Origin: Strigamia acuminata
Lineage: Eukaryota; Arthropoda; Chilopoda; Geophilomorpha; Linotaeniidae
Length of the DNA stretch: 64,000 nt
Reading direction: 5' to 3'
Assembly (NCBI GenBank): GCA_949358305.1
Contig: OX442315.1
Span: 21,292,427-21,356,426, forward strand
A program made the translations under genes and the position numbers. The notes under the pieces were generated by a model that did no database searches, had not been told where the DNA came from, and was given only the letters and a program-made list of their open reading frames with translations. The first letter of the stretch is position 1; every line of letters starts with the position of its first letter. This document shows, in pieces, positions 1 to 64,000 of the stretch.

Positions 1-2280
<2,280 letters not shown>

Positions 2281-2368
2281 TGATAATAAAATGATCTTTG
2301 TCACCTTTTTTTTGTTCTCATTTTTTAAATTTATACTTCCACATTGTTTTATCATTCATTTTGATAAT

Positions 2369-2689
2369 CTATTCCCACTTAGATTTCCTTTCCGTTAGGG
2401 CAAGTGACCCATCTTCTTGAACAGCCTTATATATGTTTTTATTCCTCATTTTAATGTTCATCAGTGCCAAGTAGGCAATGCAACCAGTAATTGCGATTAA
2501 ACCTGCTGCCATAATTCCTTTGTTCTATAAAAAAAAGGATCAATATGTTAAATATGACGAGTTATTTATTAAGTCTTGTGGCATAACGTAACTTACTGGT
2601 TTCACAAAAAGTTCGAAATTGACCGCTCTGAAAACCGAAGTAGTCTTAATCTTGCGGATTCCATCTCCAGGTTGATCCTGATTGTCCAT
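2369..2689 (-). CDS. SMIM8: Small integral membrane protein 8 (SMIM8/C6orf162 family), 2 exons
   Basis: On the minus strand, exon 1 (2689-2597) and exon 2 (2524-2369) join in phase 0 to give 82 aa. The conserved block reads IKTTSVFRAVNFELFVKPNK, which lines up with the family core (T-T-x-x-FRAVNxELFxKPNKP). A single hydrophobic segment of about 20 residues follows (MAAGLIAITGCIAYLALM). The short tail ends KSKWE, like the vertebrate TSKWD end. The intron (2525-2596) is 72 bp with GTAAGT and TAG. The family is a metazoan single-pass membrane protein of poorly known role, so function is not inferred beyond membrane location. Its 3' end lies 88 bp from the NDOR1 stop and its 5' end faces the NSD gene. 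Confidence 0.88.
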
Positions 2690-3512
2690 TTACTGAGCAA
2701 TAAAACGAACTAGGTTGCAATATTAAATCTAATAAAAGTTTGCCATATAATTTATTTTTAACCAATAAATCAGGTTATAATTTCTTTAGGATTTTTAAGG
2801 CTTATTGAACCATTTTAATGGTATTGAATGGCACGTGATTTTATCGACCAATCTCCTTCGTCTTGCGCAGCTGCTGCTCATTTTGAACTAAGGATTAGTA
2901 AAAAAAATTAAATACGTCAGTAATTCTCCGAACCATTGTGCAAAGCGGTTTGTTGATTACGTAACTAGACTCTTGGAGTCCACAGTAGTACCGGGGTTGT
3001 GGGAATTACCAACTTCCGGTTAAAATAAACCTCCTCCCCCACCAATCAAAAACGGCCACTTTGCTCCGCGTTCGCGCTCTTTTTAGCTGGACGGGAGTTG
3101 GATTTATTTATCAAACGTATTTAAATACTAAATTCAAAGAAATGTAAATTAAAACGATAAAGGAGGTGAGTACGTTCACGTTTGTCGAAAAAGAGAAAAT
3201 CAATTAATTTGAAACATTTTCTATACTGCACCCCCCATGTAATGGCTCATTAAATAAAGCCATGGCAATTGAGTTTTGTGTTTTGTACGATGAATGTTGT
3301 CAGATGCTAATTCATTTTCCTATTATGTAATGTTTCAAAGCTCGTTTATTTTCTTATTTTCTCCGTTTTATGCAATTTATTTATTTATTTCTTTTGTTTC
3401 CTTTTGCTTTTTAGAAATAACACACGACACGATGTTTACATTTTAATTTTTATGTTCGTGACATTTTATTTTGAAAAGGATGACAAATTCCGCAGTCAAT
3501 TAATAAAAAACG
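2690..3512. promoter_or_regulatory. Shared head-to-head upstream region of SMIM8 and the NSD gene
   Basis: This 0.8 kb separates the divergent SMIM8 and NSD starts. It contains a GC-richer patch near 3000-3110 with CG dinucleotides and no TATA box in a suitable place, as expected for a housekeeping bidirectional promoter. A likely 5' UTR intron of the NSD transcript runs from 3166 (GGAG|GTGAGT) to 3414 (TTTTTAG). This is an inference from splice-site quality only. Confidence 0.5.
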
Positions 3513-6500
3513 ATGATGAATTTAACTGACGATGCTAATCGGGAGGAGAAGAGTTCTGAACTGGTTAAAAATGGTGAAAGACGGCGGTGTAAGGTGAAAA
3601 AAGCGGTCAAAAAACCTGAGAAAGCTTGTACAGTGAAAGAAGAAAGGCCGACATTAGAGGCCAAAACGAATTCTGACGCAAATCGAATAGAATTATCAAC
3701 TGCTAAAGCGAAGCCTGGTGTAGTTTTAAACGGAAATTGTGGTGGAATTGCAGACACTGAAGTAAAAATTGAAAAATATTCGTCTCATTCGTCTAAAGAA
3801 AATAAGAAAAACGACGATTCAGATGTTATAGCTGTTAGTGATGATAAAACATCATTAATTTCGGCCGAAAAAATCACCGAAAAGGAATTAAACACCGAGT
3901 GGTTACCTGGAGATCTTGTTTGGGCTCATATGACCGGTTATCCATGGTGGCCAGGATTAGTAGAAAACGATCCAATCCGAAAATTGTACACGAGAATTCA
4001 AGGTAAGCGATTATTTCGTGTTTAAACCGTGAATTGATTGACTGTTTTTTCACTTTTTTGCCTAGGTAAATGCCGGTGGTACCATATACAATTTTTTGGC
4101 GTTGATGTTGTGCGAGGCTGGGTCAAGTCTCTAATGAAATACGAGGGTGAAAGTCGATACAAGGCGGTGAAGAAGGAATGTTCGGCCCTGCCTCGGAAAT
4201 CGAATCCACTTGCTAAACGACTGACTTGGTTCGACGTCAAACCATCGAGATTTTCAGCTTGGAGATCGGCTGTAGATGAAGCTGAGGAAGCTTTGCTCTG
4301 CGAGAGAGAAGAAAGACGAATAAGGTTTGATGAATCCGTAATTTTTGAAATAAATTTTTTGAAATAAATTTGATGATGCTTTGTTTTAGGTTTGGGGTTG
4401 AGTATTTTGATGTTCCGTCAAAGGATCCAGCTGAAAGTTTATCTCCGGAAAAGAAGAAACACACGAGGAGAAAAATTTCAAAAACTGATGATAATGCAGT
4501 GGCTAAACTGGAAAAGAAATCGGATGCGGAAAGTTTAAGCACTTCATTGTGTGAACCTGTTGATGAGACATCAAACACTAACCATCTCAACAAAGATAAA
4601 CTTGCGGAGGAAGCTTCATCAGATCATAATGCTAATCCAAACAGAAACAAAAAAATGAGTACTGAAGGAAATTTTAATCTGTTTTTAGCGAAACATGCAG
4701 ACAAAGTATGTTATTACAGTTGTTGTAAAAACGCCAAAATGTAAATTTGTTTTGTAATTCAGGTCAAAGAAGAACATCCAAAATTGGATAACGCGGCGGT
4801 TGAAAAGTTTCTCCGGGAACAATGGGAATTAATGACGTTACAGCAGAAAAGTCTTTACATTTCACGATTTGACACTGTAGAAAAGACAACGGTTAACGAA
4901 TTAAAAGATGCGACTACTGAGCGGCCGTCATCTCCGGAGCATGTGTTTCGGAAGCGAGCGCACAAGCCGTCTAAAAGATTCCTGGAAGCAGCTGTGAGCA
5001 ATCTTTATCCTTCTCCACGCACATCTAAAAAATCACCCAAAGTATGTTAAGTTATCACTGGTGTAAGACGACTAATTAAGCAAAGTTTAATCCCTTAGAC
5101 TTCTCCTACGTCGGAGCGACATTGTAATAAAGAAATCATTTCACAAAAATTGGTACGATTTTATTATTTCAAATATTATTAATTGTATTAATTATTTTAT
5201 GTTTAATTAGGAGCCTCTTTCATCCGTTAACGCACCAAAATTCACAGAAAAATTAACCGAAAAGGGAGATTCTAATACTGGTGAAGAATTAACAAGTGGA
5301 AATCATTTGGGCGAAAATTTACCCGTTGAAATTGAGACTACTGAAAGCTGCGCTAGTGTGAGCAGTTTGGGAAGTACTGCAAGTAGCCGTTCAAATGTAG
5401 AAACTCGTTTTGATAAAATCTGCCAGGTAAACTGCCAAAACCGACTTTACACGTGCGAAATATATTTATTCACATGTATATTTTAGGTCTGTTTAAGTGT
5501 CGTCGTTTCTTCGAGCAAAAACTTTGTTAAATGTGAAGGAGCTTGCAATTTGAGTTTTCACAAAGATTGTATTAATTTAGCCGACACGGAATCAACTTTC
5601 AAGTGTAGTGAATGCATTGCAGGTATATAAATATACACACACAAGTGCACTGAGTGGGTTTTCATCAAATTATTAACACTAGAACGGCCAGACCGGTCAT
5701 TTTGACCGGAACAGCTGTTTAAACAGCTGCAGCAATAAACCCAATGGGTTTACGGTGCTGCTAATTTGTGACTTTAGCTGATTTATGATGCTTTATGTCA
5801 TAAATCATCCAAAGTTGAATTTTTCTTAAGAAATAATAAAAAAAAAGTGAATTGACCTAGAACGGCCGAAACCGGTTAAAATGACCGGTTGAAATCACCT
5901 GAACAATACGTGCACCAAACTGCACTAAACGTGCACCAAACGTGCACCAAACGTGCACAATATGTGCATACAACGTTTTGGCTACAAACTGATTCAGTAA
6001 CACGCGAAACTTGCGAAGAAAATACCAAAACAAAAATTGATGGCTTTTATAAAATCTGATAAAATTAAAAACGGAAATTTAATTTTATCAGGTTTTATAA
6101 TAACCATCAATTTTTGTTTTGGTATTTTCTTCGCATATTTTGCGTGTTATTGAATCAATTTGATGCCAAAACGTTGTTTACACGTATTGTGCACGTATTG
6201 TAAAAGTATTTTGCACATTTGGTGCACGTACTGTTCACGTTATTGCAACCGGTCATTTTAACCGGTTTCGGCCGTTCTAGGTAGGCCGAAATTCCGGCCG
6301 TTCTAGTGTTAAAGGAAACAATAATATAAAAACTAAATTCTTGTTTTTAGGATATTGTGATTGTTATAACAATTTTCGTTTTTGAAAGAGCAATGCATCA
6401 TGGTCTCAGCTTTGCTGTTGTACGTCATCAGTTCTAATTTAATCCCCTTTTCAAATTCTCCATTGTTATGCTACGTGTTTAATCCAAGATCCAGCTTAAA

Positions 6501-9500
6501 CCTGAAACTGGGTCAAGGATCAGCTAAACTTGTGAACTGATGACGTCATACTTAGGATTTTGGCAACTGGTTTTGTTGAGTATTGTAATTGTTATTACGA
6601 TATCATAACTACAACAATTTAGTTCTTCAACAACTTTGGGTTTTTATATTGTTTCCTTTGAGATTTTGATGAAAACCCACTCAGTGCACTTGACCTATAA
6701 AAGACTATTTTTAAAAAAATCGTCTCTTTTATTAGGCATTCATACATGCTTTGCATGTAAAGAGAAATCCCAAGACACTCGGAAATGTTTTATAAACCAG
6801 TGTGGCCGTTTTTACCACGAAAGTTGTCTGAAGAAATATCCAGCGGCACGAATAGACAGCAAAGGTTTTGTTTGTCCTCTACATGTGTGTGTGTCGTGTA
6901 TACCAGATATTCCATGGAAAGACCACATTGTTCACAGAGGTATGTATTTAATATAAATAATCCAAAACATATTTTAATTTTTTTTTAAAAATAAATTTTA
7001 AGGTCGAATGGTGCGTTGTATTCGTTGTCCTACTGCTTACCACGTTAAGGATTCATGTTTGGCAGCTGGCACAGAAGTTCTCACATCTACCAGTATGGTG
7101 TGCCCGTCTCACTACGACAAAACTCAACGACAACGATTTAAACAGATAAATGTTAATTGGTGTTTTATTTGCTCCTCTGGTAAGTCGTTTGAAAACAAAT
7201 GTGATGATGAGTTTGTTTAAATTTTAAATATTATAGGAGGAAGTCTTATTTGCTGTGAAACTTGTCCCGCAGCGTTTCATGCAGAATGTTTACACATTGA
7301 TCCACCAGAGGGGAATTATTATTGTCGCGACTGCGCGCTCGGCCGCCAACCGAAATTTGGAGATATTGTTTGGGTGAAACTTGGATGCTACAGGTTGTTG
7401 ACTCAACGTTTAATAAATGACAAATTTCATTATAAATTTTACAAATATATTGTATAGATGGTGGCCGGCTCGAATTTTACACCCAAAATTAGTTCCCGAA
7501 AACATCCAGGCTTTGAAACATCAAGCTGGGGAATTTCCTGTCGAGTTTTTTGGCTCTCACGATTATTATTGGACCAATAGATCGCGTGTGTTTCTATATC
7601 AAGAAGGCGACAAAGGCAACGAAAATGCTAGTAGTCGTGCATTGGCCAAAACCTACGACAAAGGTTTAAAATTGGCGATAATTATTTTATTATATACTTA
7701 TTTACACTCGATGCAGCTTTACAGGAAGCGACGGAAGCATTTCTTCAGTGGAAAGCGTTGAAAGAAACCAGAGACGATAAAAGTCGAGTTAATCAGAGAC
7801 CACCACCTTTTAAGTGCATAAAGGTATTTTGAAATAAAAATCGCTTTTAAACGCATAAATTATGGACTGTTTTTCTTTTGTAGTCAAATAAACCCGTTGG
7901 TAAAGTGCAGGCTTTAACTTGCGATCCATTAGAAGGGACGCCGTGCGAATGTAAACCTAGTTCGGAAAAGCCATGCGGTTCAGATAGCGATTGCCTGAAT
8001 CGGATGGTGATGTTCGAGTGCAACGCAGCTGTATGTCCAGCTGGTGAAAAATGCTGTAATCAGCGGTTTCAGAAACGGCAATACGCAGAAACGACGGCAT
8101 TTAAAACAACGAACCGAGGATGGGGCTTGAAAGCTTCCAAGGATATTCCAAAGGTTGCACATAAAAGAAAAATATATTTTGAAATCTTGGATTAATTTTA
8201 TTTCTGTTTAACTTAGGGCCATTTTGTGATCGAATATGTTGGTGAACTGATCGACGAGGACGAATGTAAACAACGGATGAAGATAATGCACGAAATGGAC
8301 AAGACAGATTATTATTTCTTAACGCTCGACAAAGATCGAATAATAGATGCTGGTCAGAAAGGGAATTTGGCTCGCTACATGAATCATTCCTGTCAGCCGA
8401 ATTGCGAAACGCAGAAATGGACCGTTAACGGCGACACACGCGTTGGGCTTTTTGCTGTTTGTGACATTCCAGCGGGTAAAGAATAGCGAAATAAAAATTT
8501 CCTGTATTGAAAATTAATTTTTCTTTTATTTTTAAAAAGGTACCGAACTTACGTTTAATTATTACCTCGATTGCTTGGCAAATGATAAGAGACCGTGTAA
8601 TTGCCAAGCTCCGTTGTGCAGTGGATTCATTGGTGTAAGACCAAAGGTATTATTGATTGAAAATGTGTTTATTGGAGTTGGGTTTTAATACTTGAAAACC
8701 TTTTGCAGATTTCGACAAATGGATCGGCACCTGGCGAGGTTAAAAAAGTGAGCGAGGTGAAGAAAAAGAAGAAACAAAAAGCGGCCGTCGATAAAAAAGA
8801 GAATGTTGAAGATAAAAAAGAAAACACTGTGGACAGAACGGTGAATGGAGAAGAGGATGAATGCTTCTATTGCAAAGATGGCGGGGAACTTATACTTTGC
8901 GACAGACAAAATTGTCCCAAGGCGTATCATTTAAAATGTGTTAAGATATCTGGCGTACCAGAGGGTAATTTCTATTTAAGTTTGGAAATTATTCATTGAT
9001 TTTTATGTTTGGAAATTAATTTTTATTTATAGGCGTTTGGGAATGTCCGTGGCACAACTGCGACGTTTGCAGCGAACCGTCGATGCTTCTTTGTGCGGAT
9101 TGCCCGAGCTCTTTTTGTCCATCGCATCATGCGCATTCAATCGCGATTTTGCCCGGTGGACGAGTAGTATGCAGGAAACACGTGGCTAAAAAGGTAACGT
9201 TGATTTAATATTGATTTACATTGATTTAATACCGCTGACTAACACATCGTAAAGCGTAAGGTGGATAGTGATACCGAAATTGAAATTAAAGATGAAGTGA
9301 CGAGTGCGAAACGTAAGCCCGGACGTCCGAGGAAATCGGTTGAAAATGGAAACCTTGGTACCGACGAAAAAATAAACGGATGTGTCGTAAATGCGGCTCT
9401 GCCAGGCGGTCGGGGCAGGTCTAAAAGAACTGCACAAATCGACGACGAGACGGCGCCGGAAACTAACTCGAACGAGGACGGAGAAGCGAATCGAATTAAA

Positions 9501-10064
9501 GTTGCTAAAACGAATAAAATCGACGACGGACTGCGGAATATTTTCGAAACTTTTTCGTCGCTTCCGAGTACGGCAGAAAAAAATTTAGTTGAATCTGCTT
9601 CCGTCATAAAAGAAATCGAAATAGCCGAAGAGCAAGACGAAGCGGCAAAGAAAGGAAACGTCGAGACGTCGAGTAAACGAAAACCAAAGTTAAGGTCTGC
9701 AAGGTTGAGTTTGAGACCGTATAGGAGAGGATCGGTGCATAGGACTCGTGTTGAAAGATCTAGAAGAGGAGCACATGCGCTAATGAATGGAAAGAAACGG
9801 AAAGTAGGACGACCGAAAAAAGTTCCGGTTCCGGTGGAGGAGAAAGTTGCCGGCGGAAGTCAAGCCGGGGAAAGCTCTTCGCTTAAAGACGACGATGGAC
9901 CGACGGCGATTATCACTGTGGAAACTGATGGGATGACTGATATTGGATTGAAACCGTTTGTTCAAAAATATAAGTTGGAGAATGGTGAGTTGAGTTTGGA
10001 AGAATACGAAGATACGGAAAACATTGATGGTGCAATTGACGGCGCTGTTGTTACGGGCGATTGA
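3513..10064 (+). CDS. NSD: NSD-type histone H3K36 methyltransferase, 17 exons
   Basis: Exons: 3513-4002, 4066-4324, 4390-4705, 4763-5041, 5211-5426, 5487-5622, 6736-6939, 7003-7179, 7237-7393, 7458-7663, 7717-7823, 7884-8153, 8217-8475, 8540-8646, 8709-8964, 9033-9193, 9255-10064. All phases fit and give 1469 aa. Domains in order: PWWP-1 (~129-230, core YPWWPG), HMG-like block (~340-390), a run of Cys/His-rich PHD fingers (~518-730), PWWP-2 (~731-800, RWWPARI), AWS (~862-915), SET (~918-1035, [13 protein letters not shown] and ELTFNY), post-SET (~1045-1060, [15 protein letters not shown]), then PHD and C5HCH fingers (~1118-1200). The basic tail has two AT-hook-like motifs, KPGRPRK and KVGRPKK. 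The domain order is that of NSD1/2/3 and fly Mes-4, which mono- and dimethylate H3K36 in the nucleus. The catalytic motifs look intact. Poly(A) signals lie after 10100. Confidence 0.93.
5642..6692. mobile_element. Outer inverted-repeat (fold-back) element in NSD intron 6
   Basis: The sequence CAAGTGCACTGAGTGGG followed by TTTTCATCAAA at 5642-5669 is repeated in perfect inverse at 6665-6692. The match continues across the inner TTAA element (AGGAAACAATA at 6313 onward pairs with the inverse near 6645). An internal inverted pair also occurs (GTACGTCATCAGTTC near 6420 and its inverse near 6535). No open frame is seen. It lies wholly inside the intron 5623-6735 and contributes nothing to the mature mRNA. 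Confidence 0.65.
5673..6312. mobile_element. piggyBac-like MITE with TTAA target duplication, nested
   Basis: The element is bounded by TTAA on both sides (5673-5676 and 6309-6312). Terminal inverted repeats are CACTAGAACGGCC and GGCCGTTCTAGTG. A second, inner pair of the same kind begins near 5858 (CTAGAACGGCCGAAACCGG) and ends near 6281. The central ~300 bp form a long imperfect hairpin around an AT-rich axis. Repeated CGTGCACCAAA units occur at 5909-5960. No transposase is encoded. TTAA duplication is the mark of piggyBac-superfamily insertion; family assignment is otherwise inferred. Confidence 0.75.
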
Positions 10065-11450
10065 TCGATCGTGTGACGAATAATTGAATATATGTAGTGG
10101 AAATAAAAAGTGTCTCCTCTTGATTTGTATTTTAATAATCATGTGAATTTTATATATAGAATGAAAAAAATTAATAAAAGCTGAAAAAAAGAATTCGTTT
10201 ATTGTTTAAATTGTTTTTATTTATTTTATTTCGTGGCTTCAGTTTTGGCCTTTGGTCTTTTTTTTGCATTTAGATGTTTTTGTGAGAGTTTGGTTGCAAG
10301 AGATTTGGTACACGGGGTTAACAAGTTCAAGTTCGGTTAGATAATTTTTGAAATCATTAGTTTCAAGGTTTTGCAATTAGATGCTTTAGATTTATGTGAA
10401 TTAATCTAATGTAATGAAGATGAAGATTCCAGGTCACAACATTAGTGCGGCCATTTTGGAACGGCTTTTGATGGTTGAAATATTAATGTCCTAGAGGCTC
10501 CCGTCTTCTCCCGAATATAACAGAATGGTGTTGTGTTCGAATACAACACTATTCTGTATGTGAAGTGGTGTTCTAATAGAATTTTTAAAATAATTCGAAT
10601 GTAACAAGAGTTCTGTTATTTTCGGGCACTAACGGTGGGAAATTAGTTGGCAAAATTGAGTGATTTTTATAGGTTCTGTTCTATGATTAATTATTTTCTA
10701 GATTTCATATTCACTAGAAATCAATGTCTAATCTTTTTCAATCTCTGCCTGCTTATTTACATCGGCAATTAATGATGTGTGAAGTAACAAGAAGGTCCGA
10801 TCTTTGCCCGATTGATAACTAAACATCTGTTTTTCCATGATATTACTGTAACACTATGACTTCAGGTTCAATTTCACATGATTGATATTCATCGAATGAC
10901 ACATCTCAACTTTCCGACTATATCTTAGGTTTACGTTATTATTTACATTATTATTTATTATTTACGTTATTATTTCTATGACGAGAGCCAGGAGTATTTC
11001 CTTGAGCGTTGGCTACGCTTTGCTGCGGAGCTTTGTTGCCAGAAAATGAAAACACCATATCCGGGTGTTTTCTAAAATCAAAATAAAAAATATAATCCTT
11101 CTGTGTTTTTCCACCGAGGCATTTCTCTTCTTTCGTATTAAAGTCTTTTTGGAGTTTTGTTACAGGCGTAATATCGTGTGGCATGGAGACCAGAAGTAAA
11201 TGATATCAGGATATTCTTATCTTGAATTGATATAATCGCAGTGGGTATTTTTATTTCAAACTTACATAACGGTAACGGAACAATTTCAAGTAATTCGATT
11301 ATTATACCAAAGTCGAATTTAATATAACATCACACACGAAAAATATCTTAATAAAAAAGAATGGAAATTACAATTAATAATCTGGGAATTTGTGCATGTC
11401 TATAAAAAAAAAAAACAAGAATTCTTTGATATTTTCTCATAGTTGTGTGA
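10065..11450. other. Intergenic: NSD 3' end to the first OBP-like promoter
   Basis: AT-rich sequence with NSD poly(A) signals (10102, ~10170) and a small inverted-repeat element (10510-10626). Short open frames on the minus strand near 10200-10390 and 10951-11184 lack a start with splice support or recognisable homology, so no gene is called. Confidence 0.6.
10510..10626. repeat. Short inverted-repeat element (MITE-like, 117 bp)
   Basis: CCCGAATATAACAGAA at 10510-10525 is matched by its inverse with one mismatch at 10611-10626. A second inner palindrome (GTGTTGTGTTCGAATACAACAC) is centred near 10541. It has no coding capacity. Target duplication is not clear. Confidence 0.5.
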
Positions 11451-11544
11451 TTACACAACTGAAATGGATATGATGTTTTTGAAATACAAACTAATTAAAA
11501 AATGGTTTAAAAATATTCACAAACAAAAATTTGGAGTATATAAG
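11451..11544 (+). promoter_or_regulatory. Promoter of OBP-like gene A: distal shared motif and TATA box
   Basis: The distal motif CAACTGAAATGGATAT ends at 11471, and a TATA box (TATATAAG) is at 11537-11544, 67 bp before the start codon. The same pair occurs upstream of the next four paralogues with similar spacing. Confidence 0.6.
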
Positions 11545-11603
11545 GAATCAAAATTTTGTATTTTTCTGCTACTTTGTATACATAATCATCATTCGTATTC
11601 AAC

Positions 11604-12478
11604 ATGAAGACCTTTTTGCTCGCCATCTTTGTTGCAACTGCTGCTATTGCTTCTTCACTGGTAAGAGTAGTTAAAATTAGAATATTATTCAATCAAATTA
11701 CTATTTATTATATTTTACACTTTACTATTCTTTTTCTAGGAAGACTGTTTCACTGAAGATGCTTTTAAAGAAGTAGTATACAGTTTTACAAAATTAAAAG
11801 CAATTTTGTCTAAATTTTGATATTATTCATGATTCTTTAGTGGACATCAATCCAAGAAGTGTGTCGAGAAGAAATCCCTGAGGATGTGGAAGTAGTTGAA
11901 CACACTTTTATGTTTGATTTAATTTAATTTTTATATTTATATAGGACCGAATCAATAAGCTTGAACGATGCGTGCACAGGAAGACTGGAATAGTAATGAC
12001 TTTAATTAACTAATTTCCACCTAATTTAAGTTACCGATATTTAACTAACATGTTTGTCGAATTACGTAGTTAAGTCCGGATGAATCAGAAATATATTACA
12101 ACGGAAAATACAAAGAAGTAGTTGCTAGGACTCAAGCAAGGGTATTAATTGCCATTAATTTTTTCTTCTATTTATTACGTCGAATTAACATGTGCAACAA
12201 CTTATAGGATCTTTCACATGTTTTGGAGGAAACGGACGCATGCTGGAATGCCGACCATGTAAGTTAATAAAGTATTTATGAAACTCCTTCTCACATAATA
12301 ATTTATTAAAGACCCCTGATGTCTTTATCAATTGCTCGATGCTAAAATTTAGGGAGGTAAGTGTCTGTACAAAAATATTCAGTCAGAAAGAAATATTGTT
12401 TTAAAATGATATACTAATGTAAGTTACTTTCAGTTGTGTCCTGATGTTGAAAAATTGGTTCAATCTCTTTACGCATAA
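11604..12478 (+). CDS. Secreted six-cysteine OBP-like protein A, 8 exons
   Basis: Exons: 11604-11660, 11740-11772, 11841-11891, 11945-11992, 12070-12141, 12208-12258, 12312-12356, 12434-12478. Every intron is phase 0 and the product is 133 aa. The signal peptide is MKTFLLAIFVATAAIASS. The mature part has exactly six cysteines spaced C-X15-C-X17-C-X42-C-X12-C-X8-C, one per exon (exons 2, 3, 4, 6, 7, 8). The C3-C4, C4-C5 and C5-C6 spacings and the C-x3-KxG-(I/L)-L-S-x-D/E turn after C3 match classical insect odorant-binding proteins. The second cysteine does not, because it sits 17 residues before C3 rather than 3. A small extracellular carrier of a hydrophobic ligand is the natural inference; the ligand is unknown. 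Poly(A) signal AATAAA is near 12530. Confidence 0.85.
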
Positions 12479-13085
12479 AAATTTCCGTATCGATGTTTGA
12501 GATTTTATGTTTATCTTATTTTTAAATCAATAAATAATTATCAAATGCACTTATTTGTTTGAGTTTTATTTGTTTTACGCGTATTTCAGTTAAAATAGCT
12601 TAATGTTGTTTACACACATTCTTTCATTTTCCCACACATTGTGTCAGTGGATGATTGATTCAGCGTTGTTGCGATAGTGAGGTAATGAACTCGAATAATG
12701 CCCCCAAAGATAAGATTACCGTATAGGTGAAGATAGCAGGCTCATCAGATAAGATGAGATTGTGTTGAGTTATTAAGAGTCATTAATTGATGCTCTGCAC
12801 AAGGGCATTTAACTGCAGTTACATGATAGAAGCAATGGCTAATTGTGTAATCCAAAATAGCTTCAAACACGGTTTTATCAAAACTGAATTTAATTTTGAT
12901 TTATTTTGAGCGTGAAGGTATCAACGACATTACAGCAAAGCCTACCTACTCTTTATGGTGATTAAAGCTTAGCGAATTCTTAGCATTTTTATTCATTTCG
13001 AAGCATGGATTCATAATCTTATACATAACGGGAAGATTTCGTAATAATATGCAATGAATTTCTTAATTGGATTATAGGCGTATAA
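12479..13085. other. Spacer between OBP-like genes A and B
   Basis: AT-rich spacer containing the 3' UTR of gene A (poly(A) signal near 12530) and upstream sequence of gene B. No open frame, RNA gene or repeat could be supported. Confidence 0.6.
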
Positions 13086-13180
13086 TTACGTAACTGGAAT
13101 TGATATCTTGTTTTTTCAATAATATTATCAATTCATTAAAAAAATGTTTAAAAAAATTAAATCATTGAGACTATATAAGA
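13086..13180 (+). promoter_or_regulatory. Promoter of OBP-like gene B: distal motif and TATA box
   Basis: TAACTGGAATTGATAT ends at 13106 and CTATATAAGA is at 13171-13180, about 60 bp before the start. The stretch CTATATAAGAAATCCAAAC is shared word for word with genes C and D. Confidence 0.65.
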
Positions 13181-13235
13181 AATCCAAACAACGTGTTCGG
13201 TTGCTCTGTTGGTAGATTTCTCCAAATTATTCAAC

Positions 13236-14159
13236 ATGAAGATCTTTTTACTCGCTGTCTTTGTTGCAGTTGCTTATGCAACGGTAAGAGAAATAGACAT
13301 TACAATTCTGTTTAACGTTTTATTATTTATCTGATAAATCATTTTATATTTTAAAAAAAATTACTTTTTGATTTAATTTCTAGGAAAACTGCTTTGATGA
13401 AGAAAAAGGCAAAGAAGAGGTAGTATTCAGTTTTCAAAATACAATTAAAAACAATATCGTTTGTCCAATCTTGATTCTATTCTTAATTCCTTTAGTGGAC
13501 CCCAATAAAAGATGCATGCAAGGCAGAAGTTCCTGCAGATGCGGAAGTTAGTTAAGAGATAATTTATTTTAAAAATGTTTGTTAAAATTAAATTATCTTA
13601 TTTATCTAGGAGCGAATCTTGAAAGTGTTTACTTGCATGTACAAGAAAACAGGAATAGTAATCATCTTAATTAATAATAGTTAATTATGAAATTTTAATG
13701 ATTTTTCGCTTTATAATTAGCTCAGTGAAGATGGAAAAGTCTTAGATTATGAGGGGAAATACAAAACCGCAATGGAAACTGCCAAAGCAAGAGTATTTAG
13801 AGCTATTTATTTATTTATTTTTATTTATTACCATAAATCAGTATTTTATTTGACTGTACCGAAATTATAGGATCTTACTCATGTTGTTACGGAAATGGAT
13901 GGGTGCTGGGCGAGTTCAAACCACGTGAGAATAACTATAAGCATTTATATAGTCGTTTTTTAAATACTTATCTATAATGATTTTTTACAGGAGGTTGCCG
14001 AATTTTTCCATTGCTGGGGTCCAAAATTGATGGTGGTAAATACTCGCATCTATTTAATTCAAAAGAATATTCATTAAGCAAAAGGTATTTCTCTAAAATC
14101 ATGTACCGCTATATTTTCAGTTGTGTCCCGATTCTAAGAAATGGACTGAAGATATATAA
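13236..14159 (+). CDS. Secreted six-cysteine OBP-like protein B, 8 exons
   Basis: Exons: 13236-13283, 13384-13419, 13496-13546, 13610-13657, 13721-13792, 13871-13924, 13991-14035, 14121-14159, giving 130 aa with all introns in phase 0. The signal peptide is MKIFLLAVFVAVAYA. Six cysteines are spaced C-X16-C-X17-C-X42-C-X13-C-X8-C. After C3 the sequence MYKKTGILSEDGKVLD is the typical OBP helix-turn. Exon 3 ends at a GTTAGT donor, an uncommon form used again in the R genes. It is a near paralogue of genes C and D, so recent tandem duplication is clear. The ligand is unknown. Confidence 0.88.
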
Positions 14160-14474
14160 ATGATTTTCTGTTCATTTTTAATTCCGAATAAAAAACTTTG
14201 AATCAATGTGTCAATTTTTTTTTTAATAATATAATACATCTTAAAAATATCACTTTGAGAATAAAAAAAATCTTAGAAATCGATCTAATAACAAATGCTG
14301 GATAGTGTTGGGTGAGGTTATGCTAATAAAGTGAGATGGGCCCTGGGTCAATCACAATTATATATAAAACCAGAATAAATAAAATACATAAATGCCAAAA
14401 TATACATTACGAAAGAATTTTTTTTTCAATAAGACTCTGAGAGTGTCATCTTTTTTGATAGTATGCTCGTACAA

Positions 14475-14568
14475 TTACGCAACTGTAATTGATATCATGT
14501 TTTTTCTTTAAGTAAACTATCAATAAAAAAAAAGATTTTTTTAAAAAAACAATCTGGGCTATATAAGA
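14475..14568 (+). promoter_or_regulatory. Promoter of OBP-like gene C: distal motif and TATA box
   Basis: CAACTGTAATTGATAT ends at 14495 and CTATATAAG is at 14559-14567, about 60 bp before the start. Spacing between the two elements is close to that in genes B and D. Confidence 0.65.
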
Positions 14569-14618
14569 AATCCAAACAACATATTCGATACTCTCTGTTA
14601 GTCTACTAACTATTCAAC

Positions 14619-15533
14619 ATGAAGAGCTTTTTACTTGCTATCTTAGTTGCAACGGTTGCAATTGTTTTTGCAGAGGTAATAGAAATAGGAATTCGAATTC
14701 TATTTTATGTCTGATAAATCATTATTAATTTTAAAATAAAAGCTTTTTAAAATTTATTTCTAGGAAAATTGCTTCGATATAGAAAAAAGCAATGCAGCGG
14801 TAAAAAATAAAAAAATACAAACAAATGTTTTGGATTGTTCAATCTTGATTTTATTCTTTATTTTTTAGTGGGACGCAGTGAAACAAGAATGCAAGGCAGA
14901 AATTCCCGATGATGCAGAAGTTAGTCAGAGAAAGTTTATTTTTCAAATAACTTTTAAATTTGTATACACCCCTATATTTTTTAAATTCAATTATTCTACT
15001 TATTTAGCAGCGAATGTTCAAGATGTTTAGCTGCATGTACAAGAAAAAAGGAATAGTAATCATTTTAACTATTTATAGTTAATTATAAAATTTATATGAT
15101 TTTTCTCTTTCTAATTAGCTCAGCGAAGATGGACAAGTCCTAGATTATGAGGGGAAATACAAAGCCGGATTCAATGATGCCAAAGCAAGAGTATTTACAG
15201 CAATTAATATTTTTCTTTTTTTTGTTTACCATAATCCAATATTTTATCTGAACGTATTGAAATTATGCAGGATCTTACTCACATTTACGGGCCTATGGAT
15301 GAGTGCTGGGAAAGTTCAAACCACGTGAGAATATCCAATATTACAGCTGCTTTTAAAATACTTATCTATAATGATTTTTTACAGGAGGTCAACGAGTTTT
15401 TCACGTGCTGGGCTCCAAAGTTGATGATGGTAAATACTTGAACATCCCTAACCAAAGTATATTTCTCTAAAATAATTTATTTATATATTTTCAGTTGTGT
15501 CCCGAAGCTAAAACGTGGGCTGAAGAACTTTAA
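14619..15533 (+). CDS. Secreted six-cysteine OBP-like protein C, 8 exons
   Basis: Exons: 14619-14675, 14764-14799, 14869-14919, 15008-15055, 15119-15190, 15271-15324, 15385-15429, 15495-15533, giving 133 aa with all introns in phase 0. The signal peptide is MKSFLLAILVATVAIVFA. The six cysteines keep the pattern of gene B, with C5-X8-C6 between FFTC and LCPEAK. The tail is LCPEAKTWAEEL. It has the same exon lengths as genes B and D. It is probably a soluble secreted carrier; the tissue and ligand cannot be read from the sequence. Confidence 0.88.
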
Positions 15534-16180
15534 ACAATTTTGAGGTTGTTTTTAATAAAGAATAAATAATTGTGAAATTGCTGTGTGAATTTTTATTCAA
15601 ATAATACATCTAAAAAACGTCGCTTTAAAAATGGAAAAAAGTTTTAAACCAATCTAACAAAAGTTGGAATCGTGCTGCGGTCATACTATCTGGAATTTAA
15701 TTAAATCTAACACAAAAAATGGCAAATAATTTCTGGAAATAATCTGAGGAATTCTTAGAGCATTTTTAATGATTTCTATGCGTGGATTTAGATTCTTATA
15801 CAATTTTTAAGCTCCACTCATTTGTATGCTGGAAAAATTTCTTGATAGTTCAAAATACAATACATTGTTTTTTTTTTTATCCTGATGAGTATTGAAGTTA
15901 ACTTGGATTTAAGTTTCAAGTATAATATCATCTTTATTACAATCAAAGTACATGTTGTCAAAATATTCTTATCTTATATAACCGATCATATAAACATACA
16001 ATTTCAAATAGGAAATACGCTCTGTTATGCAACCAACATCCAACTGCACCAATTATATCAATTACGTGAAAAGTACCTTAATAACATACAATAAAAATTG
16101 CAGCGATCATAATGGGTGCTGGATATGTATATGTATATGAGTATTTGTGCAAGGTTTCCATGAATTTCTTGATAGTAGGA
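15534..16180. other. Spacer between OBP-like genes C and D
   Basis: AT-rich spacer with the 3' UTR of gene C. Parts resemble the spacers after genes B and D (for example the stretch near 15650 and near 17385), as expected for tandem duplicates. A 69-codon open frame at 15885 has no signal, homology or splice support and is not called. Confidence 0.55.
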
Positions 16181-16263
16181 TTATGCAACTGAAATTGATA
16201 TACCAATTATTTAAACAATTTTAAAAATAAAAAAAATAAATCGAGAGTTCGAGACTATATAAG
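16181..16263 (+). promoter_or_regulatory. Promoter of OBP-like gene D: distal motif and TATA box
   Basis: CAACTGAAATTGATAT ends at 16201 and CTATATAAG is at 16255-16263, with the start 65 bp further on. It matches the B and C promoters in sequence and spacing. Confidence 0.65.
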
Positions 16264-16327
16264 AAATCCAAACAACGGGTTCACAAGTCAGTTGTTCTGT
16301 TTGGTAGATTTTTCCAAATTATTCAAC

Positions 16328-17264
16328 ATGAAGATCCTTTTAGTTGCTATCTTTGTTGTAACGGTTGCAGTTGCTTTTGCAACGGTAAGAGGAATCGAAA
16401 TTCCAATGTTTATTAATTATTATTTATCTGATAAATCATTATTTTATATTTAAAAAAAAAATACTTTTTGATTTAATTTCTAGGAAGACTGCTTTGACGA
16501 AGAAAAAGGCAAAGCAGAGGTATTTAGTTTTGAAAAAAAATTAAAAACAATTGTTTTAGTTTGTCCAATCTTGATTTTATTTCTAATTCCTTTAGTGGAC
16601 CCCAATAAAAGAGGCATGCAAGGAAGAAATTCCCGAGGATGCGGAAGTGAGTTAAGAGAAAGTTTATTTTAAAAAAGTTTTTTAAAATTCAATTATCCTA
16701 TTTATTTAGGAGCGAATCTTCAAAGTGTTTGCTTGCATGTACAAGAAAACAGGAATAGTAACCATCTTAATTATTAATAGTTAATTATGAAATTTAAATG
16801 ATTTTTCGCTTTATAATTAGCTCAGTGAAGATGGAAAAGTCTTAGATTATGAGGGAAAATACAAAGCCGCAATGGAGAAGGCCAAAGCAAAAGTATTTAG
16901 AGCTACCGTATTTATTTATTTTTTCTTTTATTACCATTAATGAGTATCTTATTTGACCGTATCGAAATTGTAGGATCTTACTCATGTTACCGAGGAAATG
17001 GATGGGTGCTGGGAGAGTTCAAACCAAGTGAGAATACCTATAAGCATTTATACAGCTATTTTTTAAATACTTATCTATAATGATTTTTTAAAGGAGGTTG
17101 GCGAATTTTTCAAATGCTGGGGTCCAAAATTGATGGGGGTAAATACTCGCATCTATTTGATATAAAAGAATATTTATTATAAGCAAAAGATATTTCTTTA
17201 AAGTTTTGTACCACTATATTTTCAGTTGTGTCCCGATTCTAGGAAATGGACTGAAGATTTATAA
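16328..17264 (+). CDS. Secreted six-cysteine OBP-like protein D, 8 exons
   Basis: Exons: 16328-16384, 16484-16519, 16596-16646, 16710-16757, 16821-16892, 16974-17027, 17094-17138, 17226-17264, giving 133 aa with all introns in phase 0. The signal peptide is MKILLVAIFVVTVAVAFA. The mature sequence starts near EDCFDEEKGKAE and ends LCPDSRKWTEDL, with six cysteines in the family spacing. It is nearly the same as gene B in exons 3-8, including intron sequence, which indicates the youngest duplication pair of the cluster. Inferred role: secreted binding protein. Confidence 0.88.
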
Positions 17265-18982
17265 CTGATTTTCTGTTCATTTTTAATTCAGAATAAATAA
17301 TGATGAAATCAATTTGTGAAGTTGTAATCAAATAATATATCAATAAATATCATTTTGAGAATGGAAAAAAGTTTAAAACCAAACTAACAAAACCTGGAAT
17401 CGTTTTAAGATTATGCTGTTTGAAATGTATTGTGATTGTACAAACACAAACCTAGATTCTCCCCGTGTATGAAATGATTAGGCAATACTTAAAATAGATT
17501 TTCAATCTCATCAAGTCCATTTTTGCACATAAAAAGTAGATTATTTTTGAGATCTTAAAATATACTTTTTGCACGTAAAAATTAGAAATTTGCGATTCAA
17601 CAATTAAGCTCGCATTCTTATTTTCATCTGAGAGGTCGCTATTCGGCGGTAGCGTGCGGTGCGCGCACACTTTCAAAATCGCTGTTCACATGTCACGGAA
17701 GCTGCGTTTGTTACAAAAAAAGAAAATACTGGTAATCCTGTTGTATTTGCTGTATAAGAAACGATTTTATTCTCAAAACGATGAATTCACTTTGGCAATG
17801 AAGAAGACAAGAAGGCGACTTTTTCACATGGTGAGATAATTTTATCCGTTTTCAACTCTCTTCGCCTTTTTTTTGTTTTTAACTCCATGTTTTCCTTGTG
17901 TTTACCCTTTATTTACACGTTTTTACCCTTTATTTACACGTTTCTACCCTTTATTTACACGTTTTTACCCTTTATTTACACGTTTTTACCCTTTATTTAC
18001 ACGTTTTTACCCTTTATTTACACGTTTTTACCCTTTATTTACACGTTTTTACCCTTTATTTACACGTTTTTACCCTTTATTTACACGTTGTTATATCCTT
18101 TATTTACAACCAGCAGGAACAGTCTACTTCCCATTGGTCCACTGTACGTCAGCTACCTGCTGACTCACTGTCGTCATTTTCAGCGTTGCCTACAACATCA
18201 CGTATTTAAATTGAAAAATTCTGAAAAGTTTTGTCCTCCTTTGAGGTTTTGTAACTTTCTACCTGTATTTTTACTTATCTCCTTGTATTTTTACTCCATT
18301 GGAGTGCGCACGAATAAATAAAATAATAATTAGCTGGTCTTCTTCGCTCGTGAGAACTAGATTCGCGCTAGATTCGTCGTGCGCTTTTGATTTTTTCGCA
18401 ATTTTTTTTATCGCTTTCAAAAAATCGCGCGCGTTTTATCTAAAATTCGCAAATGAAAATGCACTGTTCAAATCCAAAATTGTTTTGGTCCTGAATGGTG
18501 AAAAGTGTTTTTTTTTAAATACTCTCTAGCCGCGTTCAATCAGCATCTTGCGCTCAATGAGAGCATTTGCGGTACTTAGAAGAAAGATTTGTGTTTCTTG
18601 TTTGGGGTCATTGATTAATCGTGGCGGACTTCAGTAGGCAAATCGATAGTTTATATTATCTCATAACTTGTGGTATCCATGTTGCAAGAGATACAATACT
18701 ACATAATAGACTATACATATTTGAGATTATTGTTGATAAATTTCACATTTCAAATGGGATAATACTTGACCCACATAATGTGTTTACCACAAGATAGAAT
18801 AACAGTTGCAACTTACTTGTTAGAGGGCCGCACAATTGAAATTTCTCCTTATTTTCATACGTTTACTTTACTTGTAGTCAAATTAAAAATTGCATTAAAT
18901 TTATAATTACAAAATTAAGAAAATAATTGAAAATAATTAGCATACAGAAGTCAGAATATACTTTTCTGTGATAAAAATCAAG
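17265..18982. other. Spacer between OBP-like genes D and E
   Basis: Holds the 3' UTR of gene D, a GC-richer patch near 17640-17700, a 21-bp minisatellite (17901-18108) and a stretch with clustered CG-rich words near 18350-18440. Open frames across the minisatellite exist only because its unit length is a multiple of three. No gene is supported. Confidence 0.6.
17901..18108. repeat. 21-bp minisatellite, nine full units plus one degenerate
   Basis: The unit TTTACCCTTTATTTACACGT plus one T is repeated head to tail with almost no variation, ending in a degraded tenth copy near 18095. A 21-bp period keeps all three plus-strand frames open, so the frames are a by-product. Confidence 0.9.
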
Positions 18983-19130
18983 TTATACAACTGCAACTAA
19001 TATTTAGTTCAAAAGTCAACTCGTGAACCTTTTCCTTGACATAGCAACAGCGTAATATTTTTTGAGAAAAAAAAATATGCGCGTAATACTTTTCTCTAAT
19101 CAAATTAAAAGATTATAAAAGTTATAAAAA
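18983..19130 (+). promoter_or_regulatory. Promoter of OBP-like gene E: distal motif and TATA-like boxes
   Basis: CAACTGCAACTAATAT ends at 19003, and two TATAAAA words lie at 19114-19129. The distal motif is the most diverged of the five and sits about 60 bp further from the start than in genes A-D. Confidence 0.5.
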
Positions 19131-19196
19131 TGCAATTAAACACGACACATTACTTATTCATCTTCAGACGAATTAGTTGATATCTCTCTTCAAACC

Positions 19197-20029
19197 ATGA
19201 GCAAGTTAATGGTCATCGTTTTTGCGGCAGTCATTGCATTTGCATATGCAACTGTAAGATATCTACAAACCCTGTTATGCAGCACATATTTTACTAATTC
19301 TTTTATTTTTCAGGAGGATTGCTTTGACAAAGACAAACTGATAGCTGATGTAAGAACAGAAACACAAGAGTCTTATAGTAAATATTAAAATGTTTATTTT
19401 ATCTTATAGTGGAAAGAGTCAAGAGATGAGTGCAAAGTAGCAATACCTGCTGAAACTCCAGTTAGTTATTTAGTTATTCAAGCTTTATGAAAAATGTATT
19501 TCTTTTATAAATTTGTGGATTGTTTATTTAGGATTACATGAAAAAAGTGGCCGCTTGCATGATGAAGAAACATGGCTTGGTCAGTATTTATTACAGAGGA
19601 GATGATGGTTTTTTAAATCGGATTTTGATTTTTCATTTCTAGCTCAGCGCTGAAGGAGTATTAGATTACGTTAAAACCAGAGAGGAATATGAAAATATTA
19701 AAGCCAGAGTATGTTGCTTCATTTTGTAATAGGTCCTTAAAGTGTTGTGATGTTTATGTAATTGTAGGATATCGATGATGAGTTGAAACAGATGGACGAA
19801 TGTTGGGAGACATCCAATCATGTAAGCGATTTTAAGTGCTTGTAAAATAAAATTTTAACTATTTATTTATCATTTGCGCTAGGTGGCCACTGATTTCTTT
19901 GACTGCTGGACTCCAAAATTGCACCAGGTAAAATTTAAAAAAAAAATTTGGTCACAACGTACAGCATTCTGAATCAATTTTTTTTTGTAGCTCTGTCCCG
20001 ATTCCTTGAAATGGATTGAGATTCCCTAA
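19197..20029 (+). CDS. Secreted six-cysteine OBP-like protein E, 8 exons
   Basis: Exons: 19197-19253, 19314-19349, 19410-19460, 19532-19579, 19643-19708, 19768-19821, 19883-19927, 19991-20029, giving 131 aa with all introns in phase 0. The signal peptide is MSKLMVIVFAAVIAFAYA. Six cysteines are spaced C-X16-C-X17-C-X40-C-X13-C-X8-C. C3 is followed by MMKKHGLLSAEGVLDY. Exon 3 ends at GTTAGT and exon 4 at GTCAGT donors. It is clearly diverged from A-D but has the same chassis. The C-terminal exon reads LCPDSLKWIEIP. Confidence 0.87.
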
Positions 20030-21378
20030 GCTGAAATAAGATATCAATTGATTGAATTTAGTATTGAGATGTACTTTTTGTGTAATAAACTATTTTGCAA
20101 AGAGTATTTTTAGAGTATTTTGAGAGAAATGGAGGAAACATTTTTTCTTTGTCGTACCGCAATACAGATAATAAAATAAGTCAAACACAAAAGTTGCTTG
20201 CAAACTGCAAAAATTGCGTTTTCCTAAAAACCGCTGACTTTTGCATTGGTTGAACTAATTTGCTGACAACTAGTTACTTTTAATTCTTGTTAATTATTTG
20301 AAAAATAAATAACCTTCCTGTTTATCAATTTTCAAGGCTGCTCATATTTCAGGTTGCTGTTGATTCTTCGATTGCAATATCGGGTGACGACGGATGAGGT
20401 AAAAAAAAATTGTACCGTACGCACTGTCCTGAAGATCATACTTGCACTATGAACAGAAATAAAATATACGTCGTAAGATTCTGAACTGTAGTTTTTAGAA
20501 GAAACTAAAACTTGTTTTTCCATCAAATTTTATTTGTTAAGAAGTTTTCCAAGTCGAATAGACATAAACACGGACAGTGCCTTTAATTTTTAAATTACCA
20601 ATAATGCAAATAGAGGGCGCTTAAAGTACTCAAAATTTAAAAAATGGCGTTATTTTCGGCTATTTTTTGGTATCACGCCGTCGGACTCGAGACTCTATTT
20701 GACAAGATATCTTTTCTAGATAAGAGGCCAGACCTTAAAGATGTGATGACAGATGCGAAGGGATATTTTAGACTACGTTATCCCCATTATTAGAACAAGT
20801 AGGTGAAATTTATAAAAACTAAAAGATGAAACGTCTTGATGAACACGGACTCACCAGGCCCTTGTACCTTGTATCGGACCGATCTGCGTCTTTGAGCCGA
20901 CGAAAACTGTCTTTTACGATGAACATTGCTTTTAAATCGCAAATCGTAAGTGCAGTTCCTTGAGACGTATTAACTTTTAATTTTTAAAGTTATGATTAAT
21001 TTTTAATCAGCCTTTACAATTTAATGACGATTTATCTGGTATACATAATGTGTGTCAAAAATGTAGCGTAATTCTTTTGTTATTGGCAGCTGCCAAGAGG
21101 AATTTGGAATGTGTCAGATTACGTTTACATGCTCATACACATTCCCGGTTGAAGTTATTTCCTGTTTATAACCTTAGCCTCAATTTTGAAATGATTCCGG
21201 CCATTCGGATGTCCTTCCAGTGAATAAGTGCATTTGAAAAAGTTTTGGTTCTGGAGCAAATTATTAATTTCACACAAAAAATACTTTTACTCTAATTTAT
21301 TCATTTGCTAAAAAATTTACATTGATAGATTTTTTATTAATGTAAAATATTCTTTTGTGAAATGATGGAATGATCATT
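20030..21378. other. Intergenic spacer between OBP-like genes E and F
   Basis: AT-rich, with the 3' UTR of gene E on the plus strand and the 3' side of gene F on the minus strand. No repeat, RNA gene or further exon could be supported. A minus-strand frame at 20332-20526 lacks any recognisable feature. Confidence 0.55.
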
Positions 21379-22460
21379 TTAGTCGTCCCATGTAAGAGCG
21401 TCGGTACAGATCTGTTAGAATATTTTGGAAAAACAAATGAAATGAATATATTTTAATGTAAATAAAATTAACATTTTTTTTTTTTTTTTTTATATCACGT
21501 TGACTTACCGCGTTAACTTTTGGTTTGTAGCATCCGAAAAATTCGGCAAGTTTCTGCAATTTTTCGAGTTTTATTATTTTACTTTTTTTAAAATTTAATA
21601 TAAATTGACTTACCGTCTCGCCATCACCGCTACTTTCCCAACAGGTCTTCATCAGGCTCATAATTTCATCTTTTCTCTATTATTTCAAAGGGATAATTCG
21701 TATTAGTAATTATAAAACAAACAAAAGAAAAAAATATATATTTTAAATTATTACGTCAGTAGTAAGGATCTTTTTAGACTCTTCCTCAAATGCAGTGAAG
21801 TCAAAAGTTCCATCTTCGTGAAGCTAAAAAAAAAGAAATTAAAAAAAAAACATTTATTGAAAATGTGTATCGAATAATAAAATGCAATTAAATCATACCC
21901 ATCCTTTCTTCGTTATCAAGCATTTGGTCAGTTTCTTCATTCGCGTAACCTAAAAAAATACATTGGAATTGAATATTTGCACGAGCTGATAGAGGGGTAT
22001 TAGTGCATTTTTCATTTCTGAAGCTGTTGTCTATATTTTGCAATCAAATTTGAATTTTTTTAAAAATAATACCGTATTCACATTTTGTACGGAAAAATTA
22101 AATAATGTAAAATTAGGACGTATCAAACAGATTCAGAAATCAATTTTAATTTATTGTTAATAGTAAACAAATCAACTTACAGCGTCTTCGTCATGAATGG
22201 AAGCTTTGCATTCAGCTTTGAGTGGTTTGTACTGAAACAGTTTATTTGTTAAATATTAATGACATTTCATTCCAATGTGACACTGGCTCGAACTTACTTC
22301 AGCATCAATACGGGCGTGGTCGAAGCATTGCTATTTTCGCACGAAAAATCAATAAATTAAATTAGAGCTATTTAAAAAAAAAACAGAATAAAATATTTAC
22401 TTCTGCTTGTGTAAGCAATGCTGCCATTCCCAAGACGACGAGGAGGAGAAAAGTTCTCAT
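21379..22460 (-). CDS. Secreted six-cysteine OBP-like protein F, 8 exons, opposite strand
   Basis: Minus-strand exons in coding order: 22460-22401, 22330-22298, 22231-22181, 21949-21899, 21823-21755, 21676-21614, 21553-21509, 21411-21379, giving 134 aa with all introns in phase 0. The signal peptide is MRTFLLLVVLGMAALLTQA. Cysteines appear as QCFDHA, AECKAS, KCLITKKGW, TCWESS, GCYKPK and ICTDAL. C5-X8-C6 holds and C4 is again the twelfth residue of its exon. The only family member on the minus strand, it is diverged from A-E. A TATA-like AATATAAAAGG lies about 85 bp before the start. Confidence 0.85.
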
Positions 22461-24005
22461 GGTGATAGACTTTTGATTTTGTCAAGTGCACAGAGCAGTG
22501 TGTCAGTAGATCTGTAATGAAATGCTGTTCAAGGATCCTTTTATATTGTTTTTAATTTGAAAAAAAAACGAAAAAAGTTAATCTGAAATATGGTCCGATC
22601 GTCTGGGGGAAAAATAATATTTTTTGGAATTTGAATTTGGACTCACATTTTTTTTTGGATCATATTATGTCTCCGTGTGTAAAAAAAAAACACAGATGAG
22701 AAATGTGCTTAAGATAAAGTGCGCACTTTATTTTTTATGGTAGTTAAAAAAAAATGAAGACACGTATTTTATTGGACATTATTTTTTGTGAGTTTTTTTC
22801 TTATAAAACACTATAAAATGAATGATTAAATGATGACACAAAAGTGGGTTAGAATTAATAATAAACAGAGGATAAAATGCTTTCTAATCTAAATTGTATA
22901 TATTACAGATGCAATGCTACACATTCGACCTTTAATATCAAGTTCAGAAACTTTATCATCTGGTACACGTATCACATCATAATCAAATGATTATATATTT
23001 CATTTCATAAAAAACAGGTTCTTTTCGTGTTTTTTTTTTATTGATTATTTAAAAGTACCATTGGAAAAAAAATCTTATAATCGCTGCACTACGTATTTGT
23101 ATGCGCAATTGTGCATCTGAACCTGGCGATAAGTTAGGCCTAACCAACAACAACAACCGCAGTTTCAAAACACAGAAATGATGAAGCACAAGTTTTTAAT
23201 TCAACTGCACTTTTTGATTTTATATATCAGAAATAACAAAAAAAAAATGAAATGTAAAAAAGATTTTGGAATTTTCCAGTTATGAATAAATAGGCTAATC
23301 TGAGCAGTTGTCCGAATTTTTATAGTTGATGTTCAAACCACAAAATTTTAGAATTTAGTGCCCTTTGTACCCAAAAAATGACCTTTTTGTTATTTTGTAT
23401 GCAATGAAAAATAATTCTAAAGGCCATTTAGGGGTCACAAAGATGGTTTGCAGAGGGGAGACATGTTTCCCGTAAATACGAGTGTCAAAATTTGGCCTTT
23501 GGGACATTTAATTGGTTAGGACGTGGCTAATAAATTTAAATGTCATGAAGGGTGTTAATTTTCTTAAGGCGGACATATGGTATTAACTCTATTAAAGTTC
23601 TTTACTGGAAAGTTACCGTAATGTAATATCGTGAGTTTATTAACTTCAAAGATAAATAATTATTTCTTGATATTTAACTGCCGATTATTTCGAAATACCT
23701 AATCACAATTATGGAATGATACGAAGTTAGAAAACAGATCAAAACTTATACTGGCTATTATAGCGGGATGGAACTAAAAGCCGCTACTCTCATCTCGCTT
23801 TACAGTTCTTCCGTCAACAATATGACTAGTTGACACCCAATTCCATTGATTAGAGCTGAATAAAAAGTAAATAGAACATGACTGAATTTTAGATCAACCA
23901 TTTCCTTTTCCTTCAATTTTAGATTTTTAGGCCATGTGTTTCGAATTAAAGTGACCAAATGATAGTCTGTGAGCAAGTTTTTAAGTTGGCAGTTCAATTT
24001 GAAAA
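22461..24005. other. Intergenic spacer between divergent OBP-like genes F and G
   Basis: AT-rich 1.5 kb with homopolymer runs. It contains the promoters of F (minus) and G (plus). No repeat, RNA gene or coding exon is supported. Minus-strand frame 23800-24021 overlaps the signal exon of G and shows no family features. Confidence 0.5.
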
Positions 24006-24982
24006 ATGTACGTACAAACATTCTGTGCGATTGCGTTAGTTATTTTCAATCACGGCTATGCTCATAAAGTAAGAGTTTTATTTTAATTTTTTTTTAAATA
24101 TTGCATTAAATTATTTAATCTCTTGAATAGACGAATCAAACTCTTTGTATTGATTTTAAAAACAGTACTACATGGCCTGACAGTGTAAGGATTGTTAATT
24201 TAGAGATTTCAAATGGATTTATCTTGAAAAAATAATATCGTTTTTTAATAGGTAATGACTGATTTGGAAGAATGTCAACTTGAAGCTGAAGATGCTAACA
24301 TTGGTGAAGGTCAAAGTACAAGTGGAATGGGAGGAAGAGGTGACATCACCACTAAAATTAAAGGTTTTCTGCAAAAAGTCTGGAACAGATTTGTAAGTTT
24401 TATTTATTTATTTTTTTATGTTTATAAAAATTTACTCAAGCCAGTGCATTGATTTTCTAATAGATAAATACTCTTGAATGGCAAAAAAATAAAATTAGCA
24501 TTTTGAACTGCATGTGGAGCAACCAAAAAGTCGTAAGTAAATTTTTTGTCAAGTTTACAAGAAGCTTATGTTGTCAAAACTAATCTTTTAGTTCAACATT
24601 GGAACAAAACAAGTGCAATGGACCAGCATAATTGACTTGATAAGAGGATTAAAAATAAATGAATCAGTAATAAGTTAATTAAAATTGGTAAAGAAGATCT
24701 TTTGATAAAATAATTTGATTTGCATACAGCGGAAAGACAGACTGGTAGATGCTTTAGCGGAATGCAGAACTAATAATGGAAGCGACGACAAAGCAGCCAG
24801 TGATGTACTGAAGATATTTAAATGTTTCTTTACTCACGAAACAACTAAAATGGTAAGTTATGTTTTTGTAGCAAACTTCAAAGATATTTTTGTTTTTTAA
24901 TTTTTATTTTATATAATTTTTTTTTAAGTTTTGTCCATTTTCATCCAAAAAACCATGGCAGAGGCAAGAAACTCGTTTTTGA
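24006..24982 (+). CDS. Larger OBP-like secreted protein G, 7 exons
   Basis: Exons: 24006-24068, 24131-24184, 24252-24392, 24464-24532, 24592-24666, 24730-24852, 24929-24982, giving 192 aa with all introns in phase 0. The signal peptide is about residues 1-19. Exon 2 carries C1 and the phrase STTWPDS, exon 3 C2 (EECQLEA) plus a Gly/Ser-rich insertion, exon 4 C3 seven residues before its end, exon 6 C4 at its twelfth residue plus C5, and exon 7 C6 as its second residue (FCPF). The intron between C4 and C5 is absent. C3-X43-C4 fits the small genes; C5-C6 is X10. It is a sister of gene H and bridges the small genes to the R genes. Confidence 0.75.
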
Positions 24983-25380
24983 TGAAAACTATTTATGTTT
25001 TATTTTTTTAAAACGAAAACATTCAATTGCGTGTGATCTAAATAAAAAAATATGTCAATAAGTTTGAGTCATTTTCAAATTCAAAGCTTTGGTGGGAAAT
25101 AATAACAATTTTTGTCCTTGCGTGTTCCGTTCTTCAATTTTTTTTCTCACATTGTATACACTTTTTTCAGGATATCCCATCATTATTTGTTCTCGTTTAT
25201 TGGCTTGTGAATTTTATGAGTTTCAATTGTATTTTTACTATATATCTGATGATGTTGCACACATGGCTTTTCAGCACAGTGCTTTTGAGGGTGTAATTAT
25301 ACAGTAGAGAACCCAATACACAAATAAAAGCTAGGAAGGCAACATCCTTTTATTTAACCACATTATACTAAAAGAACAAT
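24983..25380. other. Spacer between genes G and H
   Basis: Contains the 3' UTR of G (AATAAA near 25040) and a probable core promoter for H (AATAAAAGC near 25321). Nothing else is supported. Confidence 0.5.
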
Positions 25381-27536
25381 ATGTTAATGAATTCTGTGGA
25401 AAAAACAATGCTTTTAGGTTGGATTCTTTGTGGATCAATACTCATTTTGTCATCATTTGCTCAGGAGGTAAACAAATTATAGTAAATTCACTGGATTTTA
25501 GTGGAGCCTATAATTAGCTTATTTTTTATTTATTTTAGGAAGAAAAGACTCCTTGTATGGATTTAGGAGACAGCACTACTTGGCCAAAACAGGTTTAAGC
25601 TAAGACAGTTTAGAGCCAAATTTATTGGTTGAATTTACTTAATTTTTATTTATTGCAGCTTTTGGACGATGTAGATGCATGCAAAACGGCCAGTGCTGAA
25701 CTACCAAAAAACCAAGATCTTCACCACAAACAAAGACAGGCTAAGAAATTTATGATCAAGTTTTGGAGAAAATTAGTTAAAATCAAATTTCAAATAGACA
25801 ATAGTTGATAATTGATAATTGATTACTTTTGTTTAGCTAAATGTTACGAAAGAAAATGGAGCGAAAATATTTGAATGCTTATGGGAACGGCAAAAAATAG
25901 TTAATTATTATAACTAAGTAAATGAATAATTTTATAAATTCATAATTTCTAATAGTTCGACATGGAAGACAAAGATATGGATTGGAAAGAAGTGAGAAAC
26001 TTGATTGACGGTTTCAAAATCAGTGAAGAAGTAAGTTAGTTAATTCTTTATAACACATCCCAAATAAACTTCATGTAAAATTTCTCCATAGCGGAAAGAG
26101 TCACTGAAGTTATCGGTTAAGGAATGCATAGACGATAATGATAGAGACGAGTTATATAAAGTAAGTGACTAATCATCCGTATTCGGCAATATCAACTAGC
26201 CGAGGTATTTGCAACCAAAAAAAAGTAAAAACACCTTAAAAATTCTTAAATAGAGAGAATGAACTTCAACTAATTGCTCCTTTATTTTTCATTATATCTC
26301 GGTGGAAATAATTCTAATGGATCTATTTTTGTTTTAATGAATACATGTGTTATTATCGCAGATAAGGAAGATGACGGATTGTATTTTACGTCAAGACTGC
26401 ACGAAAGCAGTAAGTTTTCTATTTTGTCTGACCTAAAACAAAATCAACATTAGGCCAAACCACTCAAGTCAATTCTAATTTAATATACCTCAGTAATTTT
26501 TACCAGATGCTGCTGGCATAATATATAATTAAACTGGCTATGCTCACTTGTCGTCCCATACACAATATACAAGCAGCAACTTGTAAGCTGCCTGATGCGG
26601 CAATGCCACACATTTCATTTGGGTTGTGTAGTCGCAGGCAGAAATGCTTTTGCTAACGTTCGCAGGAGTTAAACCTTGTCTTGTCTACATCTGTAAATGC
26701 AATGAGGCAGAATTTTGCAGAAAATGTACCGAATTTTATCCTATACAGTAAAAAAAAATTCTCTTTGCAATAATTTTATAAACTCATCGTTTTCAAACAC
26801 GATCAGTGAAACTCGCTGCATGACTGATTAATTGGTCAATATAGAGTAACTCGAGGTGATTATTCATGTGATTGGTTGGTGGCTATACGGGCATGTGGTA
26901 ATGACTTCAGCAGCAGCGTAGTTAAATTAATTATTTGAATGGGATACTCAAATCAAATTAATTGGTTCAATCGTATACTAACATTAATCACTTCAATGGA
27001 ATAATTGCTGCATTTATGAAATGTTTAACTGACTATTGGGGCTTTGCGGACCAAGATTTGTTCATGCGTTAAAAACTTGTACTTTAAATTTTAATAGGAA
27101 TTAAATGAAAGGAATGTTATTGGAAAAATTTATAATTAATGTGTGTACAAAACGAGTTTCACCAATATAGAATTTAATTACCTGATGTGTAAGGATCCCA
27201 ATTCTTCTAGCTTTACACTACTTGTGAGGGTTAGGGTCAGATGGTTAACTGACTATATTAATTGCTGTTATATTAATTTTAATAGTTGTTTGTTAATTAC
27301 TATAGGCTTGTCCTGAATTAACACGTAGAAGTTCAAATAAAAAACTGTGTAAACGTAAAGGACAGAGGAAAACTGACACTACAACCACAGATAGCAATCG
27401 AAACAATGAAGATGATAAAGATACCACTCAAAACCATGAAGGTGTAAAAGATACCACTCAAAACAATGAAGGTGTAAAAGATACCACTCAAAGCAATGAA
27501 GGTGAAAAAGATAAGAATGGCGAATATAATAAATAA
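25381..27536 (+). CDS. OBP-like secreted protein H with repetitive hydrophilic tail, 8 exons
   Basis: Exons: 25381-25467, 25539-25592, 25659-25775, 25837-25899, 25956-26030, 26092-26160, 26362-26409, 27306-27536, giving 247 aa with all introns in phase 0. The start could also be the ATG at 25408, which would leave a more compact signal peptide. C1 lies in TPCMDLGDSTTWPKQ (as in G), C2 in DACKTA, C3 in ECLWERQKI seven residues before its exon end, C4 as the twelfth residue of exon 6, and C6 as the second residue of exon 8. The last exon goes on for about 70 residues beyond C6 into a Thr/Asp/Asn-rich tail with a ten-residue unit (KDTTQNNEGV) repeated three times. Donor 3 is GTTAAA, weak but supported by alignment with G. 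Confidence 0.72.
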
Positions 27537-28252
27537 CAAAGATAATTTACTGACGTTAACACGCACAAAGATTCTTGGTGATGAATGTTACTGTGAAGAC
27601 TGTACGCATAATTATGATAACAATGTCAATTAAAATAACTAAGCCTACTTTAAGTGATTTGTGTACTATTATTGAAGTAAATAACACTTAATATTACTGT
27701 ATGTAGCTTATTGTGGAAGAGTAAATATTTCAAGAGGGATTCATATAATTACAATACGTAATGTTCTGACCACTATTTAAAATTCAAGCAATGAAGCACA
27801 GACTACGTTTTAAGCCTTAAGCTCTGGCCACAATTAAGCTTACTTTATTGTCTACAGTATTTTTATGTTGGGTACGTAATCAAAAAGCAGGAAACGTGTG
27901 TCGAGTTGAAAATAAACTTAAAACTGATTTTTTGATGAATTACTGACACGTGCACACTTAGTATTTACATGTTGTCATTGGTTATTGGTGAATGGACCGT
28001 CAGGTGGAGCTAGCATCAATTGATTATTATCTTCTATGCCAGACCAATGAAAGACACGCTTGTGTTGTGAAGGGTATAAGGGATAACATTGTGAATATAC
28101 ATAATTTTGCTTACGCACTAGTTAGCTATCATAATTCATTATCTCTTGCACTGCGTAATACAATTCTTCAATATATGAATGGAGAATTTCCGATGTAGGC
28201 AAAAACATCCTCTTATATTGATAATGCAATTTAGCAAATATTTTGGAACAAG
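27537..28252. other. Spacer between H and R1 with conserved upstream block of R genes
   Basis: The part from about 27830 to 28250 is repeated, with differences, upstream of R2 (35320-35690), R3 (37926-38180) and R4 (45790-46180), so it is the promoter-proximal block of the R family. A 68-codon frame at 27992 lies in this block and is not conserved as a frame. Confidence 0.6.
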
Positions 28253-28258
28253 TATAAA
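28253..28258 (+). promoter_or_regulatory. TATA box of R1
   Basis: AGTATAAAATAAAC, 65 bp before the start codon. The same word is present at 35688 (R2), 38180 (R3) and 46179 (R4). Confidence 0.65.
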
Positions 28259-28322
28259 ATAAACATATACAAACTGATTATACCCAGTGTTGAAGCAAAA
28301 CCAACATTAATTTAAGTAGAAA

Positions 28323-31300
28323 ATGGGGTGGTTGTGTGTTTGGATTACTTTCTTACCGCTATTATTAGTGGAAGCATCTACTATTACATTTCAAACTCCA
28401 GTACAGCATGATAGAAGTCAAGAAAGTGAAAAAATTAGCAAGAAAGTAGCAAGCGTTGGTGATGGTGAATCAAACGGAGCCGTCGGTGGTGAAATGTTAA
28501 AAACACTAACTGAAACTCACTATTCTAATCATGGAATCAAATATGGAGAAAAACGAGATGAAATAAGATATATTGATAGAAGTAAGTTGCAGAATTTTGA
28601 AGGTTTTATCTATATTGAAAAAAGGAAGAGAAACAAACGGGCGCCGTCTCCTGCCACAGCAGACAAAAGTAAACCAGCCGTTCCCATTCCTTCTGTTACC
28701 ACGAAGAAACCAGCCGTTCCCATTCTTTCTATCACAATCAAACCTGCTGTTCCCATTCCTTCTATCGCAATCAAACCTGCTGTTCCTACTCCTTCTATCG
28801 CAATCAAACCTGCTGTTCCTACTCCTTCTATCGCAATCAAACCTGCTGTTCCCATTCCTTCTATCGCAATCAAACCTGCTGTTCCTACTCCTTCTATCGC
28901 AATCAAACCTGCTGTTCCTACTCCTTCTATCGCAATCAAACCTGCTGTTCCTACTCCTTCTATCGCAATCAAACTTGCTGTTCCTACTCCTTCTATCGCA
29001 ATAAAACCAGCTGTTCCCATTCCTCCTGTCGCAAGCAAACCTGCTGTTCCCATTCCTTCTGTTACCACAAAGAAACCAGCCCTTCCCATTCCTCCTGCTA
29101 CTACAAACGTAGGTAAACCAGCTCTTCCCATTCCTCCTGCTATCACAAAAGTTGTTAAACCAGCCCTACCCATTCCTCCTGCTACTACTAATATTGGTAA
29201 ACCAGCCCTTCCCATTCCTCCTGCTACAAACATCGGTAAACCAGCCCTTCCCATTCCTCCTGCTACAAACATCGGTAAACCAGCTCTTCCCATTCCTCCT
29301 GCTACAAACATCGGTAAACCAGCTCTTCCCATTCCTCCTGCTACCACAAACATAGGTAAACCAGCCTTACCAAACATAGGTACACCAGCCTTACCGAACA
29401 TTGGTAAACCAGCCCTACCGAACGTTGGTAAACCAGCACTACCAAACATAGGAACGCCAGCCCTACCAAACATTGGTAAACCAGCCCTACCGAACATTGG
29501 TAAACCAGCACTACCAAACATAGGAACACCAGCCCTACCAAACATTGGTAAACCAGCCCTACCGAACATTGGTAAACCAGCACTACCAAACATAGGAACA
29601 CCAGCCCTACCAAACATTGGTAAACCAGCCCTACCGAACATTGGTAAACCAGCACTACCAAATATAGGAACACCAGCCCTACCAAATATTGGTAAACCAG
29701 CCCTACCAAACATTGGTAAACCAGCCCTACCAAACATTGGTAAACCAGCCCTACCAAACATAGGTAAACCAGCCCTACCAAATATAGGTAAACCAGCCCT
29801 ACCTAACATTGGTAAAACAGTCCTACCAAACATAGGTAAACCAGCCCTTACCATTCCTCCTGCTACTTTAAAACCTGGCGTAAAGCTACCTTCAGGAAAA
29901 GAGTTAAAACCTACGTCAAAAGCTACGTCAAAAGCTACGTCAAAAGCTACGTCAAAACCTACGTCAAAAGCTACGTCAAAAGCTACGTCAAAACCTACGT
30001 CAAAACCTACGTCAAAACCTACGTCAAAAGCTACGTCAAAACCTACGTCAAAACCTACGTCAAAATCTACGTCAAAACCTACATCAAAACCAGGTGCAAA
30101 ACCGACGTCTGGACCCGAGTCTACTAAGATTCTTGCAACAACTTCTAGACCAAAAGCTGAGGGAGTGTGCTTTAATCGTCCTAAGCGATACGTCAGTAAG
30201 TCTTATCTAACTTATTTCTCGGTTTTAAACATATATTTTTATTTCTTAGGCGAAGACTTATCTGAGCATGTGTAAATGTGAGATAATGAGAGATAATAAA
30301 GATTTAAAAAAATTTGCGCCACCGATACCTGCAAACCCGAATGAGCCAAGGAAGCAGTGTAAAATGCCAAATACTGCGTCTAAGGTAGTACACATTATTC
30401 CAGTAATTACCGCGCACATTTCGAACTAATCAAATTGTAATCCGTATTTAGGATGTACAGAATTTATTTGCTGATAATCTAAAAGCTTGTTATTGGCGAA
30501 AATTAGGATTGGTAATTTAAATTAAGGATTTCATTAAATGTACGATTTTGTAATTTTCTGATTTTGTATAATCACAAAATCAGTCAAATTCAATTTTGCC
30601 CTTGAGCATTAAAATATACTGAAAATAGTCACATGACCAAATCAACTGCAGCACGTGAATTTTTTGAGATGGCCACTTAGGTCGAGCTTGGCTGCCTTAA
30701 TTTAGTTTTGTATTTAACAAGTCTCAAAATCGCAAAAACTGTTTGTTTGATTTTGTGAGTTTTCGTTTTTCATTCTTTGTGTTTTTGCAATGATACACAT
30801 GGTACAGATATCGCACGACAAATTCATGAGTGCAAAATTACAAAATCGCTTCTATTAATGAAACTCCTTGGTGTTTTAAATTGCAATAACAATTAATGGT
30901 CTACATTTCCAGATTCCAAAAAATGAAAAAAATGAAAAAAATAATAAGAAGTTGGTACCAACTGATTTTGAAAAATATAAGAAAATGTTTGAACTGTATG
31001 AATCAACACCACATGTAAGAAATTAGCTTAGGTTAGAACCTGCGCATTAAGCATCCTTCAATGCACCGCATACAAAAAACATGTCATGAAACCACATCAG
31101 CTGGATGACTCTGTTATCCAGAAAAACAACGAGTGGATGTCTACATTGCAGTTACAATACAACGCGCTAAACGCCCAAAATCTATCTCGTACAAATGGAA
31201 TTTGGTTTTCCAAATTAGCATACCTTTTGCGCAAAACTGGTTTCTTTACATGATCAATTTACCAGAAAACCAAAATTCGAATTTTCACTGATCTAGAAAA

Positions 31301-32842
31301 CTGTGATTATGTAAACTTGGTAAATGAGATGAGTTATCCGCAAGAGTAAATGGGTTAATAAACTACTGGATTTTAGTACGCAGTACATTATTTACTTAAT
31401 TCACAAAAAAATGATTTAAGAACGAAATTATTTAAGGAATAGAATTATTACATTAGATGATATTATCAGATTAATAAATTGTATTTTCAGATAAAAGAGA
31501 TGCTGAGCAATGCAGTTGACAAATGTACAAAGGACAAAAATAAAGTGAGCAAGTGTTTTATTCTTTTTTTCTTGTGTATCTATAATTAATCTTGCTTTGA
31601 ATGTATAGACTAAGACTAATGAGCAGAAATACGCATGCCTCAAAGAAGAAATGCGCATAGTAAGTCTACCAATTGTTTATTTTAAGCTAATCACAAGGGT
31701 GTAACTTGTCCAAAATACCGCATAAAAAGACCTGTTAATCATACATCCAAATTTGAAACTAACCTAATGTAAAGTTAGACAAGTCGGTAGTGTTAGTTAC
31801 AATTTATTCACAGTAAACTAAATGCATATTGTCTGCAGTCGCTGTCACTAATGATAACATAGCAATGATGTCTCAGATTCTCATCAAAGGCGCATCATCG
31901 TATGGACGCATTGCCAAAAATAAGAATAAAAAAAATAAATTAAAAATTTGGCGAGTTTGGTTTAATTTTATTAATATAAATTTGGGGCCCCAATTGGTGA
32001 AAGTGTCCTGGGCCCCAAGGACCATGACGCACGATTGATCCTGGATGAGTAAAACTAGTAGTTCACAATATCAAGGCAGTTTTAAGATCCTCATAGGTCT
32101 TAGGCACTTTTATTTCCAGAGACTTCTGTGCAATTTTTTAAAATTATTTTATGCTAATTTTATCATTTGCACACACGTATGTGGTTATATCTTTTATTGT
32201 TAATCTTGAAAGTACTCGTAAATTGCTGTGCGCTGTAAACGGCTCTGAACCCTTGCTGACACAAAATCCTGGGTCTGTGATTAGTTTTTGAAAGGTAGTA
32301 AGCACAGCGCAATTAAACCTAACTTACCACCTACATCTTACGGTATCTTCCCCAACCAACCAAAAGTGATTTAGGTGTATCATCTTGCACTATGCTGCTG
32401 GCCCGATGGTTGGAGTTATATTTGATCAGTTGCTGCATTCAAAAAGTCGTGATAAGTGTTGTAGGTGTTTGTGTTTTTGTTTTGTGATGTTAAAAGATGT
32501 GATGTGATGTGATGTTAAAACAAACACAGACACACCAAGAGCACTTAAAATACGCCTTTTTGAATGCAGCTAGTGGCATAGTAAAATGAACACTACAAAA
32601 TGGCAATACCTTTCGCATACAGCAAAATAAGGAAATAAAAAATACACGATACTGATGTATTAATCTGGGAATCAACATTTTGGAACAGTGATTGGAATTG
32701 TGAAAAAGTAAGCATTCGATCTTACACGCACTGCAGATTATCTAATACCCTTTTTCTCTCAAAAGTGAATATAAAATCAAAACTTAAAACGGTTAAAATT
32801 TGTGCTGTTTTATATTTTCAGATATGCAGTGACATAGATTAA
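28323..32842 (+). CDS. R1: secreted proprotein with Pro/Ala-rich tandem repeats and OBP-like tail, 7 exons
   Basis: Exons: 28323-30191, 30250-30384, 30452-30511, 30913-31014, 31491-31544, 31609-31659, 32822-32842, giving 763 aa with all introns in phase 0. The signal peptide is MGWLCVWITFLPLLLVEAS. A propeptide-like region ends at RNKR (103-106). Repeats follow: an 11-residue KPAVPTPSIAI type, a 13-residue KPALPIPPATNIG type, about twenty 8-residue KPALPNIG units, then a TSKP/TSKA run. The tail (exons 2-7) has CKC, QCKMP, ACYWRKLGL, DKCTK, YACLKEE and ICSD. C3 is seven residues before its exon end, C4 the twelfth residue of its exon, and C5-X8-C6 holds. The first donor is GTCAGT; reading through it ends the frame after eighteen codons. 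Function unknown; a secreted structural or adhesive protein is one inference. Confidence 0.75.
28671..29860. repeat. Coding tandem repeats of R1 (33-, 39- and 24-bp units)
   Basis: Three blocks: 33-bp units at about 28730-29010, 36- to 39-bp units at about 29080-29350, and 24-bp units at about 29355-29850. Within the last, units alternate K-K-T (two KPALPNIG, one TPALPNIG) for four rounds, a 72-bp higher-order repeat. Units lack stop codons on either strand, which makes long false frames on the minus strand. Confidence 0.9.
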
Positions 32843-33197
32843 GCCGAAAATAAGTTTATAAAAATTGTTATATCTATGCAATGTGGGTATTTTGTTTATG
32901 GCTACATAGTACAAGTTTTCCAATTATATTGTATAGACTAATTAAAACCTTCAAAAAATACAACACACGCGTTTTAAATGGTGATTAGTGATTTACACAC
33001 ATTAAACTCTCATTAAAATTTACAAATCTAAAAATCGCACGAATCTATTCACGACTTTTGAATAAATATTTACAAAAGATAGAAAAATTTGATTTATATT
33101 GTCAGTCAAACATCAGTTGTATTAATATTGTGACATAGAAAAAAATTTCACGATATGCCGTATTGTAATTTTTGGTAAATAAAGAAATGGATATATA
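32843..33197. other. Sequence downstream of R1, conserved in R3 and R4
   Basis: AT-rich 3' flank that is repeated after R3 (44536-45260) and R4 (52679-52990), so it belongs to the duplicated block. No gene is seen. Confidence 0.55.
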
Positions 33198-33413
33198 CAG
33201 GGGCGGATCTAGCTTTTCGGGGGCCCGGGGCTTGAGGTTTTTTCGGGGCCCTTTATCGAAATTTTTAATAGCGACCTTCCTTCTTTTTTGTTTTTTAGCG
33301 ACTTTTTTTTTTTTTTTTTTTTAGTACATGGCCCTGCGTCTTGGCCCCCCCCCCCCTAGAATTTGGGGGCCCGGGGCTCAAGCCCCATTAGCCCCTATGT
33401 AGATTCGCCCCTG
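33198..33413. mobile_element. hAT-like MITE with 8-bp target duplication
   Basis: Ends CAGGGGCGGATCTAG and CTACATAGGGGC-type inverse (GATTCGCCCCTG), with a GC-rich interior (GGGGGCCCGGGGC in inverse at both sides). It is flanked by GATATATA at 33190-33197 and 33414-33421, a perfect 8-bp duplication. The same site is empty after R3 and R4. No coding capacity. Confidence 0.82.
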
Positions 33414-33421
33414 GATATATA

Positions 33422-33685
33422 GGGTATGCGGTAACATTTTGTAGTTTTATTTTGTAAAAATAAAGTTTTATAATAATATAGTCACTTGATAAAAGTCACC
33501 TCACAGTTGGCTTCGGATCAAAAAAATAAACAGCTGGTTGTGAAATTGCAAAATATTTTTTCAATATAAAAAAAAATGAGAACAAATACAAGCAAAACTA
33601 AGAAAAACAAAATATAAATACAAAAAAAGGAAAGTAACTACTATTAGAAGTTTTAGAAAAACTAATCACATATTGTAAGCAAAAC
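33422..33685. other. AT-rich spacer of the duplicated R block
   Basis: Matches 45275-45600 and 52980-53270, which lie between R3/R4 and the J-type sequences. No gene. Confidence 0.55.
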
Positions 33686-33995
33686 AAATTTTTTACACGG
33701 GATAATTTGTGAAAATCATGCAAACGTGTTTCCTGGCCAGGGCAGGACTGGGTACAAATTTAGTATTGGGAAATCTGGATGGGTCGGGCCACAGGGACAG
33801 GCTATGGTGGGCAAGGGACGGGATACGGCAGGCCCGACACGGGCCACCAGGCCAAAGGCCTTCGGGAAATTCCCGGTAGCCCACCAGGCCAGTCCAACAC
33901 TGTTCCTGGCTCCATTCTGAGATTTCTGAGCCGCTTACGCTCCGAGGGCAGCGCATAAAAGCCAACGCATAACCTAATTTTGGAGTGTTTAGACT
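33686..33995 (+). pseudogene. J-type gene remnant 1: promoter only, split by a MITE
   Basis: The sequence from TTTTTTACACGG to CATAACCTAATTT matches the promoter of gene J (53255-53370), including the CATAAAAGCC box. After that the match stops before any coding exon. A MITE (33738-33902) interrupts it. Confidence 0.65.
33738..33902. mobile_element. hAT-like MITE in the J-type remnant
   Basis: Starts CAGGGCAGGACTGG and ends in the inverse of CAGTGTTGGACTGG. It is flanked by TTCCTGGC on both sides (33730-33737 and 33903-33910). The paralogous sites at 45640 and 53310 are empty. 165 bp, non-coding. Confidence 0.85.
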
Positions 33996-34914
33996 CCATC
34001 TTTTGTTTCCGTTATTTTGTGACGCGCGCGCGTGCATTCGCGCTCGCCGCACCACCTGTACATTCATGCAAATAAAACAATTATGTTAATTTTTACTGCG
34101 GCTCAAAATGTCTAGGGGTTTAGTAATAAACACAAGTTTAAATATGAAACAAATGAACATTAATTTAATCAAATGAATTATACAATGAAATGAATAAATG
34201 CGGATAAATAAGAGAATAGGAAATACGACAACGACCGTAAGAAACAATGAAACGAAAATGGCGCGCAACAACGGCTTGCTGTGCGCGCAATGAAATGGCG
34301 GGGCGTTCGTCTTCTCCCGTTACTCACTCGTACGACGGCGATGGCGGTGGTTCACGGTGGGTAAGAGCTCTGTTGTCCTCACAACAGTGTTTACTGGAGC
34401 TCACTTAAATCAAGAAGTGCGTGTATTAGCAGAGGCTAACACATACAGCGCAGCAAGGTGCTGGCTTTGCACAAATGGTGCAAAGAAAGCAATGTCTCGA
34501 ATTACTAAAACTCTAACACAATCAGTACTAGGCAAATTGTCTTAGCAATGACAAACGTGTTGTTGGTTTTGAAGTTGAATTCAAGCTGTGTGCCAAATTT
34601 GTCAATTCAAGCTTGGCACCCTTCGGATCTGTGCAGTAAATCTGCGCAATTAGCTCATTCTGGTGCAACAAAGGATTTGTTGCATCAAAACCGTTAATTA
34701 GTGGCTCACCCTGGCCAAATTGGGGTGAGATGTGCTTGGGGAGTTTTCACTACGATCTAAAATGTTACGCACATAGCTAGGCGCGAATCGGAATGTCGCA
34801 CATAGCTAGGCGCGAATCGGAATGTCGCGCCTAGCTATGTCGCGCCCTGTACGCATCACCAATTTCTTGTGTTTGCGTGAAGTGCAGCAAAGCTCTAAAG
34901 GAAATAGTCGAACA
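33996..34914. other. Unique spacer with GC-rich patch and dispersed repeat
   Basis: A CG-rich patch occurs near 34020-34060 and 34255-34360 (GCGCGCG and GGCGATGGCGG words). From about 34600 to 34760 it matches the insertion at 49000-49140 in R4. Frames at 34357 and 34822 lack homology and are not called. Confidence 0.5.
34600..34760. repeat. Dispersed repeat, copy 1 (possible SINE part)
   Basis: Shares GGATCTG-GCAGTA and CCAAATTGGGGTGAG blocks with 49000-49140. The second copy has an upstream part resembling tRNA box A (TGGTAGAGCAGT) and a weaker box B, so a tRNA-derived SINE is possible. Confidence 0.45.
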
Positions 34915-35270
34915 ATCTGTCCACAAAAAAACTACGATCTTTACCACAAAAGAAGACAAACTAAGAAATTTATGATAAAGTTCTGGAAAAAATTACCGAA
35001 GTTATAATCAAATTTCAAATAAACAATAGTTGATATTTGATTACTTTTGTGTAGCTAAATCTTATGAATGAAATGGAGCGAAAATATTTGAATGCTTATG
35101 GGCACGAAAATATTAGTATATGATAATTTCTAACAAAATATAAATATTATAATTAAGTAATTTAATAAACTTATGTAGTTTCTAACATTTCGACATAGGC
35201 AGAAGTGAGAAACTTGATTTGATGGTACAAAATTCTTTATAACACATCCCAAATAAACTTCATGAAAAGC
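34915..35270 (+). pseudogene. H-type gene remnant (parts of exons 3, 4 and 5)
   Basis: Matches 25710-26075 of gene H along exon 3 end, intron 3, exon 4 and exon 5. Exon 3 now reads into a stop at the former donor. Exon 5 has a large internal deletion between TTCGACAT and GAAGTGAGAAACTTGATT. No signal exon is left. It sits just before R2 as H sits before R1. Confidence 0.75.
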
Positions 35271-35319
35271 CCTGGTCACTATTACTTTGTTGTTTTTTAT
35301 ATTGGTTAATCAAAAGGCA

Positions 35320-35722
35320 GGAAACGTGAGTCGAGTTGAAAAGAAACTTAAAACTGCTGATTTGTTTATGAAGTACAGACATACACGTCCATAGTACTTA
35401 CATATGTTGTCATTGGTTAGTGGTGAATGGACCTTCAGGTGGAGCAAAGCTCAATTGATGATTATCTCGTTTGCCAGACCAATGAATGACACGCTTGTGT
35501 TCTGCAGGATAAAAGGGATAACATTATGAATACATAATTTTGCTTACGCATTAGTAAGCTATCTTTATTCATTATCTCTTGCACTGCGTAATACAATTCT
35601 TCAATTTATGAATAGATAATTTCCGATATGTTGGCAAAAACATCCTCCTGTATTGATAATGCAACACAGCGAATATTTTAGAAGAAGTATAAAATAAACG
35701 TACACAGACTGATTATATTCAG
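35320..35722 (+). promoter_or_regulatory. Upstream block and TATA box of R2
   Basis: Matches the R1, R3 and R4 upstream blocks. TATAAA lies at 35688-35693. By the usual 30-bp rule transcription should start near 35719, which is where the 732-bp element is inserted. Confidence 0.6.
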
Positions 35723-36454
35723 TAGGCGCATTCGAAAAGTCATTAAAACGAGTGTAAACGTGTTTACACTCGTTTTCACACGACATTTACACGAATTAAT
35801 TCGTGTAAATGTCGTGTAAACTGGTTAAACGGAAACGGCCTGTACGCCACGTTTCCGTTTAAAATCTCCGTGCAACGAGTTTTCTCGTTGAAATCGGGTC
35901 TTGCTGGCAGCCATCTTGGATTTTCGTTAGATCGGTTGGAACGATGTCGATCGCAAGAACAATTTTTTAGCAGGTATTAGCCGCATTCTTGCGATCGAAT
36001 GCGACCGATGTTCGATCGCATTTGTACGATCGAATACGGCCGACGTTCGACCGACGTTCGGCCGCATTTGTACAATCGAATGCGGCCGACGTTCGGCCGA
36101 CGTTCGGCCGCGTTTGTGCGATCTAATGCGGCCGGTGTTCGGCCGCATTTGTGCGATTGAGGCGGCTGTTCAGCCGATTCCCGTTCGGAAATAAATATTA
36201 ATAATACAAATAATTAAAATAAATTTACATTTTATAATCATGTTTTTATAATCTCCTGTTTTTTTTTAGAGTAAAAAACAACAATAATGACTATGGTTAT
36301 TATTTGGACTAATTTAATATTTACACTTGAATTTACACTACTGAATTTTACACAGAAATTTATTTTGAAACTCGAAAATTGGGTCGTTTAACTTGAAATT
36401 TACACTACCAGTTGCACTGGTCGTTTAGTGCAAATTACTTTTCGAATGCGCCTA
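35723..36454. mobile_element. MITE with internal GC-rich minisatellite, inserted at the R2 transcription start
   Basis: Perfect 18-bp terminal inverted repeats, TAGGCGCATTCGAAAAGT, at 35723 and ending 36454. Subterminal palindromes are present (GTGTAAACGTGTTTACAC; ACGGAAACG and inverse). At about 35980-36165 a GC-rich tandem array based on GCGGCCGACGTTCGGCCGC words stands out from the AT-rich surroundings. Sequence on both sides rejoins the R1/R3/R4 5' UTR exactly, so the empty site is known. No transposase. Confidence 0.85.
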
Positions 36455-36490
36455 GTGTTGAAGCCAAACCAACATTAATTTAAGAAGAAA

Positions 36491-37952
36491 ATGGGGTGGT
36501 TATGTGTTTGGATTACTTTCATATTATTAGTGGGAGCAACTAATAATACATTTATAACTCGAAAACAGCATTATGCAAGTCAAGCAAGTGAAGTGAGAGC
36601 CGCAAGAATTGGTGATGGTGAATCAAGCAGCGCAGTTGCTGGTGAGATATTAAATACACGAACAGAAACTGGATATTATGACCATGAAATTAAATACGGA
36701 GACGAGCCTGATGAAATAAGAGATACTGATAAAAGTAAGTTGCAGAATTTTGAAGATTATAAGTATACTGAAAAAAGGAAGAGAGAAACAGATCAAGATA
36801 AAAAAGATAAAGCTGCTAAAATTGCAGCTGATGTAAAAGCTGCAGCTGATAAAGCTAAAGCTGATTTCAAAGCTAAAGCTGATAAAGCTGCAGCTGATGT
36901 TAAAGCTAAAGCTGATAAAGCTACAGCTGATGCTAAAGCTAAAGCTGATAAAGCTGCAGCTGATGCTAAAGCTGCAGCTGATGCTAAAGCTGCAGCTGAT
37001 GCTAAAGCTGCAGCTGATGCTAAAGCTGCAGCTGATGCTAAAGCTGCAGCTGATGCTAAAGCTGCAGCTGATGCTAAAGCTGCAGCTGACACTGCTAAAG
37101 CTAAAGCTGATAAAGCTGCAGCTGACACTGCTAAAGCTAAAGCTGATAAAGCTGCAGCTGATGCTAAAGCTGCAGCTGACACTGCTAAAGCTAAAGCTGA
37201 TAAAGCTGCAGCTGATGCTAAAGCTGCAGCTGATGCTAAAGCTGCAGCTGATGCTAAAGCTGCAGCTGATGCTAAAGCTGCAGCTGATGCTAAAGCTGCA
37301 GCTGATGCTAAAGCTGATGCTAAAGCTGCAGCTGACACTGCTAAAGCTGCAGCTGATAAAGCTGCAGCTGATAAAGCTGCAGCTGATGCTAAACGAGCTT
37401 CTGAAACTACGTCAAAAACTACCACAAAACCAGCTTCAGAAACTACGTCAACAACTACCACAAAACCAGCTTCAGAAACTACGTCAACAACTACCAGCAC
37501 TACCAGCTTCAGAAACTACGTCAAAAACTACCACAAAACCAGCTTCAGAAACTAAGTCAACAACTACCACAAAACCAGCTTCAGAAACTACGTCAACAAC
37601 TACCACAAAACCAGCTTCAGAAACTACGTCAACAACTACCACAAAACCAGCTTCAGAAACTACGTCAAAAACTACCACAAAACCAGCTTCAGAAACTAAG
37701 TCAACAACTACCACAAAACCAGCTTCAGAAACTACGTCAACAACTACCACAAAACCAGGACCTGGATCTACTAACATTCGTCCAACTTCTGGAGCAAAAC
37801 CTACGGAAAAGTGTTTTATTAAACCTAACAAAGAAGTTAGTAAGTTTAATCCAACTTATTTCTTAGTTTTTTAAATATATATTTTTATTTTTTAGGCAAA
37901 GTTTTATCTGAGCAAATGTAAATGTGATTCAGGTGGAGCAAACCTCAATTGA
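36491..37952 (+). pseudogene. R2: repeat proprotein gene, frameshifted and without its OBP-like tail
   Basis: The start MGWLCVWITF, propeptide and KRKR site (95-98) match R1/R3/R4. The repeat region is quite different: Ala/Lys/Asp units (AAADAK, 18 bp) at about 36830-37390, then ASETTSTTTTKP units. At about 37495 one extra base relative to the repeat unit shifts the frame, and a stop follows at 37553-37555, leaving 354 aa. The other frame continues to the conserved donor at 37841. Exon 2 (37896 onward) keeps YLSKCKCD, then jumps within the codon run into the R3 upstream block (from 37926), so exons 3-7 are missing. It may still express a truncated alanine-rich secreted protein. Confidence 0.8.
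36830..37395. repeat. 18-bp coding repeats of R2 (Ala-Ala-Ala-Asp-Ala-Lys)
   Basis: GCTGCAGCTGATGCTAAA units, interrupted by ACTGCTAAAGCTAAA variants. The encoded peptide is almost wholly Ala, Lys and Asp and would be strongly helical. All frames are open. Confidence 0.9.
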
Positions 37953-38249
37953 TGATTATCTCGTTTGCCAGACCAATGAATGACAAGCTTGTATTCTGAA
38001 GGGTATAATGGATAACATTATGAATACATAATTTTGCTTACGCATTAGTAAGCTATCATAGTTCATTATCTTTTGCACTGCGTAATGCAATTCTTCAATA
38101 TATGAATGGAGAATTTCCGATGTAGGCAAAAACATCCTCTTATATTGATAATGCAATTTAGCAAATATTTTGGAAGAAGTATAAAATAAACGTACACAGA
38201 CTCATTATATTCAGTGTTGAAGCTAAACCAACATTAATTTAAGAAGAAA
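37926..38249 (+). promoter_or_regulatory. Upstream block, TATA box and 5' UTR of R3
   Basis: Starts exactly where R2 exon 2 breaks off. It is identical by eye to 45925-46248 upstream of R4. TATAAA at 38180-38185. Confidence 0.65.
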
Positions 38250-41200
38250 ATGGGGTGGTTATGTGTTTGGATTACTTTCTTACCGGTATTAGTGGTAGCA
38301 ACTACTATTACATTTCAAATTCCAGTACAGCATGATAGAAGTCAAGAAAGTGAAAAAAATAGCAAGAAAGTAGCAAGCGTTGGTGATGGTGAATCAAACG
38401 GATCAGTCAGTGGTGAGATGTTAAAAACACTAACTAAAACTCAATATTATAACCACGGAATCAAATATGGACAAAAAGAGGATGAAATAAGATATATTGA
38501 TAGAAGCAAGTTGCAGAATTTTGAAGGTTTTATCTATTTTGAAAAAAGGATGAGAAACAAAAGGGCGCCGTCTCCTGACACAGTCAAAACTAAGCCAGCC
38601 GTACCGATTCCTCCTGCTACTACTAATATTGGTAAACCAGCCCTTCCCATTCCTCCTGCTACTACTAATATTGGTAAACCAGCCCTTCCCATTCCTCCTG
38701 CTACTACTAATATTGGTAAACCAGCCCTTCCCATTCCTCCTGCTACTACTAATATTGGTAAACCAGCCCTTCCTATTCCTCCTGCTACTACTATTGTTGG
38801 TAAACCAGCCCTTCCCATTCCTCCTGCTACTACTAATATTGGTAAACCAGCCCTTCCCATTCCTCCTGCTACAAACATCGGTAAACCAGCTCTTCCCATT
38901 CCTTCTGCTACCACAAACATAGGTAAACCAGCCTTACCAAACATAGATAAACCAGTCCTACCAAACATTGGTAAACCAGCACTACCAAACATAGGAACAC
39001 CAGCCCTACCAAACATAGGTAAACCAGCCCTACCAAACATAGGAACACCAGCCCTTCCGAACATTGGTAAACCAGCACTACCAGCTTCAGAAACTACGTC
39101 AAAAACTACCACAAAACCAGCTTCAGAAACTAAGTCAACAACTACCACAAAACCAGCTTCAGAAACTACGTCAACAACTACCACAAAACCAGCTTCAGAA
39201 ACTACGTCAACAACTACCACAAAACCAGCTTCAGAAACTACGTCAAAAACTACCACAAAACCAGCTTCAGAAACTAAGTCAACAACTACCACAAAACCAG
39301 CTTCAGAAACTACGTCAACAACTACCACAAAACCAGCTTCAGAAACTACGTCAAAAACTACCACAAAACCAGCTTCAGAAACTAAGTCAACAACTACCAC
39401 AAAACCAGCTTCAGAAACTACGTCAACAACTACCACAAAACCAGGACCTGGATCTACTAACATTCGTCCAACTTCTGGAGCAAAACCTACGGAAAAGTGT
39501 TTTATTAAACCTAACAAAGAAGTTAGTAAGTTTAATCCAACTTATTTCTTAGTTTTTTAAATATATATTTTTATTTTTTAGGGAAAGTTTTATCTGAGCA
39601 AATGTAAATGTGATACAATGAGAAATATTAAAGAATTTACAAAATATCTACCAAACCCACCAAAAGACCCGAAACAGAAAAAGCCGCAGTGTTTAATGCC
39701 AACGACTTCGTCTGAGGTAGTACACATTATTCCAGTAATTACCGTGCACATTTCTAACTAATCAAATTGTATTTAGGATGAAAGGGAAACATTTGCTAAG
39801 AAAGTAAAAACTTGTTTTTGGCGAAAATTAAAATTGGTAATTACAATACGGGGTTTTATTAAATGCACGACTCTGCAATTTTTTGATTTTGTAATAATCA
39901 CAAAATCAATCATTTTTTATATCGTCCCATTCAATCGAAAAAATTATATTTGTGCGATTAAATGATATTCTGAAGATAGTCACACGAACAAACCAACCGT
40001 TAAATGAAATACAGAAAAAATTGTTTACAATTAGTAAAATAAAACTAAAATTTTAAAAATTAATTACTAACAACAACGTTTTCACACTTAGAAGTTAGTC
40101 GCCTCCATTTTGTTATGGGTTTGACGAGTCTCAAATTCGCGTGCCAAAATCGCAAAAACTACCTTATGCTTGATTTTGTGAGTTTGTGGTTTTCCTCTTT
40201 GGTGTTTTTGCAATTAAGCACATAATTGAAGGAACTGATTTCACATGAGAAACATAAAAGTGCAAAATTTCAAAATCGCTTCTATTAATGAAACTCTCTT
40301 GAGTTTTATATTGCAGTAACGATTAATAATCTATATTTTACAGATTCCAGAAGATAATTATTGGCCAGTTGATTTGGTAAGGTATAAACAAGTATTAGAT
40401 ATGTATGGATCAGCATCACAGGTAAAAAATTTGTTGAAAATAAAACTTTTAGTATATACAAACCCCTTACAATTACTAAGTTTAGATGGTCATAGTTTTC
40501 TAGAAAAGTAGAAATTCGAATTTTGCTTTGCTGGAAAATTGCATGTACATGGCGTTATTTTTCCAATAAGCGTGAGTGACGTCGTGTGACTAGATTAAAA
40601 TCTCCGTTTACCTTATGGATTAATCATACTGCGTACAAACAACATGCCAACGACGATATTAGGTACATCAGCTGGATGATTATTTTCCAGAAAGCCAATG
40701 GGTGGGTGTTTACAATGCAGTTTACAATGCGCAAAACGTCCAAAATCTATCTCCTACAAATGTAATTTGGTTTTCCAAATTAGCATACCTTTTGCACAAA
40801 ACTATTTTAATTACATGATCGATTTTCCAGATAACAAAATTCGAATTTTCACTGTGATCATGTAAACTTGGTTAATGAGATGAGTTATCCAAAAGAGTAA
40901 ATGGATTAATAAACTACTGAATCTTAGTATGTAGTACATTATTTACTTAATTCAGAAACAAAATAGTAATTATTGAGAACAAATTTGTCTAAAGAATATA
41001 ATTATCACATTAAGCAATATTATCAGGAATTCAGGATAAATAAATTGTATTTTCAGACAAAAGATAGGCTGAAAGCTGCAATTGACAGATGCACACGTGA
41101 CAAAAAAGTGAGCAAGTTTTTTCTTCTTTTTTTTCTTCTGTATCTGTAAGTAATCTTGTTTTGAATATGTAGAATAATAACGACAGCTATAATTGCTTCA

Positions 41201-44200
41201 GAGAAGAGATGCGCAAAGTAAGTAAATTAAACATCAGGCCTTTTTCTACCCATTGTTCAGGGTGCAACATGACCAAAAGACAAAAGCACCAGGCTGCACA
41301 AAACCCTAAGATTAGGTCTTTTAAACATACATATAAATTTGAAACTGATCTAGTGTAGTATTTTTGTTAGACTAGTTGAAATGTCTTCCCTGCTAGGGGA
41401 AGACATCAAAGTGCGTAGTTGTCATTTGAATGAAGAGGAAAAACGAGGGGTTGTTTTCTGCTCAAGATTTTAGAGTTAACTCATTTATTCATCATCAAAA
41501 AAACGAGGAGTTGCCTAGGAGATAACTCCTAGCCAACTTTATAGAGTTATTGTTGTGTAATGATAGTAGAAACATGGCGAGACACTACATTCCTTCCCCC
41601 TGCCTGTCCTTGTAATTGTAACTAAAGGTTCATTCATTCTGGATGTGGAGAGCTGGTTCCACAACTTAATGTCTCGTACTGGAGGTGAAGCATTCTGGGG
41701 CAAAGCATGACGCCACATTGTGTGCTTTGCTCGGTCCATTGTATACTCAGATCTGCCTGCGACACTGGGTCCGGACACTGCACTGGGTCCTTGGACTTGA
41801 GTGACACTGGGACACCGCGACGCGATGTCAGCTGCACCAGTAATCTAAATTTAACTGCATTTTGATTCGAATGATATAAATTAATCTGATTTGCTATTTC
41901 TAGCAACAATATTGTTTTCAGTGTTAGTAAAACATGTTCATCCCCCTTAATATATTCGATGTTCGAACTCAAGTGGGGGATATTGTTGACTTGAGAACGA
42001 GTTTTGGCGGCAATTATGATGGTTTCGTCGTTTGAGAGACCCACAAATTGAAGGGGGTAAACTAGGGCTGTCCCCTGCACACAGAACGACTGATGACAGT
42101 CCAGAAATGTACTACCGTAATAAAAACCTTGATTTCAAACTTTAGTCGACTGCAGCAGTGCAGAAAAGTTGATCACAATTTTAGCATGGTAAAGAAGTCG
42201 TCCAGTCCCATGAGACAACGAAGGATGGGCGACAAGCATGATCCACACCCAAGAAAGGCCAAGAAATTCGATAAGCATTTTTCGGCGTTCACTGATTGCT
42301 CCAGTTGCTTGAATTACAACCGTGGGCCAGGAAGCATGTAGGGCAACAAAGGGATGTACTGTCATGTGTGCGATAGTCGCTTCCGGCAAGCGAGTTGAAG
42401 GAGATCACGACCATTGCAGGAAACCGGAATTTAATTAGGTCGGGTGATTCGTTGCAATGGCTGCAACAGTCATGATCGCTGCTTGTCCCCATAGTGTCTT
42501 CGAAGGGATGGAACTGGGCGCCCGACTGTTGGCTTGATCCGTCCGGTTTAGAATCGGCGGTGATCCTGGTGTTGATGCTGACGATTGACAGTGATCCTGG
42601 TGTTGATGCTGACGATTGACAGTGATCCTGGTGACGACGATTGGCATAATGCTCGTGTTGACGATTGACATGATGCTGGTGTCGACAATTGACATAATCC
42701 AAATAGGGGTCTCCAGAGGTCCGCCGACAAGGCCCTTGAGGTGACGGCTAAATGATCGCGAGTGTCCCAATCTCACACTTGCTAATTGTTCGGTCGATGT
42801 CGTCCATGTCGTTGTTCGAACGTTATCCGTGTAGGACTTCAAAATCCGAAAAGAATATCGTCATTTGTATCGTTCGGTTGATGTTCCTCACACCACGTCA
42901 GATTGCCGATCGTTATCTTTGACCAATGTTCGATCATACCGAAGGGACATTCCTTGCAGTCAAAGCTTCACATCTGCGGAATTTTCCCAACCGCTTGCAG
43001 TATCCTGTTGACTGCACCATTTGAAATGTCTTCCCGCCTAGGGGAAGACATCCAAGTGTGTTGTTGTCATTTGAATGAAGAGGAAAAACGAGGGGTTGTT
43101 TTCCTAGGTAACTCCTAGGCAACTTTGTAGAGTTATTGTTGTGTAATGATAGTAAAAACATGGCGAGACACAACAGTAGTATTAGTTACAATTTATTTGT
43201 AAAAAATCCAATCCACAGTAAAGTAAATGCATATTGACTACAATCACTCCACTAATGATGACATGACGGCGCTGTGATGCCACGGATCCTCATAAGAGAG
43301 GCGCATCATCGTTTGTTAAAAGTGCGCTGGGTCGCCAAGTACCTTGACACATGACTAATCGCCGTGGTTGAGTACAGCTATACTCAAAACCACCACAACG
43401 TTGACCTATGGTTTGAGCCGTATCACTGGTGTAGTGGCACAAAAAGTAGCTCATAACACCATATTTGTAAAAAAAGTCCAGACATGTGATCGATTACCAA
43501 CATTGTCAAAGGTACAGAACTACTTTTCCGCGTAGTAGAACACAGTACACAGTTAGGCGTAAACCGGCTGTCATAGGTCAACGTTGTGGTGGTTTTGAGT
43601 ATAGTAGTTCACAATGTCAAGGCTGTTTTAAGATACCCGTAAGTCTTTTAGGCATTTTTACTTCAAGAGACTTCTATGCAATTTTTTAAATCCTATTTTA
43701 TGCTAATTTTATCGTTTGTACGCACGTATAACAATTTTTTTTTGTTAATCTTGAAAGTACTCGTTAATTGCAATGCGCTGTTAACGCCACTGAACCCCTG
43801 CTGACACAAAAACCTGAGTCCGCCATTGGTTCAGGATTTTTGAAAAGCTAGTGCGCACAATACAATTAAACCTAACCTATACTCTGGCCATGTGTAAGTT
43901 GAGCCTAAATAACCGCCTCACAACTCACTCTGTGCTGCCGCCAGGGAAAATAGTTCGGTTTATTGCTTGCTTCTTCCAGAAACCAAAACAATTTTCAAAC
44001 TAATTATTGACTGTTTAGTCTGAACAAAATGGATACCAGTAACAACGGCAGTTGTTGTTCTTCTCCAGATCTGCTTTCGTTGCAATCCTGGTGTTTGGAT
44101 CTATTTTCTTGTATCACTACACCAGAGAAAAGTCCCTGATTTAGGCTCAACTTACACATGGCCAGAGTATACCACCCATATCTTATGGTACCTAACCCAA

Positions 44201-44535
44201 CCAACCAAAAGCGATGTAATCTTGCTCCTTGCATCTACTCCCATGGTTGGAGCCATATTTGATCCGTGACCCAATAAAACGAACTAAAATACAATAAAAT
44301 GGCAATGTTTTTGCATAAGCGAAATAAGGAAGTAAAAATAACAAATATCTAACCCTCGAATAAAATACGCGATACTGATGTATTAATCTGGGAATAAACG
44401 TCTTTTAATTTTGAAAAGTAAGTACGGTATTCTTATCCACACTCCATTTTTCTCTCAAAAGTAAAAGTAAAATTAAAACTTAAAACGGTTAAAATTTTAA
44501 TTGTTTTATATTTTCAGATATGCAGTGACGCATAA
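38250..44535 (+). CDS. R3: secreted proprotein with mosaic repeats and OBP-like tail, 7 exons
   Basis: Exons: 38250-39521, 39582-39716, 39777-39836, 40344-40421, 41057-41107, 41173-41217, 44518-44535, giving 552 aa with all introns in phase 0. The signal peptide, propeptide and RNKR site match R4 without visible difference. The repeat region is KPALPIPPATTNIG and KPALPNIG units up to about residue 278, then abruptly ASETTSTTTTKP units as in R2. Tail: CKCD, PQCLMP, TCFWRKLKL (seven residues before exon end), DRCTRDKK (C4 twelfth), NCFREEMRK and ICSDA, with C5-X8-C6. The first donor is GTTAGT; reading on through the intron gives a stop after eleven codons. Intron 6 is swollen to 3.3 kb by an LTR-like element and two MITEs. 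Confidence 0.75.
41377..43175. mobile_element. Non-autonomous LTR-like element in R3 intron 6
   Basis: Direct repeats with TG...CA ends at 41377-41589 (213 bp) and 43022-43175 (154 bp, with an internal loss of about 60 bp). Both contain GGGGAAGACATC and GAGTTATTGTTGTGTAATGATAGTA. The interior of 1.4 kb has no reverse transcriptase, gag or integrase frame and includes a short tandem stretch (GTTGATGCTGACGATTGACA) at about 42565-42690. Flanks CTAGT and GTAGT may be a decayed 5-bp duplication. R1 and R4 lack it. Confidence 0.7.
43381..43601. mobile_element. Tc1/mariner-type MITE (TA duplication) in R3 intron 6
   Basis: Perfect 30-bp terminal inverted repeats starting TACTCAAAACCACCACAACG, flanked by TA on both sides (43379-43380, 43602-43603). 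R1 and R4 have the uninterrupted sequence. Non-coding. Confidence 0.82.
43880..44169. mobile_element. Second Tc1/mariner-type MITE in R3 intron 6
   Basis: Perfect 31-bp terminal inverted repeats starting TACTCTGGCCATGTGTAAGT, with TA on both sides (43878-43879, 44170-44171). R1 has the empty site. Shares the TACTC end with the element at 43381. Confidence 0.82.
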
Positions 44536-45600
44536 TAAGTTCAGAAAAATTCTTATATTTGCGCAATATGGATATTTATTTATGGCTATATCGTCCAAGT
44601 TTGCTAACCATGTAATTTAAACCTTCAAAAAATGTAGGACACGTGTTTTATCTGGTGATTAGTGATTTACACACATTAAACTCCTTCTAAAAATCGCACG
44701 AAAATATTCATGACTTTTGAATAAATATTTACAAAAAAATAGAAAAATTTCATTTACCGTATATACCCGGGTATAAGCCCATCCGTGTATAAGCCGACCT
44801 CCCCATTCTGAGGCTAAAAAATGCTAAAAAATGGTGTATGCACGTATAAGCCGAGTGCGTCAAAATGTTGTTAAATATAGTCGAAAATTAATGAAATTGA
44901 CTACAATTTAGTAAAAAATTGATGAAATTGACTACAATTTAGTAAAAAATTGATCAAATTGTAACAATTGAACTACAATTTGGTCGAAAATTGTGGAAAT
45001 TGACTGATTGTTGGATGGCTGGTCTTATATACAATACAAATGTAACGAACGTAGCATGTACGTTACATTTTTTTTTGAATATGCGTGTATAAGCCGACCC
45101 CCCCAATCAGAGGTCCGAAATTTGAAATAAATTTCTCGGCTTATACCCGGGTATATACGGTAGGTATATTGTCAGTCAAACATCAATTGTATTAATATTG
45201 TAAAATAGAAAAAAAAATTCAAGTCATGCCGCATTGTAATTCTTGGTAAATAAAGAAACATACTGGTATACCGTATGTAGGGTATGCGGTAACATTTTGT
45301 AGTTTTATTCTGTAAAAATAAAGTTTTATAATAATATAGTCACTTGATAAAAGTGACCTCACACTTGGCTTCGGGCCGTAAAAACAAGTGCTATAAAAAT
45401 AAACAACTGGTAATTTAAAAGGAAGAAATTGTGAAATATTTTTAAATAAAAAAAAAAAATTAAGTAAATCGTGAAGCAAATTCAAAAAAAAAAATATATA
45501 TATATATATACAAATATATAAAAAAGCAAAGTAATTCCGGGAGTGTCAGGGGGGGAAAAAAGGAAAGTAATTATTAGAAATTTTGGTAAAACAAATTTTT
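44536..45600. other. Downstream spacer of R3
   Basis: Matches the spacers after R1 and R4 apart from the MITE at 44757-45160 and an (AT)n tract near 45490-45515. No gene. Confidence 0.55.
44757..45160. mobile_element. MITE with CCGTATATACCCGGG ends and TA duplication
   Basis: Terminal inverted repeats CCGTATATACCCGGGTATAA, flanked by TA at 44755-44756 and 45161-45162. The interior has inverted GTGTATAAGCCGACC words and ACTACAATTTAGT tandem units. R1 and R4 show the empty site. Non-coding. Confidence 0.82.
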
Positions 45601-45795
45601 TACGCGTGATAATTTGTGGAAATCATGCAATCGTGTTTACTGGCTCTCTTCTGAACTGCCTACGTTTCGAGGACAGCACATAAAAGCCAAAGTATAAGTT
45701 AATATGATTCAATCCGTACATAACATTGACAGGATGAAGATCACAAAAATGATTGTCTATGCTGCAGAAGCAATTTGCAATGGGTCAACAGAGAA
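45601..45795 (+). pseudogene. J-type gene remnant 2: promoter and signal exon
   Basis: From GTGATAATTTGTGG to AGAAATTTGTAA it matches gene J (53270-53470), including the CATAAAAGCC box and the ATG at 45735. The signal-peptide frame carries small changes that break it (a lost base pattern after GTCTATGCTGC), and after the former donor the sequence goes straight into the R4 upstream block. Confidence 0.75.
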
Positions 45796-46248
45796 ATTTG
45801 TAATCAAAAGGCAGGAAACATGAGTCGAGTTGAAAAGAAACTTAAAACTTCTGATTTGTTTATGAAGTACAGACATACACACCCTTAGTACTATATATGT
45901 TGTCATTGGTTATTGGTGAGTGGATCTTCAGGTGGAGCAAACCTCAATTGATGATTATCTCGTTTGCCAGACCAATGAATGACAAGCTTGTATTCTGAAG
46001 GGTATAATGGATAACATTATGAATACATAATTTTGCTTACGCATTAGTAAGCTATCATAGTTCATTATCTTTTGCACTGCGTAATGCAATTCTTCAATAT
46101 ATGAATGGAGAATTTCCGATGTAGGCAAAAACATCCTCTTATATTGATAATGCAATTTAGCAAATATTTTGGAAGAAGTATAAAATAAACGTACACAGAC
46201 TCATTATATTCAGTGTTGAAGCTAAACCAACATTAATTTAAGAAGAAA
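45796..46248 (+). promoter_or_regulatory. Upstream block, TATA box and 5' UTR of R4
   Basis: Same block as upstream of R1-R3, TATAAA at 46179-46184. Confidence 0.65.
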
Positions 46249-49200
46249 ATGGGGTGGTTATGTGTTTGGATTACTTTCTTACCGGTATTAGTGGTAGCAA
46301 CTACTATTACATTTCAAATTCCAGTACAGCATGATAGAAGTCAAGAAAGTGAAAAAAATAGCAAGAAAGTAGCAAGCGTTGGTGATGGTGAATCAAACGG
46401 ATCAGTCAGTGGTGAGATGTTAAAAACACTAACTAAAACTCAATATTATAACCACGGAATCAAATATGGACAAAAAGAGGATGAAATAAGATATATTGAT
46501 AGAAGCAAGTTGCAGAATTTTGAAGGTTTTATCTATTTTGAAAAAAGGATGAGAAACAAAAGGGCGCCGTCTCCTGACACAGTCAAAACTAAGCCAGCCG
46601 TACCGATTCCTCCTGCTACTACTAATATTGGTAAACCAGCCCTTCCCATTCCTCCTGCTACTACTAATATTGGTAAACCAGCCCTTCCCATTCCTCCTGC
46701 TACTACTAATATTGGTAAACCAGCCCTTCCCATTCCTCCTGCTACTACTAATATTGGTAAACCAGCCCTTCCTATTCCTCCTGCTACTACTATTGTTGGT
46801 AAACCAGCCCTTCCCATTCCTCCTGCTACTACTAATATTGGTAAACCAGCCCTTCCCATTCCTCCTGCTACAAACATCGGTAAACCAGCTCTTCCCATTC
46901 CTTCTGCTACCACAAACATAGGTAAACCAGCCTTACCAAACATAGATAAACCAGTCCTACCAAACATTGGTAAACCAGCACTACCAAACATAGGAACACC
47001 AGCCCTACCAAACATAGGTAAACCAGCCCTACCAAACATAGGAACACCAGCCCTTCCGAACATTGGTAAACCAGCACTACCAAACATTGGTAAACCCGCC
47101 CTACCAAACATAGGAACACCAGCTCTACCAAACATAGGTAAACCAGCCCTACCAAACATAGGAACACCAGCCCTTCCGAACATTGGTAAACCAGCACTAC
47201 CAAACATTGGTAAACCAGCCCTACCAAACATAGAAAGACCAGCCCTACCAAACATAGGTAAACCAGCCCTACCAAACATAGAAACACCAGCCCTTCCGAA
47301 CATTGGTAAACCAGCACTACCAAACATTGGTAAACCAGCACTACCAAACATAGGAACACCAGCACTACCAAACATTGATAAACCAGCCCTACCAAACATT
47401 GATAAACCAGCCCTACCAAACATTGGAAAACCAGCCCTACCGAACATTGGTAAACCAGCACTACCAAACATAGGTAAACCAGCTCTTCCTATTCCTCCTG
47501 CTACGTCAAAACCTGGCGCAAAGCCACCTCCAGGAACTGAGTCAAAATCTACGTCAAAACCTGGCCCAAAGCCACCATCAGGAACCCAGTCAAAACCTGG
47601 CCCAAAGCCACCATCAGGAACCCAGTCAAAACCTACGTCAAAACCTGGCGCAAAGTCGTCTCCAGGAACTGAGTCAAAATCTACGTTAAAACCTGCCACA
47701 AAGCCACCTTCTGGAACCGAGTCAAAATCTACTTCGAAACCTGGCGCAGTACCGACATCTGGACCTGGGTTTACTAAAATTCTTGCAACTTCTGGACCAA
47801 AACCTACGGAAGAGTGCTTTATTCAACCTGACAAAGAAGTTAGTAAGTTTAATCTAACTTATTTCTTAGTTTTTTAAATATATTTTTTTATTTTTTAGGT
47901 GAAGTTTCATCTGAGCAAATGTAAATGTGATACTATGAGAGATAAAAAAGAACTTACAAAATATCTACCAAAGCCACCAAAAGACCCGAAACAGAAAAAA
48001 CCGCAGTGTTTAATGCCAACTACTGCGTCTACGGTAGTACACATTATTCCGGTAATTACAATGCACATTTCTAACTAATCGAATTGTATTTAGGATGAAA
48101 AGAATTCATTTGCAGAGAATGTAAGAACTTGTTATTGGCGACAATTAAAATTGGTAATTAAAATAAGGAATTTCATTAAATGCACGATTCTGCAATTTTT
48201 TGTTTTTATAATAATCACAAAATCAATCATTTTTGATATCGTAACTTTCAACCGCAGAAATTTCTATTTGTGCTATTAAATGATATTTTAAAAATAGTCG
48301 CACGAACAAACCAACCATGAATTGAGATACAGAAAATATTGTTTACAATTCGTATAATGAAACTAAAATGTTAAAAATCAGTTATATTAATAACAACGTT
48401 TTCACACCTAGAAGTTAGCCGCCTCCATTTTGTTTAGTGTTCGACGAGTCTAAAATTCGCGTGCCAAAATCGCAAAACTACCTTATGCTTGATTTTGTGA
48501 GTTTGCGGTTTTGCTCTTTGGCGTTTTTTCAATTAAGCACATGGTTGATGGAACTGAATTCACATGAAAAACATAAAAGTGCAAAATTTCAAAATCGCCT
48601 CTATTAATGAAACTCTTTTGTGTTTGATATTGCAATAACGATTAAGAATCTACATTTTTCAGATTCCAGGAGATAAGTTGGGACCAATTGATTTTGTAAG
48701 GTATAAACAAGTATTAGATAAGTATGGATCAGCACCACAGGTAAAAAATTATTAAAAATAAAACTTTTAGCATCCACAAACCTCTTACAATTACTAAGTT
48801 TAGATAGTCATAGTTTTCTAGAAAAGTGGAAATTCGAATTTTGAATTGCTGGAAAATTTCAAATTGCAAAGATAGCAGAAAAATGTCCCAAATCACCTAA
48901 CGTTAACAAGGTCAATACTTGCAGTGGTAGAGCAGTGACTAAGTGTGTTGTTTGATTGTCGGTAAATTCAAGAGTGTGTCAAAACTCTAAATTTGAGCCC
49001 AGCACACTTTGGATCTGCGCAGTAGATATGCGCAATGAGTGCATTTTGGTGTAACAAAAGAATTATTGCACCAAAACGGTTAATTTGTAACTCACCCCAG
49101 CCAAATTGGGGTGAGGTGTGCCTGGGGAGCTTTTACCCCCAAGATACAGCAGGCTGGTTTGGCATGTGCCAAACCAGAGTAATTACCAGAGTAATTAATT

Positions 49201-52200
49201 AATTACCAGAGTAATTAAAAATAATAAATATTTCTAAGTGGTGACAACAAATATATAAAATACACTTGAGATCATCACAAAAGTTTCCAGAAAAGTGAAA
49301 ATTCGAATTTTGCTTTACTGGAAAATTGCATTGGCGTTAGTTCTCCAATAAGCATGACGTTGTATGACGGGATTAAATCTCCGTTTAACTTGTGTATTAA
49401 TCATACACAATGTACTGCATAGAAACAACATGTCAACGATGATACGAGTGGGTGTTTTTATTGCAATTTGCAATACGCGAAACGTCCAAAATCTATCTCG
49501 TACAAATGGAATTTGGTTTTCCAAATTAGCATACCTTTTGCGCAAAATTGGTTTCTTTACATGATCAATTTACCAGAAAAGCAAAATTCAAATTAGGATG
49601 GTTTTTTTTACCGATCCAGTTGTTTTAAACTTTAGCCAAGTACTTGAAACTGTACTTTGGGCACACCCAATTACTGTTGCCACATCCTTTTGAGTATTTC
49701 TTTCCTTCAGCAGGCGAATAATTCGGTTTTCGGTGTCTTGAGACAGTTCTTTTGTAGGAGCCATGGCAGATGAATAAATGATGGCAAATAATGAACTACA
49801 AGACACATTTTACATTGTTGTCATTTGCATATTTAAACCAATGTATACATGGAATTGTCTGTAATTGTTTTTTTGTGTGTGCAAATATCGCATACTTATT
49901 TCCACTGCTTGCAGCAATCTGATACTTTTTTCCAACCCCATGTTAAGAAAACATGGGATTTCTCAGCTTTAGAATTTTTTTTTTTAAATAGCCAAAAGTT
50001 AGATTAAATGTTGTTATTATTTAGCCCTTTATTGATTCCATCTAACCCTTTAACAGGAACTTTTTCTACTGATTTTTTGATGCAGAAAAAGTATTGCATA
50101 CTTTCTGCCAGGGGTTGTAATTCACAAACAAAATAGTTATTATTTAAGAACAAATTTGTCTAAGGAATAGAATTATTACATTAGGCAAGATTATCAGAAA
50201 CTCGTGATAATTTCATTGTATTTTCAGACAAAAAAGAGGCTGAAAGCTGCAATTGACAGATGCACACGTGACAAAAAAGTGAGCAAGTTTTTTATTCTTT
50301 TTTCTCTTCTGTATCTGTAAGTAATCTTGTTTTGAATATGTAGAATAATAACGACAGCTATAAATGCTTCAGAGAAGAGATGCGCAAAGTAAGTAAATTA
50401 AACATCAGTCCAATTTCTACCCATTGTTCATTTTGTGCACAAGTAGAATTAGGCCTTTAAAACATACATCCAAATTTGAAACTGATCTAGTGTAAAGTGT
50501 TTTTATTTTTGTTTGACTCGTCGGTAGAATTAGTTACAAATTTATTTAAAAAAATCTAATCCACAGTAAAGTATACTAGTATGCATATTGACTGTAGTCA
50601 CTCCACTAATGGTGACATACCGTAGCTGGGGTCCAATGCGTCCCTGATGACTCATCAGGGACGCATTGGACCCCAGATTTATAGGGACCCCCATTTCAGT
50701 TAATTTATGCCAAAAATAAGAATGACAAAAAATAAATAAAAACTTAGAGAGTTTGATTTAATTTTATTAATATAGATTGGAGGCTCCCGTTTGTTAAAAG
50801 TGCCCTGGGCCCCAAACTACCATTAAGCACTACTGATCCTCGTGGATGAGTAAAATTAATACACAATCGTAATGACAATTGCAATGTCAGGGCCGTTTTA
50901 AGATACTCCTAGGTTTTAGAAACTCTCATTTCAAGAGACTGCTGAGCAATTTTTTTTACTCATTTTATGCTACGTGCACGCACGTATAACAATAATCTTG
51001 AAAGCACCCATAAATTTCAATGCACTATGAACGCCGCTGAATCAGGGTAGGATTTACGTACTTGTACAAGCATAACAAGCAGTTGCTTAGGGCCCCCACC
51101 CATCGGGGGCCCCGGGCCGCCGGAAAAAGATCCGCATTTTCAAAAAAAAAAATCTGCATTTTCCACGAAAAGACGTCGCATATTGTATACACTTACATAT
51201 TTATGAAATATAAAGAGAGATAATATAAGTCTATTTTTAAAATTAAATTTGTTTTTTTTTGCGCGGGGGGGGGGGGGGAGCTAAAAAAATTATTGCTACC
51301 TAAATCCGGCCCTGCTATGAACCTTTGCTGATACCCATGCCATTCAGACTTTACAATAAACGAGCCAGTTGTCAGGACTAAGCTCACCCAATGCTCGTAA
51401 TCAGGCATCCTTTAAACGCATTTCAATCCGAAAGAAAACAGGTGCATGACCGCATGCATTATTACATTTTTTAAAATTAATTTTGGAAGTACTCGAAAAT
51501 TAAAATTTGCAATGCACCGTTAACGCCTCTGGAGGTCTGGACCCGTTCTGACACAAAACCCTGGTTCCGCCATTGGTTCAGGATTTTTGGAAAGGTGGTG
51601 CGCACAATGCAATTAATCCTAAGTGTGGCGATTATTCGCCGTATAATAAATAAGGTCCTAGAAAACTTAAGAGATGAGTGAACGAATGCATTTGTTAAAA
51701 ATCAGCAATGGTTTATTTGATCATAAAATAGGACAGCAAAAAAAGGACTCGTTTGGATTGCGTATCAGCGTGGTTCTATTTAACCTAACTTGACATTTAA
51801 TCTCGGCAAAAATGGAATGGACTTACAGTTGGAGCACTGGATCTCTTCTTATTTCATTACACCCTTTAAACTTCTGGTTAGCGTAATTGTTAGCCGAATT
51901 TCCGTTACCGAAACACGATTCATACGACGTCTGCTCCATGTTGTAGTTGGTCAACAGTCCATTCGATGGAGCGTTCAAACTGCGTTTTCCGATATTGAGT
52001 CCACGTTTGAATATTTCTCAAGGAAAAGATGGCCGAAACAATTACCTTGTCCTCGAGTACGAGTGCTCGTCTTGATGGTGCAAAAAATTATCTGTGCGAC
52101 TTGTGTATCTCTAGGCTCCCGTTCAATTTCCGGTCTCCGGATTATAGCTGTTGTTCAATCCTGGAGTTGGACCCACTTGTCTCCCTGGGGACAAGCGCCA

Positions 52201-52678
52201 ATAGACCGGATGTGTCCACTATTTGTACCTTTTTAATGCTTCACTATTTTGGGGCACTTTTAGGGTTTTGTGGGCTCTTGTGGTTTTTATCACTGCCACA
52301 TAAGCTTGTGGTATGTAACCCAACCAACCAAAGGCGATGTAAGTGCATCATCATCTTGCATCTAGCCCCCATGGTTGGAGCCATATTTGATCAGTGACCC
52401 AATAAAATGAACTAAAATACAACAAAATTGCAATGCTTTTTGCATACAGCGAAATAAGGAAATAAAAATAACAAATATCTAATACTCGAATAAAATACGC
52501 GAGACTGATGTATTAATCTGGGAATAAACGTCTTGGAATTTTGAAAAGTAAGTATTTTTATCCACACTCCAGACTGCTTAAAACCATTTTTTTCTCAAAA
52601 GTGAAAGTAAAATTAAAACTTAAAACGGTTAAAATTTAAATTGTTTTATATTTTCAGATATGCATTGACGCAGAATAA
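46249..52678 (+). CDS. R4: secreted proprotein with Pro/Ala-rich tandem repeats and OBP-like tail, 7 exons
   Basis: Exons: 46249-47838, 47899-48033, 48094-48153, 48663-48740, 50228-50278, 50344-50388, 52658-52678, giving 659 aa with all introns in phase 0. The first ~278 residues are the same as R3. KPALPNIG-type units continue to about residue 415, followed by a Lys/Pro/Ser/Gly/Thr region (KPGPKPPSGTQS type). Tail: SKCKCD, PQCLMP, TCYWRQLKL, DRCTRDKK, KCFREEMRK and ICIDAE, again with C3 seven residues before its exon end, C4 twelfth and C5-X8-C6. The first donor is GTTAGT. Intron 4 carries a SINE-like insertion and a Tc1-like remnant; intron 6 a hAT-like MITE, a 51-bp palindrome and a solo-LTR-like sequence. 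Confidence 0.77.
46580..47500. repeat. Coding tandem repeats of R4
   Basis: 42- and 39-bp KPALPIPPATTNIG-type units to about 46930, then 24-bp KPALPNIG-type units with K, T, E and D variants to about 47485. The first part is the same as R3 38580-39080. Confidence 0.9.
48850..49300. repeat. Insertion in R4 intron 4 including dispersed repeat copy 2 (SINE-like)
   Basis: Absent from R3 intron 4. It contains GGTAGAGCAGTGACTAAG (like tRNA box A) near 48925, a weaker box-B-like GGTAAATTCAAG, and a body shared with 34600-34760. A tandem TAATTACCAGAG word follows at about 49170-49220. SINE identity is tentative. Confidence 0.45.
49594..50108 (-). mobile_element. Tc1-like transposon remnant with transposase N-terminal HTH
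   Basis: Minus-strand frame 49764-49588 begins MAPTKELSQDTENRIIRLLK and continues through QSTVSSTWLKF, which is the paired-like helix-turn-helix at the start of Tc1-family transposases. The frame is then lost and no DDE catalytic part is present. R3 lacks the insertion. Ends are not sharply defined. Confidence 0.6.
50626..50676. repeat. 51-bp perfect palindrome in R4 intron 6
   Basis: Two 25-bp arms starting CTGGGGTCCAATGCG are exact inverses around a single C. R1 and R3 have only unrelated or partial sequence at the matching place. Confidence 0.9.
51043..51314. mobile_element. hAT-like MITE in R4 intron 6
   Basis: Ends CAGGGTAGGATTTA and the inverse of CAGGGCCGGATTTA, with flanks CGCTGAAT and CTATGAAC as a decayed 8-bp duplication. 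The interior has GGGGGCCC words and poly-G, as in the element at 33198. Non-coding. Confidence 0.65.
51624..52300. mobile_element. Solo-LTR-like insertion in R4 intron 6
   Basis: Begins TGTGGCGATTATTCG and ends CACTGCCACA, so it has TG...CA ends with short inverted TGTGGC/GCCACA. It is flanked by TAAG on both sides (51620-51623, 52301-52304). R1 and R3 have the site without it. Frames inside show no recognisable protein. Confidence 0.6.
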
Positions 52679-53398
52679 GCCAAATATAAGTTCCGAAAAA
52701 TTCTTATATTTCTGCAATATTGATGTTTATGGCTATATCGTCCAAGTTTGCCAACCATATAATTAAAACCTTCCAAAAAATATAGCACACGCGTTTTATT
52801 TGGTGAATAGTGATTTATACAAATCAAACTCACGGAAAAATTTACAATTTCTATAAATTGCACGAATCTATTCTGCACAATATTCATGACTGTTGAATAA
52901 TATTTTTAAAAAATAGGAAAAAAATTTCAAGTCATATTGTAATTTCTGATTAATAAAGAAACAGATATGTAAGGGGTAACATTTTGTAGTTTTATTCTGT
53001 AAAAATAAAGTTTTAATATAATATAGTCACTTCTTAAAGTCACCTCACAGTTGGCTTCGGGTCAAAAGAATAAGTGCTATAAAAATAAACCGCTGGTAAT
53101 TTAAAAGGAAGGAGTTGTGAAATATTTTTTCAATACAAAAAAAAAAATGAGAAGCAAATATAAGCAAAAAATAAAATAAAAAAAAGCCATAAATATATAA
53201 AAAAGCAAAGTAATTCCTGGAAGGTCAGAGGAATATAATCACCTATTGTAAGCAAACAAATTTTTTACACCGGATAATTTGTGGAAATCAAGCAAACGTG
53301 TTTCCTGGCTCTATTCTGAACTGCCTACGCTTCGAGGGCAGCGCATAAAAGCCAACGCATAACCTAATTTGATTCAATCCGAACTCAAATTTGACAGG
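52679..53398. other. Spacer between R4 and J with J promoter
   Basis: Matches the downstream spacers of R1 and R3. The last 150 bp form the J promoter with GCGCATAAAAGCC at about 53341-53353. Confidence 0.6.
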
Positions 53399-54758
53399 AT
53401 GAAGATCACAATACTGATTGTCTGCTGTGCTGCATTTGCAATTTGCAATGTCTCAACTGAGAAAGTTGTAAGTATGACAAAATGAGGAGACATCTTTTTT
53501 TATAAACAAAAACTTAATTCCAATTCCCATTGCTATTCTTATATTTCTTTTATCAATTTTTTATTTTTATTTTAAGGAACTGCCGTGCTTAGGAAAACTT
53601 CCTGAAACGGTATTAATTCTTAGTTACACTAATCTTATTACAGTTTTAATGCAAACGTCCAATGTCAATGATTTCTTCCAACTCAATACCTGTTTCATTT
53701 TTAGATCAGTGCAGCATTTATTAAATGCAAAGCTCCAATTCCAAGCCGTCCTAAGCGTAAGGCTCCACCCGCCACCGAACCCCCAATGCCAAAAAGTTAT
53801 CTGGTACGCAGTAACCTTTTAAGCATATTACATAAAACGTGACATTTTTATTACTTCTTCCTTTTTAGACGACCGCCCAATCTACTGCTGCGCAATGCAT
53901 TGTCAATAATCTAAACTTGGTAATAATATTACATCACACGGAAATGTGGACATTTCTAATGATGTTTGATCAGTTGTGAATAAAATGTCTATAAATTTTC
54001 GACACATTAGTTTAACATTTCAAGGTTCATGATAAGAATTTTGAGTAGATTTTGGTCGATTTTTTAAATTTTTGCCAGAAACCTCGAAATTGTCGAAACC
54101 AGTCGTTGAAAATTTTATACGGTTGAGAAAATTAAGTTTATAGTTTCACTTTAGCGGAAAATAATTTTAATTTCGTCAATTGATGTTAATTTTTAAAACA
54201 TTAGAATATTTTGTGTGATCGGTGTTTTGTAGCGCAGCAAAGCACTAGGGGCAAAAGACGAAAACTTGTGATCTGTGAACAATCTGTCCACATTGCCTGG
54301 ATGTGAATTTTTATGGTTTAATCGATCTTCATATTTAACTTCAATTTTGTAGATCAATGCTGACGGAATTGATTCTACCGCAGTGCGAAGATTGATGGAT
54401 AGTAAAGAAAATTATCCAACTGGCCAGGTTATAAAATAAACAAACTTGTATATTTATTTTATTTTAAATATTTAAAGTTGAGGTGTGTTTGCATTTTCAG
54501 AAACAAGTTACAATGTGGAAAAAAATTAAGGAATGTGGATTTAAGGCATCTGATGCCCGTAAAGAAAAGACTGAGGAGGTTTGTACAGGCTTGAAGACAT
54601 GCATCAACAATAACAATAATTGCATTTTTATAATTTTCTAGACAAAATTCTTCATTGCTTGCGTGGAAGAACAATATCGAAAGGTAAATTTAAGCATAAA
54701 ACACCGATAAGTGAATTCTTTACAATTCTTTCTATGTTTCATTCAGGTTTGTGCGTAA
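53399..54758 (+). CDS. OBP-like secreted protein J, 8 exons
   Basis: Exons: 53399-53467, 53577-53609, 53705-53803, 53869-53919, 54353-54427, 54501-54578, 54642-54683, 54747-54758, giving 152 aa with all introns in phase 0. The signal peptide is about residues 1-19 (MKITILIVCCAAFAICNVS). One framework cysteine per exon: PCLG, KCKAP, QCIVNNLNL (seven residues before exon end), ECGFK (twelfth of its exon), ACVEEQYRK and VCA, with C5-X8-C6. Exon 3 holds a proline- and base-rich insertion (PSRPKRKAPPATEPPMP) between C2 and C3. The protein ends directly after C6. Two broken copies of its 5' part lie upstream of R2 and R4. Confidence 0.8.
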
Positions 54759-55159
54759 ATTTGGCTGCATAAACCACACCGACAATACATATATCAATGT
54801 ATACGACTTAACTTAGAATAAAATTACAATTTTAAACGTGCGGCTGTTTTTTCATTTTTAAAAAGCATCTTTAATCATCAGGTATTTTTTCCGTGTCCTT
54901 GGCCATGACGGGCCAGTGAACTGAATAAAATATTCCCTCCAGACATAAGAATTTAAAAAAATCCAAACATAAAGTGGACAAAAACACGTTTTTATTTAAT
55001 GCTTCTTCAGAATCACTTTCACTTGAATGTGTTCGTGGGTAAGCAACAAACAGCATCTTGTATTGTTTACCTAAGGTAAGAACATTTGCTTATGAACTTA
55101 CACAACCCAACCTCACGTGCAATGACTAAATACGTTTTATTTAATAGGTCGATAACATC
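54759..55159. other. Spacer between J and the galaxin-like gene
   Basis: Holds the J 3' UTR (AATAAA near 54820) and the probable 5' UTR of the galaxin-like gene, with a likely UTR intron from 55076 (AAG|GTAAGA) to 55147 (AATAG). A 61-codon minus-strand frame at 54871-55056 has no recognisable homologue. Confidence 0.5.
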
Positions 55160-56409
55160 ATGATCGGATTCGGGAAGCTAACTAAGTTTATTTGGCTTTT
55201 TTACTGGACACAAATTCAAGGTCACCCTCGTTTTCGTACCTTTTGTACATTTTTGCCCAATTTTTAACTTCACACATAAAAATAATACTAAAAGCAGCTT
55301 AAAAATACGATATTAAATTATAAATTTTAATGTACATTACAGGTGATGTCCTGTACGATCCCAGTGAAGAAACTTGTTGTGGTGGGATTATACAACCCCA
55401 CGCTTCGTGCTGGACAAGCGCGTGTTGCTCCAACAAAGCCATTGATTTCAGCACCCATCTCTGCTGCGGTGGTCAGCCCCAACCAATTGAGCACGGTTTA
55501 CTCACAGCTTGTTGCTACAATCAAACCTACAACATTAAGACATCAGTCTGCTGTTTTGGTCGCCTCCAAACTCTACCTGAACACTTACAATGCACCCAAC
55601 CGGACAACATTTTTTGCTGTGGAAGGGAAGAAGCTTACGACATACGAAAGCAAAAATGCTGCAATGGGAAATTATCTGCACGACAGCAGCCCGATGATAC
55701 GTGTTGCGGCAATCACATTTTCAGCGGAAGAAAAAATCTCAACTGTTGCAACAACACTGCGGTATACAACATGGATACAGAGCTTTGTTGCAAGGGTAAC
55801 GTCATAACTAAACTGAGCAACAATAGTCAATGTTGCGATGGAGACTCGTACGAAGCAACAACTAAATTATGTTGCCAAAATAAAGTCATTGACAAACCAA
55901 CTCTTAAATCCACTTGTTGCGGCGACACTAGTTTTGACGCTCTGAACGAAATTTGCTGCGAAGGAACAATTCATCCTCATAATCTCGAAGAATTAGGTTG
56001 TTGCGGAAGAAGTACTTATTATCCCGATAAACAAAGTTGCTGTGGTGGCGTCATCAGGGTCAAGAGCGGTGATTTCGAGAAGACTGCGTGCTGCGGCCAC
56101 AACCTTTACAACCCTGAAGAACATGTTTGTTGCAATGACAATTTAAGTCCCAGACCTCCACTGGAAGAAGTTGATTGCTGCAATGGAAAGGCGTATGTTA
56201 CTCGGCTCAATATATGTTGCGGGGATCAGATATTACCCGTAAATGGAACAAGAAATAAATGTTGCCATCGAAACAAGTTTTTTCCCTCAGCTATCAACAG
56301 TTTCCTGACCAGAAAACAGCGCGTCAACGACGATTTATATCCATCGTATTTTCCACCACCTTATTCCCGAGCTTTAATTGGAGAGGAACTTGATCCACTC
56401 CCATATTAA
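55160..56409 (+). CDS. Galaxin-like secreted protein with di-cysteine repeats, 2 exons
   Basis: Exons 55160-55220 and 55343-56409 give 375 aa. The first exon encodes a hydrophobic leader (MIGFGKLTKFIWLFYWTQIQ). The rest is a chain of about fifteen to twenty CC pairs in units of the form CCGxxxYxxxxxxCCxGxI, such as CCGGIIQP, CCGRSTYYPDKQSCCGGVI and CCGHNLYNPEEHVCCND. The chain is followed by a cysteine-free end rich in Pro and Tyr. This is the galaxin pattern, first known from coral skeleton matrix and later found in many invertebrates; extracellular, disulfide-rich matrix protein is the inference. The first donor is weak (CAAG|GTCACC), so exon 1 is less certain than the rest. Poly(A) signal at about 56465. 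Confidence 0.8.
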
Positions 56410-57547
56410 ATTTGGTTATTTTATTTTGTTTTGAATATCTGTGTGTAATAGCATTAAAAACGTCAATAAAAATTGTTAAATGTTACTTTTGGCAAGCAAT
56501 TTTTTATTTTTATTGGGTATATAAAAGTGATGAAAGAGAATCTAAAGGTGCGCGAATTAAGGTATATCTTTAAGCTCCAGGGGCAAATAAATATTGAGAG
56601 AAAAAAATCCGTTTCTCCACCGCAGACTGCAGCAACAAATAACAATTTTTTTTAAGGAGATAACAACAGGCAAATGTGCTATTTGTTCCGCAACAAATCA
56701 TTTTAAAAATGCCATTAAAACTAAAGTTTTTAATTCATGTTTTGTATGTGGGCTTTGAAGATGAAGTTTTTACTTTTGACTAACAAGTCGTTTTTCTGCA
56801 TACGAAAAGAAAACTTGAAGTTTTGACTTTTTTAAAAACTGTTTGAGGCCTTCCCGTTCAGAATCGAGGCCCAGGCAAGAGCTTCATGATGCTATAATCC
56901 ACCACAGGAAGCGAAATAAAACTTTTATTTAATGACATCATTTTAGCATTTTGCAACACCATTTGAGATCCAAGTACCTAATCGAATAAGTGGACTTGAA
57001 AAAATTCACAAGTCAATTAGGCAATTACTTTCGGAAATTGAGTTAATTTCATTTAAAATTGTAAACTGTCGTGTAGTTAGCCCTCTTATTCGCATTCGTC
57101 ATTCACTGTCTACGCGATTGCTAACATATGGGTTAACGTTACCCATATTTTACAAATTGCTAAAAAAAAAGTATATTTAATAACAGATATTTATAATTTA
57201 TAAATGTTGTTATTCGGTTGTTCTAGCATAATTTATCAAATTAAAAAAATTGTAGTTAGGTTTTTTTTTTTTAAGTTTTAATTTACAATCGGGAACAGAT
57301 AATCCTCTCAATGCAGGACAGCACGTGACAGCACAGTCTTGATAAACATGGTACTACACTTCCGGTAGATGACGTGTTTTGGCAAGTTAAAGCTGGTCAA
57401 ATTGAAAATAAAACTTGGGATAGAAGATTTCAAGACAAGTAAAGGTAAGATTTAAGGATGGAATCGATATTAAATCACAGTTTTGAGAGGGAAATAAATT
57501 TGACGTTCGGTTTTATTTCTCGTTTATTCTTTACTGGTGTGTTTAAA
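56410..57547. other. Intergenic: galaxin-like 3' end to CCDC172-like promoter
   Basis: AT-rich, with no supportable gene. Near 57440 a good donor (AAAG|GTAAGA) suggests a 5' UTR exon for the next gene, though no matching acceptor is obvious. Complementary frames at 56463-56655 are not called. Confidence 0.5.
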
Positions 57548-58821
57548 ATGGCGGCCGACTTCGAGACTATTTTCAATCAAATTGTACAATCTGAAATGTA
57601 CGCGCAGGAGAAAAAACAACGATTCATAGAGGGTAATTGGTACTTTCTATAATCGAGCCATTGAACAAAAAAATATAAAACCTAAAGACCATATTACATT
57701 TTTGAACCATAAACAGCGAAAAAGCAAATCGAAGATGTCGTTAACGACATTAAAACCACCCAGGAAGAATTAGAAAGCTTAGAAGCTCAGAAACTCATTA
57801 AGGTACGTAAAATTACGAGTGTTTGATTTATTTATGTATTCATGTATTTAATACAGTGTTTGTTTTTAGATTCAAAAATGTTGCGAGGAAGAATTAACTC
57901 TTCAATTGAATTTAAATCGAGGAGAAGTGATGAAAAAACAAGAGCAGACACTAAAGAATGAAGAGTTACAATTAAATACGAAGTTGAAAGAAATTGAAAA
58001 TGAGGAGAGTCAACTACAACGACTATTTTGTGAAACTACATCACATTTTTCGGAAACGTATTTTGCTTTTGGAACGGGATGGAGCAAACACGAGTCCGAA
58101 GTTAAGCAAAAATTAGAAGATTTTGAACGAGTAAAAATTCGCTTGCAAGCACAAATAGATGTGGCGAAAAAAATTAATGATTTGAAAATAATGGAATCCT
58201 CGCTCAGTGAAGAACTAAAACAAATAAAACTCGACTTACTAAGTAATTTACCTTTCAATATTTAATGCAGCCCGAACCGGAGAAAACGAGGAGCTAAATG
58301 TACGATGACAAAAATAGCATTAAATCAATGGTGCAGAATTTGTTATGCCGAGTAATTTCGTTATGAAGGTTTCGGACTGTATTATTAATTAAAATATGCG
58401 CTTATTTATTTATTTCTTTATTTTTAGATGTAACGGTGCAGCTGCGAAACGAGGAAAACGAATTAGTGAAATTACAAGAAAAGAAGACGATAACTGAAAA
58501 CATTCCGTTACAAGATCCCACATTTGAACGGTAAGTATTTGGTTCTGTAAGAATTAGTGAGGTGTACTTGTCTTTGTCGCTATACTTATCTTCTTTCGGT
58601 TGCACCTGGGACCTCTAATCCCACCATTGAGAGAAAAAACAAAAGGAAATAAAATCAATAATTCAAGTTTCAATTCAAGTTTGTGGTGCGCACATTCCAT
58701 GGCTTAATGTTGTGTTTCTACATATTTCTAATATTTGTCTCAAATTCTAAAGTAACTATCTTTTATTATTAGATTACAGTTATCGCTTCGCGAGTGCTTG
58801 GGAAAAAACAAATTCTTTTGA
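57548..58821 (+). CDS. CCDC172: Coiled-coil protein, CCDC172-like, 5 exons
   Basis: Exons: 57548-57632, 57717-57802, 57870-58242, 58428-58530, 58773-58821, giving 231 aa (family about 258). The N terminus DFETIFNQIVQSEMYAQEKK resembles the start of vertebrate CCDC172. The middle is almost all Glu/Lys/Leu/Gln heptads, with one break at FSETYFAFGTGW, where the family has a similar aromatic break. The last part ITENIPLQDPTFERLQLSLR matches the family's conserved Pro-containing segment. CCDC172 is expressed in testis and reported on the sperm flagellum, so a ciliary or sperm role is inferred. The ATG at 57548 has a better context than the in-frame one at 57458. Confidence 0.65.
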
Positions 58822-61800
58822 CAAATATTTTTATCCCTGTCGTTTTGTTATCTTCCCTCCACAGTTCCCGAATAATTTTGTTTTGTTTTGTAGTTATTGT
58901 TTTTAATGACTTTAGTTCCGTAAAATAAATACCATATTTTTTTTTAAATTTGATGGAAATATTTTCGTTTTCTTTTCACACCTTGCACAGGACTGTGAAG
59001 AGACACACATAATAACATAAGTACATAAAGGGTTTATCTACTTCTCTCAAGTGTCCTTGATGCACAGTGCTGTTAAACCGTTGCTTGTAGCTCGTGTGAC
59101 CATTGCGAACGAGAAAAATTGATAAAACTTGTACCTGGTTTAATTACAGCTTGAATTTTCGAATTAAATGATTGTTTGTTTGTAGCTGAGAATTTGCTTT
59201 TCAGTAAGCAGCATCTGCAGTAATGTGCTTACCCTTTGATCTCTTTAACCCAATGAATGTACACTGCACTCACCTTTCTTTATTAGGTCGATAATCATTT
59301 GAGTTGCTCGTAATTAATTATTTTTTTAAAGCAAGTTTCTAATGAGCGTCAGGCATATTCATTTAGTCATTTTAACGAGAGTGGAAAACATTTAGACGGG
59401 TGCAAATTGCTTTTCTAACACGTAAAACAAAGGATCTGCCTACGCAGAAAATAATAAAATGTTTCATATTCTTTTAATTGACTTTTGTTCTGTTACTATA
59501 GTAACAAAACGTGTTTTGGCAGTTAAATCTATACGAATTTGATTATATTTATTTCATTGTTAACTGATGAAACTGTCAAAACAAATCGGATAGTGGTCAG
59601 TTTTGTTAATTTATTTTATACGTGTCTATAAAATGTGGGTGAATTTATAATTGTCCTAATTGAGCATGTTGGAGCTTGTTTTATATACAGAATAGGTCAA
59701 GATGTACATACACAACTTGTGTAGCAGATGGCACTACGCCACTTAGAATTACAGAGCCACTCGTTGTTAAAGTGCAGAGAAGCTTAACTTGGGTCTTTAG
59801 CTGAAATTGCTAAGAGAAAATAGTGAAGACTGAAGAGAAGAAGACCTAATATTTTTTATAAACAAATGTAATTTCTACAAAGTAAATGAAAACAAGACAA
59901 GAATTTGCCTCTTTAAGGTGGAAAGCTTTTCCTACTAAAGAAACAAAGTGGATGCAGACAATTATCCACATTAGCCATGTTTATTTTTGTTAAATAAAGA
60001 AGAAAAGGAATTAACAGCATTGTAACACAACAAGAGAATAATAAAAAAAAAATCAAAAGAAACCGTGTACGACTTTGAGGCCATGTTTTTGTAGACCTGA
60101 AAGGAAACAATGTTTTTTGAGTCCCAAAAGGGAAGAAAAGTGACTCAAATTTATATCTTTTGGACATTTTTTTTTTTTTTACCAAAAATGCATTGTAAGC
60201 TCCTAATGGAAATGAGCAATTCATTAAATTTTAAAGAAATGTTTTTGCGTTTCACCGATAGATGGCAGACAGTGACAGCACCATTTCATGATGGATCAAT
60301 GTGGGTTGCAGTATAATTCTTGCTCCTCATCATAAAAATGGATAAAATACGAAATATCTTTGTCAACATAATTCAGATTAAAATTTTATTTACAGATCTC
60401 GTTGCTTTTACACGTTAGCTACATGAATTGGTTATTAGGAGATCTATTCTGAAAATATGATTAAAAGAATCTTAATTGAAAACCCCAAATTATACATTTT
60501 CAAAAACTCCTGAAATTCACATTGTGGTAAAAGTTAAACTGTATAAACTACGTATATTTGAAAACCAGAAAAAACCAAATAAAAGCGTGCATTTTGTGGC
60601 TGCAGGCATCTATTATTGGGAAACGACTATCCTTACACGGATTTCTGGAATGCAGTATACGAAACCCTCTTTCATACAAAAATTTTAAAAATGTTTGATT
60701 ACAACCCAAAATCGTATGGTATCTTAAGTTTTATTTGCATCACAAAAATAATTGTCTCTTCAGGATAGGAAACCGAATAAACATTTTACATTATTCACTA
60801 TATCATAATTATTAATAACCTGAGGAGAAAAGAAATGAAATTTTATTTTATTTTTCTTTTTGCTTCATTTTGTCAAAAATTCCAATCTGATCAAGCCAGG
60901 CAAATATGTTCGCCAGGCGAAAACATGCAGAATATTTTCTCATTATCAACTTCTCGAATGACCTAATCAATTTTTCTATCAACAGTTTGCTTCAGCTACA
61001 ATAATAACATGCACATGATCTAAGGAGTAAATTTTCCTATACACCAGGTTACCAGATTTGTTGCCAAATGGAGAAAGAATAATCAAATATGATATAGTGA
61101 TGAGAAAAATTGTGCTTTTTTGATTTTAACACTTCAAGACTATAAAATTAAAATATACAATATTATCATCGGTATTATTAAATACTTTTTTCAGTTTTTA
61201 CACGTTATTTATATCTTGAAAAAATTACAAAATGTATAAAATTAAATTGCTGAAGGATCACATATTTATAATATAATAATTATTAATTAATTATTTTCTT
61301 TTTTTTCTTTTTAAAAATGATAAAAGTAAAATGGGTCACACTATATAAGATGGATTGAATGTCTGGTAATCCTAGTCACATGTAGACGTTTTATTCGAAA
61401 TGAAAATGTGACAGACATTTGATATACAAGGTTGCAATCTCAATCTCTGGCCTCGATTCCTCTTCCGACCTTTGCACCTGGATATGGTTTTTTTTTCAAC
61501 TTTTTCAAATTACGTCACTCATTTGGCTTAGCAATTATGGATTTTTTTGTCATAAAGGGAGAAAATTTCAAGTCACGTAACTTTGTACACAAAGGAAGGT
61601 TACACCAAATGAGGTTTTTACTTTCTTAATCACTTGAGGTTTGAAAGGTCGCTGCAAAAGCTCACACTTAGCGTAGACACGAATTCCATTTAGGCCGCAG
61701 GTGCGCCACAAAATTGGTGAATTGGCGGGGAAAAGGTGGACAGGTGCGAGCCCACAAAACCACCCATCACGAAATGACACGAGAAACAACAAAACGAAAA

Positions 61801-63554
61801 GAAATAAACAAAAGTAACCAACAATTAAACATGTACTTGTACCACACTACACCAAGCGGGGATGGGTGGGTGAGGGGATCGGAAGAGAGCCGCAATTTGA
61901 CCTGTCCAGGTGATAAAGATATTTCAATTTCATTTCACAACATTCCCCTCACTCGTTTGACAAAAAAGTCGGAAGTCGGAAATGAGATGACCGTTGATTT
62001 GACCACTTTCTCGAGAGAAAAAGATGCATGAAACACAGATTAATTAAAATTGTGCTGAAATTTGCAAAATATGTTAGGCCTACGTGTGGTTAAATGAATT
62101 TTTTTTCTTTTTTACATTTTTTTTTCCGTCTGGAATTAGAATGAACAACAAGTGGTGTCTCGTGTACACACATCAACAAACAAATAAATCCCAACTTTAT
62201 AATTCGGGGATAATATATATAGTAAAATTATAACACACCTGGCTATCGAAAATTCAAATAAAAATAAAGGAAATTTGACATTCTTTTTATTTTATTTTTT
62301 TTTTTAAATATTTTTAACGAGATCACGTATTTTTCCTGAAAACTGTTTTGAAGCTATAAATTTATTTAACTTTTTTTTTCTGTTTTTTTTTTTGTTAATG
62401 GTTACTTTCTTCATTTTTTTATGAAAAACAACCACTAATCTGATTCTAACTAATCCAAATGATTCCATCTACAAATGATAGTTTTCAATTTTGGGTCAGC
62501 TAATTTATAAAACCCACGATTGAAAGCATCCAACTGTCAGTTATTGATAGCTGCACCGAATTAAGTGACACCTGAACATTCATCTCAACTGAAAAAATGT
62601 TTTCAATTGTATTCACCGTATATGGATGGAATCAACTACTTTTATATGATTATATAGTACATGTTTAATATTTATTAATCGATAATTGTAATTATTTAAT
62701 CCTCTCTATATATATTTATATATGCATTATATATAACTATTTTTATTTTTTTCCCCTCTAAAACTAGGCCTACTGCCTTTTCAGTCCCTCTCTACAAATA
62801 CAAATTTTCTTAACTTTATTTGTTCCAGTTTAATATTTCTGGAGGTACCAAAAGATATCACAAGTTAAACTGAAGGGGTTGGGGGCACCCTGCAACTTCA
62901 ATAAACTATTGTCCAATGACTAGTCAACCACACTTCAACACATTCCACAAAAAACAACATATAGATTGGGAGTTGAGTCGAGGAGAGAAACAAAGGGAAA
63001 TGAGAGAAGTCAGGGAAGGGGGGAATGGTGCAGCAAGCAAAGGATTAAGACAGAGGCAGGCCCCTGAGTGTAGCGTTTGAATTATGAAAAAGGAGGAATG
63101 TAAAATACATTTAAGTGAGGGTAAAGGCGGGTGGTGGTTTGTGGTAAAAAAATGATTTAAGAAGTTGCAATCAAGGCCCCTAAGGAGGAATTTTTCTTTC
63201 TAATTGACATTGAATTAATGGACACAGATTCAAGATTAGACTTGCAATTATTAAGAGAAGAGTATTAGTAGTAGAATTAGAGTAGAAGAATGTCAAAAGG
63301 GGGGAACTTGATGATGACGATCGCCAGATTTGTCGTTGGAGATCTTCAACATCTCGTTATGGTAAAGGAGAGGCGGAAATGACGTCCTGGAATTCGTGTG
63401 ATTCAAAAAATCGTCATCTTGAAACTGCTATGAATACTTTTTTCTTGTTCTTATTTTTTTTTTATTATTATATTATATTTTTTTTTAGATCTATTTTAAT
63501 TTAATTTAATTTAATTTAATTTGCATAGCAACTCCTAGATGTTGCAATTGCACT
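58822..63554. other. 4.7 kb without supportable coding exons; possible complexin 3' UTR
   Basis: Low-complexity, AT- and T-rich sequence with many AATAAA words on both strands. It lies directly downstream of the complexin stop on the minus strand, and complexin 3' UTRs are long in some insects. The longest plus-strand frame (61714-62031) has no signal, homology or splice support. No terminal repeats, tRNA or rRNA were seen. Confidence 0.45.
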
Positions 63555-63937
63555 TCACTGCATCGAACATTTGCCTTCGATTTGTTGTTTGAGTTCGTTC
63601 ACTTGCGTTTCCAACGTGTTCTTCAATTCTGGAATAACAAAAGATTGCGATAGCAAATGGCAAATAACTTAGCGACTCGTGTTCACTGGCAGCAAACGTA
63701 AAGCAGCTGAAGCGCAAAGTTGAGGAAGATTGGTGTGTTCTCCGCTTTACTTTACACGTCTACTGTGAACACAGAATGAGCCCAGCTTTATACTGAACTT
63801 GTAAATTCGTCCTGATCCTCTTCTTCGGCTTCTTTCGCTAACTCTTCCGGCGTTTTCTTTCTCCGGTTTAAGCTCCCAGGAGCATCATCTTCTTGTGGCT
63901 GCTGCTCTTGAAGTTCTTCTTTTTTTTGAATTCCGTA
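63555..63937 (-). CDS. cpx: Complexin, last two coding exons (5' part beyond the window)
   Basis: Minus-strand exon 63937-63799 begins YGIQKKEE, the end of the SNARE-binding central helix (family: KYGIKKKEE). It runs through GSLNRRKKTPEELAKEAEEE to DEFT. It splices in phase 1 to 63628-63555, which encodes LKNTLETQVNELKQQIEGKC followed by SMQ and a stop. The end CSMQ is a CAAX box for farnesylation, like the CVMQ end of fly complexin. Complexin binds assembled SNARE complexes at synapses, clamping spontaneous release and promoting evoked release; the prenylated C terminus targets it to membranes. If the last intron is kept, the frame ends after SSV at 63788, removing the CAAX box. Upstream exons lie past 64000. 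Confidence 0.9.
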
Positions 63938-64000
63938 CTGTCAAAGAAGCAAAATAGAAGACAAAACATTAAATTAATTACGCAGTAAATAACAGTCATC

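Follow-up and report, generated by a model that had tools for sequence, protein, structure and literature searches.

Predicted secreted repeat proteins ending in an OBP-like module in the centipede Strigamia acuminata

Three genes on chromosome 2 of the geophilomorph centipede Strigamia acuminata, labeled R1, R3 and R4, very probably encode proteins in which a long chain of repeats leads into a tail resembling an odorant-binding protein (OBP). They lie in the window analysed here, a stretch of 64,000 nucleotides, together with a broken copy, R2, and nine small OBP-like genes (Table 1).

Table 1. Positions in the window of the repeat genes, the small OBP-like genes and an inserted element
Feature	Positions	Strand	Description
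S-1	11604..12478	+	8 exons; no Pfam OBP match
S0a	13236..14159	+	8 exons; Pfam PBP_GOBP 19.5 bits, below cut-off 22
S0b	14619..15533	+	8 exons; PBP_GOBP 12.9 bits, below cut-off
S1	16328..17264	+	8 exons; PBP_GOBP 23.9 bits, above cut-off
S2	19197..20029	+	8 exons; PBP_GOBP 24.8 bits, above cut-off
S3	21379..22460	-	8 exons; PBP_GOBP 25.4 bits, above cut-off
S4	24006..24982	+	7 exons; no Pfam OBP match
S5	25387..27536	+	8 exons; no Pfam OBP match; C-terminal KDTTQNNEGV repeat extension
R1 exon 1	28323..30191	+	Signal peptide, propeptide, RNKR, repeats, C1 (CFNRPKRY); gene model, tandem-repeat arrays (TRF)
R1 tail exons 2-7	30250..32842	+	30250-30384, 30452-30511, 30913-31014, 31491-31544, 31609-31659, 32822-32842; phase 0, GT-AG
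732-bp element	35723..36454	+	18-bp terminal inverted repeats; inserted between TATA-like motif and ATG of R2
R2, broken copy	36491..37928	+	Signal and propeptide; KAAADAK repeats rich in Ala and Lys; reading frame breaks in SETTS array; truncated within exon 2
R3 exon 1	38250..39521	+	5' part matches R4 exactly; R2-type 3' part
R3 tail exons 2-7	39582..44535	+	39582-39716, 39777-39836, 40344-40421, 41057-41107, 41173-41217, 44518-44535; gene model
R4 exon 1	46249..47838	+	Signal, propeptide, RNKR, PALPNIGK repeats, C1 (CFIQPDKE)
R4 tail exons 2-7	47899..52678	+	47899-48033, 48094-48153, 48663-48740, 50228-50278, 50344-50388, 52658-52678; gene model
S6	53399..54758	+	8 exons; no Pfam match; tree groups S6 with R tails; C1-to-exon-end distance 7 as in R

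The rebuilt genes span positions 28323-32842 (R1), 38250-44535 (R3) and 46249-52678 (R4). In all three models the introns are GT-AG and the exons are in phase 0, with no stop, frameshift or lost splice site. The models agree with the original prediction that each gene consists of a signal peptide, a propeptide, a cleavage site, repeats held in one exon, and six phase-0 tail exons, and they recover its junctions 30191/30250, 39521/39582 and 47838/47899. The signal peptides were judged by eye, the propeptide has about 85 residues, and the cleavage motif, earlier noted as dibasic, is a furin-type RNKR in each gene. That the repeats occupy a single large exon also stands, but not their announced length of 170-490 residues: the arrays give about 480 residues in R1, 285 in R3 and 391 in R4. 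From RNKR to the first cysteine of the tail, C1, the stretch is 311-509 residues long, with 19-25% proline, 10-12% lysine and almost no aromatic residues; threonine and serine make up 31% of it in R3. Pfam gave weak matches below threshold: to Cornifin at 22.4 and 19.2 bits, where 34.8 is required, and to PT-repeat at 20.3 bits, where 26.2 is required. A signal peptide, as judged by eye, followed by long low-complexity repeats is a sequence pattern of adhesive and silk secretion proteins, and the R proteins show it.

The C-terminal domain of R1, R3 and R4 has eight cysteines, placed in an exon-cysteine frame common to all 12 models, the three R genes and the nine small ones. Three features proposed earlier hold in every model: an exon ends seven residues after C3, C4 is residue 12 of its exon, and the last exon starts xC. 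The fourth, C5-X8-C6, is present in ten of the 12, including all three R genes, and gives way to X10 in S4 and S5. Overlooked earlier was C1 itself: in the R genes it belongs to the giant exon, which ends seven residues further on, the same distance as in the S6 mini-exon that carries C1. The last stretch of this exon and the tail thus make up one complete domain. The proposal of a repeat exon grafted in front of an OBP-like module is upheld insofar as such an exon is joined to a complete module; since C1 is in the repeat exon, the graft is better seen as a widening of the stretch that separates C1 from the signal peptide.

Several measures bear on the coding status and the kinship of the tail. 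The coding frame of the five middle tail exons is free of stops in R1 and R4, the two genes counted, against 8 and 23 stops in the alternative frames of R1 and 9 and 13 in those of R4. In a neutral simulation of the R4 tail, an open frame survives 60 proposed changes in 5.8% of runs, 110 in 1.2% and 150 in 0.4%. R1, R3 and R4 agree in every one of the eight cysteine columns, against 57 of 138 columns overall (p 0.0006), and five cysteine columns are common to all 12 sequences. Aligned by hhalign with S0a, S0b, S1 and S2 together, the three R tails score 20.8, a value reached by none of 200 column shuffles, with an E-value of 0.008 and a probability of 4.9% by the program's own estimates. The score is 20.5 against S6 alone (E 0.0098, own probability 4.2%, reached by one of 200 shuffles) and 15.6 against S4 alone (E 0.094, computed without shuffle control). 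By these profile and exon comparisons, the R tails are homologous to the adjacent OBP-like genes.

The small-gene cluster begins at 11.6 kb of the window, and NDOR1 and a galaxin-like gene flank the locus. Its members were found better by exon homology than by an automatic search for chains of micro-exons, which gave only parts of S-1 and S6; extended by 30 kb on either side, the exon-homology search found only scattered weak pieces. The Pfam family of classical insect OBPs, PBP_GOBP (PF01395), matches three of the nine small genes above its curated cut-off (S1, S2 and S3) and two below it, and the other four are unlisted; among the R tails, results are given for R1 and R4, with no match. Classical insect OBPs have the spacing C2-X3-C3, in contrast with the 17 residues found here in S1 and the 20 in R4. 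The best match in the PDB of a joint profile, A1, built from 8 of the 12 sequences, is OBP1 of Varroa (7nyj, E 0.004), with C3, C4, C5 and C6 of the two aligned. A PDB search found no OBP with a profile of R tails only, nor with S1 alone; what links R tails to OBPs is the joint profile together with the exon frame.

An OBP-like module had been proposed, and it is indeed shared exon by exon with the small genes, but its class must be refined: judged by cysteine spacing, it is of the mite type, a non-insect OBP class, rather than of the classical insect type. The mite-type protein VdesOBP1 (PDB 7NYJ, 7NZA) is secreted and has C5-X8-C6 (132/141), as do R1, R3 and R4. Its gap between C3 and C4 is 42 residues (68/111), as in S1, compared with 44 in R3 and R4 and 52 in R1. 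The distances C2-C3 and C4-C5 of the centipede sequences differ from those of VdesOBP1, and the R proteins depart from mite-type OBPs by their repeat chain, their propeptide, two more cysteines and low sequence similarity. For the mite proteins (VdesOBP1 and four TurtOBPs), the reported disulphide pairing is C1-C6, C2-C3 and C4-C5. A five-helix fold also marks this class, and OBPs in general bind small hydrophobic ligands. This closest known class includes "OBP-like" proteins of chelicerates and myriapods.

Genome searches with pieces of these genes led back to the window. With the N-terminal R exon, there were four matches among the best four candidates scored, all in the window; with the R4 tail, 11 in R genes and one chance match (E 4.5); with the junction DNA, four, one of them a piece of R2. 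S1 gave 15 matches, only in genes of the cluster; S5, seven in itself and one in a remnant; S6, six within its own gene and three weak hits elsewhere (E 1.3 to 6). These exon-wise searches score the best candidates only, and distant copies could escape them. A repeat query gave 110 matches, mostly low-complexity; of three places outside the window, two have repeat frames unrelated by eye, and no long proline-rich frame was printed for the third. In protein databases, none of 222 candidates for the R1 N-terminus reached E 0.001, nor did any of 611 for alignment A1. A control, NDOR1, matched an S. maritima UniRef protein at 88%, which means that this proteome is at least partly covered; its annotation may lack OBP-like genes with micro-exons. 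In line with the original prediction, no described family fusing an OBP to long repeats came up among the open-access papers listed.

Comparisons among the R copies point to recombination and to uneven selection. R3 arose by recombination between R4 and R2: segment 37928-39083 is identical to segment 45927-47082 of R4, and the 3' part is of R2 type. For the tails, dN/dS is 1.77 between R1 and R3 and 1.70 between R1 and R4 (bootstrap P 0.015 and 0.024), and 1.06 between R3 and R4. In both pairs with R1, the tail exons evolve faster than introns 1-3 and 5 only; intron 6, in a gappy alignment, has a divergence of 0.441 and 0.419, against a tail-exon dN of 0.415 and 0.359. The propeptide region is conserved: over the N-terminal 114 codons, dN/dS is 0.34 for R1 against R3 or R4 (P 0.002). 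The R2 N-terminus has no clear constraint, with values from 0.84 to 1.02.

The explanation that we favor is that R1, R3 and R4 are secreted proproteins of a centipede gland; taken as a whole, repeat chain and OBP-like end included, we consider its chances to be even. Removal of the signal peptide and furin cleavage would leave a cationic, flexible chain with a small helical domain at its end, closed by a C1-C6 disulphide exactly where the chain joins it. The chain would make up most of a secretion of sticky or fibre-like nature, and the tail, as a folded terminus, would either bind a small hydrophobic partner or promote assembly. The domain would derive from an S6-like gene of the cluster, the gap between signal peptide and C1 being filled by coding repeats, and repeat cassettes would later have been exchanged between copies by recombination.

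A structural role in an exocrine secretion is the probable part of this explanation; a defensive glue in particular is a more tentative proposal. The most likely such secretion would be the proteinaceous defensive one of the segmental (sternal) glands of geophilomorphs. Portions of one study describe a proteinaceous secretion from centipede segmental glands, sticky and hardening in geophilomorphs, and report cyanogenic constituents in Linotaeniidae among others (PMC6023451). In parts of another (PMC11170834), proline-rich proteins are said to feature prominently in sticky secretions and odorant-binding proteins to occur in insect venoms. The sequence itself favors no particular gland. A bolder version, which we regard as rather improbable, is a ligand-loaded structural secretion: every glue or silk chain would end in an OBP-like carrier, tied to it at the C1-C6 disulphide and holding either a pheromone or a small aromatic molecule, for example a cyanogen such as mandelonitrile or benzoyl cyanide, with diversifying selection acting on the carrier and repeat cassettes reshuffled between copies. 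If true, a sticky polymer and its chemical payload would be delivered as one molecule.

The same protein might instead be used by males for the silk web and spermatophore, or by the glands of the ultimate legs, with repeats as threads and the OBP-like end holding a pheromone. We judge this unlikely. Diversifying selection on the tail would suit a reproductive role, and sections of PMC8056527 tell of silky spermatophore threads made by Geophilus flavus males (after Klingel), with a suggestion of pheromone impregnation, and of male S. maritima ultimate legs densely covered with gland stalks. Silks are usually biased to Gly/Ala/Ser, however, and the R repeats lack this bias, except for alanine in the broken R2. 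Nor do we see a strong prospect for a protein of the venom gland or of a mucin- or cornifin-like barrier, with glycosylated or cross-linked Thr/Ser- and Pro-rich repeats and the tail as a secreted cysteine-rich module. The Thr/Ser content of R3 (31%), the sub-cut-off Cornifin and PT-repeat matches, and the pairing of a constrained propeptide region with a faster-changing cysteine domain fit such a protein, but a word search for odorant, OBP, proline and repeat found none of these terms in the main text of a venom study of five centipede orders that includes S. maritima (PMC6878950).

Two further readings concern the gene models. The product could be the repeat protein alone, the tail being a relic, if the intron is retained or if splicing uses a GTAAGT donor 4 bases downstream. 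This donor fits the consensus better than the phase-0 one and also occurs at the start of 13 of the 62 introns in the small genes; its use in R1, R3 and R4 would lead to a stop after seven whole codons of exon 2. A relic is improbable in view of a frame open in three copies, of eight cysteines out of eight kept, and of exon lengths that are multiples of three; moreover, donors of the GTTAGT or GTCAGT type are also required in 4 of the 62 small-gene introns. That the R copies are decaying pseudogenes is very improbable: R2 is plainly broken, with its element insertion and unconstrained N-terminus, but R1, R3 and R4 are intact in the models, and their N-terminal dN/dS is low.

Returning to the gland proproteins that we favor, their nearest parallels are likenesses by description. 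The proline-rich adhesive and silk proteins of onychophoran slime and pyriform silk have long repeats rich in proline or alanine, with few aromatic residues, and the R repeats resemble them in all these respects; we know of no such protein with an OBP-like end. The lectin-PGs and "Glue" families of the telopodal secretion of Lithobius forficatus, as described in parts of PMC11170834, are also secreted centipede proteins, and the lectin-PGs combine a folded domain with a large disordered part, as R proteins are expected to do, but their domain is a C-type lectin.

The S. maritima genome paper (PMC4244043) is reported to list no members of the OBP family; its close relative S. acuminata has a cluster of nine OBP-like genes that is also the source of long repeat proproteins. 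The locus shows how a secreted polymer can come to be capped by what was a small carrier domain, and it offers a compact example of repeat-cassette exchange among tandem genes. The R genes are candidates for encoding the protein component of sticky or silk secretions in geophilomorphs.

R1, R3 and R4, the predicted repeat proproteins, each begin with one large exon (1869, 1272 and 1590 bases, respectively) followed by the six small exons of the tail; in the gene models, all introns are GT-AG and all exons are in phase 0. The large exon opens with MGWLCVWITF, by eye a hydrophobic signal sequence, and continues with a propeptide of about 85 residues ending in RNKR: the three models agree with the original prediction of a signal peptide, a propeptide, a dibasic site and repeats in a single exon. 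The tandem arrays span about 480 (R1), 285 (R3) and 391 (R4) residues. The exon product downstream of RNKR has a net charge of +61 (R1), +21 (R3) and +32 (R4); proline makes up 19-25% of it and lysine 10-12%, and aromatic residues number one or two. The R3 chain is also 24% threonine, contributed by its KPASETTS array. The motif TATAAAATAAA is conserved exactly 70 bases upstream of the ATG of all three.

The tail, whose domain cysteines are labeled C1 to C6, shares its plan with nine small genes of the window resembling odorant-binding proteins (OBPs): S-1, S0a, S0b, S1, S2, S3 (minus strand), S4, S5 and S6, clustered in 11604-27536 and 53399-54758. In 12/12 models, C3 lies seven residues before an exon end; C4 is residue 12 of its exon, and C6 residue 2 of the last exon, as had been proposed; the companion rule C5-X8-C6 holds in ten models and fails in S4 and S5, which have X10. 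Five cysteine columns are common to all 12 domains, and the R tails carry two extra cysteines (CKC). C1 and seven more residues close the repeat exon (CFIQPDKE in R4, CFIKPNKE in R3, CFNRPKRY in R1), as they close the C1 mini-exon of S6 (CLGKLPET). Consequently, only a phase-0 junction between the repeat exon and the tail yields a complete module. A FastTree phylogeny of all 12 domains puts the R tails with S6 (local support 0.98), the gene adjoining R4; the three R tails form their own group with support 0.62. S5, also OBP-like and from this cluster, gained repeats separately, in the form of a C-terminal tandem extension, KDTTQNNEGV.

Against the Pfam family PBP_GOBP (cut-off 22 bits, R3 tail left out), S1, S2 and S3 score above the cut-off (23.9, 24.8 and 25.4 bits), S0a and S0b under it (19.5 and 12.9 bits), and no match is listed for S-1, S4, S5, S6 and the R1 and R4 tails. 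Profile A1, built from eight of the 12 sequences (R1, R3, R4, S1, S2, S4, S5, S6), has as its top match among 177,635 PDB sequences the mite-type OBP1 of Varroa, VdesOBP1 (7nyj, E 0.0041), followed by pheromone-binding protein 6vq5 (E 0.023) and OBP28a 6qq4 (E 0.048); calcium vector protein, short D7 protein 7tvy (0.48) and two Pumilio entries have E >0.1. Used by itself, neither S1 nor a profile made only from the three R tails retrieves an OBP from PDB. Compared with S1, S2 and S6, the R tails give E 0.00013 and a probability of 53%; with S0a, S0b, S1 and S2, a probability of only 4.9% and a score reached by 0/200 column shuffles; with S6 alone, a score reached by 1/200. For kinship between R tails and small genes, the exon frame is stronger evidence than the profile comparison. 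The disulphides of VdesOBP1 are C1-C6 (21/141), C2-C3 (41/68) and C4-C5 (111/132), differing from insects (PMC8222343), and TurtOBPs pair likewise (PMC8269058). S1 equals VdesOBP1 in the C3-C4 (42 residues) and C5-C6 (8 residues) distances, a likeness of spacing alone, but not in C2-C3 and C4-C5. Judged by its sequence, the R tail is an OBP-like module.

The phase-0 donor of the repeat exon is GTCAGT in R1 and GTTAGT in R3 and R4. Four bases downstream, each has GTAAGT, whose use would shift the frame and reach a stop after seven whole exon-2 codons. Among 62 donors of the small-gene models, GTAAGT occurs 13 times and GTTAGT or GTCAGT 4 times: the phase-0 type is thus plausible here, though less common than GTAAGT. 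Products that include the tail and products that lack it may both be made.

Over the five middle tail exons of R1 and R4, the coding frame has no stop, versus 8 and 23 in the other frames of R1, and 9 and 13 in those of R4. Among R1, R3 and R4, cysteine columns are invariant in 8/8 cases, versus 57/138 of all tail columns (p 0.0006). Tail dN and dS are 0.415 and 0.235 for R1-R3 (ratio 1.77, bootstrap P(dN<=dS) 0.015), and 0.359 and 0.212 for R1-R4 (1.70, 0.024); the R3-R4 ratio is 1.06. For R1-R3 and R1-R4 respectively, divergence is below tail dN in pooled introns 1-3 (0.263, 0.288) and intron 5 (0.137, 0.118); it is 0.203 and 0.342 in intron 4, and 0.441 and 0.419 in the gappy alignment of intron 6, so the tail exons are not faster than every intron. 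Over the N-terminal 114 codons, identical in R3 and R4, dN/dS is 0.34 (P 0.002) for R1 against either; comparisons with R2, the broken copy, give 0.84 to 1.02. We read the tail as a working domain, probably under diversifying selection, behind a constrained propeptide; the strength of the positive selection is uncertain because the Nei-Gojobori estimates are a simple method applied to three copies.

R3 37928-39083 and R4 45927-47082 are identical over 1,156 bases (promoter, N-terminus and first repeats), and R3 39080-39614 is 97.9% identical to R2 37393-37928. With an R4-identical 5' part and an R2-like 3' part, R3 is, on this comparison, a recombinant of the two. R2 has lost its tail and, within the SETTS array, its frame, and it lacks RNKR. 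The inverted-repeat element upstream of the R2 ATG is young: at least 40 near full-length genomic copies, R2's included, are 98-100% identical (best 40 of 502 candidates).

Positions of features in the window
Feature	Position	Remark
TATAAAATAAA motif, R1	28253-28263	
TATAAAATAAA motif, R3	38180-38190	
TATAAAATAAA motif, R4	46179-46189	
Furin-like site RPKR, R1	30165-30191	second such site, directly after C1
S6 exon 3	53705-53803	RPKR within proline-rich stretch
S5 repeat extension	27306-27536	
Remnant of S5-type exons	34927-35110	lies between R1 and R2; identity of its pieces 78% and 85%
732-bp element	35723-36454	18-bp terminal inverted repeats; between R2 TATA-like motif and ATG
Tandem array	17901-18108	9.8 copies of 21-base unit TTTACCCTTTATTTACACGTT
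Galaxin-repeat protein gene	55324-56409	adjoins S6; PF24748, E 1.2e-53

A search of the S. acuminata genome found no further copy of the N-terminal R exon beyond those in the window. A Cys/Pro-rich repeat ORF elsewhere (L071, G000:C11:7221501-7223500), with CCSNCGWPC units and a second frame also open, looks by eye unrelated to R. Among about 5.8 billion proteins, neither the R1 N-terminus nor alignment A1 has a relative at E 0.001; as a control, NDOR1, the gene at the window's left end, retrieved an S. maritima protein, 88% identical, from the same set. Among the papers listed, open-access full-text searches showed no OBP joined to repeats in this way. As modelled, the R proteins thus combine a domain of known class with an architecture for which we found no description. 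The S. maritima genome paper reported no OBP (PMC4244043), and 'OBP-like' proteins are noted for Myriapoda (PMC8222343); such genes may have been overlooked in S. maritima because many exons have only 33-72 bases.

Segmental glands of most centipedes examined reportedly store a proteinaceous secretion used in defence; for geophilomorphs it is described as sticky, hardening material that in several families, Linotaeniidae included, has cyanogenic constituents (PMC6023451). S. maritima is classed in Linotaeniidae (PMC8056527), and S. acuminata in Geophilidae, Linotaeniinae (PMC10556566). Lectins with large disordered parts occur in the sticky leg secretion of Lithobius, together with 18 families left unassigned (PMC11170834), and silky spermatophore threads are reported from male Geophilus flavus (PMC8056527). 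The R proteins may belong to any of these secretions, and their tail may bind ligands or serve assembly. A proline/lysine-rich chain with a small folded end would suit sticky or silky secretions of these kinds.
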